Shown: positions 1 through 64,000 of the stretch, one piece after another | Position numbering within the stretch: position 1 is the first letter of the stretch | Layout of the letters: every line of letters starts with the position of its first letter | Source: Pseudo-nitzschia pungens | Lineage: Eukaryota > Bacillariophyta > Bacillariophyceae > Bacillariales > Bacillariaceae | Length of the DNA stretch: 64,000 nucleotides | NCBI GenBank assembly: GCA_037355855.1 | Contig: CM074764.1 | Span: forward strand, 3,968,001-4,032,000 | Reading direction: 5' to 3' | Position numbers and translations under genes: made by a program | The notes under the pieces: generated by a model | What the model was told of the DNA's origin: nothing | The model's input: the letters and a program-made list of their open reading frames with translations, nothing else | Database searches by the model: none

Positions 1-180
1 AGGTTTCGCTTTTCGAAAGATCTTCTACGTCAAACTGTGAATCAACGCGATACTGTAGCGTTGATAACTGCATTCACTCATGAAACATTCGACTTTGGAA
101 GTTCCTTGAGCATCAATACTTTTCTCACCGAACACATCACAAGGATTGAAAATTCTGCTGTACGTGATGATTATTTTTGA
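1..180 (+). CDS. C-terminal end of an unidentified gene, truncated by window edge
   Basis: Frame 1 is open from the first base to a TGA at 178-180, giving 59 codons with no start inside the window. The residues are mixed polar and hydrophobic (TFDFGSSLSINTFLTEHI and similar) and unlike the low-complexity translations of the neighbouring repeats. I do not recognise the family. The sequence turns AT-rich right after the stop, as expected for a 3' flank. It could be the last exon of a host gene or the tail of a transposon gene; 59 open codons alone is weak evidence. Confidence 0.4.
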   Translation, partial: RFRFSKDLLRQTVNQRDTVALITAFTHETFDFGSSLSINTFLTEHITRIENSAVRDDYF

Positions 181-1017
181 GACTGATCGATGATATTGAG
201 ATCGATGATTGGCACTTGAGGGTGAGTGGAGTTGTGGTCCATAATTTTTTTATGTTTTTATGGTTATTTGTACTGGTTGTGTATGGTTATGCGTACCTAT
301 GTTGTAGTTATATGCCTCGTAGGTATTATTGTATTCAATTGTATGTATATTACTACTAATAAATTAATTACGTGAGTTATGTAGGTAATTAATTAATTAT
401 GTCAATAATTTATAATATTATGACATATTTAATTAATTACGTGCATTATGTGGGTATTTTAAATTAATTACGTCAATATCTTATAATAATATTATGACGT
501 ATTTAATTAATTACGGTTACGTGGGTAGTTAATTAATTACGTCAATGAGTCATTCCCGAAATAGAAGTTACATATATCGTTTATGTAACCCCCGAGTTAC
601 CGGTCGAGCCCTTTATCGGAATTTGGAATCCCGTTGAATGAAAACAAAAACTCTCAGTATAGTCATTGGCGGGTTCCAATGACCGGCAGGCATTGTGGGA
701 TTCGTTTTTATTTAGTCAAGAATTCCTTACTTATTTTTTATGTCGCTACAGTGAGACCCCCCTCACTGTAGCGATTTAAGTAACCAGTTACTTAAATGAG
801 CCTTTTATGTGTTTCCGAAATACAAAGTTTCATGTTTATGTCTACTTAAAAAATAAGTAATCCTATTTCGGGAATGACTCAATGAGCGATTCCCGAAACT
901 ATATGCGTTCATATAATATCCTATATTATATGCCCTCATTCTTTTTGGCGCACCCAACGGACATGCATTAAAAATGGATGACAGACAGGCGGAGAGAAGG
1001 CACATTTTGGAATTTGG
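181..1017. other. AT-rich intergenic DNA with a ttaattaattacgtcaatatc repeat
   Basis: No gene is visible. At 355-545 the motif TTAATTAATTACGT(C/G)A alternates with ATCTTATAATATTATGAC and repeats about four times. The same motif set recurs at 12120-12475, so it is interspersed rather than local. At 541-1017 there are duplicated phrases such as CATTCCCGAAATAG, but no long reading frame. Confidence 0.5.
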
Positions 1018-1420
1018 AATGGCCCTTCAAGTAGGATTTGTACCAGATTTACATACTACCCCAACTCTTAGCAACCGTAAAATATAAGATATACAGAATG
1101 CTACTAAGGTATGGACGGAACTGTAGAACCAAAAAGGCGATACTAAACAGGATGCTAGACAGGATGCTAGGCCCTTCAAGTAGGATTTGTACCAGATCTA
1201 AATACCCCAACTCCTAGCAGCCCTATATTAGAAGATATACAGGGTGCTAAGATAAGAACGGAACTGAAGATCTGAAAAGGTGACACTAAACAGGATGCTA
1301 GACAGAATGCTAGGCCCTTCCAGTGGGATTTGTACCAGATCCACATACCCCAAGACTTTGCAGACCTAAATTGTAAGATATATTGGATGCTAAGTAACAA
1401 CACAGAACAAGGTTGTTAAG
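1018..1420. repeat. Short array of the ~146-bp satellite
   Basis: Three imperfect units carry the landmarks AGGATTTGTACCAGATC, CATACCCCAA and ACAGGATGCTAGAC. Further copies lie at 11800-12120, 12480-14385 and 54720-55100. Short open frames on the minus strand that encode GYVDLVQI-like peptides are translations of this unit and are not genes. Confidence 0.75.
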
Positions 1421-1434
1421 TAATAAGAAACAGA

Positions 1435-1559
1435 AACTGCGCAACAGTACCGCGCAGGCGCAACAGTATCGCGCATAGAAAACAGAAAGATAGCGCAACA
1501 GTACCGCGCGTAGAAACAGAAAGACAGCGCAACAGTACCGCGCATAGAAACAGAAAGAC
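1435..1559. repeat. 34-bp tandem repeat that is the copia target site
   Basis: About three units of AGCGCAACAGTACCGCGC plus ATAGAAACAGAAAGAC lie directly left of the 5' LTR. The array resumes at 11526 right of the 3' LTR, so the copia element landed inside it. Confidence 0.75.
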
Positions 1560-2524
1560 TATGAAGATATCCAGTGTGCTGTGATCTGTGCTAAGGCTCC
1601 TGTGTAGGAGAATGTACTGGGGCTACAGTCAGCAACCTCCAGTAGCTGACTATCAGGTGCTGAGCTGAGTGCTGAGGTGTGTGCTAATTGGTAGCATACA
1701 TCCTTAGCAACAGGCTTAGCAACAGGCTTAGCAGCAGGCTTAGCAACAGGCTTAGCAGCGGGCTTAGCAGCAGGCTTAGCAGCAGGCTTAGCAGCAGGCT
1801 TAGCAACAGACCTATCCTGCCTAGTATTGCTAGCAGAGTTTACTAGGGTCGCCGCGTACGATTTGTACCAATCGTACGTACCCCGAGTAAAGCACCTCTT
1901 CAGGGTGTAGCTAAATGATACAGGGTTAGGGTTGCTAAGGCTGCGAGATACTGAAAGATGCTAGCCTACCATGATACCATGCTAAGATACGATGCTACCG
2001 CCGGGGTCGGGTCATTGGTGTATGATGTGTACCATGACCGGATACCCGGCCCAAACAGTTACCCAACGCGCTAGCGCAAGCGCGCTAGCACACGATTCGA
2101 TCTAATAACTAATCGGAGATACCCTACGATACTCCGATACGCTACCCGTAGAATACAGTACCAGAGCTACGAAAGCGCTGTTATTATACGAGTTAGCGAG
2201 TTAGCGAATCGATGTCACGATACGATACAGAGCTGAGCGCTTTGGCTCAGCCCCCCTTTATTCACTCTTTCTTTTATACTCTAAAATAAACACACCTATC
2301 ATGCCCTCCTTTACGACTGATTCCGATGTACCTCTAGGGAAGTGCTTTGTATTGCTTGAGCGTATGCAATAGGCCTTGAACAGTCCACTGTAGACTCACG
2401 ATTTGCCAGGACTTTATGTATTATTATTGTTAAGGCTTTCGCCTATTTTTCCAGTACGCAGTACGAGATAATTCATATCTACGATTAAGTTCCCCGAAGG
2501 CCGCTGACGAGCGGATATCAACAC
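1560..2524 (+). repeat. copia 5' LTR (965 bp)
   Basis: It matches 10560-11525 except for one base. It contains a 12-bp minisatellite (CTTAGCAACAGG, about nine units, 1702-1810), a perfect hairpin CGTACGAT-TTGTACCA-ATCGTACG at 1855-1878, a second inverted pair GGTCAT...ATGACC near 2009-2038 and a GCGCTAGCGC/GCGCGCTAGC pair near 2069-2090. A TTTTATACTCTAAAATAAA stretch near 2273 is a possible core promoter. The exact ends are uncertain by one or two bases. The inner edges TGAAGATATCC and GGATATCA form imperfect terminal inverted repeats. Confidence 0.92.
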
Positions 2525-3429
2525 AGTTTATCAGACCCACCGCTCGACCCACTACGAACCGGGACGCCGGCTAGAGCGTGTGAAGAAACCCAGCTGGCTG
2601 ATCACCACTGGCATCCATGCCTACACTTGGATGTAAAACCTCAGCTGAAACTGGACCAGCAGCTGACATCGCGAGATCCCTGATGTTAATGGGGAGCCCT
2701 TCCCTAGACACGCGAACCGACCGGAGTCTGCACATCCACCTCTGCGGACCTATTGATATTCAGTAGCTGAGCGTCATGGTGGCTCCATGGAGGCTCAGTC
2801 CGGTGGGGAAGGAGCAGGACGTGGAGAAAGCAGCGTCCATGATTCCCTGTTATTTTACAGGATTCTTCAAGGGGGACGCTTGCTTACTACGGATGGAACC
2901 ACACTGGAAAAAGAATTTTCGTGGAAGACAGACCACCACGTACTTCCCAGTGAAGACAGTGTCCAGCAGACCAAGGACATGACGTCAGGCCCATCCGACT
3001 GAGGCGCAGACAACCTCACGAGGCGCAGACAACCTCGAACCTGCTATACCATCGATTTTGATTTTAGCCAAGGGAATTTGGAATCAGACAAGCCAAGAAC
3101 CCTGAGATCTGTCATATCTCAGAATCAAATCGATTGGTCCAGAGCAGATCAGAAAGACCGAAAGAATTCTTCTCTTTTGGTAACCAACCATTTGGATACC
3201 TTTCTAGCCAACCATCGAATCGGAACCATCGATGCGTATACCTTCTTAGACGTTGACGCGAAAGTGTTGACACCAATGCTGACGTGATACGTGATACCTT
3301 TTTTTTTCTTTTGGAATTGTCGATACGGAACAATCGACGCGGACCATCGATTGGAGACAGCTCCCACCACAAAAGAATTTGGTTTAGAAACTGAAGCAAG
3401 TTAGTTACTCAGAGCAAGTCAAGTCAACC
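2525..3429 (+). other. copia 5' leader
   Basis: This 0.9-kb segment between LTR and gag has only short frames with no family features. It is expected to be untranslated leader. Sequence around the gag start is ACCATGG, a good eukaryotic start context. Confidence 0.6.
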
Positions 3430-5415
3430 ATGGCCAAGCAAACTAGAAGCCAAGCCGCCGCCGCTGCAGCCGCCGCCGGAGACGGCGCCCCTGGAGCTGT
3501 CCCTGGAGGTGGCGCTGCCCCTGGAGGCGACGCTCCTCCGCCTGGAGTTGCCCCTGGAGCTGGAGCCGGCGCCACTGGAGCCGTCCCTGGAGTCGACGCT
3601 CCTCCGCCTGGAGTCGACGCTCCTCCGCCTGGAGTCGCCGCTGGAGCCGGTGTTCCCCCTGTTGGAGCGCTACCCCCTGTCGGAGCGCCTGGAGTCCCTC
3701 CTGCTGCTTCTGCTGGAGCCTCCAGAGTCCAACAGGAACCAAACCTTGACATCCAACCCCGATCTGAAATGATCCTTCTTGCTGCTATTCAAGAACTGAG
3801 AGCAATGCGCAGCGAGAATGCGGCCCGGATTGCTGCTGACGCTGCTGCTGCCGCCGCTCATGAGAATGCAGCCCGGATTGCTGCCGCCGCTGCTGCTGCC
3901 GCCGTTCGTGCCCCTGCTCCTGCTCCTGCACCTGCAGGGGCTAGTCCTGATATCCTCCAAGCCCATGCCACAGCCCAAGCTAATGGTGGAATCTCTGGAT
4001 ACAAGAATGGAGCAAAGCTCAGCTCAAGGGAGTCAGACCTCCACGAGATCCTCTCTGGTTTCAGCAATAGTGATACGGCGGACGAACTATTCCGGAATGG
4101 CCTCAACAGCATCGAGGCGATCCAACAGCTATCTGCCAAGGAACTCCCCAAGTACCTTCGTGACTTCAATGGGAGTCGTCATCCGATGTGCCCCTACCAT
4201 GAACGAGTATTCATCGGACTATCCTTCAGACAATCCTTTCAGCTTCTTTCGGAGTGGATCCGCTACCAACCTCTCATTGGTATCAAGCCTACTGCCCATA
4301 CTTGGCTTAGTGATCCCCTCGCAGCCGACCGAACGCGCCAGCGCCTGCATGAAATGCAGACCGCCGACAAGGAGACAGTATCAGCGTCCATTACCCCGCC
4401 GAAGCTCGTCAATCTTGACAACTTCCGTCAGTGGGAAGAAAGTTTCCGTCAGTTCCTCCGCTTCCAGTACAATGAACAAGGGTTCCCCCTATCATACGTC
4501 ATCCGTCCGAAGGAGCAAGAGACGGTGACTGCAGCAGAGAGATCCGCCACTGTTGGGAAGGACGGGACTTTTTCCAACTGGATGGATTACAATGTCCGAT
4601 GCGCCACGCTTGAAGGCCCGCAGTTCGTCACTGACAACCATGACGTTTGGGTGTTGCTCTGCAACGCAGTTCGTGATGGCCCTGCCTGGGCCTACACTCG
4701 AAGGTACAAAGACGCGAAGAATCCGACTGGGAACGCCCGAGCGGCTTTCCTACATCTCTACGAGAATGCCTTCTCCGCAACCAACGTCGCGGCTATCCTT
4801 GACAAGGTCCGTACCGGCATGTACACCTCCCGCTATACAGGTGATTCCCGCACCTACGACTTTGAGAAGCACTGCAGAACTTGGTTGAATTTCCAGACTA
4901 CGCTATCCAACCACGACAAGTTGCCCGACGAAGAAGACTTCACCATGCGTTTCATCCACAGCATCCAAGATGATCGGTTTGAGAACCCCAAGATCCAGAT
5001 CTTTGAAACCGATAAGTACACCAAGAACTTCAACGAGTGCGTCTCGTACTTCAAGAGGTGCCTTGGCATACGAAAGATGGGTGCGGTTGCAACCAAGCGA
5101 GCGCGAAGTATCTCCTCTGTCCACCAAGGTGGTGGCAACCAAGGAAGCAACAAGGGTGGATCGTACAGCGGCAAGATTGAGGACAAGCAGTACCCCCATG
5201 AAGTCTACAAGACATTCTCCAAGGAACAACGAAAGCAGTTGTATGACCTCCGCCAGCAGAAGAAAGCTCGAACTATTCAGTCCACTAGTTCTACCACGCC
5301 TGCTGCCTCCGCGAACACGAACGCGACCCAAGGCGCAGGGAACAGTTTTGGGCCCAAGGGGCGCAGAAAGGGCAAGAAGAAGGGCAACGACTCAGGACAG
5401 ACCCCCAAGAACTGA
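3430..5415 (+). CDS. gag: copia Gag (capsid/nucleocapsid) polyprotein
   Basis: This is a 661-residue protein. The first ~130 residues are an Ala/Pro/Gly-rich tract with repeats of GVDAPPPG, followed by Ala-rich helical stretches. The middle (about 200-560) is a globular capsid-like region with the style seen in diatom copia gags. The C-terminus is basic (GRRKGKKKGN), suiting RNA binding. No CCHC knuckle is visible, which is unusual though not unknown in copia gags. It would form the virus-like particle that packages element RNA in the cytoplasm. It ends at TGA 5413-5415, and pol continues in the same frame. The ACCATGG context supports this start. Confidence 0.88.
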   Translation: MAKQTRSQAAAAAAAAGDGAPGAVPGGGAAPGGDAPPPGVAPGAGAGATGAVPGVDAPPPGVDAPPPGVAAGAGVPPVGALPPVGAPGVPPAASAGASRVQQEPNLDIQPRSEMILLAAIQELRAMRSENAARIAADAAAAAAHENAARIAAAAAAAAVRAPAPAPAPAGASPDILQAHATAQANGGISGYKNGAKLSSRESDLHEILSGFSNSDTADELFRNGLNSIEAIQQLSAKELPKYLRDFNGSRHPMCPYHERVFIGLSFRQSFQLLSEWIRYQPLIGIKPTAHTWLSDPLAADRTRQRLHEMQTADKETVSASITPPKLVNLDNFRQWEESFRQFLRFQYNEQGFPLSYVIRPKEQETVTAAERSATVGKDGTFSNWMDYNVRCATLEGPQFVTDNHDVWVLLCNAVRDGPAWAYTRRYKDAKNPTGNARAAFLHLYENAFSATNVAAILDKVRTGMYTSRYTGDSRTYDFEKHCRTWLNFQTTLSNHDKLPDEEDFTMRFIHSIQDDRFENPKIQIFETDKYTKNFNECVSYFKRCLGIRKMGAVATKRARSISSVHQGGGNQGSNKGGSYSGKIEDKQYPHEVYKTFSKEQRKQLYDLRQQKKARTIQSTSSTTPAASANTNATQGAGNSFGPKGRRKGKKKGNDSGQTPKN

Positions 5416-5455
5416 AACGACGGCCGGTGCCCGAAATTAAGTAAGGTTGGCCGGC
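5413..5455 (+). promoter_or_regulatory. Candidate UGA readthrough signal between gag and pol
   Basis: The gag stop AAC-TGA-AAC is followed in the same frame by an open run of codons into the protease. Seven bases after the stop, GCCGG at 5423-5427 can pair with CCGGC at 5451-5455, giving a possible hairpin with a 23-nt loop. Stop codon plus downstream structure is how gammaretroviral gag-pol readthrough works. Its use here is inference. Reinitiation at the ATG at 5467 is the alternative. Confidence 0.35.
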
Positions 5456-5457
5456 TA

Positions 5458-6609
5458 TTGTACCAGATGGATCTGCCGCGCGCGCGCCCGAGTCCTGAGG
5501 GACAGTGCGAGCTGGACAGCCACGCTGATACGACTGCCGCCGGTTCCAATATGATCTTGCTTGAAGACCAAGTTGTCAGCCACGTCGATGTTCATCCTTT
5601 TTCGCCTGAGCTCGAGCCTATCAAGAACATTCCTATTGGGACCTGTGTTACGGCCTACACAGATACCGACGGGAAAGTTTGGTTGATTTATTTCCACGAA
5701 GCCCTGTATTTTGGCGACAAGTTGTCCCACAGCTTGATTTGTCCGAATCAGATACGGGATTGCCATCCCAATCGTGTCAGTGAAGCGCCCCGTCAGTATG
5801 ATGAACAGTCCAGTCACTCCATCCATATTGACAATACCGACCCTGAAGATCCCCATGCGGGCCACACCCTCGACATCAAGCTCCTGCTTGATGGGGTCGT
5901 GTCCTATTTCCCTTCCCGCAAGCCAACCAAGCATGAAATGGCTACATGCGATCATGTCGTTGCTACCCGAGACTTCCCTTGGGATCCGAAGAGCAAGAAG
6001 TTCGAGCAAGCCGAAGAAGCCATCGACGGATCTCATCCGTTGAATCCTACGGTGTCTGTCCTTCGCGCGGGGACGCCCCATGCGCCCGCGCCGACCACGA
6101 AGCAGTCCAAGAGGTCCAAGACGAACAAGCGCAAGTTGGAGCCCGTCGAAACACGGTCCAACTTCAGTCCCCATTTGTACGACGATCCTCTTCGGAGCGA
6201 CGAGCTGATCCTACCCCAGCATGATTGCTATGAGAAGTACAAGCTGCGGAGCCTTCAGCTACTCTGTACCCGCCGTGATCTGACCCCATGTGCGATTGCA
6301 TCCGACTCTCGTCTGGATGCACGACTATCTTCTCTCTTTTCGGGCGATTCATTGAAGACTTGCGGGGACGATGATGTAGACGAGGATGCAACAGTACCAA
6401 GTCTTACAATCAACGCCATGCATACCCCGTTGTACGAGCGCAGCCTACACCGATGGACGCGAGCGCTTCGAATTGGATCCCCGTCACAGTTCTCCCGTCT
6501 GCTTGTCATCCGTCTACAAGCATGTACGATGGGACGACGATGCAGTCGAACCAGTCGATCCCGAGCTCGACACTATCACCAGACGAGCCAAGTGGGGTCC
6601 GAAGATTGA
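5458..6609 (+). CDS. pol: copia Pol segment 1: aspartic protease and linker
   Basis: The frame is open from 5416, directly after the gag TGA. The first residues carry LDSHADT (about residues 19-25), the catalytic-Asp motif of diatom and oomycete-type copia proteases, followed by a beta-rich protease body. The linker to integrase is acidic and basic in patches (KQSKRSKTNKRK). Homology in this frame appears to fade near 6440, where the coding signal jumps to the next frame (+1). The last ~55 codons to 6609 are probably out-of-frame readthrough. The product would cleave Gag-Pol in the particle. Confidence 0.8.
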   Translation: MYQMDLPRARPSPEGQCELDSHADTTAAGSNMILLEDQVVSHVDVHPFSPELEPIKNIPIGTCVTAYTDTDGKVWLIYFHEALYFGDKLSHSLICPNQIRDCHPNRVSEAPRQYDEQSSHSIHIDNTDPEDPHAGHTLDIKLLLDGVVSYFPSRKPTKHEMATCDHVVATRDFPWDPKSKKFEQAEEAIDGSHPLNPTVSVLRAGTPHAPAPTTKQSKRSKTNKRKLEPVETRSNFSPHLYDDPLRSDELILPQHDCYEKYKLRSLQLLCTRRDLTPCAIASDSRLDARLSSLFSGDSLKTCGDDDVDEDATVPSLTINAMHTPLYERSLHRWTRALRIGSPSQFSRLLVIRLQACTMGRRCSRTSRSRARHYHQTSQVGSED

Positions 6610-8284
6610 CACCGAACGATACTGTAAGATCGACTCCGACCGTCTGTCTAAGATTTGGGATGTATCCCCGAGAAAGGCTGCGGATACCCTTCGAGTCACG
6701 ACCCAGAAAGGCTTCCGCAACCCTATGCATCCCCTTGTCCGCCGATTGCCAACGCAGAGCTTCAGAAACAAGCGCATCGCGGCTGGCAAATGGTACACCG
6801 ACACCTGGATGGCAAAGGTCCCGAGCATCATGCGACAAGATTCAGCCGCCCAAGTTTTCAGTAATGGTAAGGGCTACGACGAGTTCATACCTATACAGGG
6901 CAAGAAGCAAGCGTATGAAGGACTGAAGATTTTCATCCACGACGTCGGCATTCCCGAGCATTTGATATCTGATGGCGCTCGAGAGCAAGGAGCCCCTGGT
7001 ACCTACAAGACTCCATGGAATAAGGTCGTCAGCAAAAACCATATCCACCAGACCTTTATCCAGCCAAGATGTCCCTTCCAGAATCGCGCGGAGCTCAGCA
7101 TCGGCCATATCAGCAGAAGCATCCGCAAGAAGACGGCTCGGAAGCGATCCCCCAAGCGCCTGTGGGCTTTCTGCGGCGAGCTTGTTGCCGCAATCCGCCA
7201 ACGCACAGCTTCCAGTGATCCTACGACGATGGGTCGAACGCCATTCGAAATCGTGCATGGGTACATGCCTGATATATCTCTTTACCAAGCCCATGAATGG
7301 TATGATTTCGTCTATTGGGTTGATCTCTCTGACGGGACCGAGAAGCTGGGACGATGGCTTGGCCCGTGCGGTGACCGATTCGGAGGCGGAGACTGCCACT
7401 GGATCCTGAACGAGGCGGCCATGCCGGTAAGCACTAACACAGTCCGTGCTGTTACTGAAGAAGAATGGCGTTCCCATGACGTCAAGCGCTATATGGACTC
7501 ATTTGACCAAGCAGTTGAATCCAAGATCGGGGACAAAGTGGAGGATAACGACGCAAAGTTCCAAGCTACGTACCCTGATCCCCCTGCGGAGTTATTTGAA
7601 GGTCACCAAGAACGGTGGGAGCTCGCCGAGCCTGAAGCCTCTATTCCAGATATCGACGACCTCATACCTGATGGGGATGACTATGATGAGTATATTGGTA
7701 ATAATGTCATGATCCAGAAGGGCGACGAACGACTACGGTGTGTCGTGAAGAATCGTTCTGCTGATCTTAATGGCAATCCGATTGGCAAGAGGAATGATAA
7801 CCCTATCCTTGATACCAGAATGTATGATCTGCAGTTTCCAGATGGTTCCGTCGAGCAGTATACCGCCAATATCGTTGCTGAGAGCATGTACAGCGAAATC
7901 GACGACGACGGACGCATGTTTTCTCTACTGGACGAGATTATCGATCACGAGAAGGACGGATCCGCCGTTAGGAAGCAAGATGCGACGATCACCAACAAGC
8001 ATGGTCGCAAAGTCCCCAAGCCTACAACGAAGGGATGGCGATTGCTCGTCAGTTGGAAAGACGGAACCGAATCCTGGTGTAAGTTGAGCGATCTGAAAGA
8101 GGTCCTTTCCTGTGCAGACCGCAGAATACGCCATATCTGCCAAGATCTCGGATCAGCCAGCATTCCGATGGTGGATTCACCATGTACTACGAAGGAAGAA
8201 GCGAATCCTCAAGGCTACCAAGCGAAACAAGTACTGGGATCGGACCCACAAGTTCGGAGTGGAGTTACCACATTCTATCCCTGA
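6386..8284 (+). CDS. pol: copia Pol segment 2: integrase
   Basis: The frame is +1 to the protease segment; true homology probably begins near 6440. It contains the integrase core with D in WYTDTW (residue 139), D in ISDGARE (196) and E in FQNRAE (236), which form the DDE triad. A GDCHWILNE...STNTVRAV stretch typical of copia integrase C-terminal regions follows. The end of the segment reads TTKGWRLLVSWKDGTESW, the usual bridge to RT. The coding signal jumps +1 again at about 8101, where GAGGTCC would read on if one G were absent. Residues after that point to 8284 are likely out of frame. Confidence 0.82.
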   Translation: MQQYQVLQSTPCIPRCTSAAYTDGRERFELDPRHSSPVCLSSVYKHVRWDDDAVEPVDPELDTITRRAKWGPKIDTERYCKIDSDRLSKIWDVSPRKAADTLRVTTQKGFRNPMHPLVRRLPTQSFRNKRIAAGKWYTDTWMAKVPSIMRQDSAAQVFSNGKGYDEFIPIQGKKQAYEGLKIFIHDVGIPEHLISDGAREQGAPGTYKTPWNKVVSKNHIHQTFIQPRCPFQNRAELSIGHISRSIRKKTARKRSPKRLWAFCGELVAAIRQRTASSDPTTMGRTPFEIVHGYMPDISLYQAHEWYDFVYWVDLSDGTEKLGRWLGPCGDRFGGGDCHWILNEAAMPVSTNTVRAVTEEEWRSHDVKRYMDSFDQAVESKIGDKVEDNDAKFQATYPDPPAELFEGHQERWELAEPEASIPDIDDLIPDGDDYDEYIGNNVMIQKGDERLRCVVKNRSADLNGNPIGKRNDNPILDTRMYDLQFPDGSVEQYTANIVAESMYSEIDDDGRMFSLLDEIIDHEKDGSAVRKQDATITNKHGRKVPKPTTKGWRLLVSWKDGTESWCKLSDLKEVLSCADRRIRHICQDLGSASIPMVDSPCTTKEEANPQGYQAKQVLGSDPQVRSGVTTFYP

Positions 8285-9974
8285 AGCCCTTGCCATCGAC
8301 CGAAAGACGGGAACGGACTATTGGGAGAAGGCGATTGCGAAGGAGATGAGAAACAACGAGATGGCGTTCGAGTTTGACCCCAGCTACACCGTCGAAGGTC
8401 TCAAGGCCGAAGGATTCAGCAAGATCACGATGCACATGATCTTTGATGTGAAGTTGGGGTCCCTGACGCGGAAAGCACGGCTCGTCGCCGATGGCCATAA
8501 GGTACAAGCAACAGCTAAGGAACATACCTTCAGCAGTGTACCTAGCAGGGATTCAGTCCGTATCTTCTTCCTGTTGGCAGCGCTGAACAATCTGGACGTG
8601 CTGTCTGCGGACATCCAGAATGCCTACCTTACAGCGCCGATCAAGAAGAAATATTATTTGGTTGCACGAGCTGAAGACGGTTTTCCCCCGCACTTGGTAG
8701 GACAGGTATGTAAGATCGTTCGAGCACTGTATGGACTTCCTGTTGCAGGCGCGTCGTTCCGATCCTATTTGACCAAGCACCTACGAACGCTAGGATATCA
8801 ACCCTGTAAAGCTGATCCTGATGTTCATATGCGGGTGGAGACGCGAAAGGATGGTTCTAGGTACTGGGCATACCTGATTGCATACGTCGACGATATCATC
8901 TGTTGCAGTGAGGACCCCCGACGGCAGTTGGAAAGTATCGAGCAGCGCTTCACGCTGAAGGACGGGACTATAGAAGTTCCAACCCTGTATCTGGGCGCTG
9001 ATGTCCATTCGCATGTGGTCAAAGACGACCCAATTCCCAAGTGGGCGATGTCCTCCGAGAAATATGCTAAGAAAGCCATCGACGCAGTAGAGAAGGAGCT
9101 TGGCACCGAGCAGTATGGTTACAAGCACCTTCCGAACAAGGTGTCTACCCCGTTGACATCCGATTATCGTCCAGAAGTTGATGTAACCACTGAGCTGGAT
9201 CCAAGTAAGCAGAACTACTACCAGGGCCTGATTGGTGTCTTGAGGTGGTTGTGCGAACTTGGGAGACTGGATTTGGTCATGCCTGTATCTCTCATGTCTA
9301 GGTATCTAGCGCAAGCAAGAACAGGGCATTTGAACCAAGTATTGCACATGTTTGCCTATCTCAAGGCGCATGCCCGATCCAAGTTGGTGTTTGATGAGAC
9401 CCGGCCTGAAGTAGACGAGTCCAGATTTCCCGACTGTGATTGGAGTGAGTTCTATCCAGATGCCAAGGAGGTATTGCCACCGGATGCTCCTGAACCCCTT
9501 GGAAAAGCAGTTATTATGAGTTGTTTTGTCGATGCGGACCATGCCGGATGCAAAGCAACAAGAAGATCCCATACCGGAATTATTATCTTTGTAAACAGGG
9601 CCCCTATCCTGTGGTTCAGCAAACGCCAGACCACTGTCGAGACGTCAACCTTTGGTTCTGAGATAGTTGCACTCCGAATTGCCATTGAACTGATTGAGGG
9701 TCTTAGGTACAAGCTCAGGATGATGGGTGTCCCTATTGAAGGTCCTACCAATGTGTACTGTGACAACGAGTCTGTTGTTAAGAATACCACCAGGCCGGAG
9801 AGTCCATGCAACAAGAAGCACAACAGCGTTGCTTACCACAAAGCGCGCGAGTCTATTGCTGCTGGAACAATTCGAATTGCAAAGGAGCCTGGCGAGACCA
9901 ATATTGCTGACCTATTCACCAAGCTATTGAATGGTCCAGCTCTGAAAGAACACTGTGCTCGATGCATGTGGTAA
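8112..9974 (+). CDS. pol: copia Pol segment 3: reverse transcriptase and RNase H
   Basis: The segment opens with the bridge QTAEYAI...WWIHHVL and the RT entry motif THKFGVELP. RT core motifs are LSADIQNAYL and the catalytic YVDDII. RNase H follows with CFVDADHAGC (catalytic D), SEIVALR (E), YCDNESV (D) and the ADLFTK ending shared by copia elements. All RT and RNase H catalytic residues are present. It copies element RNA into DNA in the cytoplasmic particle. It ends at TAA 9972-9974. Confidence 0.92.
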   Translation: MQTAEYAISAKISDQPAFRWWIHHVLRRKKRILKATKRNKYWDRTHKFGVELPHSIPEALAIDRKTGTDYWEKAIAKEMRNNEMAFEFDPSYTVEGLKAEGFSKITMHMIFDVKLGSLTRKARLVADGHKVQATAKEHTFSSVPSRDSVRIFFLLAALNNLDVLSADIQNAYLTAPIKKKYYLVARAEDGFPPHLVGQVCKIVRALYGLPVAGASFRSYLTKHLRTLGYQPCKADPDVHMRVETRKDGSRYWAYLIAYVDDIICCSEDPRRQLESIEQRFTLKDGTIEVPTLYLGADVHSHVVKDDPIPKWAMSSEKYAKKAIDAVEKELGTEQYGYKHLPNKVSTPLTSDYRPEVDVTTELDPSKQNYYQGLIGVLRWLCELGRLDLVMPVSLMSRYLAQARTGHLNQVLHMFAYLKAHARSKLVFDETRPEVDESRFPDCDWSEFYPDAKEVLPPDAPEPLGKAVIMSCFVDADHAGCKATRRSHTGIIIFVNRAPILWFSKRQTTVETSTFGSEIVALRIAIELIEGLRYKLRMMGVPIEGPTNVYCDNESVVKNTTRPESPCNKKHNSVAYHKARESIAAGTIRIAKEPGETNIADLFTKLLNGPALKEHCARCMW

Positions 9975-10559
9975 AGAAAACATTGCTCTAGCTGCATTAT
10001 TTGGGGCACCTTTGGTCCCTGACAAGCAGCTCGGACGCAGCAGTTTTCCGATTTCGATTTTCGGAAGCCGTTAATTCGGATGTCGATTACGAGTTCTTCG
10101 ATCGTTTCGATTTCGAATTTCGGACGCGATTTCGATTACGATTATGGATTTCCTTGTTGCAACGGACTTCGACCCGACCTGATCCTTATGTCCTATGTTA
10201 TATGTTATATTGGGAGTCTCCGGTACACCGGTTCCGGGGACTATAAACTTGAAAGACAATAGGTTGATTGATTGATCTCCTCGTACGTGTCGAGGAGTGG
10301 AACCAAGGGCAAAACGTCCTATGGTCCGCCCCCCTTTTTTTTTGAACTACGAATCAGCCGGGCCTCTGATAGAAGAACTGCAATATTTGGTGCAGTTTGA
10401 TCTCTGACAAGTTATATGGAAGCATCCCTGGATTCTGTTATGATCCATCCAAGTGTCCTGGTACAACAAGCAAGAGTATTGGTGTTTCCCTGGTAGTATC
10501 TGTTTCCGGGGACCAGTATAGTTGCTCAGTACAGGGCCACTGGCATGAATCACGGGGAC
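9975..10559 (+). other. copia 3' untranslated region
   Basis: There is no supported gene. It includes TTCGATTTCG-like low complexity at 10040-10140 and a C/T homopolymer run (CCCCCCTTTTTTTTT) at 10330. CACGGGGAC at 10551-10559 immediately before the LTR is the likely but short polypurine tract. Confidence 0.6.
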
Positions 10560-11525
10560 TATGAAGATATCCAGTGTGCTGTGATCTGTGCTAAGGCTCC
10601 TGTGTAGGAGAATGTACTGGGGCTACAGTCAGCAACCTCCAGTAGCTGACTATCAGGTGCTGAGCTGAGTGCTGAGGTGTGTGCTAATTGGTAGCATACA
10701 TCCTTAGCAACAGGCTTAGCAACAGGCTTAGCAGCAGGCTTAGCAACAGGCTTAGCAGCGGGCTTAGCAGCAGGCTTAGCAGCAGGCTTAGCAGCAGGCT
10801 TAGCAACAGACCTATCCTGCCTAGTATTGCTAGCAGAGTTTACTAGGGTCGCCGCGTACGATTTGTACCAATCGTACGTACCCCGAGTAAAGCACCTCTT
10901 CAGGGTGTAGCTAAATGATACAGGGTTAGGGTTGCTAAGGCTGCGAGATACTGAAAGATGCTAGCCTACCATGATACCATGCTAAGATACGATGCTACCG
11001 CCGGGGTCGGGTCATTGGTGTATGATGTGTACCATGACCGGATACCCGGCCCAAACAGTTACCCAACGCGCTAGCGCAAGCGCGCTAGCACACGATTCGA
11101 TCTAATAACTAATCGGAGATACCCTACGATACTCCGATACGCTACCCGTAGAATACAGTACCAGAGCTACGAAAGCGCTGTTATTATACGAGTTAGCGAG
11201 TTAGCGAATCGATGTCACGATACGATACAGAGCTGAGCGCTTTGGCTCAGCCCCCCTTTATTCACTCTTTCTTTTATACTCTAAAATAAACACACCTATC
11301 ATGCCCTCCTTTACGACTGATTCCGATGTACCTCTAGGGAAGTGCTTTGTATTGCTTGAGCGTATGCAATAGGCCTTGAACAGTCCACTGTAGACTCACG
11401 ATTTGCCAGGACTTTATGTATTATTATTGTTAAGGCTTTCGCCTATTTTTCCAGTACGCAGTACGAGATAATTCATATCTACTGATTAAGTTCCCCGAAG
11501 GCCGCTGACGAGCGGATATCAACAC
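10560..11525 (+). repeat. copia 3' LTR (966 bp)
   Basis: It is the partner of 1560-2524, identical apart from one extra T near 11483, and is followed by the target duplication AAGAC at 11526-11530. Confidence 0.92.
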
Positions 11526-11530
11526 AAGAC

Positions 11531-12120
11531 AGCGCAACAGTACCGCGCATACATAACAGAAAGAAGTCGTGCAACAGTATCACGCGCACATATAAGCCAC
11601 AGAGTGGCGCACCCAGAGGTGCGCAAGATATTGAAGTATCCAAAGAACACAGTTGAAGTATTAACTGAAGAAGATAAAGAATCGAGCAACATACAGAGAA
11701 ACATACAATTATCGAGAGTTATCATGTAAAAGAGAGAAAACACATGATTCGATACATAGAACAATAAGAGCTCATAATTTCCAGTTATACAACTTGTCTC
11801 TAAGATACAGATGGAACTGTAGATCTGAAAAGGCGACACTAAACAGGATGCTAGACAGAATGCTAGGCCCTTCCAGTGGGATTTGTACCAGATCCACATA
11901 CCCCAAGACTTAGCAAACCTAAATTGTAAGATATATTGGATGCTAAGATACAGACGGAACTGAAGATCTGAAAAGGCGACACTAAACAGGATGCTAGACA
12001 GAATGCTAGGCCCTTCCAGTGGGATTTGTACCAGATCCACATACCCCAACTCTTAGCAGACCTAAATTGTAAGATATATTGGATGCTAAGATACAGACGG
12101 AACTGAAGATCTGAAAAGGC
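11531..12120. repeat. Continuation of 34-bp repeat, then two ~146-bp satellite units
   Basis: The 34-bp target repeat continues to about 11600. About 200 bp without a gene follow. Two close copies of the 146-bp unit lie at 11800-12120 (CAGTGGGATTTGTACCAGATCCACATACCCC twice). Confidence 0.65.
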
Positions 12121-12478
12121 GACTTACATACACAATTAACTAATTATGTACATAATTATTTAATTACGCCAATAAATTACGTAAGACTGAATCACATGCA
12201 ATGCGCAATATCTTTTATTATCAGTTTACATAATTAATTGACGTAATAAATTAATTACATGCGTTATATAGGTAATTAATTAATTATGTCAATATCTTAT
12301 AATATTATGACATATTTAATTAATTACATGCATTATTTGGGTATTTTAAATTAATTACATCAATATCTTATAATATTATGCTGACGTACGAAGTATTTAA
12401 TTAATTACGGTTAGGTGGGTAGTTAATTAGTTAATTAATTACGTCAATATCTTATAATAATATTATTATAGAGCTTTT
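12121..12478. repeat. AT-rich ttaattaattac repeat block
   Basis: It has the same motif set as 355-545, with no coding potential. Confidence 0.6.
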
Positions 12479-14385
12479 GGGGTATATAGACGTGGTACAA
12501 ATCCTATTGGAAGCTATGGAAGCTAAGATAAGAACGGGACTGTAGAACCAAAAAGGCGATACTAAACAGGATGCTAGACAGGATGCTAGGCCCTTCAGTT
12601 ATGATTTGTACCAGTTCTACATACCTCAACTGTTAGCAGCCCTATAAAATAAGATATATAGGATGCTAAGATAAGAACGGAACTGTAGAACAAAAAAGGC
12701 GGGATGCTAGACAGGATGCCAGACAGGATGCTAGGCCATTTAAGTAGGATTTATACCAGATCTACATACCCCAACTTATAGCTTGCTTACAATATAAGAT
12801 ATTCAAAAGATAATAATGGGACTGTAGAACCGAGAAGGCGATACTAAACAGGATGCTAGACAGGATGCTACTAGGCCCTTCAGTTATGATTTGTACCAGA
12901 TCTACATACCCCAACTCTTAGCAGCCCTATAATATAAGATATACAGGATGTTAAGATAAGAACAGGACTGTAGAAGCAAAAAGGCGATACTAAAAAGGAT
13001 GATAGACAGGATGCTAGGCCCATCAAGTAGGATTTGTAACAGATCTACATACACCAACTTTTAGCAACCCTACTATAATATAAGATATACAGGATGCTAA
13101 GATAAGAACGGAACTGTAGAACCAAAAAGGCAATACTAAACAGGATGCTACTAGACAGGATGCTAGGCCCTTCAGTTAGTAGGATTTGTACCAGATCTAC
13201 ATACCCCAACTCTTAGCAGCCCTATAATATAAGATATACAGGATGCTAAGATAAGAATGGAACTGTAGAACCAAAAAGGCAATACTAAACAGGATGCTAC
13301 TAGACAGGATGCTAGGCCCTTCAGTTAGTAGGATTTGTACCAGATCTACATACCCCAACTCTTAGCAGCCCTATAATATAAGATATACAGGATGCTAAGA
13401 TAAGAATGGAACTGTAGAACCAAAAAGGCGATACTTAACAGGATGCTAGACAGGATGCTAGGCCCTTCAGTTAGTAGGATTTGTACCAGATCTACATACC
13501 CCAACTCTTAGCAGCCCTATAATATCAGATATACAGGATGCTAAGATAAGAACGGAACTGTAGAACAAAAAAGGTGGGATGCTAGACAGGATGCCAGACA
13601 GGATGCTAGGCCCTTTAAGTAGGATTTGTACCAGATCTACATACCCCAACTCATAGCTTCCTTACAATATAAGATATACAGGATGCTAAAATAAGAACGG
13701 ACTGTAGAACCAAAAAGACGATACTAAACAGGATGATAGACAGGATATTAGGCCCTTCAGTTAGTAGGATTTGTACCAGATCTACATACCCCAACTCTTA
13801 GCAGCCCTATAATATAAGATATACAAGATGCTAAGATAAGAACGGAACTGTAGAACCAAAAAGGCAATACTAAACAGGATGCTACTAGACAGGATGCTAG
13901 GCCCTTCAGTTAGTAGGATTTGTACCAGTTCTATATACCTTAACTGTTAGCAGCCCTATAAAATAAGATATACAGGATGCTTAGATAAGAATGGAACTGT
14001 AGAACCAAAAAGGCAATACTAAACAGGATGTTAGACAGGATGCTAGGCCCTTCAGTTAGTAGGATTTGTACCAGATCTACATACCCCAACTCTTAGCAAC
14101 CCTACTATAATATAAGATATACAGGATGCTACTAAGATAAGAACGGAACTGCTGTAGAACCGAGAAGGCAATACTAAACAGGATGCCAGACAGGATGCTA
14201 GGCCCTTTAAGTAGGATTTGTAACAGATCTACATACACCAACTTTTAGCAGCCCTATAATATAAGATATACAGGATGCTAAGATAAGAACGGAACTGTAG
14301 AACCGAGAAGGCGATACTAAACAGGATGCTAGACAGGATGCTAGGCCCTTCAAGTAGGATTTGTACCAGATATACATACCCCAAC
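12479..14385. repeat. Main array of the ~146-bp satellite, about 13 units
   Basis: Successive GGATTTGTACC landmarks at 13182, 13331, 13477, 13622, 13777, 13916, 14062, 14213 and 14357 give spacings of 139-155 bp (mean about 147). Each unit also carries CAGGATGCTAGACAGGATGCTAGGCCC and ATAAGATATACAGGATGCTAAGATAAGAACGG-like phrases. The first unit (12479-12520) is an inverted copy of the GATTTGTACCA landmark. Confidence 0.85.
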
Positions 14386-16210
14386 TCCCTATGATCGTAG
14401 GATCGTAGGGGTTGAAAGGAACAAACCACGAACCTCAGATCATAGGGGTTGAAAGGAATGAACCTCCTGCTTGGATCAAAGGATCGTAGGGGCTGAAAGG
14501 AATTAACCTCCTGCTTGAATCAAAGGATGTGGTATTAGTAGTAGTTTATTCATCTGGGGAATAGCCTAGAATCAACTGAGGATAGATCATTTCCTACTAC
14601 TAATAGAACAACCACCAATCACTACTACTACTACTACTACTTAGATTCGTCTGGGGACTAGCCTAGAATCAACTAAGGATAGATCATCTACTACAACCAC
14701 CAGTAAATTGTAGTAGTAGTAGAAGTAGTATGAGAGGGTGGTATTAGTAGATTCATCTGAAGACTGATGGAGAATCAACTGATGATAGATCATCAAGTAG
14801 TAGTACACGAAATACCAGTTACTACTACTTCAACTACTAGTAGAAGGTGGTATTAGTAGTAGTAGACTCATCTGGGGAATAGCCTAGAATCAACTGAGGA
14901 TAGATAATTTTTTCCTAATACTACTAATAGAACCACCAATCACTACTACTACTACTACTACCTAGATTTGTCTGGGGACTAGCCTAGAATCAACTGAGGA
15001 TAGATCATCTACTACAACCACCAGTAACTAGTACTACTACTACTAGTAGTAGTAGTATGAGAGGGTGGTATTATGGTACCCTTACTTAAAATTATACCTA
15101 TCATTGTATTTCATTTTTTCCTACTACTAGTGTAACCACCAGTTGCTACTACTATTACGTACTAGGAAAGGGTGGTAAAGAACATAAACCTTACTGTAAA
15201 ACCTTACTCTCACTAGATCGTACATTCGTGCACGAAAAAATTACAGTAACCTTACCGTACGTACGGTATCTATGATTGTTTTTCATTTTTTCCTACTACT
15301 AGTGTAACCACCAGTTGCTACTACTAGTACGTACTAGGAAAGGGTGGTAAAATCTTATTCGTAGATACTTGTACGATAATTAATCCTCATATATTTTTAG
15401 AGATACTACAGGGTGCTAAGCCTAAATGGAACAACTGAGGATAGATCAACTAGTACTAGTACAACCACCAGTGACTATTACTAATAGTAGAGGGCAGTCA
15501 CTACTACCAATAGTAGAGGGTGCTATTAGTACTAGTTGATTTGTCTGAAGACTAGCGTAGAATCAACTAAGGATAGATTTACTACTTCAACCACCAGTCA
15601 CTACTAGTACTAATACTAGTACTACTAGAGGGTGCTATTAGTAGATCTATTTGAGGACTAGCCTAGAACCAACTGAGGATAGATTAACTACTACAACCAC
15701 CAGTCACTATTACTAATAGTAGTAAAGGGGAGTCACTACTACTAATAGTAGAGGGTGCTATTAGTAGTTGATTTGTCTGAAGACTAGAGTAGAATCAACT
15801 GAGAATAGATTTACTAGTACTTTAACCAGCAGTCACTACTACTACCAGTAGATGGTGGTATTACTAGTAAAGGGTGCTATTAATACTAGTCGTTGATTAG
15901 TCTGAAGACTAGCGTAGAATCAACTGAAGATAGATCTACTACTTCAACCACCAGTCACTACTACTAGAATCAACTGAGGATAGATCTACTACTTCAACCA
16001 CCAGTCACTACTACTACTAATAGTAGAGGGTGCTTTTAGTAGTTGATTTGTTTAAAGACTAGCCTAGAATCAATTGAGGATAGATTTACTACTTCAACCA
16101 CCAGTCACTACTACTAGTGGTACTACTATTAGAGGGCGCTATTAGTAGATTCATCCGAGGACTAGCGTAGAATCAACTGAGGATAGATCTAATACTTCAA
16201 CCACCAGTCA
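14386..16210. repeat. TAC/TAG-rich degenerate satellite
   Basis: Imperfect units of very roughly 110-170 bp are built from GAAGACTAGCGTAGAATCAACTGAGGATAGAT, CAACCACCAGTCACTACTACTA and AGTAGAGGGTGCTATTAGTAG-type phrases. A sub-block at 15110-15345 (TTTTTCCTACTACTAGTGTAACC ... GGAAAGGGTGGTAAA) occurs twice here and again at 48068-48136. No gene is seen. Confidence 0.7.
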
Positions 16211-16615
16211 CTACTACTACGGTAACTTACTATTCCCTTGTTTTTTAGGGATTTATTTTACCCAATCAATCCTCGTAATCCACTAATAAAAAATTGTACG
16301 ATTTTGAACATAAAAATTACAGACTGATTCATACATACTGAACGTATTACGTATGGTACCAAAACTCAATTCGATGCTCATATGGTCCATACTGGTACTG
16401 CACTCATGCCATCTAATACCATACTAGCAGTAATTAGCTTCAGGCCAAACAAAATCCTTTTGTATTTATTGATTCTACTTGGCTCATCCCTGAACAACTC
16501 TAATATTATTGCCACTGCTGCTAGTAACCAAACCAAAATCTATCCCTATTTGATTCTAGACATGCCCCTCTAGATGAATCTACTACTACTACCGTACTAC
16601 TACTACTACGAAATT
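16211..16615. repeat. Interspersed repeat X, copy 1
   Basis: CCCTTGTTTTTTAGGGATTT and about 400 bp after it match 47505-47890 in the same orientation, including CAATTCGATGCTCATA and CAAAATCTATCCCTATTTG. There is no coding signal; a 63-codon frame inside it is not conserved enough to call. Confidence 0.7.
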
Positions 16616-17100
16616 CCTATCAGCTGATCCCCCCCATTTTTAATCAGATTAACTCGGGGAGTTAATGTGGAATCGACGCAAACTCTGAAAAACTCTGTAG
16701 TACAAATTTGAACGTAATTTAGTGTAGGATCTAGTCTTCTTCTTTTTTGACACCAACACACCACTCCTTCTCATTTCGACCGGGACCATGGTGGTTGCCC
16801 AAATCCTGTTGCAACAGCTCCTTTGAACCCATTTTTCTTGTCCAGAGCAACCCTTGCATCGAGAGTGCATCTGAGCCTTTTTTTCCTGTCAAAATCGACC
16901 TCGCAGAGTGATTTTTTGACTGCTTCTGATTTTGCCGACAACGACGACGAGAATCCGGCAATCCGACAATTCCACCACCATGGCCATCTTCGGCGTGCGT
17001 CTCTGGCGTCCCCACCACCATTGTCGCGTGTCCACCATTGTTGATTGTCGCGTGTCCAGCATGCGTCTCCACTGGTATCGATTTTTGGTTTGACTACTAC
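16616..17100 (-). pseudogene. Coding-like fragment, inverted partner of 46540-47335
   Basis: Read on the minus strand, this matches the plus strand near 46990-47335: GTTGCTCTGGACAAGAAA, GCAACAGGATTTGGGCAA, CACCATGGTCCCGGTCGAAA and the ATTAACTCCCCGAGTTAATC palindrome all recur. Upstream of that (on the minus strand) are GTGGAGACGC/ACGCGACAATC repeats, also seen at 45750-45810 and 46545-46600. The reading frames differ between the two copies, so a working protein is unlikely. The family is not recognised. Confidence 0.45.
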
Positions 17101-17568
17101 GTGCAGCAGTGGGTACGCGGTTTGGTTCCGCGAATCCGGAGCTCGCAAAGAGATTTCGTAGCCAGGCAACCAACGATTGCTTCCGACGCAAGCCTCAGGA
17201 GATGGGAGATGAGACCCAACAATCTACCACAGTATTCAGTCCTATCGATTGAAAGCATTTACCTTGGAATCCCCTGCAACTGCACTGAAATTTCTATTGT
17301 TGTTGGTGTTGTTGGTGTAGCTGGGAATGCCGTTGAGTCCCTCGGCAACAATGCGGGCGCCTCCTTGCAGGTCAGCAGGCAGGGCAAAATCCGTTCCGTT
17401 CGATCAATCGTTCGTCTCGATTTCGAACGATGATTCGATTCTTGGTCATGCGCGATGGCGATCGATCGATCGATCGATTGATTCGGGTGTGGTGCTGTGT
17501 AGGTTTCGCTCGTTTTTGCGGTTCGCGCTCTGCGTAATTACGCTACAGCAGCTGTCAAATCGAACTGA
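17101..17568. other. Gene-like DNA upstream of the split reading frame
   Basis: GC content is higher than in the flanking satellites, and several short open stretches exist on both strands. A GTAGGTTTCG...CGCTACAG segment at about 17499-17551 could be a short intron, but I cannot confirm it. ATCGATCGATCGATCG sits at 17460-17477. No family is recognised. Confidence 0.3.
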
Positions 17569-17677
17569 GTGCGATCGATCCGTTTGTCACTGGAACAATC
17601 GCCGAGCACTATATCGTATCGTATCGCTTCCCGGATCAAGCGCAAGGCAACTGATCTTGCCAAGCGTGGAAAAGATC
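17569..17677 (+). pseudogene. 5' piece of a reading frame split by TIR element A
   Basis: The frame ending KRKATDLAKRGKDP stops making sense exactly at 17677, where element A begins. It resumes in frame at 24185, after the element and its 2-bp duplication, with EECLPKMVDWCKR and a lysine-rich end. The rejoined frame reads through the junction without a stop. The true start is not identified; a stop precedes 17569 in frame, so an upstream exon is possible. The function is unknown. Confidence 0.45.
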
Positions 17678-18284
17678 CGTCCGAAAACTGGTTCGCGACC
17701 CCTCCCAAGAATTTATTTAGGGGGGTCGCGATTTCTCCCTGGCTCATTTTGACGTAGCTCCATTCGTAGCTCTCTCCCGATTCGCAACCCCCAATCGCGA
17801 CCCAGTTACTACCTCAATTACGAGAAAAAAAAATAAAAAAAAATAAAATTCATACTCGACCCGATTTTTTTAAGACTCGAATTTTTTCTCTTCAGTCACT
17901 TAATCAAATTAATCAACATTTTAAAAAAAAAATATTTGTTTTCTCAAAATAATCCCCCCCTTCCCCCAATTTTTTTTTTAATCTGACTCATTATTACCGA
18001 CCCTACCAACATTATATAATATGAGACTGTTGCAGAAATTCACTCCCAAAAATTGATTTCTCATCCCGACCCAAAGTATTTCCCATCACACCCCTCAAGA
18101 AATTCATCACCAAAATCACAATTATTACCCGAAGCCCAGGAATCGCGACCCCCATGAAAAAAAATTTTGAAACACTATGAAGCAAAATATAAGTCTTTCT
18201 TTTGATAAATATTGATATTACTCTAATAATTGTTTATTCTCTGTTCAATTTTCTCACACACGCACACACAAATTTTGGTTCGTT

Positions 18285-18600
18285 AGAAGAAGAAGTCGTC
18301 CTTGAAATCATCGTCGCTCTTCATTTCGATCGTCCTTGTCTTCATCGTCCTTGAAGTCGTCGTTGCTTCTCGCTTCGATCGTCTTCGTCCTCCCTGAAGA
18401 AGTCGTCGTTGCTCTTCGCTCCGATTGCCTTCCTCTTCGTCGTCCTCCCTGAAATCGTCGTCCTCTCTGAAATTGTCGTTGCTCTTCGCTTCGATTGGCT
18501 TCGTCGTCCTCTCTGAAATCGTCGTTGCTCTTCGCTTCGATCGTCTTCGTCGTCCTTGAAATTGTCGTTGCTCTTTGCTCCGATTGTCTTCGTCCTCATG
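18285..18600. repeat. ~45-bp tandem repeat of element A
   Basis: Units are of the form CGTCGTTGCTCTTCGCTTCG plus ATCGTCTTCGTCGTCCTTGAAAT. The same block is in element B (31085-31350) and element C (62840-63150). An inverted version of the unit occurs at 21580-21700 in A. The RSKRRATT-type peptides it encodes are repeat translations. Confidence 0.75.
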
Positions 18601-19439
18601 CACACCACACAAATTTTGGTTCAAACAATTTTTAAATAATGGTCATCGTGATAATTTCATCCATACCGGTATCTGTACTGCCAGTAAAGGTCTCCTCACA
18701 TCGCATCATATTTCATCAGTTGCAATCGCATCATTTTGTCAGTTGCGATCACATCATATTTGTCTTGCGATCGCAATATGTGTCAGTTGCCCCGTCGCAT
18801 CATTTTTCACATCATTTTTCAGTTGCCCCGTTGCATTACTAAAGTTGATTCTTCCCTATCAGTAGCAAGCAGGAGGCAACTCAATTCAGAATTAGAACAA
18901 TTGAAATCCATTATCAATACCCCAGATCTTGATGTGCTTCACTCACCGTTGCATTATATTTCATTTGCCGTTGCATCCTATTTCATCAGCAGTTGCGGTC
19001 GCCTCCCTATCATGAGCAAGCAGGCAAGTCAATGATGCACAGTTAGACGAATCAAAATCCATTATTAATACCTCCTCCAACCTTGATGTGGTTCACTTAC
19101 CATTTCCAGTTGCCGTCTTTCTTGTTCCATTTCGACCCAAAATTATGTGAAGTAAGATTTACGACACATGCATTTTCTGTCATGCATTTATTTGCTGAGA
19201 ATTGATTTCTTCTACATGATAGCAGTAGAGTTACTACTAGTAGTATGTACCGTACCGAAGTAATAGTAGAAACCAGTAGAAACCTGATGGTGGTATCATT
19301 GCGCGCCACCTAAACCATAGAGAGCCAGCCCCGCTGCGCCATAATTTTGGACTACCTCTTATGTACTACTACCTACGCACTGCAGTAGTATGTAGCAGCA
19401 GTGTATAACTGTGGTACTACTACTACAAGCAGCAAGAAT

Positions 19440-20695
19440 AGTACTACCTCAGTGAATATACCATCAAATCAAATATCTGAATGAATGTGGTCAATCTTTG
19501 TGTGATTCCAATGTGAATATTTCTCATCCTATGCATGGGCAAGAGTATGCAAAAAGAAGTATTCAAAAATCACCTATAATTTGGATGGCACCACTGAATA
19601 ATTAATATTTGGTCCACTACTGTGGAATTTACTAGAAAATACTGTAAAATCACATATCTGAATGAATCTGGCCAATAGTTGTGTGATTCCAGTGTGACTA
19701 TTCCTCATCCTATGCATGGTCAAGAGTATGCAAAAAGAAGTATTCAAAAATCACCTATAATTTGGGTGTCACCACTGAATAATTAATATTTGGTCCACTT
19801 CTGGAAAATTCACTAGAAAAAAGTACCAAATGAATATCTGAATGAATGTGGCCAATAGTTGTATGATTCCAGTGTGAATATTCCTCATCCTATCCATGGG
19901 CAAGAGTATTCAAAAAGAAGTATTCAAAAATCACCAATAATTTGGATGTCACCACTGAATAATTAATATTTGGCCCAGTACTGCGGCATGTACTAGAAAA
20001 TACTGTAAAATCAAATATCTGAATGAATGTGGCCAATCTTTGTGTGATTCCAGTGTGAATATTTCTCATCCTATGCATGGGCAAGAGTATTCAAAAAGAA
20101 GTATTCAAAAATCACCAATAATTTGGATGGCACCACTGAATAATCAATATTTGGCCCAGTACCTCAGCATTTAGTAGAAAATACTCTAAAATCAAATATC
20201 TGAATGAATGTGGCCAATCTTTGTGTGATTCCAGTGTGAATATTCCTCATCCTATCCAAGGGCAAGACTATTCAAAAAGAAGTATTGAAAAATCACAAAT
20301 AATTTGGATGTCACCACTGAATAATTAAAATATTTGGTCCACTACTGCGGAATCTACTAGAAAAAAGTACCAAATCACATATCTGAATGAATCTGGCCAA
20401 TAGTTGTGTGATTCCAGTGTGACTATTTCTCATCCTGTGCATGGGCAAGACTATGCAAAAAGAAGTATTCAAAAATCACCAATAATTTGGGTGTCACCAC
20501 TGAATAATTAATATTTGGCCCAGTACCGCAGCATTTAGTAGAAACTGCTGTAAAATCAAATATGTGAATGAATCTAGTCAATATTTTGTGATTCAAGTGT
20601 GAATATTTCTCATCCTATGCATGGGCAAGAGTATGCAAAAAGAAGTATTCAAAAATCACCAATGGTATGGATGTCACCATTGAATAACTGAATAG
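19440..20695. repeat. 181-bp satellite of element A, seven units
   Basis: The landmark CTGAATGAATCTGGCCAAT recurs near 19476, 19660, 19840, 20020, 20201, 20384 and 20565. Each unit also holds GGGCAAGAGTATGCAAAAAG and TCACCACTGAATAATTAATA. It is homologous to 32220-33290 in element B. The window ends just where the same array would start in element C. Confidence 0.85.
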
Positions 20696-20755
20696 ATCAC
20701 CTGGTGACAAATGCTTCGCAGCAAAAATATTTCTATTGCATCGTGTTGTAGCAAA

Positions 20756-20830
20756 AGACATTCCCATGATGGGACTTGAACCAACAACACCACATTACAG
20801 GCCTGCCAAAGTGCCACTATTACTGTTGGC
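20756..20830 (-). other. tRNA-like remnant with a B-box
   Basis: The minus strand reads GGTTCAAGTCCCATCATGGG, a good match to the Pol III B-box, with an A-box-like TGGCACTTTGGCAGG about 25 bases upstream. A clean cloverleaf cannot be drawn: there is no matching 5' acceptor strand. The homologous place in element B (33350-33420) reads GGTTCGAGTCCCGTCACGGG. It is probably a decayed tRNA or SINE head, not a functional tRNA. Confidence 0.35.
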
Positions 20831-21107
20831 TACTGCTAATGAGGGGGTCTTGCCATCTTATAATGCCACTACGGGGAAGCCTCTAATATGTACCAGCAGT
20901 AATATGTACTGTCTATACGTACTTTCGGTACGTACTACTAGGTACGGGCATGTACTCACCACCAGTCATTTTTTGTTGTACTCAGTCAGTAGACTCACTA
21001 CCAGAATCTACGTACTACATTGATGTCATTTTTTTCACTCAGCCTGTACACCCAGTACTGTAGACTACTACTGTAAAGTACGACAACATAGTGGTGAATT
21101 TTGAGAT

Positions 21108-21623
21108 TCAACCACCTATCCTGTATTTTCCGCCCCACATCTCCCTCGTGAAGGATGTGTCATAATTTTCATTTTCGTTTCGTTTCGGCGTTGGAATTTT
21201 CTGGCCGGTCCAGTTGAAAGTGAACCACGAGGCGCCTGGTACCATCTTGGAGAGACAAACGGCAAAGAAAGTATAGAACTGATCACTCTTGAAATCCTTG
21301 TTACCGTTTTCTTTTGCTATCAAGGTAGGGTGGGCTGCAGTCCTCGAATCACCTGGCTTACCCAGATATCTACGAGTATGACGCGTGCGAACGAACCTGC
21401 AGAGGACGACGAAGACGATCGGAACAATGAAGACCGAAGACACTAAAAGGTACGATCGTAGAAGAGGGGGACGACGATGACGAGCGAGCTGACGACGACG
21501 ACCGGGACGACGCCGACGACTAACCGCCCGTTGTTTATTTTGTACAACCACACACAGATTGTAGCAAAGAGCAACGACGAAGACGATCGAAGCGAAGAGC
21601 AACGACGACTTCAAGGATGACAA
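21108..21623 (-). pseudogene. Coding-like remnant in element A
   Basis: A 171-codon minus-strand frame. Its C-terminal 70 codons (for example LIAKENGNKDFKSDQFYTFF, then FTFNWTGQKIP) look protein-like, while its N-terminal half overlaps the tandem repeat. The homologous stretch in element B (33780-34070) shares GGCCGGTCCAG, CCCACATCTCCCTCGT and CTGGCTTACCCAGATAT but is not open. It is probably a decayed captured exon or transposase piece; the family is not recognised. Confidence 0.3.
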
Positions 21624-21773
21624 ACACGATCGAAACGAAGAGCAACGACGATTTCAAGGACGACGACGACGATCGAAACGAAGAGCAATGACGATTTCAA
21701 GAACGACGACGACGAGGGGAACGACGAACGACCGATACGATCGAAAGACGGCGATAGTTCTTTAAAAATATTC

Positions 21774-23490
21774 TCATGTATTATCCCCCCTGTATTATTG
21801 ATGCGTTGCTGCTTGCTGTCCCCCCTGTATTATCGACGCGTTGCTGCTGCTTGCTGTCCCCCCCCTGTATTAACGACGCGTTCGTTGCTGCTTGCTGTCC
21901 CCCCCTGTATTATCGACGCGTTGCTGCTTGCTGTCTCCCCTGTATTATCGACGCGTTGCTGCTTGCTGTCCACCCCCGTGTATTATCGACGCGTTGCTGC
22001 TTGCTGTCCACCCCCGTGTATTATCGACGCGTTGCTGCTGCTTGCTCCCCCCTGTATTATCGACGCGTTTATATTATCGACGCGTTGCTGCTGCTTGCTG
22101 TCCCCTCTCCCTGTATTATTGACGCGTTGCTGCTTGCTGCTGCGGAACAAATAGGGACGACGACGACAACGGGAACGATCGGAAAAGGTAATAAGGCGAC
22201 GAAGGAAATAGTTCTTTAAAAATATTCTCGTGTATTATCCCCCTGTATTATCGACGCGTTGCTGCTGCTTGCTGCTGCTGCTTGCTATCCCCCCCCTGTA
22301 TTATGGACGCGTTGCTGCTTGCTGCTTGCTGTCCCCCCCTGTATTATCGACGCGTTTGTATTATCGACGCGTTTGTATTATCGACGCGTTTGTATTATCG
22401 ACGCGTTTGTATTATCGACGCGTTCGTATTATCGATGCGTTGCTACTTGTTGCTGCTTGCTGTCCCCCCTGTATTATCGACGCGTTTGTATTATCGACGC
22501 GTTTGTATTATCGACGCGTTTGTATTATCGATGCGTTGCTGCTTGCTGCTGCTTGCTGTCCCCCCCCTGTATTATCGACGCGTTGCTGCTGCTTGCTGTC
22601 CCCCCTCTGTATTATCGACGCGTTGCTGCTGCTTGCTGTCCCCCCTCTGTATTATCGACGCGTGGTTGCTGCTTGCTGTCCCCCCTCTGTATTATCGACG
22701 CGTTGCTGCTTGCTGCTTGCTGTCCCCCCTGTATTATCGACGCGTTGCTACTGCTTGCTGCTTGCTGTCCCCCCTGTATTATCGACGCGTTTGTATTATC
22801 AACGTGTTGCTGCTGCTTGCTGTCCGCCCCTGTATTATCGACGCGTTGGTTCCTGCTTGCTGTCCCCCCTGTATTATCGACGCGTTGCAGCTTGCAGGAG
22901 CGACAGATCGTTGCTGCTAGCTGTCCCCCCCCTGTATTATCGATGCGTTGCTGCTTGCTGCTGCTTGCTGTCCCCCCCTTATTATCGACGCGTTGCTGCT
23001 TGCTGTCCCCCTGTATTATTGACGCGTTGCTGATTGCTGTCCCCCTGTATTATCGACGCGTTGCTGCTTGCTGCTGCTTGCTGCCCCCCCCTGTATTATC
23101 GACGCGTTGCTGCTGCTTGCTGCTTGCTGTCCTCCCCCTGTATTATCGACGCGTTTATCGTTTATATTATCGACGGGTTGCTGCTGCTTGCTGTCCCCCC
23201 CCTGTATTGCTGCTTGCTGTCCCCCCTGTACTAAATTTTTTTCTACATATATCCCTGTACAATTTGTACTGGAAAATCGAATTTTTTGATTGGCTCATTC
23301 AAATCGTTGCTGCTGCTTGGTGTCCCCCCTGTATTATCGACGCGTTGCTGCTGCTTGGTGTCCCCCCTGTATTATCGACGCGTTGCTGCTGCTTGGTGTC
23401 CCCCCCTGTATTATCGACGCGTTGCTGCTGCTTGGTGTCCCCCCCTGTATCATCGACGTGTTGTTGCTGCGGCTGCGTTGCTGCTGCTTG
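21774..23490. repeat. 36-38-bp GC-rich minisatellite of element A
   Basis: The unit is TGTATTATCGACGCGTTGCT plus GCTGCTTGCTGTCCCCCC, with short variants that carry only GTATTATCGACGCGTTT. It lies in three blocks (21774-22157, 22225-23235, 23305-23490). The first two each begin after a shared GATAGTTCTTTAAAAATATTCTC-like leader. Long open frames through it (up to about 417 codons) result from the repeat lacking stops and are not genes. Confidence 0.9.
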
Positions 23491-23811
23491 CTGTGATGGT
23501 GGTGTGTGTTGAACCAAAGGAAGGGTGACTTCTTCTTTCACGGAAGAAATGAAATCCATAAGATTGTTATCACGATAATAGGTCCGGCAATCACTATTGA
23601 AATAAAGATGCTTGGAGAGCCCTTGAGATACATATCGATAGGTGAAATTGTAGCTCGATTCTTGTTTGTACCCCTTGAATGATTTTGATTTTCTTCTTCG
23701 TCCGGAGGCAATGCAGTTGCGACAATGGAATGTCTTGGGTATTCTGGGATCATTGGCAAAGTGCCTTGGGTTGGAGGAAGCTTTCGGCATGGTGGTGTGC
23801 GTGAAATACAA
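23299..23811 (-). CDS. Small zinc-finger-like protein of element A, running into minisatellite
   Basis: The 170-codon frame starts about 370 bp inside the right TIR and points inward. Residues 1-98 form a unique domain with C23-x2-C26, a basic stretch GRRRKSKSFKG, and GLSKHLYFNSDC placing H61 and C68. That is a plausible C-C-H-C zinc site like those at the N-terminus of some Plavaka/CACTA-type transposases (analogy only). Residues 99-170 are translated minisatellite (Q/T/G-rich). Element B carries a homologue at 36153-36854 with the frame kept. It may be the surviving first exon of a lost transposase or a DNA-binding accessory protein. Confidence 0.5.
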   Translation of the reverse strand: MYFTHTTMPKASSNPRHFANDPRIPKTFHCRNCIASGRRRKSKSFKGYKQESSYNFTYRYVSQGLSKHLYFNSDCRTYYRDNNLMDFISSVKEEVTLPLVQHTPPSQQAAATQPQQQHVDDTGGDTKQQQRVDNTGGDTKQQQRVDNTGGTPSSSNASIIQGGHQAAATI

Positions 23812-24182
23812 ACATGTGTTTGATAATAAAATAATTGTTGTTGTGATGCGATGCGAAGGAGGAAAATTAAAATGGTCCGTGACGTAACTTTTGTGTGATG
23901 AAGTAACAAATCTGATTAAAAATTATTTGTTATATGGAGTCGAATGTGTCAAATCTGTAAAATGGAATGAAAAGTTGACGAGGGACTGAATATCAGGGTC
24001 TAGATCGGAACATTTTCCAGAAAACGATGTGGGGATTGAGAAAAAAAAGAAATAAGGTTGAGAATAGTGGAAAAGAGGTTGTGAAATAAAAAATTGGGGT
24101 TGAATTTTTTTTAGACAAGTAGCGATTGGGTCGCGATCGGGTCGCGATTGGTCGCGATGGGTCGCGAACCAGTTTTCGGACG

Positions 24183-24268
24183 TCCGGAAGAGTGCCTCCC
24201 CAAGATGGTGGACTGGTGCAAGCGCCAGAAGATTCCAGCAAAAGACACCGGAGCAGAGAAGAAATAAA
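24183..24268 (+). pseudogene. 3' piece of the reading frame split by TIR element A
   Basis: Right after element A the frame continues as EECLPKMVDWCKR and ends in AEKK at TAA 24266-24268. It is followed by AT-rich DNA with an AATAAA-like AAATAAAATTTATT. It pairs with 17569-17677. Confidence 0.45.
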
Positions 24269-25560
24269 ATTTATTATTAGTAATTATCTATGATTAGTTG
24301 TAGATTGTCGCGTCATTGTAGATTGTCGCGTTGTAGTAGATTGTCGTGTTGTAGTAGATTGTCGATTGCTTGCTGTAGTGTTTTGATGTTACCATCAGCA
24401 AAATTATGAGCTGTTGCTGCCTGCTGTTGTTTGCTGCTGTTTGCTGCTGTTTGCTGGAGTGGATCGATCGATCGATCGTGTTTTCGGTTCCGGACTTTCA
24501 TCACGTACCGGTATGTTCGATATCCAGACATGTAGAGCTACAATAGCTAAAGAGAGGTCCAACACCTCTGAGTCCCAGCAGTTCTCCTATACTTGGACGC
24601 GTCGGTCGACTTCAATCCCACCATGTGGACGTCCAAGGTTTTCTATTGTACCTATGTTCGATATCCACCAATGGAAATGAATATAATCGATTCCCACAAG
24701 TGTTCGATACTTAAGACGTGGGAGTGACGTGGGAGTGACACTGCCGTCGGCGCTATTGGTATACAATCGAAAACCTATTTCGAAGCAACTGGAGCAAACT
24801 GGAGCAACACTAATTCATTATTTCTATTTTTGCAACTCTGCAAAAGCAAATCTAAAGTACCACTAAGAAATACGTTCCAGGCTCCCCACAACAGGTAGAT
24901 AAACAATAATAATAATAATATACTTATTTAAGTAGGAAAATCCACCGAAGGTGGTTAAAAGCTACTCAGTCTGTAACCAGACTTTATCGTCGCCTCAATC
25001 GAAGAGAGGTTAGGCCCCAAGTTGTAGAACGACGCGTCGCCTCAATCAAAGAGAGTTTATGCTCCAAGTTGTAAAAACGACGATTTTGCAAACAAACCTT
25101 GGAAACAATCAGGAACAAACAAACCAGTCCAAAGCACAACAGACACTGCTGTTGCAGAGCGTACAAGAGACAGGTAACAAGAATATGAAAGGGAAAAACA
25201 CAAGTAAAACTGTCCCTTGAATGCTGCTGTACAGCATCAGTAACGCTAGAAGTGGTCAGCTAACACAAGCAAAACCCTTCCTCAGATACATAGTATCAGT
25301 AATGCAAGTGGTCAGCTGACGCAAGCGAAACTGGTCTCTGCATGCTGTATTGCAGCATCAGTAATGCGAGTGCCCCAAACACATTCCTTACCACTGTATG
25401 GTACAGATAGTACGGAGCCTACTACCAAATTCGTAACAGCTGTCCTTCTGTTCGAACTTCGTAGTAGGAAACACGTAGAGGCGGTGGAGCCTACTACCAA
25501 GTTCAAATTCGTAACAGCTGGCCTTCTGTTCGAACTTGAACTTGCTCTCCTGTAGTAGCT
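24269..25560. other. Intergenic DNA with minor repeats
   Basis: No gene is supported. It holds GTAGATTGTCGCGTT repeats (24300-24370), GCTGTTTGCTGCTGTTTGCTG (24415-24455), a duplicated CGCCTCAATC(G/A)AAGAGAG (24990-25060) and three copies of a CAGCATCAGTAA...GTGGTCAGCT phrase (25225-25360). CAATCGAAAACCTATTTCGA at 24763 recurs at 44631. Confidence 0.4.
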
Positions 25561-26174
25561 TGGAAACATGGGGCTCTAAGTGATAACACTTATGGACCAT
25601 CAGGGCTGTAGGCTTGAAAACAGGTATCAGCTATACTGTGAACTGGAGGGGTATGTGTTGGTGGTGGAGCGTTAAGTAACATGTACTTAGCGACTTTGGG
25701 GCTTGGGTCAGAAAAACAGTAGGTCCATAATCGAAAACAATTATGGTCCAGCAGGGCAGTAGACTTGAAAACAGATGACAGTTGAAGTGTGCATCTGAGA
25801 GGGTTATGTAGGTAGGAGAGCCTTAAGCAAGCTGTACTTAGCGGCTTTGGGGCTTGGGTGAGAAAACAGTATGACCTTAAGCGAAAACACTTATGGTCCA
25901 TCAGGGCAGTAGACTTGAAAACAGATGACATTTATACGGTGCACCTGAGAGGTATATGTAGGTAGGAGAGCCTTAAGCGAACTGTACTTAGCGGCTTTGG
26001 AGCTTGGGTCAAGAAACAGTAGGACCATAAGCGAAAACACTATGGTCCAGCAGGGCAGTAGACTTGAAAACAGATGACAGTTATACTGTACACCTGAGAG
26101 GGTTATGTAGGTGGTAGAGCCTTAAGCAAACTGTACTTAGTGGCTTTGGGGCTTGGGTCAGGAAATAGTAGGAC
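25561..26174. repeat. 152-bp satellite, left part
   Basis: About four units have the landmark GGGCAGTAGACTTGAAAACAG at spacings near 151-153 bp, plus ACTTAGCGGCTTTGGGGCTTGGGTCAG. The array resumes at 38717 beyond gypsy copy 1. Confidence 0.75.
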
Positions 26175-26358
26175 TGCCGTGCACCAAAATACATGAGTCC
26201 ACTCGGGACTGGATTAAGGATAAGGGTAAAAGAATCAGCGAGCCGACAGAATCGCTGATTCGGAGGGCTCTTAGAACTGTAGCAAATAGACTAACCAATA
26301 GGGCTCACAATTTGCATATCACTACTATTCTAATCACTAGTAGACCCGGGGTATGGCA
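26175..26358 (+). repeat. gypsy copy 1 5' LTR
   Basis: It is 184 bp, with TG...CA ends. It differs from its 3' partner mainly by a 4-base indel near 26193 and one transition. Confidence 0.9.
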
Positions 26359-27140
26359 TGATTTTAAAATCAAGCTGAGTGCTGATGACCATGAGCAGAA
26401 AGAGATCGATCGGCCGAGGCGCCGACGAGACCGAAAGACTGCCAAAAATGGAGGCGCAGAGAAGCAAAAACAGGGAGAAGGATATCCAGTGTCTGCAGCA
26501 CAAGGAAGACCGACCCCAGCAACTGTTGGCGCCCAAAGAAGGGAGCAACAGCAGCAACAGAGACACCTAAGTACCTAGACAGGACCATGGTCGACAGCAA
26601 AAACAATCGAACAAAGAAATAATGAAATAAGTGTCGAAAAAGTGACACATAATCCAGTGAGTGGACTAATTGGACCAACACTGAGTGGATGGACAGACCG
26701 AATAGGGGATGCCAACCAAAACCGAAGTATACGGATATCCGGACAGGTATAAAATAAATACCTAAACACCACTAAATCCCACGGGAGACAGGAAGTGGGA
26801 CCGGCCCGGTGATTGCTTAATAGGGAAGCAACGCCGGAGAACCACGGGAATCGAATCCCACGAAATAAAAACAGAAACAACTCCGGAGAACCACAGGATT
26901 CCCGGGAACTAAAGAGAGAAACAACTCCCACCACTGGACAAGCCTAAAGCAAAATCAGTCACAACACGAAATAACGTGTATTACAAAAGAGGAAAATCAG
27001 TTACAACACGGGATATCGTGTAGACAAAGAGAAAACTGGAGCAAACTGAAACAACCACTTTTTGCTCATTTCCACACCACATAACAACTTACAGAAATAC
27101 TGTAACTAAACTAAAGTAAATAAAAAGAAACTGATTAACC
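26359..27140 (+). other. gypsy copy 1 leader
   Basis: It is homologous to 56995-57743. A short frame (26379-26570) encoding SKNREKDIQCLQHKED-type peptides is kept in both copies but may simply reflect recent common origin. Confidence 0.5.
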
Positions 27141-28580
27141 ATGGCGTCTAAAGGAACCAAACTGAAACCTTTCAACATCACACGGGAGGACTGGCCGGAA
27201 GACGCCAACACCGTAAAGATGAATGTAGACAGCGAACAAGGTGGAATCGCATTCAGCGACTACCTGAAGGTTCTCAATGGTACTGAAAGACCAGAACTCT
27301 TCCTTATCTGGAAGAGAGACTTTGACCAGAAAATTGCTGGCAATGACAAACTCCACGGAGACCAGAAATTGGAGGTTCTACAGAGAATCCTCTCTACTGA
27401 GGCACTCGGACTTGTCCAGCGAACGCTCGCTCGGACCTACTTGGCCGAACCAACCCACAAGGTCCATCACACCAGAAACGTACAGAAAAAGATCCAAGAG
27501 ATCGAGCAAAGGGACCAAGCAAACATACTACTATCAATGGGGCAAGACGCCACCGAAACTCCCACGGGAGCCTCCAAGGAGACGGCAAAGGAGAAATCTC
27601 CAACCGCCGACAAAACCGACACAGCCACGGCGAGATCGGACAAAGAATCGGAGACCGACAACCTCGAGTCCCCAATCCCAAAGAAGAAGGTCGCAAGCGC
27701 CCTCATCCAGTACTACCAATCCCAGGAGTACAGAAAGGATGTCATCGAGGAATGCATGCATTCCCTCAAGCTCAAAATCTTTGGCAATGACCAACACGGC
27801 AAGCGCTCGTACATTGTCCTCCGCAGATTCATGCGAGGCATGCGCGTGGACCTCAAACATGGCATTAGAGCCTGGGCCAATCGAATGGCTGAACTCCAAA
27901 GCTACCTCCCAGAATGCCTCTGGGAATGTGGCAGTGACCAAATGGAAACACCAAGAAGTTTCACCCAAGGAGAAATGAAGGAAATCCTGGATTCCAACAT
28001 GACCCACTCCCAACGCGAGAAGCTGGAGCACATTAGTTGGGACCTCTACACCCACTCCTTTAACACCACTATTGACAAGCTCGAAAATCTGGAACTCACC
28101 ATCCGGAAGGAAGCAGTAATGCAACAACGCATCACCGACCTCGAAAAGCAGACCAGTGTCACCAAGAAGACCCCCAAGGCCGCATCTGGGGGAGGAACCC
28201 ACCACGGGAAATCCCCTGGCAAAAAGAAGCGCCCTGTGGACAACAGCAACAAACAACTATGCAAGACCTGTGGCAAGGTCCATGCCGGCAAATGCTGGAA
28301 ACTAACCGGTGGTCCCCACAAGAAGGGGAAGTTCGACCGGGAAACCATCAACCTGCTCAAGGAGCACTTTGTGGCAAAAGAACAAGACTCGGACCACGAG
28401 CAACACTCCAAACCCCACTGGGGAAGGAACTTATCAAACCACGAGTACTCTTATGTACTGGCCACGGCCCAAGCTGACCACGAAGTCTCCAATGACGAGA
28501 TCGACATCTCCGAACGGGAACTCAAAGAGTACAGAAGAAAGTACAGAAAGACCTTTAAAAAGAAAGGATCCCACAACTGA
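27141..28580 (+). CDS. gag: gypsy Gag, copy 1
   Basis: A 479-residue protein with ACCATGG start context. It contains a capsid-like region (about 185-335), a coiled-coil-like stretch and a C-x2-C-x3-H-x3-C knuckle (CKTCGKVHAGKC), slightly shorter than the canonical CCHC spacing. It ends with TGA directly followed by the in-frame ATG of pol. It is intact and about 90% similar to the copy at 57744. Confidence 0.9.
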   Translation: MASKGTKLKPFNITREDWPEDANTVKMNVDSEQGGIAFSDYLKVLNGTERPELFLIWKRDFDQKIAGNDKLHGDQKLEVLQRILSTEALGLVQRTLARTYLAEPTHKVHHTRNVQKKIQEIEQRDQANILLSMGQDATETPTGASKETAKEKSPTADKTDTATARSDKESETDNLESPIPKKKVASALIQYYQSQEYRKDVIEECMHSLKLKIFGNDQHGKRSYIVLRRFMRGMRVDLKHGIRAWANRMAELQSYLPECLWECGSDQMETPRSFTQGEMKEILDSNMTHSQREKLEHISWDLYTHSFNTTIDKLENLELTIRKEAVMQQRITDLEKQTSVTKKTPKAASGGGTHHGKSPGKKKRPVDNSNKQLCKTCGKVHAGKCWKLTGGPHKKGKFDRETINLLKEHFVAKEQDSDHEQHSKPHWGRNLSNHEYSYVLATAQADHEVSNDEIDISERELKEYRRKYRKTFKKKGSHN

Positions 28581-30604
28581 ATGGCTTCCGATACCATCCA
28601 CACCGGACCCCGCATCATCAACAGATATGCAGACGTCTGTGTGGAGGTATTGGACCACAAGGGAAGGGGGAGAATGCTCCGGGGCCTACTCGACTCCGGG
28701 TGCTCCAAATCCATCATACTAAGGCACTTTGTCGACCGAAGTCAACTAACGAACCGAGACCGAAGATCTGTCACCTATAACACCTATGGGGGCAAGTTCC
28801 GAACCAAGTCTGCGGCTTCAGTGGGACTGAGGTTGATAGAATTTTCAAACTCCAAGACCATCAAATGGACCTTCCAAGTGGATGAATATCATCACCATGA
28901 GGAGGTGCCCTACGACATGATCATAGGATCCGACATGATGGCACAACTGGGACTGGATATAAAATACAGCTCCCGAACCATCGAATGGCAGGGTGACTCC
29001 ATCCCCATGAAGGGAATGGGGGAACTTACTGACCCGGACAAATGTGAGGCAGTATTCTTTGCCAACACACAAAGTCCGATCCTCCAACAGGAGGAAGAGA
29101 GGCAAGCCAAAATCTTGGACGCAGACTACTCCAAAGTCGATATAGACGCCATGGTCAATGACCTGGAGATTACGGACGCGTCCAAGGAAGCCTTGAAGAA
29201 AACACTGAAGAAATTCCCAACACTCTTTGGCGGAGGGTTGGGCCTACTCAAAAATATAGAACCGGTGTCCATTGAACTCCAACCAGGAGTCAAACCGGTC
29301 CGGCAGAGGTACTATTCAGTGCCCCACGCCTTTGAACAAGCACTTCGAAAGGAGATCACCAGGCTCTGTGAGATTGGAGTCCTGGAAAAACTCCCCCACG
29401 ATGATGACTCACCGTGGGCATCCCCTACCTTCTGCCAACCAAAGAAGACAGGCGATATCCGAGTCCTCACAGACTTCCGGAAAATGAACGCCGCCATCCA
29501 GAGGAAACCATTCCCACTACCACGAATAGGGGAAACAATCCAGAGACTACAAAAGTTCCAATCAGCTACGGCACTGGACTTGTCCCAAGGATACTATACC
29601 ATCCCCATCTGCAAAGAGAGCCAGAAAATCTGCTCCACCATCCTGCCGTGGGGAAAGTATGCCTACAAGAGACTAGCAATGGGGATTGCGTGTGCTCCGG
29701 ATATCTTCCAATCAGTCATGATGAACCTACTAGGGGACCTGGACTACGTCCTTGTCTATATTGATGATATCCTAATCATTCAACGAGAGGGAGAATCCGA
29801 ACAGGATCACCTCAACAAAATCGATACAGTCCTACAGAGACTGGATGATGCCGGCTTCCGAGCCAACCTCAGAAAATCCTTTTTCATGCAAAAAGAAGTG
29901 GAATATCTGGGTTTTCTGTTAACAACAGAAGGCATTCAGCCCCAGCCAAAGAAGCTGGAGGCGATGAAGCGCCTGGAAGCCCCCAAGAACACCAAGCAAC
30001 TCAAAATGTTCCTTGGAATGGTAAACTTTTACAGGGACATGTGGAAGCGCCGCTCCCACATCCTGGCCCCTCTGAACAAACTCGCAGGGAAAAAGGGCAA
30101 AATGAACTGGTATTGGGGTCCAGCAGAGCAGAAAGCTTTCATGGAGGCGAAGAGGATGCTCGCAGATGAAGCTAAGCTTGCATTCCCGGACTTTACGAAA
30201 CCATTTCATCTCTACTCAGACGCCAGCGATAGGCAACTGGGAGCAACTGTATGCCAAGATGGCAAGCCCCTTGGTTTCTACACCCGGAAGCTGAACTCGG
30301 CGCAGCTCAACTACACTGTTGGAGAAAAAGAACTCCTGGGCATAGTAGAAGGCCTGAAGGCATTCGAAGGAATCCTACGAGGACAAGATGTGATTATTCA
30401 CACAGACCACCTTAACCTGCTCTATCAGCAGATGCCCACCCAAAGGATGGTCCGGTGGAGACTCCTCATGGAGGAGTTCCACCCGGTAGTCAAGCATGTG
30501 GCTGGCAAAGACAACGATGCAGCAGATGCACTATCACGACTGGATATTACGGATGACCCAGCAGATACGGTGGAATGGCTACCACCAAATAAGCCCCTCA
30601 CCTA
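28581..30604 (+). pseudogene. pol: gypsy Pol copy 1, N-terminal part (protease, RT, RNase H)
   Basis: It has protease LLDSGCS, RT ALDLSQGYY and YIDDIL, and RNase H YSDAS and HTDH. The frame follows gag in the same phase after one TGA. Element B interrupts it after NKPLTY; the frame then runs a few codons into B and stops at 30647. It could still make a 688-residue RT protein without integrase. Confidence 0.9.
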
Positions 30605-31084
30605 CGTCCGAAAACTGTTTCGCGACCCCTCCCAAGAATTTATTTAGGGGGGTCGCGATTTATTCCTGGCTCATTTTGACGTAGCTCGATTCCTAGCTCT
30701 CTCGCGATTCGCAACCCCAATCGCGACCCAGTAACTACCTCAATTACGAAAATTACGAAAAAAAAAAAATAAAATTCAAACTCGACCCAAATTTTTTACC
30801 GACCCTACCATCATTATATATTATGAGACTGTTGCAGAAATTCACTCCCAAAAATTGATTTCACATCCCGACACAAAGTATTTCCCATCACACCCCTGAA
30901 GAAATTCATCACAAAAATCACAATTATTACCCGAAGCCCAGGAATCGCGACCCCCATGAAAAAAAATTTTGAAACACTATGATGCAAAATATAAGTCTTT
31001 CTTTTGATAAATATTGATACTACTCTAATAATTGTTTATTCTCTGTTCAATTTTCTCACACACGCACACACAAATTTTGGTTCG

Positions 31085-31350
31085 TTAGAAGAAGTGGTCG
31101 TCCTTGAAGCCGTCGTTGCTTCTCGCTTCGATCGTCTTTGTCCTCCCTGAAGGCGTCGTTGCTCTTCGCTCCGATTACCTTCCTCTTCATCGTCCTCCCT
31201 GAAATCGTCGTCCTCTCTGAAATTGTTGTTGCTCTTTGCTTCGATTGGCTTCGTCGTCCTCTCTGAAATCGTCGTTGCTCTTCGCTTCGATCGTCTTCGT
31301 CGTCCTTGAAATCGTCGTTGCTCTTTGCTCCGATCGTCTTCGTCCTCATG
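31085..31350. repeat. ~45-bp tandem repeat of element B
   Basis: It is homologous to 18285-18600 and 62840-63150. Confidence 0.7.
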
Positions 31351-32219
31351 CACACCACACAAATTTTGGTTCAAACGATTTTTAGATTTTTAAATAATGG
31401 TCATCGTGATAATTTCATCCATACCGGTATCTGTACTGCCAGTAAAGGTCTCCTCACATCGCATCATATTTCATCAGTTGCAATCGCATCATTTTGTCAG
31501 TTGCGATCCCATCATATTTGTCTTGCGATCGCATTATGTGTCAGTTGCCCCGTTGCATCATGTTTCGCATCATTTTTCAGTTGCCCCGTCGCATTAAAGT
31601 TGATTCTTCCCTATCAGTAGCAAGCAGGCAACTCAATGCAGAATTAGAACAATTGAAATCCATTATCAATACCCCAGATCTTGATGTGCTTCACTCACCG
31701 TTGCATTATATTTCATTTGCCGTTGCATCCTATTTCATCAGCAGTTGCGGTCGCCTCCCTATCAGGAGCAAGCAGGCAAGTCAATGATGCACAGTTAGAC
31801 GAATCAAAATCCATTATTAATACCTCCTCCAACCTTGATGTGGTTCACTTACCATTTCCATCTCATTATATTTCAGTTGCCGTCTTTCTTGTTCCGTTCC
31901 GACCCAAAATTATGTGAAGTAAGATTTACGACACATGCATTTTCTGTCATGCATGTGTTTGCCGAGAATTGATTTCTTCTACATGATAGCAGTAGAGTTA
32001 CTACTAGTACTAGTAGTATGTACCGTACTGAAGTAATAGTAGAAACCAGTAGAAAGCTGATGATGGTGATATCGCGCGCCACCTAAACCACAGAGAGCCA
32101 GCCCCGCTGCGCCATAATTTTGGACTACCTCTTATGTACTACTACCTACGCACTGCAGTAGTATGTAGCAGCAGTGTATAACTGTACTACTACTACAAGC
32201 AGCAAGAATAGTACTACCT

Positions 32220-33295
32220 CAGTGAATATACCATCAAATCAAATATCTGAATGAATCTGGCCATTCTTTGTGTGATTCCAGTGTGAATATTTCTCATCCT
32301 ATGCATGGGCAAGACTATTCAAAAAGAAGTATTCAAAAATCACCAATAATTTGGATGTCACCACTGAATAATTAGTAGTTGGCCCAGTACTGCGGAATTT
32401 ACTAGAAAATACTGTAAAATCACATATCTGAATGAATCTGGCCAATCTTTGTGTGATTCCAGTGTGAATATTTCTCATCCTATCCATGGGCAAGAGTATG
32501 CAAAAAGAAGTATTCAAAAATCGCCAATGGTATGGGTGTCACCACTGAATAATTAATATTTGGTCAACTACTGCGGAATTCACTAGAAAAAAGTAGCAAA
32601 TCACATATCGGAATGAATCTGGCCAATAGTTGTGTGATTCCAGTGTGAATATTCCTCATACTGTGCATGGGCAAGAGTATGCAAAAAGAAGTATTCAAAA
32701 ATCACCAATAATTTGGGTGTCACCACTGAATAATTAATATTTGTTCCACTACTGCGGAATTTACTAGAAAAAAGTACCAAATCACATATCTGAATGAATG
32801 CGGCCAATAGTTGTGTGATTCCAGTGTGAATATTTCTCATCCTGTGCATGGGCAAGACTATTCAAAAAGAAGTATTCAAAAATCACCTATAATTTGGGTG
32901 TCACCACTGAATAATTAATATTTGGCCCACTACTGCGGAATTTGCTAGAAAAAAGTACCAAATCACATATCAGAATGAATCTGGCCAATATTTGTGTGAT
33001 TCCAGTGTGAATATTTCTCATCCTGTGCATGGGCAAGACTATTCAAACAGAAGTATTCAAAAATCACCAATAATTTGGGTGTCACCACAGAATAATTAAT
33101 ATTTGGCCCAGTACCGCAGCATTTAGTAGAAACTGCTGTAAAATCAAATATGTGAATGAATCTAGTCAATATTTTGTGATTCCAGTGTGAATATTTCTCA
33201 TCCTATGCATGGGCAAGAGTATGCAAAAAGAAGTATTCAAAAATCACCAATGGTATGGATGTAACCATTGAATAACTGAATAGATCACCTGGTGA
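32220..33295. repeat. 181-bp satellite of element B, six units
   Basis: GAATGAATCTGGCCAAT landmarks lie near 32250, 32430, 32611, 32792, 32973 and 33153. B has one unit fewer than element A. Confidence 0.85.
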
Positions 33296-33345
33296 CAAAT
33301 GCTTCGCAGCAAAAATATTTCTATTGCATCGTGATGTAGCAAAAG

Positions 33346-33420
33346 ACATTCCCGTGACGGGACTCGAACCAACAATACCAACTGCATACAATCCAGTAGT
33401 GCCACTATTACTGTCTACTA
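33346..33420 (-). other. tRNA-like remnant with a B-box, element B
   Basis: The minus strand reads GGTTCGAGTCCCGTCACGGG, a better B-box match than in A, with TGGCACTACTGG as a possible A-box. The acceptor stem is not convincing. Confidence 0.35.
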
Positions 33421-34194
33421 CTGCTAAACAGGTGTTCTCTCCATCTTTTAATGCTACCACCATCTCGGGGAAGGCTCATCCTGTATAATATGTACCAACA
33501 CTAAGTTACCGTACCTCCACCACTTCGCGCCAAAAGATTTGTACCAGTACCGTACGTACCGTTTACACCGTACTGGAAACCTACACATCCCCAGCCTGTA
33601 CGTACTGTCGGTACCTACTAGGAACGGGTATGCACAGACCTGTCATTTTTTTTCTCAGCCTGTACACTTAGTACTGTAAAGTACGTACATTGCTGTCATT
33701 TTTTCCACTCAGCCTGTACACACAGTACCATAAAGCACGTAATAAAGCACTAAAGCACTACGTCACAGTGGCAGATCGATTTTCCGCCCCACATCTCCCT
33801 CGTACCGGATGTGTCATAATTTTCATTTTCATTTTCATTTTCGTTTCATCTCATGCATCGGAATATTCTGGCCGGTCCAGTTTAACCTAGCCATCAGGCA
33901 CCGGGACCATCTCTTTTGAAAAAGACACACATGCTGTGGGGAGCTTGAGAACGGCCGCTCTTGCTTTCTGCTCTGTTGTCTGATTCATATCACGGAGGTT
34001 GGGTGTGTTGAAGTCCTGGAACTACCTGGCTTACCCAGATATACGACGTACTGAAATTGAAAACAACGAAGACGAAAATCACAACCGAGGGTACGATCGC
34101 TCCAGAGGGGGACGATGGTGGTACGGTCGCTACAATCGTTTCTAACAGGAGTTTCTTGTTGTTTTAACTTTCGCCTTTCCAGAGAAAAACAACC

Positions 34195-34510
34195 GATACG
34201 ATTGCTGAAGAGGGGAACGACGAACGACCGATACGATTGCTGAAGAGGGGAACGACGAACGACCGATACGATTGCTGAAGAGGGGAACGACCGATACGAT
34301 TGCTGAAGAGGGGAACGACGAACGACCGATACGAGTGCTGAAGAGGGGAACGAAAGATACGATTGCTGAAGAGGGGAACGACGAACGACCGATTCGAGTG
34401 CTGAAGAGGGGAACGACGAATGACCGATACGATTGCTGAAGAGGGGAACGAAAGATACGATTGCTGAAGAGGGGAACGACCAATACGATTGCTGAAGAGG
34501 GGAACGACAA
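34195..34510. repeat. ~26-35-bp tandem repeat GAAGAGGGGAACGACGAACGACCGATACGATTGCT
   Basis: About ten imperfect units immediately precede the minisatellite in element B. Only a short degenerate counterpart exists in element A (21700-21745). Confidence 0.7.
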
Positions 34511-34544
34511 GGAAAGACGGCGATAGTTCTTTAACAATATTCTC

Positions 34545-36540
34545 GTGTATTATCCCCCCTGTATTATCGACGCGTTGCTGCTGCTTGCTGTCCCCCCTGT
34601 ATTATCGACACGTTGCTGCTGCTTGCTGTCCCCCCTGTATTATCGACGCGTTGCTGCTGCTTGCTGTCCCCCCCCCCTGTATTTTCGTCGCGTTCGTTGC
34701 TGCTTGCTGTCCCCCCCCCTGTATTTTCGTCGCGTTCGTTGCTGCTTGCTGCGACGCGTTCGTTGCTGCTTGCTGCTTGCTGTCCCCCCCCCTGTATTGT
34801 CGACGCGTTCGTTGCTGCTTGCTGTCCCCCCCCCTGTATTTTCGACGCGTTCGTTGCTGCTTGCAGTCCCCCCTGTATTGTCAACGCGTTGGTTGCTGCT
34901 TGCTGCTTGCTGCTTGCTGTCCCCCCCCCTGTAATATCAACGCGTTGGTTGCTGCTTGCTGTCCCCCCTGTATTATCGACGCATTGCTGCTTGCTGCTTG
35001 TTGCTGCTTGCTGTCCCCCCTATATTGTCGACGCGTTGCTGCTTGCTGTCCCCCCCCGTATTATCAACGCATTCGTTGCTGCTTGCTAATTGCTGTCCCC
35101 CCCTGTATTATCGACGCGTTGCTGCTTGCTGCTGCTTGCTGTCCCCCCCTGTATTATCGACGCGTTGCTGTTTGCTGTTTGCTGTCCCCCCTGTATTATC
35201 GACGCGTTGCTACTTGCTGCTTGCTGTCCCCTCTCCTTTATTATCGACGCGTTTGTATTATCGACGCGTTGCTGCTGCTTGCTGTCCCCCCCCCTGTATT
35301 ATCGACGCGTTTGTATTATCGACCCATTGCTGCTGCTTGCTGTCCCCCCCCTGTATTATCGACGCGTTGCTGCTTGCTGCTGCTTGTTGTCCCCCCCTGT
35401 ATTATCGACGCGTTGCTGCTTGCTGTCCCCCCTGTATTATCGACGCGTTGCTGCTTGCTGCTGCTTGCTGTCCCCCCTGTATTATCGACGCGTTTGTATT
35501 ATCGAGACGCGTTGCTGCTGCTTGCTGTCCCCCCCCTGTATTGTCGACGCGTTCGTTGCTGCTTGCTGCTCGCTGTCCCACCCCTGTATTTTTGACGCGT
35601 TGCTGTTTGCTGCTTGCTGTCCCCCCCCTGTATTTTCGACGCGTTCGTTGCTGCTTGCTGCTTGCTGTCCCCCCTGTATTGTCGACGCGTTCGTTGCTGC
35701 TTGCTGCTTGCTGTCCCCCCCTGTATTATCGACGCGTTGCTGCTTGCTGCTGCTTGCTGTCCCCCTGTATAAATTTCTTTTTCGACATAAATCCCTCTAC
35801 AATTTGTACTGGAAAATCGAATTTTTTGATTGCCTCGTTCACTCATCACCTCTATCTGCTTGCTGCTTCTTGCTGTCCCCCCTGTATTATCGACGCGTTG
35901 CTGCTGCTTGCTGTCCCCCCTGTATTATCGACGCGTTGCTGCTGCTTGCTGTCCCCCCTGTATTATCGTCGCGTTGCTGCTGCTTGTTGCTGCTTGCTGT
36001 CCCCCCTGTATTATCGACGCGTTGCTGCTTGCTGTCCCCCCTCGTACTATCGACGCGTTGCTGCTGCTTGATGCGTGCTGAGCCCCCCCTGTATTATCGA
36101 CGCGTTGCTGCTGCTTGCTGTCCCCCCCTGGATTATCGACGCGTTTGTTGTATTATCGACGCGTTGCTGTTTGTATTATCGACGCGTTGCTGCTGCTTGC
36201 TGTCCCCCCCCTTGTATTATCGACGCGTTGCTGCTGCTTGCTGTCCCCCCCCTGTATTATTGACGCGTTGCTGCTGCTTGCTGTCCCCCCCTGTATTATC
36301 GACGCGTTTGTATTATCGACGCATTGCTGCTTGCTGCTTGCTGTCCCCCCCTTTATAATCGACGCGTTTCTGCTGCTTGCTGTCCCCCCTGTATTATCGA
36401 CGCGTTGCTGCTGCTTGCTGTCCCCCCCTGTATTATCGACGCGTTGCTGCTGCTTGCTGTCCCCCCCCTGTATTATCGACGCGTTGCTGCTGCTTGCTGT
36501 CCCCCCTGTATTATCGACGTGTTGCTGCTTGCTGCTTGGT
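34545..36540. repeat. 36-38-bp minisatellite of element B
   Basis: It has the same unit as 21774-23490 and adds variants with GTATTTTCGTCGCGTTCG. It is split near 35766-35865 by a unique stretch (ACAATTTGTACTGGAAAATCG) that also splits the array in element A at 23235-23305. Confidence 0.9.
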
Positions 36541-36854
36541 GTCATTGTCAGTCCATACTGTGATGGTGTGTGTCGGACCAAAGGGAGGGTGACTTCTGCT
36601 TTCGCAGAAGAAATAAAATCCATAAGATTGTTCGCACCATAATAAGTTTGGCAATCATTGTTGGAATAGAGATGCCTGGAGAGGCCTTGAGATACATATC
36701 GGTAGGTGTGAAAGTGGCTCGATTCTTGTTTGTATCCCTTGAAGGATTTTGATTTTCTTCTTCTTCCAGAGGCAATGCAGTTGCGACAATGGAATGTCTT
36801 GGGTATTCTGGGCTCATTGGCAAAGTGCCTTGGGTCGGAGGAAGCTTTCGGCAT
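36153..36854 (-). CDS. Small zinc-finger-like protein of element B, running into minisatellite
   Basis: It is the homologue of 23299-23811. The first ~95 residues align with the copy in A with scattered substitutions and no frame break; the C23/C26 and H61/C68 positions are kept. The remaining residues are minisatellite translation with several NASIIQGG repeats. It starts about 410 bp inside the right TIR. Same interpretation: a transposase N-terminal remnant or a small DNA-binding protein. Confidence 0.5.
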   Translation of the reverse strand: MPKASSDPRHFANEPRIPKTFHCRNCIASGRRRKSKSFKGYKQESSHFHTYRYVSQGLSRHLYSNNDCQTYYGANNLMDFISSAKAEVTLPLVRHTPSQYGLTMTPSSKQQHVDNTGGTASSSNASIIQGGDSKQQQRVDNTGGDSKQQQRVDNTGGTASSRNASIIKGGTASSKQQCVDNTNASIIQGGTASSSNASIIQGGDSKQQQRVDNTRGGTASSSNASIIQTATRR

Positions 36855-37265
36855 GGTGGTGTGTGTTTTTGTGATGCGATTCTTAGCTGGGGTACCGGTA
36901 TGTGATGTGACACCACTGAAAAAAAAAGTTCACAAAGGTGCACGACGTAACACTTTGGTGTGATTGAAGTAAATTGGATTAAAAATTATTTGTTGTGTTG
37001 AGTCAAGTGTGTCAAATGTGTAAAATGGAATGAAAGTGTGAAGAGGGACTGAATGTCAGGGTCTAGAACAGAACATTTCCGTCGACCCGTTGGGGGAGTT
37101 GAGAAAAGGGAGAAATGTGGTTGAGAATAATGGAAAAAAGTTGAGAATAATAAAAAAGAGGTTGTGAAATAAAAAATTGGGGTTGAATTTTTTTTAGACA
37201 AGTCGCGATTGGGTCGCGATCGGGTCGTGATTGGTCGCGATGGGTCGCGAAACAGTTTTCGGACG

Positions 37266-38510
37266 TACGCGGATGAGGAAGAGCACCTCTGACAACTCCT
37301 ATTCCCGCTTGGAGAAGCGCCGGAAGAATTCCAGGGCAATAGTGCATTCCCACTTGCCCCGGACATGATTCAGTTCTACCAGCAAAAGGACACAGGAATC
37401 ATGAGTGCTCTGGAAAAAGACAATCGACTAACCACCAAAATGGTGGAAGGTTACAACCTAATCCACAAAGAAGGAAAGATTCTGATTCCCGACAAACTCA
37501 AGGACAGAGTCATGGAATGGTACCACAGCATGTTGGTCCATCCCGGAGAAAAGAGAATGGAACAGAGCATACGCTCGGTGTTCACCTGGAAAGGCCTACG
37601 AAAGGACGTTCAGGACCTCTGTAAACACTGTCACATGTGCCAGATGTTCAAAAAGAGTGGCCGGAAGAAGTATGGACTACTACCGGAAAAAGCAGCTGAG
37701 GTTACCAAATGGCAGAGGGTCAATGTGGACCTCTGGGGACCTGCAACTGTCCACAACAAAAATGGTAAAGACTACCACATCCATGTCCTCACCATGGTGG
37801 ACCCAGTGACCGGGTGGTGTGAACTGGCTCACCTGAAGGACTCCCCAAATGCAGCAGAAACCCAACGATTGTTGGATAGTACCTGGCTAGCAAGATATCC
37901 TCGACCAAAAGAAATTGGATTCGATGGTGGAAGTGAGTTCAAAGCAGAGTTCCAAGAGCTCTGTGACAACATGGGGATGAAAAGAAAACCCAGTGGCGCC
38001 TGGAACCCACAATCCAACTCAGTGCTGGAGAGAATCCACCAGGTCCTGAAGGACTGCCTATTGTCCTTTAACCTGGAACAAAGAGACCTCCACGAGAAGG
38101 ACCCCTTTGAGGAGTTCACTACCAAGGCGGCCTATGCTATTAGAAGCACCATCCATACAACTCTGGGGTATTCCCCAGCACAACTGGTGTTCGGACGGGA
38201 TATGTTCATGCCTGTGAACTTTCCAGTGGATTGGGAAGCAATCCAAGCAAGGAAACAAAAGAGTATCCACAAGAGTAATATCCGGGAGAATCAGAAGAGG
38301 ATTCCCCATGTCTATAAGGAAGGAGACTATGTCACCCTGGAAAGGAAGGGCATTGTTCCGAAACTATCCTTCCCACGACAAGGACCTTACAAGGTGATCA
38401 AGGCCCATAACAATGGAACTGTAACTATTGAAACTGCTCCCTTTGTAACCGATCGGGTTAACATTAGGAGAGTACACCCCTATTATTGCAGGGATCCTAT
38501 TAAATCGTAA
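37266..38510 (+). pseudogene. pol: gypsy Pol copy 1, C-terminal part (integrase)
   Basis: The frame resumes with the YADEEEHL codons after element B and hits TGA at 37290-37292; from 37365 it is open for 381 codons. It has the zinc-binding HPGEKR...CKHCHMC, the catalytic core VDLWGP / GFDGGSEF / VLERIHQ and a GPYKV C-terminal module. All DDE residues are present. It ends 18 bp before the 3' LTR. Confidence 0.88.
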
Positions 38511-38528
38511 CAGTACCATGGAGGAGTA

Positions 38529-38716
38529 TGCCGTGCACCAAAATACAGTCACGAGTCCACTCGGGACTGGATTAAGGATGAGGGTAAAAGAATCAGCGAG
38601 CCGACAGAATCGCTGATTCGGAGGGCTCTTAGAACTGTAGCAAATAGACTAACCAATAGGGCTCACAATTTGCATATCACTACTATTCTAATCACTAGTA
38701 GACCCGGGGTATGGCA
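38529..38716 (+). repeat. gypsy copy 1 3' LTR
   Basis: It is 188 bp, preceded by the purine tract ATGGAGGAGTA and followed by the AGGAC duplication. Confidence 0.9.
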
Positions 38717-39087
38717 AGGACCATAAGCGAAAACACTTAAGGTCCAGCAGGGCAGTAGACTTGGAAACAGATGACATTTATACAGTACATCTGGGAGGTA
38801 TATGTAGGTAGTCGATCCTTAAGCGAGCTGTACTTAGCGGCTTTGGGGCTTGGGTCAGAAAACAGTAGGACCATAAGTGAAAACACTTATAGTCCAGCAG
38901 GGCAATGGACTTGAAAACAGATGACAGCTATATTTCTTGTAGAAAGATTCCTACAGTGGAAGGGGCTGTTCGTGAACTTCGACTTGAAAAGACTTAAGAG
39001 GACTCAGCAAGGAACTTCGAAGAATGTAGACTATTAAGTGAGAATCACTTAAGCAGCTTGGAAACAGTGTAGAACATTAAGTATCCC
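38717..39087. repeat. 152-bp satellite, right part, decaying
   Basis: It continues the array from 26174 for about 1.3 units, then degenerates (AGTGAGAATCACTTAAGCAGC) up to the piggyBac-type element. Confidence 0.65.
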
Positions 39088-39091
39088 TTAA

Positions 39092-42000
39092 TCGTTCGCG
39101 CGTAATACTTGTATAGAAGTACAAAAAAAATATAATTTTTCGTAATTTTTGACCCACCCGATGACCAAATCGTCAACCGAGTTCTGTGTTCTAGAGACAA
39201 TGAAAGCACCTCTATCTGCAATAAAGTAACAAATAATCACCAATACTTGTAGTCAATAACATAGATATGGGTTTTTTATTATTTACTTGGGGAATTTTGA
39301 TAAATTTTAGTAGATTTCGGCTGATTTTTGTACATCGGGCCCGTGATTCGGCGTGATTTTCGCACCATTCGTCCTCCACCATTCGGCCGCCCGAGCCCTG
39401 AATACTCCAAATAAAGACACAAGAACACTTTGTAAGGCCCTGCAAACAACAAGGGGTGGTGAATTTGTATCAGTACTTGCCGTCGTCAAGGCACAGGCCA
39501 AACATGATTGCGAACGACCGAATCGAATCGAACAACCGAATCGAATGAACCGAATCGAACAACCGAATCGAATGGGAATAAAAGCAGCAGCAACAACAGC
39601 AGCAAGACGCTCACCAGCAAGAGGCTAGTAAGAAATCCTCCTCTTTCCTTTTTTTTTAACAGAGAGCTCAGTAAAGTTGTTCTTCAGCAATTCCTTCTGT
39701 GATAAAATATCAGCAGACCGGTGAAATGTCCCATAGCACTCAATACACAAATGGACGTTGCATGTGGCGCAGCGCATCAGCGTCCCTTGCTTCCTCAGTC
39801 CAAGCCAAGCATGCAGAGCACACCTAGTTGCTTTCCTTGTTGGAGGAAATGGGTAGTGGTCCAAGTTTCTATCCAGTCGCCGACAGAGACTTCCATTGTG
39901 TTGCAGGGACTTGTCTGTAACTCTAAAAGATTTTCGACTCGTCATTTCATCAGTGTCAGCACCTTCACCACCAGTGGAGGGGCTTGTTAAAGGAGAGATG
40001 GTTGGGTCAAGTCCATCAAGATCAAAATGGGCTGTACAATTGAACATGTGAGCATCAAATTCAGCTTCAACACCATGAGGGTTCACCCAGTACTCTCCAA
40101 TTGCCCTCCTAAAGTCATAGTGACGTGCATACCGGGGATTCTTCACTCCTTCTTCTTCACATAAAGATAAGTACAGCTTGTAGGCGTTCGTCAGGAGCAC
40201 TCCTGTTCCCCAAAACATAACAGACCACCACCACTTCCTGTTCCGTACATTTTGATCCAATCTGTAGACTCCTCTGAGCTGGTCAGCAATATCAACGTCG
40301 CCCATACCGTTGTTGTATGTATCTAACTGGTTGAGACGGAGGAATTTCATCCTCTCCTTTTGATTTGTATCAACGTTGTAAATGATCTTCTCTTTTTCAA
40401 CCCATTCAATTTTAGTAGTAACCATACTCAAATAGTGTACTGGCTTGGTATCATACACACTGGATGCAATAAGAAACGAACATTCCGGATCCCCTTCAAG
40501 AACAGCAGCTTTAACCGTACCACGAGCCGCTCTTTCTTCGCGGGCATTTTTCAGTTCCTGCTGAAACACACAGTCAGGGATGCCACGGTTTGCCTTACAA
40601 GCAACTCCATGACAAAGGACTCGCTTTGAATGCTTGAACGCTGCCTTGCAGAACAGTACTGAGTTGTACAGGTTGTCCATCCCCACATGGTGGTGCTCGT
40701 CCTTCAAGGAATCAAACAGAGCCATCGTACGGGCATGCAGCGGAGACAGATTCCAGTCCAAGTACTTTTTAGGGGCAGGATCGTTCCTCATGTAGACTTG
40801 GTAACAGTATCCATTATCACAGAGGGCGTCAGCTTGAAATCCATCACCCTCCTTCTTGTACGTGATCCGTCGCTTGTCTTGGTGGACACCCTTGAAGCGC
40901 ATGGTCATCTCATCCACTGCTATTTGACGAGCCAGCATCCAAGCCTGGGGACACCGCCAATTAATCCACTTGAGTAGAGGGCGGACCTTCCAGTTGGGGA
41001 AATCCCTACGCGAAGGAACATCAATGCGAGGATCTTGGCAAGCAAGAAATGCCTTGAAGTGCTTGTGCCGTTTCTGCGGATTGCTGCTGAAGCTCCGGCT
41101 CATCGCTTGATAGACGAAGTCGTTCCCCGCAATTCTGTCATTCCTTGTCGATCGCAACTTGTATTCAACACGAGCTGTTGGAACAAGTCCGTGTAACACA
41201 TACAATCCAAAGAATTGCCGCAACTCCACAGTCTCAAATGGAACAAACTCAGGGTAGATCTTCTCGCCAGCAGCAGCAAGAGAGGCTTTGACGTTTGTCC
41301 AGTGCCGCATCGATTCAAAACTGAAGTGTTGCTTGTCCTTTGCATCCGAATTCAATGGAAGAAAGACGTCAGCAAACTGCCATGGTGGGGAATTAACTGA
41401 TAGCTTGTATTTCTCCTTGAACGCTGGATCGCAACAGCCTTTCTCCCGTACTGACCGTGTCATGAGGGGCTCCCCGTCTGGACCCTTCCTGATTTTACCA
41501 CGACGGTCCAAGTCAGGCTCTGTCTTCACTCCTTTGAACTCAGGGATATCAAAGATCTCCGCATAGTTGTATTTCTTGGGGGGAGGAGCAAGTCTCGCGT
41601 CCACTTCTGGTACAGTTGGAGCTCTTGCAATTGTAAAAGAAGGGTTTGCTGGCTCCTCCACCACTGTGCCTTCAGGGTGAAGCTCTCGCCAGAATACAGT
41701 ATCAGGGAACAATTGCATCAAGTTTCTGCTTCTTCTACTAGATGGTTCCTTGTTCTTGTTCTTCCTTGGACGTCCACTCCTTGCTGGTCGTTTGCTGCTA
41801 TCGCTCGTCGTCGTTCTTGCTTCCTCCACTGTATCAAATCGACGTATCTTCCTGTCTATTGCCTTCTTCAATCGATCGATAAGATCACTCTTCTTTCCAG
41901 AGGTTGATTGGCATCGAAGTTTCAGTTCTTCCTTGAGCCATAGGACTGTTTGCATTTCTAAATTAACAGGAGGAGGCTTGTCGTTTTCTTTGCTGACAGC

Positions 42001-42846
42001 AGCGGCGTCTTTTTCTTCCACCACAGCAGCAGTTCCATCCTTCTCTTTTTCTTTGTTCTTGTCGGCGGCGTCCGAAGCTCCTCCTCCTGTTGGTGCCGGG
42101 GGTGGTAGTATCATGCCACCACCACCAGCAGCATGATGTTGTTCTTCACCATCCGGATTGCTGTCAGCAACAGCAACGAGACCTGTTTTCGCTCCTTCGT
42201 CGACAAAGTTAATTTCTCCAGTTTCTTCAAACTGATCCCCCTCAGCAATAATTGCATCGAAAAAGGGGCCCTTGGCGCCATCACTATCATACCCTTGATC
42301 AAACCTCAATGAACGCTTAAAAAGATTCCCAAGGTTCCTAATCCTTGGGCTATCAATAACCTCAGTTTCTGTGGATGCTGGGGGTTCTTTTGGTGCCCCG
42401 GTGGTTGCTGGGGAGTCATGATCCGTATTTTCGGCCGGTTTCGACATGATGGTACGGCACCGAATTACAAAAACAGTTCGAATTTCACTTATTTCTGGAG
42501 CAATCGATCCGTAAATGGCTCCAATTGTAGCTCTCTAATAGGGGAAGAGAATGATGTACTTGGATCTTGAATCAGTGGACAGGAAGTACTCCGTTTAAAT
42601 TAATTCCCATGGTGATATCAATATTTCCGGAAATACTGCTGTTGGTGTTTTGCGCACTCTTGTTGCTGCTGCTGGAGCTCCGGTGGATCGAATATTGACA
42701 GTAGGGACCTGGGACAAAGTGTTTTCTAGGCCAAAATTTTATGCTGAATCTAAATATGAAGTCCTTTAAGAGATTGTAGAGAGTTAAGAGTTTCGTTTAG
42801 CCCCCTGAAGTTGGGTACGAAATACTGCTATAGAAGTACAGAACGA
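39092..42846 (-). mobile_element. piggyBac-type DNA transposon, probably autonomous
   Basis: TTAA lies at 39088-39091 and 42847-42850, inside a perfect 14-bp inverted match TCCCTTAATCGTTC / GAACGATTAAGGGA. Further inward, TACTTgTATAGaAGTA at the left matches the right end in inverse orientation at 14 of 16 positions, with a small offset. It encloses one long transposase gene on the minus strand. TTAA targets are the hallmark of piggyBac. The tip TCGTTC rather than CCC is atypical, so the exact ends are inferred. 152-bp satellite remnants on both sides (to 39087 and from about 42863) support insertion into that array. Confidence 0.6.
39625..42447 (-). CDS. PiggyBac-family transposase with N-terminal SAP domain
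   Basis: A 940-residue protein. Residues 1-165 are acidic and disordered. Residues 169-200 (TVLWLKEELKLRC...KSDLIDRLKKAI) form a SAP DNA-binding motif, followed by a basic linker with RKNKNK. From about 355 the DDE_Tnp_1_7 core runs, with VDEMTMRFKG (D512), GMDNLYNS (D591) and GDVDIADQL (D719) as the catalytic aspartates. The C-terminus has a cysteine-rich zinc module (RCALH, then MRCATC, HLCIEC, FH; about 875-909) typical of piggyBac. It cuts and pastes at TTAA in the nucleus. The frame is unbroken. Typical piggyBac transposases are about 600 residues, so the SAP-bearing N-terminal extension of ~350 residues is notable. Confidence 0.9.
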   Translation of the reverse strand: MSKPAENTDHDSPATTGAPKEPPASTETEVIDSPRIRNLGNLFKRSLRFDQGYDSDGAKGPFFDAIIAEGDQFEETGEINFVDEGAKTGLVAVADSNPDGEEQHHAAGGGGMILPPPAPTGGGASDAADKNKEKEKDGTAAVVEEKDAAAVSKENDKPPPVNLEMQTVLWLKEELKLRCQSTSGKKSDLIDRLKKAIDRKIRRFDTVEEARTTTSDSSKRPARSGRPRKNKNKEPSSRRSRNLMQLFPDTVFWRELHPEGTVVEEPANPSFTIARAPTVPEVDARLAPPPKKYNYAEIFDIPEFKGVKTEPDLDRRGKIRKGPDGEPLMTRSVREKGCCDPAFKEKYKLSVNSPPWQFADVFLPLNSDAKDKQHFSFESMRHWTNVKASLAAAGEKIYPEFVPFETVELRQFFGLYVLHGLVPTARVEYKLRSTRNDRIAGNDFVYQAMSRSFSSNPQKRHKHFKAFLACQDPRIDVPSRRDFPNWKVRPLLKWINWRCPQAWMLARQIAVDEMTMRFKGVHQDKRRITYKKEGDGFQADALCDNGYCYQVYMRNDPAPKKYLDWNLSPLHARTMALFDSLKDEHHHVGMDNLYNSVLFCKAAFKHSKRVLCHGVACKANRGIPDCVFQQELKNAREERAARGTVKAAVLEGDPECSFLIASSVYDTKPVHYLSMVTTKIEWVEKEKIIYNVDTNQKERMKFLRLNQLDTYNNGMGDVDIADQLRGVYRLDQNVRNRKWWWSVMFWGTGVLLTNAYKLYLSLCEEEGVKNPRYARHYDFRRAIGEYWVNPHGVEAEFDAHMFNCTAHFDLDGLDPTISPLTSPSTGGEGADTDEMTSRKSFRVTDKSLQHNGSLCRRLDRNLDHYPFPPTRKATRCALHAWLGLRKQGTLMRCATCNVHLCIECYGTFHRSADILSQKELLKNNFTELSVKKKGKRRISY

Positions 42847-42850
42847 TTAA

Positions 42851-43346
42851 GGGATAAGATATACTTAGGGGCCTTGGAATGGAGCTGCGAAACAGATCGA
42901 AGCAGTACAACGAAAATTAGTGGTGAATCGCTGTAGAATCTGTACTGGAGTTGCTGTAGAAAATTATGTGTCGGTTTTGGTGCTGCTGATGCTGCCGCTG
43001 TTGCCGATCGATCGTCCGGCGAGTGGTGAATAGGCAACCAACTCAACCAAACAAAGCATCGAGCAACTGAAGAAATAGCAGAATCAAAGACGGGAGGTCG
43101 CTGTTAGTATGTGTAGGTCCTGGTATTGTGATTGGGGGTGTAGAAGGGAGCGAGATATCGCATGGTAAATGTGTGTAGAAATCTACGTATTTTTAGTACT
43201 GGAACATCGGAACGTCGGACAAAATGCGCTTCGCGCAAATTGTACAACAGGTAGATAAACAAACAATCAGCAGCAGACTGATTTACTGCACCATCTTCAA
43301 TCGCAGCGACACGCTCCACAGTTATAGATGATCAAACGTTTCTCTA
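42851..43346. other. Intergenic region upstream of the glycosyltransferase-like gene
   Basis: The first ~50 bp are decayed 152-bp satellite (ACTTAGGGGCCTTGG). After that I see no repeats or conserved site. It must contain the promoter of the 43347 gene; no clear TATA box is visible. Confidence 0.4.
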
Positions 43347-44405
43347 ATGAATATCTCATCACTTGCATTTTGGCTCGCATCGTTGACGGCGGTCTTGCTA
43401 CTCGCATGGTCGTTTCAGTTGCAGCGCGATATCCTCAATGCCAGTCTACTAACGACGGAAACTTTGAACGCCCCCAAGGAGGTGACTAAGGGGGTGACTA
43501 AGGGGGCAATCAAGATATTGATATTTGGTGATCGAACTGCGCTTGAAAAATACCGTTGGAATACAGCCTCGTTGGAATGTTACGCCGGGCTGCAGAAGTA
43601 TGAAATCCAGTGGCTTTTCCCAGCCGCCAAATGCGAAGAAATTACCACGAATATCTTCTTCTCGAAACACTGTTCAGTTTACGAACATATGTTGACTTCA
43701 ACCGCTACCGAATGGTTCCTGGTACTTGATGGGGACAATTTTGTTGTAAACCCCAAGCATCGCATTGAATCGTACATTGACGATTCAAAAGATGTCATCC
43801 ATTATCTTCGTTTTCACAATAACGAGGTTATGGCTGGCAACTATCTAGTGCGCAACAACGAATGGGGGCGCAATTACGTGAAGGAATGGTATGGATACCA
43901 TGATACGAGCAAGTATAGCGGCATGAACGCGGACAATGGGGCGCTCCACTTTCATCTCCTTCAGCGCCTGGCTCCGAGCACTACGAACGGTTGGGAGGAA
44001 TGCAATCATCTCGGGAGAGTTGGTAGACCAAATGACTACCCAGCTTTTGTTACTTGTTTTCATAAAGTGGTCAGACAAACAGGATGCGTTGGTAAGGACT
44101 GGCCCCACGTTCGAATTATTTCGCACGGGATGGGATGGAGCGTTGACGCGTGGGTGCCAGAGCACATCTGGAGTGACAGTTCGTTTATGCAACATGCGGT
44201 AAAAGGCGAAACCAACCGTCTTCACAAATCTCAGTTTGTGTGCGACGAATCCTTCCAGAACTCCCCTCTCGTCGACTTTCGTGTGAACCAAGATTATTAC
44301 GATAGCATCATTGATCAACAAAGAAGAAACTTGCGCTTGCAATTTCATCCGTTAAGTTGGGACGATGCGTCGTGCATTGAACGAAACCAAGGAAAACTTG
44401 ATTGA
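43347..44405 (+). CDS. DUF273-like putative glycosyltransferase, type II membrane protein
   Basis: 352 residues. Residues 6-22 form a single hydrophobic segment after a short N-terminus, suggesting a Golgi signal anchor with a lumenal catalytic domain. The core EWFLVLDGDNFVVNP (D128-G-D130 as a DxD-type metal/nucleotide-sugar site), RFHNNEVMAGNYLVRN and NADNGALH match the pattern of the DUF273/GT-A family known from nematodes and some protists. The sugar donor and acceptor are unknown. A small VTKGVTKG duplication follows the stem. It is a complete frame without introns and a probable single-copy host gene between transposons. The start at 43347 gives the expected anchor; no better upstream ATG is evident. 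Confidence 0.72.
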   Translation: MNISSLAFWLASLTAVLLLAWSFQLQRDILNASLLTTETLNAPKEVTKGVTKGAIKILIFGDRTALEKYRWNTASLECYAGLQKYEIQWLFPAAKCEEITTNIFFSKHCSVYEHMLTSTATEWFLVLDGDNFVVNPKHRIESYIDDSKDVIHYLRFHNNEVMAGNYLVRNNEWGRNYVKEWYGYHDTSKYSGMNADNGALHFHLLQRLAPSTTNGWEECNHLGRVGRPNDYPAFVTCFHKVVRQTGCVGKDWPHVRIISHGMGWSVDAWVPEHIWSDSSFMQHAVKGETNRLHKSQFVCDESFQNSPLVDFRVNQDYYDSIIDQQRRNLRLQFHPLSWDDASCIERNQGKLD

Positions 44406-44677
44406 GGCGATGTTTTTTTTTTTCCTGCCGCAATCTATGATCGAGCATAATAAATATATTAGAGAATTTCTATAGCTATAGCTTAGTTGCGGCGGCAAAC
44501 ACCTAGTTGTTTTTTGCCCACCACGTCAAATTTAACTCGATTTTGGAAAGACGTTGTTAATTAAAATGTAATGGTCGAAGTGCGTGGTAAGATTGCTGGC
44601 AGCAACCGTGGTTGGTGGAGTGTCAGTACAATCGAAAACCTATTTCGAAGCAACTAGAGAAAACTGGAGCAAACTGG
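44406..44677. other. 3' flank of the glycosyltransferase-like gene
   Basis: GAGCATAATAAATATATT at about 44434-44450 is a likely poly(A) signal region. CAATCGAAAACCTATTTCGAAGCAACT at 44631 is shared with 24763 and marks the start of a dispersed repeat. Confidence 0.45.
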
Positions 44678-44940
44678 TGTTAAAATGTAGCTGAAACTGG
44701 TTTAAGCTGATAGATCCCAGGGCAGGCTTGGAGATATACAGCAAGAGCAATCAAACCGGTTGGGGTGCCGGTCTGTTCTATCGATAGTCTCGGATTCACC
44801 ACTACGACCGAACGAATCGATCAGATCTATTCTAACTACCTTTGGGGCTCAGTCAGTTAGATCTTAGGCTTGTAGTTCTACAGGGAGCTGCTCGGGGAGC
44901 AGGATGTAAGTATCAAGGTATTCAAATCAGAGTTAAACTA
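44678..44940. repeat. 263-bp direct repeat, copy 1
   Basis: It begins TGTTAAAATGTAGC and ends AGAGTTAAACTA. It differs from 45171-45433 by one base (CTCGGGG against CTCAGGG). With a 230-bp spacer the pair resembles a miniature LTR element (TRIM), but no clear target duplication, primer site or purine tract is seen. Confidence 0.75.
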
Positions 44941-45170
44941 GTTCTTGGAGTTTGAAGACGCCGTTTGTACCGTTTTATCCGCAATAATAAGAAGAATAAT
45001 AATACCTGGAACGGCCTCGCAATAGGGAGCTTGGTGTTCCAGTGTAGAATTAAAACTGTAAACAGCGTCGATTCGGTCTTTCGTCGTCGTCGTCGTCGTT
45101 GTTGTTCTTGTTTTCGTTGCTTGTAGATCTCCAGCTTTGCAAGCTTACAATAAGCTTGCGACTGTTAATC
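44941..45170. other. Spacer between the 263-bp repeats
   Basis: 230 bp with a GTC microsatellite (TCGTCGTCGTCGTCGTCG, about 45082-45101) and a CTTGCAAGCTTACAATAAGCTTG palindrome-like stretch. There is no gene. Confidence 0.5.
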
Positions 45171-45433
45171 TGTTAAAATGTAGCTGAAACTGGTTTAAGC
45201 TGATAGATCCCAGGGCAGGCTTGGAGATATACAGCAAGAGCAATCAAACCGGTTGGGGTGCCGGTCTGTTCTATCGATAGTCTCGGATTCACCACTACGA
45301 CCGAACGAATCGATCAGATCTATTCTAACTACCTTTGGGGCTCAGTCAGTTAGATCTTAGGCTTGTAGTTCTACAGGGAGCTGCTCAGGGAGCAGGATGT
45401 AAGTATCAAGGTATTCAAATCAGAGTTAAACTA
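45171..45433. repeat. 263-bp direct repeat, copy 2
   Basis: Near-identical partner of 44678-44940. Confidence 0.75.
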
Positions 45434-46108
45434 AAGATGTGAGGACAACAACCTTGTCGGGAATTCGACGTTGCTGTCTTGTTAATTCTACTGAGTGGTT
45501 GCTGCTGCTGCTTGTTTTCTTGTACTGTAAACTCAGTAGAAAATATTTTGTTTTCTTTACGCGCAGTGTGTGAGCGTTCATATGTAATGTATGTAGGGTT
45601 AAGGGTTTGTCAAACGAAACCGATTTTGGTTACAATTTAACAACTGGAGCAAACTCTAATTCATTATTTCTATTTTTGCAACTCTGCAAAAGCAAAATCC
45701 ACTAAACCACCTCTAAGAAATACAACCAAAATCGACAATCGACAATGGTGGAGACGCTGGTGGAGACGCGACAATCTTCTGGTGGAGACGCGACAATCGA
45801 CAATGGCGTTCAGCGCTCTTTTACAACGCCGGGGTATGTACCATCCTCGCTGTATCCGCAGTGAGCTCTCCCGTCGAACGGACCGATTGCTTCTGCAGCT
45901 CTGTAGATTTGTTGCTCTAGATCTACCAAATCTAGCTCCCCTCTTCTTGTATTGGTAAGTACCATCGATGCTGTAGCTAGATTGCCGTACGCCATTGTCG
46001 TCTTGAGATTGGTCGCAGCTTTGACGTGCCACTGCAGCCACACCACTGCCTCATTGTCGGTTGTTGCAGTACAAAAACAACGCGTCTAACCTAGCAAAAC
46101 CCATGTAC
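45434..46108. other. Repeat-derived DNA without a clear gene
   Basis: TCTAATTCATTATTTCTATTTTTGCAACTCTGCAAAAGC at 45654-45693 matches 24810-24850. GGTGGAGACGCGACAATC units lie at 45747-45802. The remainder shows no recognised protein. Confidence 0.4.
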
Positions 46109-46109
46109 G

Positions 46110-46545
46110 TTATTCGCTGCTGTTTGTTACTTGCTGTCCCCCCTGTGTATTATCGACGCGTTGGTTGCTGCTTGCTGCTTGCTGCCCCCCCCAGTGTATT
46201 ATCGACGCGTTGTTGCTGCTTGCTGTTCACTGTCCCCTGTTATTCGCTGCTTGCTGCTCCCCTATACTGGTATACTATCGACGCGTTGCTGTTTGCTGTC
46301 GTGTCGGTATACTATCGACGCGTTGCTGCTTGCTGTCCCCCCTGTATTATATCGACGCGTTGCTGCTTGCTGCTGCTTGCTGTCCCCCCCCTGTATTATC
46401 GACGCGTTGCTGCTGCTTGCTGTCCCCCCCCTGTATTATATTGACGTGTTTCTGCTTGCTGCTTCCCCCCCTGTATTATATCGATGTATTGCTGCTTGCT
46501 GCTTCCCCTCCCCTGTATTATATCGACGCGTTGCTGCTTGCTGCT
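46110..46545. repeat. 36-38-bp minisatellite outside the TIR elements
   Basis: It has the same GTATTATCGACGCGTTGCTG core as in elements A and B, about a dozen diverged units, several with TATATCGACG. No CGTCCGAAAAC terminus is visible nearby. Confidence 0.8.
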
Positions 46546-47142
46546 GGTGGAGACGCGACAATCTTCTGGCGGAGACGCGACAATCGACAATGGCGCTCAG
46601 CGCTGCTCTATTACAACCGTTGCCGATACTTCGAATTGCGCGAAAACCCGTCCGCCGTCAAACCGCAACTCCGGCGAGATAAAGAACAAGAACAACCAAA
46701 GATCTGGCGGAGACAACGCCGGGACGTCGTCGCTGCCCTGCTAAGTTGCAGTTTGCGACGCGCTTTGGCTCTGGTATCTGCCGGATCGACCACGCTCTTG
46801 CGGTGCATCTCCGTTCTGATCGATCTGGTCCACAAGCTGGGATTGGAAATCGATTGGGTGGGATACAGCCGCAAAAACTTCAACTCGCCCGGCGACCAGG
46901 CGTGGCCCCACCAATCCTTTCACCAGGAACTGGAGTACCTCTACGGTCTCGTCGGTCGAAAAATGAAGGAGGGGGTATTTTTGCTACGAAGGTCGATTTT
47001 TGAGCAGAAAAAAGGGCTCAAACACACTCTCAATGCAAGGGTTGCTCTGGACAAGAAAGATGGTTCAATGGGTGTGTTGCAACAGGATTTGGGCAATCAC
47101 CATGGTCCCGGTCGAAACAAGAAGGTGTTGTCAAAAGAATGA
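46546..47142 (+). pseudogene. Coding-like fragment fused to the minisatellite
   Basis: A plus-strand frame continues from the minisatellite through about 180 codons of mixed sequence (for example KLGLEIDWVGYSRKNF, then GLVGRKMKEGVFLLRR) and ends at TGA 47140-47142. The last third is the inverted homologue of 16616-17000. The composition is protein-like but no family is recognised. It is possibly a captured exon carried by a repeat. Confidence 0.35.
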
Positions 47143-48150
47143 ACAAAATCAGTGTTCTGACAACGGTGTCGAAACAGAGCCAGATAGAGCACGATTGATC
47201 CTACACTAAATTACGTAGAAATGTGTACTACAGAGTTTTTCTGAGTTTACGTCGATTCCGCATTAACTCCCCGAGTTAATCTGATTAAAAATGGGGGGGA
47301 TCAGCTGATAGGAACTTCGTAGTACTGCCACTACTCTACTAGTAGTGTAGTACTAGCTGATGAAAGTACCGGTAATCTTACCTCGTAGTAATCCACTAAT
47401 AAAAAATTGTATGATTTTGAACATGGTAGTAAAAATTACAGACTGATTCATACATACTCTACGTATTACGTACGGTATGGTACCAAAACTCAATTCAACA
47501 TTTAAATTCCCTTGTTTTTTAGGGATTTATTTTACCGAATCAATCAATCCTCGTAATCCACTAATAAAAAATTGTACGATTTTGAACATAAAAATTACAG
47601 ACTGATTCATTCATACATACTGAACGTATTACGTATGGTACCAAAACTCAATTCGATGCTCATACGGTCTGTAAACCTTTCTGGTAAGGTTTACCGCACT
47701 CATGCCATCTAATACCATACTAGCAGTAGCTACAGGCCAAACAAAATCCTTTCGTATTTATTGATTCTACTTGGCTCATCCCTGAACGAATCTAATATTA
47801 TTGCCACTGCTACCCTTAGTTACCAAACCAAAATCTATCCCTATTTGATTCTAGACATGTCCCTCTAGAGATGAATCTACTACTACTGCCACTACTCTAC
47901 TAGTAGTGTAGTACTAGCTGATGAAAGTACGTACCGGTAATCTTACCTCGTAGTAATCCACTAATAAAAAATTGTACGATTTTGAACATACCGTACGGTA
48001 AACCTTAGTACGTACGTAGTAGTAAAAATTACAGACTGATTCATACATTCATACATAACCTTTTCATTTTTTCCTACTACAAGTGTAGTAACCACCAGTT
48101 GCTACTACTATTACGTACTAGGAAAGGGTGGTAAAATCTTATTCGTAGAT
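47143..48150. repeat. Interspersed repeat X copies and flanks
   Basis: 47265-47335 carries the inverted GTTAATCTGATTAAAAATGG segment shared with 16620-16660. A CTACTCTACTAGTAGTGTAGTACTAGCTGATGAAAG block occurs twice (47332-47367, 47895-47930). 47505-47890 is the second copy of repeat X. 48068-48136 matches 15110-15176. Confidence 0.65.
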
Positions 48151-48735
48151 AATTTTTTCTCCAATTTTGGACAATTATTTTTGTGCGACGGAACATAAGG
48201 TTAATTACTACGAAGTAATCAGTTCTGATAAATATTTACGCCAAACATACTCGAAAATTCAATTGCCTACCTTCGACCAATATTACTTCTATTTTTTAAT
48301 TCATTCAATTCGCATCAATCACAATTGCCTTTCATACAACTATCACAAACATTTGTCTAAACCTAACTTTAAATCAACAAATATCATTGCCAAAAACACA
48401 AAAAATGTCAAAAACCACAACCACTATTCGCGGGGTAAGATTTAGTACAGCGATTCTTGCCAAGTCTACTGTTAAAAACAGTGAAAATTCAGTTTTTAAC
48501 TTTCCGTGCTCTCTCACACTCTCTCTTCTAACGAAGTAAGAGCTCCATTGTGACGGAGGTGTAAATACTCACAACTCCACTAATTGGACCTCAGGGGGTA
48601 GTGGAGTTGTATTCCGCGATCACGGCCTCTATTTTTTTTTAGTAAGGATAGCGTTACCGGTAAGGTTTTCCAAAATGTACTGGAACATGGTTGATTTTTA
48701 GTTTTTGAAGCATTTTTGAAATTCCCGAATTTGAT
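48151..48735. other. AT-rich DNA with no supported gene
   Basis: A 92-codon frame at 48167-48445 is K/N/Y/I-rich, as random AT-rich DNA would be, and is not called. TCTCACACTCTCTCTTC occurs near 48513. Confidence 0.4.
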
Positions 48736-49088
48736 GTGGTTGGACAATCACAGCTCCTACAACGAATCACCCTTGTTGGCTGGAAGGACTCATCTACTGT
48801 CTGCTTCTTGACCAACTGGTTTGAACACTACAATACTCTCTGCAAAATGACTGCTCCTGCTCTCCCTATGAAATACCACATGCTCTGCTCCACTCTCCTG
48901 AATGCTGTTGCTTGTTCTGATGCTCCCCTCAGTGATCAATTTTCTAAGGTCCCGATGCCTTCTGATTCTGTTGAAGTTCAACACATTCTCCAACTCAAGA
49001 CCACTCTCCTTGCCAAAGCCACCCAGTTGGATTCTCATGCTGCTCTCACCTTACCCACATCCAGAGCTGATATGAACTTCCAAGCCAA
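48736..49088 (+). pseudogene. Retrotransposon gag-like fragment, plus strand
   Basis: About 118 codons (LVGWKDSSTVCFLTNWFEHY, then PMKYHMLCSTLLNAV) have the helix-rich style of a retrotransposon capsid. The coding signal ends near 49088, where the opposite-strand gag fragment begins. The plus-strand frame stays open to 49560 only as antisense of that gag. No start, knuckle or pol is attached. Assignment is by style only. Confidence 0.35.
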
Positions 49089-50101
49089 TTTTCATAGTGC
49101 TTTCCCATATCTTGACTCCTCCATGATTGGCATGGTATTCTTCAATTGCGGCCTCTCGGGCTGCATTGATGTGGGCTTGGAAGGTTTCATTGCTTCCTGG
49201 TATCATGAACGCTTGAGTTTGCATGTGGAAGGACTCAGTTTGGTTGTTATTGGAGCCTTTGTTGTGGTTCTTGGAGAACCGGTTCTTGGGGCACTCAGAC
49301 CAGTCATGATTGTGACCGGGGATCCGGCAGGGATTGGACTTCTTCTTGGTCTGGTTTCCTTTATGATTGGAATTATAGCTGCGTTTACGAGAGTTACTGT
49401 TGTTCGAGCGCTTCTGCTGTTTGTGGTTATTCTTGTTTCCTTTCTTGTTAGCTTGGCGCTCGTGGCAGCTCATGTGGTCGACAATGTGCTGGACGGTAGT
49501 ATCTTCTTGAATTCCACTGTGGATAATGCCATAGCTTTCGATCCATGCAGAGGGGAATGAATGGAGAAGGATGGTTAGTTTCTCCACTCTGGAAAGGGGC
49601 GCGCTGCTCCCTTCTAGTTTCTGCGTGTATTTCATGAGGACAAGGATGCAATCCGCGTGTTCTTTGCAGGTGACTGAGGGCGTCTTTTGGCAGTCCTGGC
49701 TTCGAAGGTAGGTGTGCATGATGTCTCTAGCGTCCTTGGCATTGCAGTAGAGCTGGGTGAAGTCAATAAAGGCCTGTTCATATCCTCCAATCTCTTCTTG
49801 AGAGTATTGGTATTCTTCCGGGTCCAGCGGGTCTTTGATCATATCATTCCACTTGCTCTGGGCGTCTGTAGTGAGACAGCGACCGGTAGATGTTGACTGG
49901 GAGCCTCATGTACTTGGCGGCGTTCCTGAAAGATTCTTCTACAAAGAGCAATTCTTCCAGTCCTCCGGTCTCCGTGAACAGGAGGACCTTCATGCTGTTG
50001 GTCCGGTCATCGTCGACGTTGTACAGGGTGAAGAGCTTTGGCTTGGTTCGATCGAAGGAGCTCTTGTAGGCGATAGGAGGATCTCTGTAGATGCCGGCCA
50101 T
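49051..50101 (-). pseudogene. gag: copia-like Gag of a second family, frameshifted and truncated
   Basis: It reads from MAGIYRDPPIAY at 50101 to about 49860, then shifts one frame (near TCGCTGTCTCACTACAG) and continues DPLDPEEYQYSQEEI... to 49051. It contains a capsid-like region, a basic K/N/Q-rich linker and the knuckle CRIPGHNHDWSEC that is common in diatom copia gags. After HGGVKIWESTMK homology stops at the junction with the plus-strand fragment, so protease and the rest of pol are missing. It is a dead remnant. Confidence 0.65.
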
Positions 50102-50230
50102 GTTGCTTGATCTTAGTAGATATTTCTCTTGTCAAGGACACGAAGTGGTCCTGTTGTTGAGTTTGTTGATGAGTTTGGATTCAGTACTGAATACTACTGT
50201 CTTTCTACGTGAAGCGGACAGTAATTACTG

Positions 50231-50517
50231 TGTAACACTCTAAGGTAGAAAATTCGGAGTAGTATGAATAATTGTGTGTTATTTCACTTTACGAGGAGAT
50301 GGGATTGAAATTAAAAAGAGAGGAAATAATGAGCGATGAGGTCATCACGATTCTCTCATATAATCTACATCCCTGTATATAACATATATTCTGTATGTAA
50401 CCTTAATCGTATAATCGCTCTCTTCTGCGTGCCTGTTCATACATACCAGATATCCATACATGGATATCATGCATATTGAGTCCCACGTGGGATTCGGTTA
50501 ATTATTAATTCGTAACA
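50231..50517 (-). repeat. Candidate 5' LTR of the remnant copia-like element
   Basis: On the minus strand it starts TGTTACGAATTA and ends GAGTGTTACA, 130 bp upstream of the gag start. It contains CCCACGTGGGA and TATATCC-like motifs and a TATAACATATATTC stretch. No second LTR is in the window, so the assignment rests on position and TG...CA ends. Confidence 0.35.
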
Positions 50518-50906
50518 CTACTAGCCTACGCTAGCATGTTACAGAGCCCTCTTGCTAAGCAACTCTCTTCCCTACTATGATTCCAAACCAGTGTTTGGTT
50601 TGTCTCTCCTACAATTCCAAGCCAGTGTGTGAATTCTGTCCCCTATATGATGATCAATGTCTGTAGGGAATGCTGAGAAACAAATACAGAATGATCCCAA
50701 AAGGTAGATGATAATTAAAAGAAAAGCAGATTAGTACTAGTAAGCAAATTTACATCCACCCCTTAATGTTAGCAAACAATGAATAGTACTAGAAGACCAA
50801 GCACTCCTCTGTAAATAACAGCATGCAAGCTGATTGCAAATAGTAATAGCAGGGCAGCAAGCAAATTTGTAAGCAGAAAAGCAAGCAAAATAGTTAGCAC
50901 CCTGCA
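50518..50906. other. Intergenic DNA with no supported gene
   Basis: There is a duplicated phrase CCAGTGT(T/G)TG...TCTCTCCTACAATTCCAA (50590-50640). The rest is unremarkable. Confidence 0.35.
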
Positions 50907-51130
50907 CATCCAAGCAAAACAGCAAGCAAAACAGCAAGCAAAACAGCAAGCAAAACAGCAAGCAAAACAGCAAGCAAAACAGTTAGCACCCTGCACATCC
51001 AAGCAAAACAGCAAGCAAAACAGCAAGCAAAACAGCAAGCAAAACAGCAAGCAAAACAGCAAGCAAAACAGCAAGCAAAACAGCAAGCAAAACAGCAAGC
51101 AAAACAGCAAGCAAAACAGCAAGCAAAACG
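50907..51130. repeat. 12-bp minisatellite AAGCAAAACAGC
   Basis: About 16 near-perfect units are interrupted once by TTAGCACCCTGCACATCC (50980-51000), itself a copy of the array's left edge at 50894. Cys/Phe/Leu-rich frames on the minus strand are translations of it. Confidence 0.85.
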
Positions 51131-51887
51131 TTGCTTGGCATGTTGCTTGCTACTAGGCATGTTGCTTGGTGCTAGGCATGTTGCTTGCTACTACTAGGCA
51201 TGCTGCTTGCTAGGCATACTACTACTCAGCTCACTGCTCAGCATACTGCCCAGCATATTGCTCAGAGTGTTGCTTCTTGCTCAGTCTTTTCTTTGCTCAA
51301 AGTCTTGCTTGCGAAGCCTGTTGCTAGCTCAGCCTGCTAGCTTAGCCATAAGTTGGTAAAGTAGGAAGATTTTTCGAAATTGGCCCCCAAAAAAGTGTGA
51401 GGATGTCCCATGTCTATAGGAAAATCCCAAATTCCTGACTCTACTAGCGGTATTTAGTATTTAAAGTATGTATTCTTCTTCTCTGCCACGAGGTTGCTGC
51501 TGGGCACAACTGGCACTCCCTGCAGGATAGTCCAATAAGACGATAAAGTAAAAGCAATGAGACAAATGATGGAAATGGGCCGTATAAGGTCACCAAAACT
51601 ACGCAACTCGTGTTGTGATAATGCAAATGAATTACAAAGAAGTCTTATTTGGAGTAGAACTTTTCCAATGCGAGCACGGTCTAGTAAGTGACAAACCAAG
51701 TGCCGACTGCCCAATGCATTCAATGTTTGTATTCGAAAGAGGAGCAAACACGCATTCTTTTAATTCTTTGTTTTCTACTAATTAAGTCTTTATCGCCATA
51801 TTGCTTCGGGAAAGGTGCAGCTACATCGCATCGCATCGCATTGCATTGCATCGCATCTCATTTCATTTGATTTTATTTGATTTGATT
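51131..51887. other. 3' flank of the phosphatase gene with short repeats
   Basis: GCATGTTGCTTGCTACTAG units lie at 51138-51215. CATCGCATCGCATTGCATTGCATCGCATC lies at 51825-51855, just downstream of the stop. No gene is seen. Confidence 0.45.
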
Positions 51888-53834
51888 TTATTTCGGCGAA
51901 CCAAAATCGAGTGCCTTTGGTGGCATGGGTGCGGGCGTCGAGGCACCGACGCCGGGCTGCGGCTGCAGGGACACCAGAATGGCGGACAGGTTGTCCCGAG
52001 ATTCTCGGCCCAGGCATTCGTGGAGCAAGACATCGGCCACGTCCGGCAGGAGGGAGTCTGCCGAGGTGTGTTCCGACTTGTTTTTCAATTGTGCTTGCAC
52101 GAAATCCACTACATCCTGGTTTTCCATAACGTCCCAGATGCCATCGCAGGCCAACACCAGGAACAGATCTTTTTCCGGATTCCGCGTGTGGACCAGGACG
52201 TCGGCGACGGGCACGACAGCCTGTTCGGTTTCTCCCAGATTCTCGTTGGCTTTGTAATCAAAGTCCCCAAAGGCGCGCGAGACCGCCAGCTGGTCCTTGT
52301 CGTTCTTCAGAAGCTTGTGCACAAGGGTCTCCGTGCCGTCGTCTTCGGTGACGGCGATGCTCTGCACCTTGAATCCGGCCTTTTGGATCCGGTCGGCTTC
52401 GCCGGGCAGGTTGGGTTTGTGGTCTTCCGAGAGAGCCACGGCGATCGTGGATTCGTCTCCGGGTGTCGACGAGAGCGTCGTCTTGTCTTGCTTCGCATCG
52501 TCTTCGATCAATGCGGGTGGATCCGAAGATTCCCCTCCGGCACCAACCGGTGCGCTTTCGGTATGAGTCAACGCAAGGGCAATCGCCGGATCTCCCTGGT
52601 CGTTGCTGCTCTCGTCGCCAGGGTTGTCCGTCTCGACGGCAGCGCCGCTTTCTTTCCTTGCCAGGACGCAACGGCTGTCCCCGACGTTGGCAACAACAAT
52701 CTCTCGCTCCGTGACCAGTGCAAAGACTCCCGTGGATCCTCCCTCGGTGAGAAAGGCATCCTTCAGGTTGCGGTCGAGCCGCAAGCAAACACTCTTCCAA
52801 ACATCGTTCCAGTACTCGGCGGACGGCACGATGGTTCGGCATTCGTGGGTCGCGATGCACTCCCGCAAAACACCCGAGACACTGGACGCAATGTACTCGC
52901 TCACGCGTTTGTTGTCCCCGTGCCCGTCGCAGACGGCAAACAAGGCCATTTGTTGTCGCGAAAGCACCGGCAACGACGACGACGACAAACCCGTCGTGTC
53001 CGGTTGTTGCTGATGCTGCTGTTGTTGCTGCTGCTGCCATGTATTGACCGACATGGCGTCCTCCATGTATCCACGAAGGCCGGGCATGTCCGCGGTACCG
53101 TAGTGCAATCCGAGGCCGTCGATTCGTCCCATGCGCTCCTCGTTGGATTTGGCTTCTCCGAAAATGCTCAGATCGTTCCTGGAAAAGAGTCTCTTTTCGA
53201 GCGTCCGCTGGTTTTTCTTTGCCTTTGGCACCGGCGACGTCATGGCCCTGCCAAAGGCGGTCTGTCCCCCCAGATCCACCAGCCCCGACATGCAAGCACC
53301 AGCACCACCAGCAGCAGCGGCAGCCGGCAACGACGACAACGACGGCTCTCGAAAGTTGTACAGGGGCATCAGCAACTGGATCATCTCCACGTTCCCCCGC
53401 TCGCCGGCAATGTGCAGGGCCGTCATTCCGGACAGTTCCCGATCGAGGTGGAGGTCCGCGTAGGTTTTGCGGTCCCCGGTGGAGGAAGCGTATCCCTCGG
53501 CAAGGTCCAGGACGAGCTCGGCGGCGGCCACGTTGTTGGCGTAGGCGGCGCACTGTAGACTCGTGTAGCCATCGGGAGCGCTGACCCCCATCTTGGTCGC
53601 CCGCACCCTCAGCAGGTAGGCGTCCCGGTAAGAGTTGCTCTCGACCATCGACCGCATCCGCTTGAGGAGTTTCGGGAGCAGGGGCTGCGTGCTGGAACAG
53701 AGACGGAGAAACTTGTCGTTGTTCTGGCGTTCCAGCTTGGGCGACTTCATGAACATGGAGGTGTCTCGGCAGGCCGACAAGACCCGGGCGTTGAGTTCAT
53801 TCTCGTTTTCGCCAATTGTTTCGGCTGGTGTCGA

Positions 53835-53876
<42 letters not shown>

Positions 53877-54251
53877 CGATGGATTTCGGGGGGTGGCAAG
53901 GCCGAAATCCCGCTGCCCACTGGAGGGCTCAGCAGCAGCAGCAGCAGCAGCAGCCGCCGCCGCCGCCGCCGGGCCCGGCGAAAGCGGAACAATGGTCTCG
54001 ATCATCGCCGGTGCCGAACCACCCGAAGGGGTCCAGCGGTGGCAGTGGACGCACTGGACCATTCCATCCTTTGTTGAATCGGGAGGGAAGGCGCCGTCGG
54101 GAGGAGCTTTCGGAGGGGCAAAGTTGTCGTCGGGGGCAAGGATTTGCCAGATCGCAGACCGCGATTCGTCGTTTTCCGACACCGGTTGGGCATCGGGATC
54201 CGGAGCCAGGGTTTGGCCGATCCCGCTGCGATCGAACCAACGAGCGAGCAT
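51888..54251 (-). CDS. Ankyrin-repeat PP2C-type protein phosphatase
   Basis: 787 residues. The N-terminus has a CVHCHRW motif (67-73), poly-Ala (94-107) and an (AT)n tract (128-139). Ankyrin-like repeats lie at about 220-340 (DGYTSLQCAAYANN, SGMTALHIAGERGN, GGQTAFGRA). The PP2C catalytic domain runs from about 391 to 763: RGYMEDAM, CDGHGDNK, GGSTGVFALV, ANVGDSRCVLARK, LSEDHKPNLPGE, AVSRAFGDFDYK, ACDGIWDVMENQD and SRDNLSAILV. These supply the metal-binding aspartates. A poly-Gln run (406-416) and an acidic 75-residue insert (about 535-605) sit in loops. It dephosphorylates Ser/Thr in an Mg/Mn-dependent way; ankyrin repeats likely select partners. It is single-exon and clearly more GC-rich than the flanks, the best host gene here. 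Confidence 0.92.
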
Positions 54252-54719
54252 CCTTTTGTTTTCGTTTGCCTTCAGCTACTGATTCGGGTGAGCGAGAGGG
54301 ATGGAAGTGGAAGTGGAAGTGGAAGTAGACGTAGACGTAGACGTAGACGTAGACGTAGAAGTGGAAGTGGAAATGGGACTCTGCTGCTCTTCGGCGATGC
54401 GCTACTGGTGCTTTTAAAAGGTAATCTTACCGGTATGCCATCTCAAAAAAGTCTTCGGTTTTTTTAAACTCTACTTCACGAAAGACGTATCCTTACGGTA
54501 AGTTACCCGTAAGGTTACTGAACAACATTTTCCTCTAACCTTGGGCGAATTCACTGTCATTCATGTCATGCTTTCTCGTAGTGGGAGTGAGGCTCGGTGT
54601 ACCGGTACGTACGTTTGCTGGTGCGGGTAAGAGTAATTGGCGCTCCGGTAAAGCGTGTGGAGTTGTAAATGTCCCGTCAGCGTGTGATTATGGTGCATTT
54701 TTTTATAGCTATGCCCTTC
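54252..54719. other. Upstream region of the phosphatase gene
   Basis: A hexanucleotide tract GTGGAA/GTAGAC repeats at 54304-54372. Two GGTAATCTTACCGGTA / GGTAAGTTACC-like palindromic stretches lie at 54420-54435 and 54497-54515. The promoter should lie here; no TATA box is evident. Confidence 0.4.
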
Positions 54720-55100
54720 CAGTAGGATTTGTACCAGATCTACGTACCCCAACTCTTAGCAACCCAATATTATAAGATGTACAGGATGCTAAGATACAGA
54801 CGCAACTGTAGAACTGAAAGGGGGATACTAGACAGGATACTAGACAGGATGCTAGACAGGATACTAAACAGAATGCTAGACAGAATGCTAGACAGGATGC
54901 TAGACAGAATGCTAGGCCCTTCCAGTAGGATTTGTACCAGATCTATATACCCCAAGTCTTAGCACCCCCATATATTATTAGAGATACAGGGTGCTAAGAT
55001 AAGGACGGAACTGTAGATCTGAAAAGGCGATACTAAACAGGATGCTAGACAGAATGCTAGTAGGCCCTTTCACTAGGAGTAGTATCAGATCCACATACCC
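54720..55100. repeat. ~146-bp satellite next to the second copia LTR
   Basis: About three units with GGATTTGTACCAGATCTACGTACCCC landmarks and an internal run of GGAT(A/G)CTAGACA. It again abuts a 1560-type LTR, as at 1018-1420. Confidence 0.75.
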
Positions 55101-55141
55101 GAAGTCTAAGCTACAATTAGTACTAGAATAGGGTGCGCGCT

Positions 55142-55810
55142 TATGAAGATATCCAGGGTGCTGTGATCTGTGCTAAGGCTCCTGTGTAGGAGAGGTACTG
55201 GGGCTACAGGCAGCAGCATCCAGTAGCTGACTAACAGGTGCTGAGCTGAGTGCTGAGCTGTGTGCTAAATGGTTAGCAACAGGCTTAGCAACAGGCTCAG
55301 CAACAGGCTCAGCAACAGGCTTAGCAACAGACCTAGCAACAGACCTAGCAACAGACCTATCCTGCTTAGTATGGGTGCTAACAGAAATTACTAGGGTCGT
55401 TGCGTACGATTTGTACCGATCGTACGTACCCCGAGTATAGCACCTGTAATGGTGTAGCTAAATGCTACAGGGTTAGGGTTGCTAAGGCTACGAGATACTG
55501 AAAGATGCTAACCTACCATGATACCATGCTAAGATACTATGCTACCGCCGGGGTCGGGTCATTGGTGTATAATATGTACCATGACCGGATACCCGGCCCA
55601 AACAGTTACCCAACGCGCTAGCGTAAGTGAGCTAACGCACGATTCGATCTAATTAATCGGAGCTACGCTACGATACTCCGATACGCTACTCCGTAGAATA
55701 CAGCAGTACGGTACCAGAGCTACAGAGCTCTGTTATCCTACGAGTTAGTGGAGCGCTGTCATGATACGATACAGAGCTGAGCTGCGCTCAGCTCCCTCTT
55801 ATATTCACTC
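55142..55810 (+). repeat. Diverged LTR of the 1560-type copia family, interrupted
   Basis: It starts TATGAAGATATCCAGGGTGC and follows the LTR at 1560 through the minisatellite, the GATTTGTACC hairpin, the GGTCATTGG block and the GAGCTGAG region, with scattered differences and indels. It stops at TTCACTC, about 700 bp into the 966-bp LTR, where TIR element C enters. The rest, and whether it is solo, lie outside the window. Confidence 0.85.
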
Positions 55811-55853
55811 CGTCCGAAAACCGGTTCGCGACCCCTCCCAAGAATTTATTTGG

Positions 55854-56588
55854 CAGGGGTCATAATATAAGAAGGGGTACGCCACGACGTCTGTCCGTCG
55901 TCCGTGTTCGACGTACAAATACTAGTAAAAAAAAAATGGCACTCCATATTCCATGTGTGGTCCAATTTAGAAAAATTTCCCTCAGTCAATTTTTTTCTTC
56001 TCATAATTTACTGCATATCACTAGTAAAAGTGTACCTGATAAAGCAACTTACCAAGTACACTTCCAATCACTCTCCAACTTTTAAATTCGATATGCAGCT
56101 CATGTATATAGTTGAGAGTCAAGTAGTAAGTACCTTTTTCAGTTTACATCCATCTGCTGTCTGATATTGCTGATTCAAACTACCAGTGATCTGTGCCTTC
56201 CACCTGGAATATAAAATACAAAATCGGATCGTCCGTCCGTCATCCGTTTTATTTTTATTCAATTAAAAGCTTCCACTTGGAACCAAAATTTGGACCATCC
56301 ATCCGAATAACTTACTTTATCTTCCATCCATCTAGAGTGAAAAGCAGTTACATATTCATGATCCTTGTAAAAAATTGGGCTAGATACAATATTCAAATAT
56401 TGTTTTGTTACAATTTTTGATGGAGTTGTTATAGATTGAACTGTAATAGTTTTTGTTAGTATTATGCAGTGAAAGTGGAAAAAAAAAATTGAGGTTGAGG
56501 GAAATTTTTCTAAATTGGACCACACATGGAATATGAATCACCGATTTTTAGCGATCGTGGCGTACCCCTTCTTATATTATGACCCCTG
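55854..56588. mobile_element. hAT-type foldback MITE
   Basis: Terminal inverted repeats start CAGGGGTCATAATATAAGAA and continue GGGGTACGCCACGA at each end. The 8-bp duplication TTATTTGG flanks it (55846-55853, 56589-56596). Elements A and B show the related uninterrupted site. A second inner inverted pair (CCATGTGTGGTCCAATTTAG and on, 55951-55984 against about 56496-56530) gives a foldback structure. 735 bp, non-coding; CAGGGG tips and an 8-bp duplication are hAT hallmarks. Confidence 0.88.
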
Positions 56589-56805
56589 TTATTTGGGGGG
56601 GTCGCGATTTATTCCTGGCTCATTTTGACGAGCGAGAAAAAAAAATAAAATTCAAACTCGACCCAAATTTTTTTTCAATCTGACTCATTATTATCGACCC
56701 TACCATCATTATATATTATGAGACTGTTGCAGAAATTCACTCCCAAAAATTGATTTCTCATCCCGACACAAAGTATTTCCCATCACACCCCTCAAGAAAT
56801 TCATC

Positions 56806-56994
56806 TGCCGTGCGCCAAAATACAGTCACGAGCGCACACGGGACTGGATTAAGGATAAGGATAAAAACAATCGGCGAGTTGACAGAATCGCTGATTCGGA
56901 GGGCTCTTAGAACTGTAGCAAATGGACTAATCAATAGAGCTCACAATTTGCATATCACTACTGTTTTAATCACTAGTAGACCCGGGGTATGGCA
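56806..56994 (+). repeat. gypsy copy 2 5' LTR
   Basis: 189 bp, beginning TGCCGTGCGCC and ending GGGGTATGGCA. Confidence 0.93.
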
Positions 56995-57743
56995 TGATTT
57001 TAAAATCAAGCTGAGCGCTGATGACCATGAGCAGAAAGGACCGATCGGACCAAGGGACCAACGGATCCGAAAGACTGCCAAAAATGGAGGCGCAGAGAAG
57101 CAAAAACAGGGAGAAGGATATCCAGTGTCTGCAGCACAAGGAAGACCGACCCCAGCAACTGTTGGCGCCCAAAGAAGGGAGGAGCAACAGCAGCAACAGA
57201 GACACCTAAGTACCTAAACAGGACCATGGTCGACAACAGGAAATAATCGAAAAACACGAAAACATGTGCCGAAAAAGTGACACATAAATCAGTGAGTGGA
57301 CTAATTGGACCAACACTGAGTGGATGGACAGACCGCAGACGGATGCCAACCAAAACCGAAATATACGGATATCCGGAAAGGTATATAACCAAATACCCAA
57401 ACACCACTAATCCCACGGGATACGGGAAGTGGGACCGGCCCGGTGACAACTTAAGAAAGAAGCAACGCCGGAGAACCACGGGAATCGAATCCCACGAAAT
57501 AAAAACAGAAACAACTCCGGGGAACCACAGGATTCCCGTGAGCTAAAGAGAGAAACAACTCCCACCACTGAACAGACCAGGGGGAAAATCAGTTATAACA
57601 CGAGTTATCGCGAGAGCAGCTTAATCTAGAACTGAAAACTGGAAGAACTGGAGCAATCATTCTTGCCCAGTTCAGCTCAAAGCAACAAGATAACAGAAAT
57701 AGTGTAACTGAATTAAACTTAATAGAAAACTGATTAACTCACC
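56995..57743 (+). other. gypsy copy 2 leader
   Basis: The first bases TGATTTTAAAATCAAGC are where a primer site should lie, but I cannot match a tRNA. A 62-codon frame (57021-57209) has a counterpart in copy 1 with most residues retained. Confidence 0.5.
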
Positions 57744-59183
57744 ATGGCGGCTAAAGGAACCAAACTGAAACCCTTTAACATCATTCGGGAGGACTGGCCA
57801 GAAGACGCCACCGCCGTAAAAATGAGTGTAGACAGCGAGAAGGGTGGAATCGCATTCAGTGACTACCTGAAGGTCCTCCATGGTACGGAGAGACCAGAAC
57901 TCTTCATCATCTGGAAGAGGGACTTTGACCAGAAAATTGCTGGCAATGACAAACTCCATGGAGACCAAAAGCTGGACGTCCTACAGAGAATCCTCTCTGG
58001 GGAAGCACTAGCCCTTGTCCAGAGGACGCTCACTCGGACTCTTTATGCCGAACCGAAGCACAAGATCCACAATACCAAACCGGTACAGAAGAAGATCCAG
58101 GAAATCGAAAAACACGATCAAGCCAACATCCTCTTATCGATGGGGCAAGATGCCACCGAAACTCCCACGGGAGCCACCAAGGAGAAGGCAAAGGAGAAAT
58201 CTCCCGACGCCGACAAAACCAAACCGACTGCCACGGCGAACTCGGATGAGGAAACGGAGCCAGAGGAATTGGCTCCAATCCCAAAGAAAAGCGTCCCCAA
58301 CGCTCTCACCCAGTACTACCGATCAGCGGAGTACAGGAAAGATGTCATGGACGAATGCATGCATGTCCTCAAACTCAAAATTTTTGGCAATGACCAAAAC
58401 GGCAAACGCTCATATATCATCCTCCGTCGATTCATGCGGGGAATGCGAGTGGAACTCAAACATGGCATACGAGCATGGGCCAACCGAATGGCCGAACTAC
58501 AAAGCTACCTCCCAGAATATCTCTGGGAATGTGGCAGTGACCAAATGGAAACACCGAGAAGTTTCACACAGGGAGAAATGAAGGAAATATTGGACTCCAA
58601 CATGACCCACTCCCAGCGCGAGAAACTGGAACACATTGGATGGGACCTCTACACCCACTCCTTTAACACCACTATCGACAAACTTGAAAATCTGGAAACC
58701 ACCATCCGGAAGGAGACGGTCCTCCAGCAGCGCATCGCTGACCTCGAGAAGCAGAACGGCAGCACCAAGAAGAATCCCAAGGCCGCATCTGGGGGAGGAA
58801 ACCACCATGGAAAGTCCCCTGGCAAAAAGAAGCGTCCTATGGATAACAGTAACAAACAGCTCTGCAAGACCTGTGGCAAGGTCCATGCCGGCAAATGCTG
58901 GAAACTAACCGGTGGCCCCTCCAAGAAGGGAAAGTTTGACCGGGAAACCATCAACTTGCTCAAGGAGCACTTTGTGGCAAAAGAACAAGACTCAGACACT
59001 GAGCAACACTCCAAACCCCACTGGGGAAGGAACCTATCGAACCACGAGTACTCTTATGTACTGGCCACGGCCCAAGCTGACCACGACGTCTCTGATGACG
59101 AGATCGACATCTCCGAACGGGAACTCAAAGAGTACAGAAGAAAGTACAGAAAGACCTTTAAAAAGAAAGGATCCCATAACTGA
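57744..59183 (+). CDS. gag: gypsy Gag, copy 2
   Basis: 479 residues, same length as copy 1, with ACCATGG start context. A capsid-like domain lies at about 185-335. A helical linker is followed by a basic KSPGKKKRP region. The knuckle C374-x2-C377-x3-H381-x3-C385 binds RNA. The C-terminus is rich in E/R/K (ERELKEYRRKYRKTFKKKG). It forms the particle shell. Its TGA (59181-59183) is followed at once by the pol ATG in the same frame. Confidence 0.93.
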   Translation: MAAKGTKLKPFNIIREDWPEDATAVKMSVDSEKGGIAFSDYLKVLHGTERPELFIIWKRDFDQKIAGNDKLHGDQKLDVLQRILSGEALALVQRTLTRTLYAEPKHKIHNTKPVQKKIQEIEKHDQANILLSMGQDATETPTGATKEKAKEKSPDADKTKPTATANSDEETEPEELAPIPKKSVPNALTQYYRSAEYRKDVMDECMHVLKLKIFGNDQNGKRSYIILRRFMRGMRVELKHGIRAWANRMAELQSYLPEYLWECGSDQMETPRSFTQGEMKEILDSNMTHSQREKLEHIGWDLYTHSFNTTIDKLENLETTIRKETVLQQRIADLEKQNGSTKKNPKAASGGGNHHGKSPGKKKRPMDNSNKQLCKTCGKVHAGKCWKLTGGPSKKGKFDRETINLLKEHFVAKEQDSDTEQHSKPHWGRNLSNHEYSYVLATAQADHDVSDDEIDISERELKEYRRKYRKTFKKKGSHN

Positions 59184-62100
59184 ATGGCCGATACCATCCA
59201 CACTGGACCCCGCATCATCAACAGATATGCAGACGTCTGTGTGGAGGTATTGGACCACAAGGGAAGGGGGAGGATGCTCCGGGGCCTACTCGACTCCGGT
59301 TGCTCCAAATCCATCATACTAAGGCACTTTGTCGACCGAAGTCAACTAACGAACCGAGACCACAGATCCGTCACCTATAATACCTATGGGGGCAAGTTCC
59401 GAACCAAGTCTGCGGCTTCAGTGGGACTGAGGTTGATAGAGTTTTCAAACTCCAAAACCATCAAATGGACCTTCCAAGTGGATGAATACCATCACTATGA
59501 GGAGGTGCCCTACGACATGATCATAGGATCCGACATGATGGCACAATTGGGACTGGATATAAAATACAGCTCCCGAACCATCGAATGGCAGGGTGACTCC
59601 ATCCCCATGAAGGGAATGGGGGAACTTACTGACCCGGACAAATGTGAGGCAGTATTCTTTGCCAACACACAGAGCCCGATCCTCCAACAGGAGGAAGAGA
59701 GGCAAGCCAAAATCTTGGACGCAGACTACTCCAAAGTCGATATAGACGCCATGGTCAATGACTTGGAGATTACGGACGCGTCCAAGGAAGCCTTGAAGAA
59801 AACACTGAAGAAATTCCCAACACTATTTGGAGGAGGGTTGGGTCTACTCAAAAATATAGACCCGGTGTCCATTGAGCTCCAACCAGGGGTCAAACCGGTC
59901 CGGCAGAGGTACTACTCGGTGCCCCATGCCTTTGAACAAGCACTCCGAAAGGAGATCACCAGGCTCTGTGATATTGGAGTCCTGGAGAAACTCCCCCACG
60001 ATGATGACTCACCGTGGGCATCCCCTACCTTCTGTCAACCAAAGAAGACAGGCGATATCCGAGTTCTCACCGACTTCCGGAAAATGAACGCCGCCATCCA
60101 GAGGAAACCATTCCCACTACCACGAATAGGGGAAACAATCCAAAGGCTACAGAAGTTCCAATCAGCTACGGCGCTGGACTTGTCCCAAGGTTACTACACC
60201 ATCCCCATCTGCAAAGAGAGCCAGAAAATCTGCTCCACCATTCTGCCGTGGGGAAAGTATGCCTACAAGAGACTAGCAATGGGGATTGCTTGTGCTCCGG
60301 ACATCTTCCAATCAGTCATGATGAACCTACTAGGGGATCTGGACTACGTCCTTGTCTATATTGATGATATCCTGATCATTCAACGGGAGGGAGAATCCGA
60401 ACAGGATCATCTCAACAAAATCGATACAGTCCTACAGAGACTGGACGATGCTGGCTTCCGAGCCAACCTCAGAAAATCCTTTTTCATGCAAAAAGAAGTG
60501 GAATATTTGGGATTTCTGCTAACAACAGAGGGCATTCAGCCCCAGCCAAAGAAGCTGGAGGCGATGAAGCGACTAGAAGCCCCCAAGAACACCAAGCAAC
60601 TCAAGATGTTCCTTGGAATGGTAAATTTCTACCGGGATATGTGGAAGCGGCGCTCCCACATCCTGGCCCCCCTCAATAAACTAGCAGGGAAAAAGGGAAA
60701 AATGAATTGGTACTGGGGACCTACAGAGCAGAAAGCTTTCATGGAGGCGAAACGAATGCTCGCGGATGAAGCCAAGCTTGCATTCCCGGATTTTACGAAA
60801 CCATTTCATCTCTACTCAGATGCCAGTGACAGGCAACTAGGAGCAACAGTATGCCAAGATGGCAAGCCCCTTGGTTTCTACACAAGGAAATTAAACTCAG
60901 CGCAGCTCAATTACACTGTAGGAGAAAAGGAACTCCTAGGCATAGTGGAAGGGCTCAAAGCGTTTGAAGGAATCCTACGAGGACAAGATGTGATTATTCA
61001 CACAGACCACCTGAACCTACTGTATCAGCAGATGCCAACGCAGAGAATGGTACGATGGAGACTCCTTGTGGAGGAGTTCCACCCAGTAGTCAAGCACGTC
61101 GCCGGCAAAGACAACGACGCTGCGGACGCACTATCGCGGTTGGATATCACTGATGACCCAGCGGACACAGTGGAATGGTTACCACCAAATAAGCCCCTCA
61201 CTTACGCGGATGAGGAAGAGCACCTCCGGCAACTTCTATTCCCACTTGGAGAAGAAGCTCCGGAAGAATTCCAGGGCAATAGTGCATTCCCACTTGCCCC
61301 GGACATGATTCAGTTCTACCAACAAAAGGACACAGGAATCATGAGCGCCTTGGAAAAAGACAACCAACTGACCACCAAAATGGTGGAAGGTTATAATCTG
61401 ATCCACAAGGAAGGGAAAATCCTAATCCCGGACAACCTCAAAGACAGAGTCATGGAATGGTACCACAGCATGCTGGTCCATCCCGGAGAAAAGAGAATGG
61501 AACAGAGCATTCGCTCAGTGTTCACCTGGAGAGGCCTACGGAAGGACGTCCAGGACCTCTGTAAACACTGCCACACGTGCCAGATGTTCAAAAAGAGTGG
61601 CCGGAAGAAGTATGGACTACTACCGGAGAAAGCAGTTGAGGTCACCAAATGGCAGAGGGTCAATGTGGACCTCTGGGGACCTGCAACCGTTCACAATAAA
61701 AATGGTAAAGACTACCACATCCATGTTCTCACCATGGTGGATCCAGTAACCGGATGGTTTGAGCTGGCTCACCTAAAGGACTCCCCAAACGCAGCAGAAA
61801 CTCAACGTTTGCTAGACAGTACCTGGCTAGCAAGGTATCCGCGCCCAAAGGAAATTGGCTTTGATGGCGGGAGTGAGTTCAAAGCAGAGTTCCAAGAGCT
61901 CTGTAACAACATGGGGATGAAAAGAAAACCCAGTGGCGCTTGGAACCCACAATCCAACTCAGTACTGGAAAGGATCCATCAGGTCCTGAAGGATTGTTTA
62001 TTGTCCTTCAACTTGGAACAAAGGGACCTCCACGAGAAGGACCCTTTTGAGGAATTCACTACCAAGGCAGCATACGCGATTCGCAGCGCCATCCACACCA

Positions 62101-62450
62101 CTCTGGGATATTCCCCAGCGCAACTGGTGTTTGGAAGGGACATGTTCATGCCTGTGAATTTCCCAGTGGATTGGGAAGCAATCCAAGCAAGAAAACAGAA
62201 AAGTATCCACAAGAGCAATATCCGGGAGAATCAGAAGAGAATTCCCCATGTCTACAAAGAAGGAGACTATGTCACTCTAGAAAGGAAGGGCATTGTTCCG
62301 AAACTATCCTTCCCACGACAAGGACCTTACAAGGTGGTCAAGGCCCATGACAATGGAACTGTAACTATTGAAACTGCTCCCTTTGTAACCGACCGGGTTA
62401 ACATTAGGAGAGTGCACCCTTATTATTGCAGGGATCCTATTAAATCGTAA
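59184..62450 (+). CDS. pol: gypsy Pol polyprotein (protease, RT, RNase H, integrase)
   Basis: 1,088 residues, unbroken. Protease has LLDSGCS (D37) with IIGSDMM as the second half. RT spans about 240-470 with ALDLSQGYY (D332) and VYIDDIL (392-395). RNase H spans about 540-660 with YSDAS (D546), GEKELLG (E583), HTDH (D608) and DNDAADAL. Integrase has the zinc module H761...H766...C793-x2-C796, the core D829 (VDLWGP), D894 (GFDGG), E929 (VLERIHQ) and a GPYKV module near the end. RT before integrase is the gypsy order. Whether it is made by UGA readthrough from gag or by reinitiation at its own ATG cannot be told from sequence. Confidence 0.95.
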   Translation: MADTIHTGPRIINRYADVCVEVLDHKGRGRMLRGLLDSGCSKSIILRHFVDRSQLTNRDHRSVTYNTYGGKFRTKSAASVGLRLIEFSNSKTIKWTFQVDEYHHYEEVPYDMIIGSDMMAQLGLDIKYSSRTIEWQGDSIPMKGMGELTDPDKCEAVFFANTQSPILQQEEERQAKILDADYSKVDIDAMVNDLEITDASKEALKKTLKKFPTLFGGGLGLLKNIDPVSIELQPGVKPVRQRYYSVPHAFEQALRKEITRLCDIGVLEKLPHDDDSPWASPTFCQPKKTGDIRVLTDFRKMNAAIQRKPFPLPRIGETIQRLQKFQSATALDLSQGYYTIPICKESQKICSTILPWGKYAYKRLAMGIACAPDIFQSVMMNLLGDLDYVLVYIDDILIIQREGESEQDHLNKIDTVLQRLDDAGFRANLRKSFFMQKEVEYLGFLLTTEGIQPQPKKLEAMKRLEAPKNTKQLKMFLGMVNFYRDMWKRRSHILAPLNKLAGKKGKMNWYWGPTEQKAFMEAKRMLADEAKLAFPDFTKPFHLYSDASDRQLGATVCQDGKPLGFYTRKLNSAQLNYTVGEKELLGIVEGLKAFEGILRGQDVIIHTDHLNLLYQQMPTQRMVRWRLLVEEFHPVVKHVAGKDNDAADALSRLDITDDPADTVEWLPPNKPLTYADEEEHLRQLLFPLGEEAPEEFQGNSAFPLAPDMIQFYQQKDTGIMSALEKDNQLTTKMVEGYNLIHKEGKILIPDNLKDRVMEWYHSMLVHPGEKRMEQSIRSVFTWRGLRKDVQDLCKHCHTCQMFKKSGRKKYGLLPEKAVEVTKWQRVNVDLWGPATVHNKNGKDYHIHVLTMVDPVTGWFELAHLKDSPNAAETQRLLDSTWLARYPRPKEIGFDGGSEFKAEFQELCNNMGMKRKPSGAWNPQSNSVLERIHQVLKDCLLSFNLEQRDLHEKDPFEEFTTKAAYAIRSAIHTTLGYSPAQLVFGRDMFMPVNFPVDWEAIQARKQKSIHKSNIRENQKRIPHVYKEGDYVTLERKGIVPKLSFPRQGPYKVVKAHDNGTVTIETAPFVTDRVNIRRVHPYYCRDPIKS

Positions 62451-62468
62451 CAGTACCATGGAGGAGTA

Positions 62469-62657
62469 TGCCGTGCGCCAAAATACAGTCACAAGCGCAC
62501 ACGGGACTGGATTAAGGATAAGGATAAAAACAATCGGCGAGTCGACAGAATCGCTGATTCGGAGGGCTCTTAGAACTGTAGCAAATGGACTAATCAATAG
62601 AGCTCACAATTTGCATATCACTACTGTTTTGATCACTAGTAGACCCGGGGTATGGCA
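62469..62657 (+). repeat. gypsy copy 2 3' LTR
   Basis: 189 bp, 18 bp after the pol stop, preceded by the purine tract GGAGGAG. Confidence 0.93.
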
Positions 62658-62839
62658 TCATCACAAAAATCACAATTATTACCCGAAGCCCAGGAATCGC
62701 GACCCCCATGAAAAAAAATTTTGAAACACTATCAAGCAAAATATAAGTCTTTCTTTTGATAAATATTGATATTACTCTAATAATTGTTTATTCTCTGTTC
62801 AATTTTCTCACACACGCACACACAAATTTTGGTTCGTTA

Positions 62840-63150
62840 GAAGAAGTGGTCGTCCTTGAAATTGTCGTCGCTCTTCGTTTCGATCGTCCTCGTCTTTGTC
62901 GTCCTTGAAGTCGTCGTTGCTTCTTGCTTCGATCGTCTTCGTCCTCCCTGAAGTCGTCGTTGCTCTTCGCTCCAAATTGCCTTCCTCTTCGTCGTCCTCC
63001 CTGAAATCGTCGTCCTCTCTGAAATTGTTGTTGCTCTTTGCTTCGATTGTCTTCGTCGTCCTCTCTGAAATCGTCGTTGCTCTTCGCTTCGATCGTCATC
63101 GTCGTCCTTGAAATTGTCGTTGCTCTTTGCTCCGATCATCTTCGTCCTCA
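62840..63150. repeat. ~45-bp tandem repeat of element C
   Basis: It is homologous to 18285-18600 and 31085-31350. It encodes only repeat-derived R/K/S-rich frames. Confidence 0.75.
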
Positions 63151-63179
63151 TGCACACCACACAAATTTTGGTTCAAACG

Positions 63180-64000
63180 ATTTTTAAATAATGGTCATCG
63201 TGATAATTTCATCCATACCGGTATCTGTACTGCCAGTAAAGGTCTCCTCACATCGCATCATATTTCATCAGTTGGAATCGCATCATTTTGTCCGTTGCGA
63301 TCACATCATATTTGTCTAGCGATCGCAATATGTGTCAGTTGCCCCGTCGCATCATTTTTCGCATCATTTTTCAGTTGCCCCGTCGCATTACTAAAGTTGA
63401 TTCTTCCCTATCAGTAGCAAGCAGGCAACTCAATTCAGAATTAGAACAATTGAAATCCATTATCAATACCCCAGATCTTGATGTGCTTCACTCACCGTTG
63501 CATTATATTTCATTTGCCGTTGCATCCTATTTCATCAGCAGTTGCGGTCGCCTCCCTATCAGGAGCAAGCAGGCAAGTCAATGATGCACAGTTAGACGAA
63601 TCAAAATCCATTATTAATACCTCCTCCAACCTTGATGTGGTTCACTTACCATTTCCAGTTGCCGTCTTTCTTGTTCCATTTCGACCCAAAATTATGTGAA
63701 GTAAGATTTACTACACATGCATTTTCTGTCATGCATTTATTTGCTGAGAATTGATTTCTTCTACATGATAGCAGTAGAGTTACTACTAGTAGTATGTACC
63801 GTACCGAAGTAATAGTAGAAACCAGTAGAAACCTGATGGTGGTATCATTGCGCGCCACCTAAACCATAGAGAGCCAGCCCCGCTGCGCCATAATTTTGGA
63901 CTACCTCTTATGTACTACTACCTACGCACTGCAGTAGTATGTAGCAGCAGTGTATAACTGTGGTACTACTACTACAAGCAGCAAGAATAGTACTACCTCA
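63180..64000. other. Conserved non-repetitive block of the A/B/C family
   Basis: It matches 18640-19440 and 31397-32220 almost base for base. It contains several CATCATATTTCATC(A/C)G-type phrases. No frame is consistently protein-like in all three copies. It ends at the CAAGAATAGTACTACCTCA boundary that precedes the 181-bp satellite in A and B. Confidence 0.65.

Follow-up and report, generated by a model that had tools for sequence, protein, structure and literature searches.

Large satellite-carrying TIR elements as probable non-autonomous derivatives of a Plavaka-like transposon family in an algal genome

Results

Three long TIR elements, named A, B and C, were located in the analysed window (a stretch of 64,000 nucleotides from Pseudo-nitzschia pungens), and they are very probably non-autonomous, internally rearranged derivatives of a Plavaka-type cut-and-paste family with parents of about 15.4-15.7 kb. 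The assignment rests on the tips and ends shared with the parents and on 2-bp target duplications (TSDs) together with one empty site; it also rests on long transposase frames bearing the catalytic motif, on purifying selection acting on the transposase and orf4, and on a nearly identical pair of full copies. A large repeat family, estimated at 150-200 copies in the 66.9-Mb genome from 217 exact tips and 150 scored of 201 transposase-start matches, is now tied to a definite transposase.

Anatomy of the elements

Element A (17678-24182, plus strand, 6505 bp) was annotated as a non-autonomous Plavaka-like TIR element, with its tips at 17678-17701 and 24159-24182 and its TSD, TC, at 17676-17677 and 24183-24184. 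The left end (17678-18282, plus strand) contained 4 subterminal TCGCGAC/GTCGCGA motifs and recurred in E1, an autonomous element, at 96.7% across 606 columns. Unstranded parts followed: a ~46-bp tandem repeat (18338-18594) with relatives bordering orf4 in the autonomous elements, a 181-bp satellite of about 6.8 monomers (19454-20694), an internal 260-bp block common to the autonomous element (21125-21384, 93.8%), a second repeat block of ~43 bp present too in the autonomous elements (21574-21715), and a GC-rich ~38-bp minisatellite (21785-23470). A 5' remnant (99 codons) of a Plavaka-like transposase gene lay on the minus strand at 23494-23790, its reading frame continuing into the minisatellite, and the right end (24120-24182, minus strand) contained 4 GTCGCGA motifs at a spacing of 10-11 bp.

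Element B (30605-37265, plus strand, 6661 bp) had the architecture of A, with the tip variant CGTCCGAAAACTGTTTCGCGACCC at both ends, the TSD TA, a 181-bp satellite of about 5.8 monomers (32224-33282), a GC-rich minisatellite (34553-36543) and a 5' remnant of the transposase gene (36561-36854, minus strand). Its insertion site was a Ty3/gypsy ORF (28581-30647). The 181-bp arrays of A and B were reported with 0% indels. Collinear blocks of A and B had an identity of 91.5% along 2.2 kb and of 82.7% across the final 0.9 kb, and C was 97.6% identical to A over 1.35 kb.

The left part of element C (55811-64000, plus strand) was preceded by TC and extended past the window; the nearest right tip found beyond it, at window-equivalent 67595, had the flank TG versus TC on the left and is thus a doubtful candidate for the right end of C. 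Two insertions were nested in C: an unrelated 735-bp TIR element (55854-56588, unstranded) with the tip CAGGGGTCATAATATAAG and the 8-bp repeat TTATTTGG on both sides, and a Ty3/gypsy retrotransposon (56806-62657, plus strand) with LTRs of about 189 bp that showed 3 differences in 188 bases compared.

The coordinates of A and B, the start of C and the duplications TC, TA and TC (before C) all agreed with the initial annotation, which had taken C as a third element and had not noted these two interruptions. Its perfect 24-bp TIRs were found as identical pairs within A and within B, while the tips of B and of C each differed from those of A by one base. Of the internal parts, the collinear blocks, ~45-bp repeats, 181-bp arrays and GC-rich minisatellite were present; for the tRNA-like piece, ARAGORN (bacterial code) returned no tRNA over the whole window, nor did an Rfam search of 17600-37400 at E<=1. 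A GGTTCAAGTCC-like box was readable by eye only.

Tips, target duplications and transposition

The 24-bp tip of A occurred 217 times exactly in the genome, while the reversed pattern did not occur (0), and with up to 3 mismatches it gave 5 matches in the window against 0 in 100 shuffles; chance was therefore excluded for the tips. The termini of the family were CGT..ACG, or CGTCC..GGACG in the longer form. Pairs were classified among the first 100 listed of the 217 tip places, and the table of duplications that had been proposed beforehand showed a 2-bp TSD in 34 of the 36 tip pairs read, against an average of 5.5 in shuffled pairs. The pair C4:6123740 was left out of the 35-pair set. The TSD sequences varied among the 34 pairs, one of which is weakly informative, being a 9-bp match located within minisatellite sequence; E5 had a 2-bp TSD in addition. 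The two pairs without a TSD, with tips 22.4 and 9.2 kb apart, were taken as probably joining tips of different elements. The empty site of B was preserved in the Ty3/gypsy copy inside C, at 61145-61254. A and B are real TIR transposons, and the varied TSDs together with the empty site strongly support transposition over segmental duplication.

Autonomous parents and transposase

Of the 150 scored transposase-start matches, 31 belonged to frames with 1,000 codons or more; one of these frames had a stop. Four fetched full copies with both tips (E1, E2, E3 and E5) represented the autonomous form and measured 15.4-15.7 kb, or 20.2 kb where an insertion was present. E1 and E2 were 99.8% identical with different flanks, and were thus full copies at different sites. 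The autonomous elements had the same TIRs (CGTCCGAAAAC...) and subterminal GTCGCGA motifs as A, B and C, while the right ends of the two forms were only 82-90% alike. In the 15-kb unit, three ORFs occupied the left side and a convergent pair of genes the right. Besides the transposase (~1,070 aa) the parents encode at least one more gene, orf4, and both were under purifying selection. The orf4 segment had diverged between parents otherwise ~95% identical, which suggests recombination between transposon lineages.

The transposase showed a RAG1/Transib-like catalytic fold and the motif D-D-C(2)C-H(3)H-E (in E1: D379, D489, C511/C514, H750/H754 and E774), the motif strings being present in E3 and E5 as well. 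In a 36-row alignment the first D was present in at least 90% of rows, and all the other motif residues, from the second D through the two C and two H to the E, were invariant. E1 scored 25.0 bits (E 1.3e-5) against the Pfam Plavaka family PF18759, below its curated cut-off of 26.3. Matches to PF18759 at E<=0.01 were found in 27 of the 36 aligned members (best 4.1e-17) and 9 had none; it was the only Pfam family matched at this threshold. A Pfam scan of five E1 ORFs (the orf4 frame from an internal ATG) found no TET/JBP domain. A BAH-like domain was tentatively noted in the C-terminal part of the transposase.

The inward-facing small frame is the first ~99 codons of the transposase gene. The description of the elements as lacking a transposase thus fails for the family, since the longer relatives sought behind the same tips were found and encode the enzyme.

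Satellites as proposed passengers

Landmarks were defined as exact tips and transposase-start matches only. In the satellite sample (first 100 listed of 1,348 places), 28 of 39 181-bp arrays lay near landmarks, and the 4 fetched of the 11 landmark-free arrays all sat in relatives of the element; hence no free 181-bp array was found in the sample. In the minisatellite sample (first 100 listed of 2,165 places), 12 of 20 clusters were far from landmarks, and the 3 fetched of these 12 shared nothing else with A. One of them was enclosed by a pair of long inverted arms, part of another element-like structure and without relation to A. The proposal that the element is a vehicle for seeding satellites is partly right: in these samples the 181-bp satellite agreed with it, and the minisatellite differed. 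Blocks occurring mostly without tips, named beforehand as a sign against transposition, were likewise seen in the minisatellite sample and not for the 181-bp satellite.

A second 181-bp array (3.4 monomers) was present in E1 and in E5, and the similarity of its monomers to the A/B satellite was not above that of shuffles. Monomer number of the satellite ranged from 5.8 to 10.8. The transposase gene and the minisatellite, compared in E1 and A, gave no blastn match among the matches listed.

Discussion

In the proposed mechanism, the transposase of the parent would bind the tips and subterminal motifs, excise autonomous and 5-7.5 kb elements alike (mobilisation in trans), and the excised elements would be reinserted with a 2-bp stagger. 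In this scheme both the 181-bp satellite and the minisatellite would have taken the place of the coding middle as passengers and would have spread through hitch-hiking. With an autonomous/non-autonomous pair available, tests become possible of how long, satellite-filled derivatives are mobilised by a CMCT transposase, and of whether satellites travel with elements (the 181-bp array) or arise in other settings (the minisatellite).

Rather than passengers, the arrays may be under selection within the element, serving for instance to phase nucleosomes or to slow replication. In favour of this, arrays of exactly 181 bp occur in both the parent and the non-autonomous form, with sequences unrelated to each other and at 0% indels in A and B, but the argument turns on one coincidence of period and monomer number varies; we consider this explanation unlikely. 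A similarly doubtful extension describes a third, non-fungal Plavaka lineage working as a two-protein system, with a RAG1-like core and C-terminal BAH-like chromatin reader, orf4 as partner, and the 181-bp period fixed for nucleosome positioning. There, orf4 would be fast-diverging and recombinationally swapped, with a cysteine-rich, possibly zinc-binding N-terminus, and the array would change in sequence while keeping its period.

An origin as a CACTA/EnSpm element proper is improbable. Subterminal repeats are typical of CACTA, and both these and the short TSD would suit it. EnSpm, Plavaka and Transib have the C(2)C and H(3-4)H arrangement in common in the available part of PMC12730594, but the EnSpm families described there have CAC..GTG ends and 3-bp TSDs, against CGT..ACG and 2 bp here, and Plavaka was the sole Pfam family matched. 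Segmental duplication or an assembly artefact, in which blocks were copied along with their ends, would fit the clustering of copies in parts of some contigs and the minisatellite often lacking tips, but is contradicted by the varied TSDs, the differing flanks of E1 and E2 and the clean empty site of B, and has almost no probability left.

The preferred reading, a Plavaka-type family, is called Plavaka-like within the CMCT clade (CACTA/EnSpm-Mirage-Chapaev-Transib) on the basis of motif, fold and weak Pfam similarity. It thus belongs to a known superfamily, with new end sequences, the partner gene orf4 and built-in repeat arrays. The initial annotation, which knew of no named superfamily, was wrong at the level of the superfamily and right about the tips to the extent that the termini match neither Plavaka group in the available text of PMC12730594: PlavakaA has TGT..ACA with a 2-bp TSD and PlavakaB CATCA..TGATG with a 2-3-bp TSD, against CGT..ACG and CGTCC..GGACG here. 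The fungal groups share with this family TIR cut-and-paste with such short TSDs and a DDE transposase in which the second D and the last E enclose C(2)C and H(3-4)H; unlike them, it has other termini and gave no TET/JBP domain in the five E1 ORFs (PMC12730594, in part).

Among satellite-bearing elements, the Chenopodium CACTA element Jozin likewise has transposase-gene deletion derivatives linked to a ~40-bp satellite, but its monomer derives from the transposase, according to the part of PMC7320549 available, whereas no such match was listed here. Helitrons (PMC5139131, in part) and the foldback element Tetris (PMC4079207, in part) also carry short satellite arrays, but belong to other transposon classes. 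The Amoebidium appalachense giant repeats, in the available part of PMC11244446, are tandem gene clusters of up to 50 kb with many tyrosine recombinase genes, unlike the 15-kb unit found here, yet they likewise combine a Plavaka transposase with multi-gene units far exceeding usual TIR elements. Plavaka-type cut-and-paste elements also occur in another alga, the green alga Auxenochlorella, as EnSpm-Plavaka elements that the available text of PMC12633428 mentions without anatomy.

Mobility of the element family

The initial description of A (17678-24182) and B (30605-37265) as TIR elements of one family held. The 24-bp tip of A was CGTCCGAAAACTGGTTCGCGACCC, alike at both ends, and the tips of B were a one-base variant of it, identical left and right. 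C, which starts at 55811 and runs beyond the window, carried a different one-base variant from B's at its left tip; it was interrupted by a nested TIR element and a nested Ty3/gypsy element, and no right end of C could be assigned. The nested TIR element (55854-56588, 735 bp) was flanked by 8-bp repeats (TTATTTGG), was unrelated to the A family, and is presumably hAT-like.

The genome (28 contigs, 66.9 Mb in total, the window included) contained 217 occurrences of A's exact tip versus none of the reversed pattern. Among the first 100 of the 217 tips listed, 70 formed 35 inward-facing neighbouring pairs less than 25 kb apart, 27 of them with a spacing of 5.0-7.6 kb. Flanks were compared for 34 of these 35 pairs together with A and B (n = 36), and the 2 bases flush with the tips were identical on both sides in 34 of the 36; in 2,000 shuffled pairings, such agreement was seen 5.5 times on average and at most 12 times. 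One of the matching pairs lay in minisatellite DNA, where the match extended over 9 bp. The two pairs without a target-site duplication (TSD) had tips 22.4 and 9.2 kb apart, which probably belong to different elements. The left-flank dinucleotide was varied (TA in 9, AT in 6, TG in 5, TT in 5, and others). B's uninterrupted target was present in the gypsy copy nested in C (110 bp ungapped, 90% identity), and this empty target, with the TSDs, confirmed that the family is mobile. At three loci (L048, L060, and L106), the tip flanks, read by eye, were family sequence, that is, insertions into its own family, the targets being the 181-bp satellite, the transposase start, and the minisatellite.

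Autonomous relatives and their genes

The initial annotation had reported no transposase and no named superfamily. The gene was found in longer relatives, and its clade can now be named (Plavaka-like, CMCT). A's inward-facing small frame (23494-23790, minus strand) as query gave 201 candidates in the genome, 150 of them scored; of these 150 hits, 31 fell in frames of 1,000 codons or more (one with a TGA within the match), 14 in frames of 500-999 codons, and 105 in shorter frames. The named relatives of the transposase were labelled Psemu1, which we take to be Pseudo-nitzschia, and Cylindrotheca fusiformis. The genome also contained silicic-acid-transporter genes, whose best Pfam PF03842 score was 775 bits; with the labels of these relatives, this makes a diatom the probable source. 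The transposase-start hits were restricted to one part of contigs C4, C5, and C9 (KS test: p about 1e-8 for both C4 and C9, and 2e-5 for C5), and on C4 all 12 lay past the 79% point of the contig; those on C2, C3, and C11 did not depart significantly; the confined parts are perhaps heterochromatin.

Five long relatives, the parents, were fetched: E1 (C2:8647238-8662942), E2 (C1:5372472-5387923), E3 (C1:3117222-3137444, 20.2 kb including a nested insertion), E4 (C4, right 10 kb), and E5 (C7, 15,362 bp). E1 and E2 were 99.8% identical in their aligned parts at separate genomic places (TSDs AA and TT), and E5 had B's tip variant and the TSD CA. E1 matched A at 96.7% over the left ~600 bp, at 89% in the right end, at 86% in the 5' region of the transposase gene, and at 93.8% in a 260-bp block of the interior; the ~45-bp repeats were common to both. 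The motif TCGCGAC/GTCGCGA occurred in 4 copies per end in both A and E1, spaced 10-11 bp apart at the right end of A, with 0 copies in the interior of A and 1 in that of E1; shuffled ends (n = 300) never held more than 2. We conclude that A and B are derivatives of the 15-kb form with a replaced interior.

A second gene, orf4 (about 730 codons), faced the transposase gene at 3.5-6 kb in 25 of the 31 long-frame copies, and the other 6 had no orf4 in this arrangement; for 31 of 51 orf4 matches, the 150 scored hits included a transposase start, and for 20 they did not. Its dN/dS was 0.25-0.27, and its dS between parents was 0.42-0.83 versus 0.08-0.11 for the transposase. E1/E5 identity was mostly 94-98% over the left 6.5 kb of E1, 78-86% in 500-bp bins at 7.5-11.5 kb (orf4 segment 78.4% by blastn), back to 94-99% at 12-15 kb, and about 85% over the final ~700 bp, so the divergence was not confined to the orf4 segment. 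The whole orf4 segment was 84.7% identical between E1 and E3 (blastn), and parents were about 95% identical over most of the remainder. From these sequences we infer that the orf4 segment was exchanged between lineages. Three more ORFs in the left part, with weak Pfam matches only, gave dN/dS of 0.44-0.61 (orf1), 0.43-1.03 (orf2), and 0.38-0.47 (orf3), each from three pairs with few differences.

Association of the repeats with the family

The 181-bp satellite pattern had 1,348 matches allowing up to 3 mismatches. The first 100 in the list were all exact; 84 of them lay within 7 kb of a landmark (an exact tip or transposase-start hit), as did 28 of their 39 arrays. Four of the 11 arrays away from landmarks were fetched: one had a tip-like end, one matched A far past the satellite, and two lay in diverged relatives of A's body, the fetched stretch being without a tip; none of the four was a free array. 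The autonomous form held a second 181-bp tandem array of 3.4 copies (E1 2997-3612, E5 3253-3870, element coordinates) with no significant similarity to the A-type satellite. Tandem arrays with a period of about 143-150 bp lay outside the elements at 11800-14387 and 25577-26174.

The minisatellite unit had 2,165 exact matches, the first 100 of which formed 20 clusters (C1:1-3.9 Mb); no exact tip among those listed fell in the first 3.1 Mb of C1. Six clusters lay close to a landmark and 2 close to a 181-bp array; the remaining 12 were distant from both. In three of these 12 that were fetched, the minisatellite was the sole sequence in common with A; in L117 (C1:1277200-1280000), it was located between long inverted arms (including 113 nt with 96% complementarity and 105 nt with 92%) of a structure otherwise unrelated to A. 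A further stretch of minisatellite lay in the window, outside the elements, at 46118-46546.

The two arrays thus behaved differently in these samples: the 181-bp array moves along with the family and related elements, and the minisatellite occurs additionally in other contexts. Of the proposed role as a satellite vehicle, the hitch-hiking stood; no seeding of free 181-bp arrays was observed. Precedents are Helitrons carrying satellites (PMC5139131), a satellite derived from CACTA (PMC7320549), a green alga with Plavaka (PMC12633428), and the giant Plavaka repeats of Amoebidium (PMC11244446).
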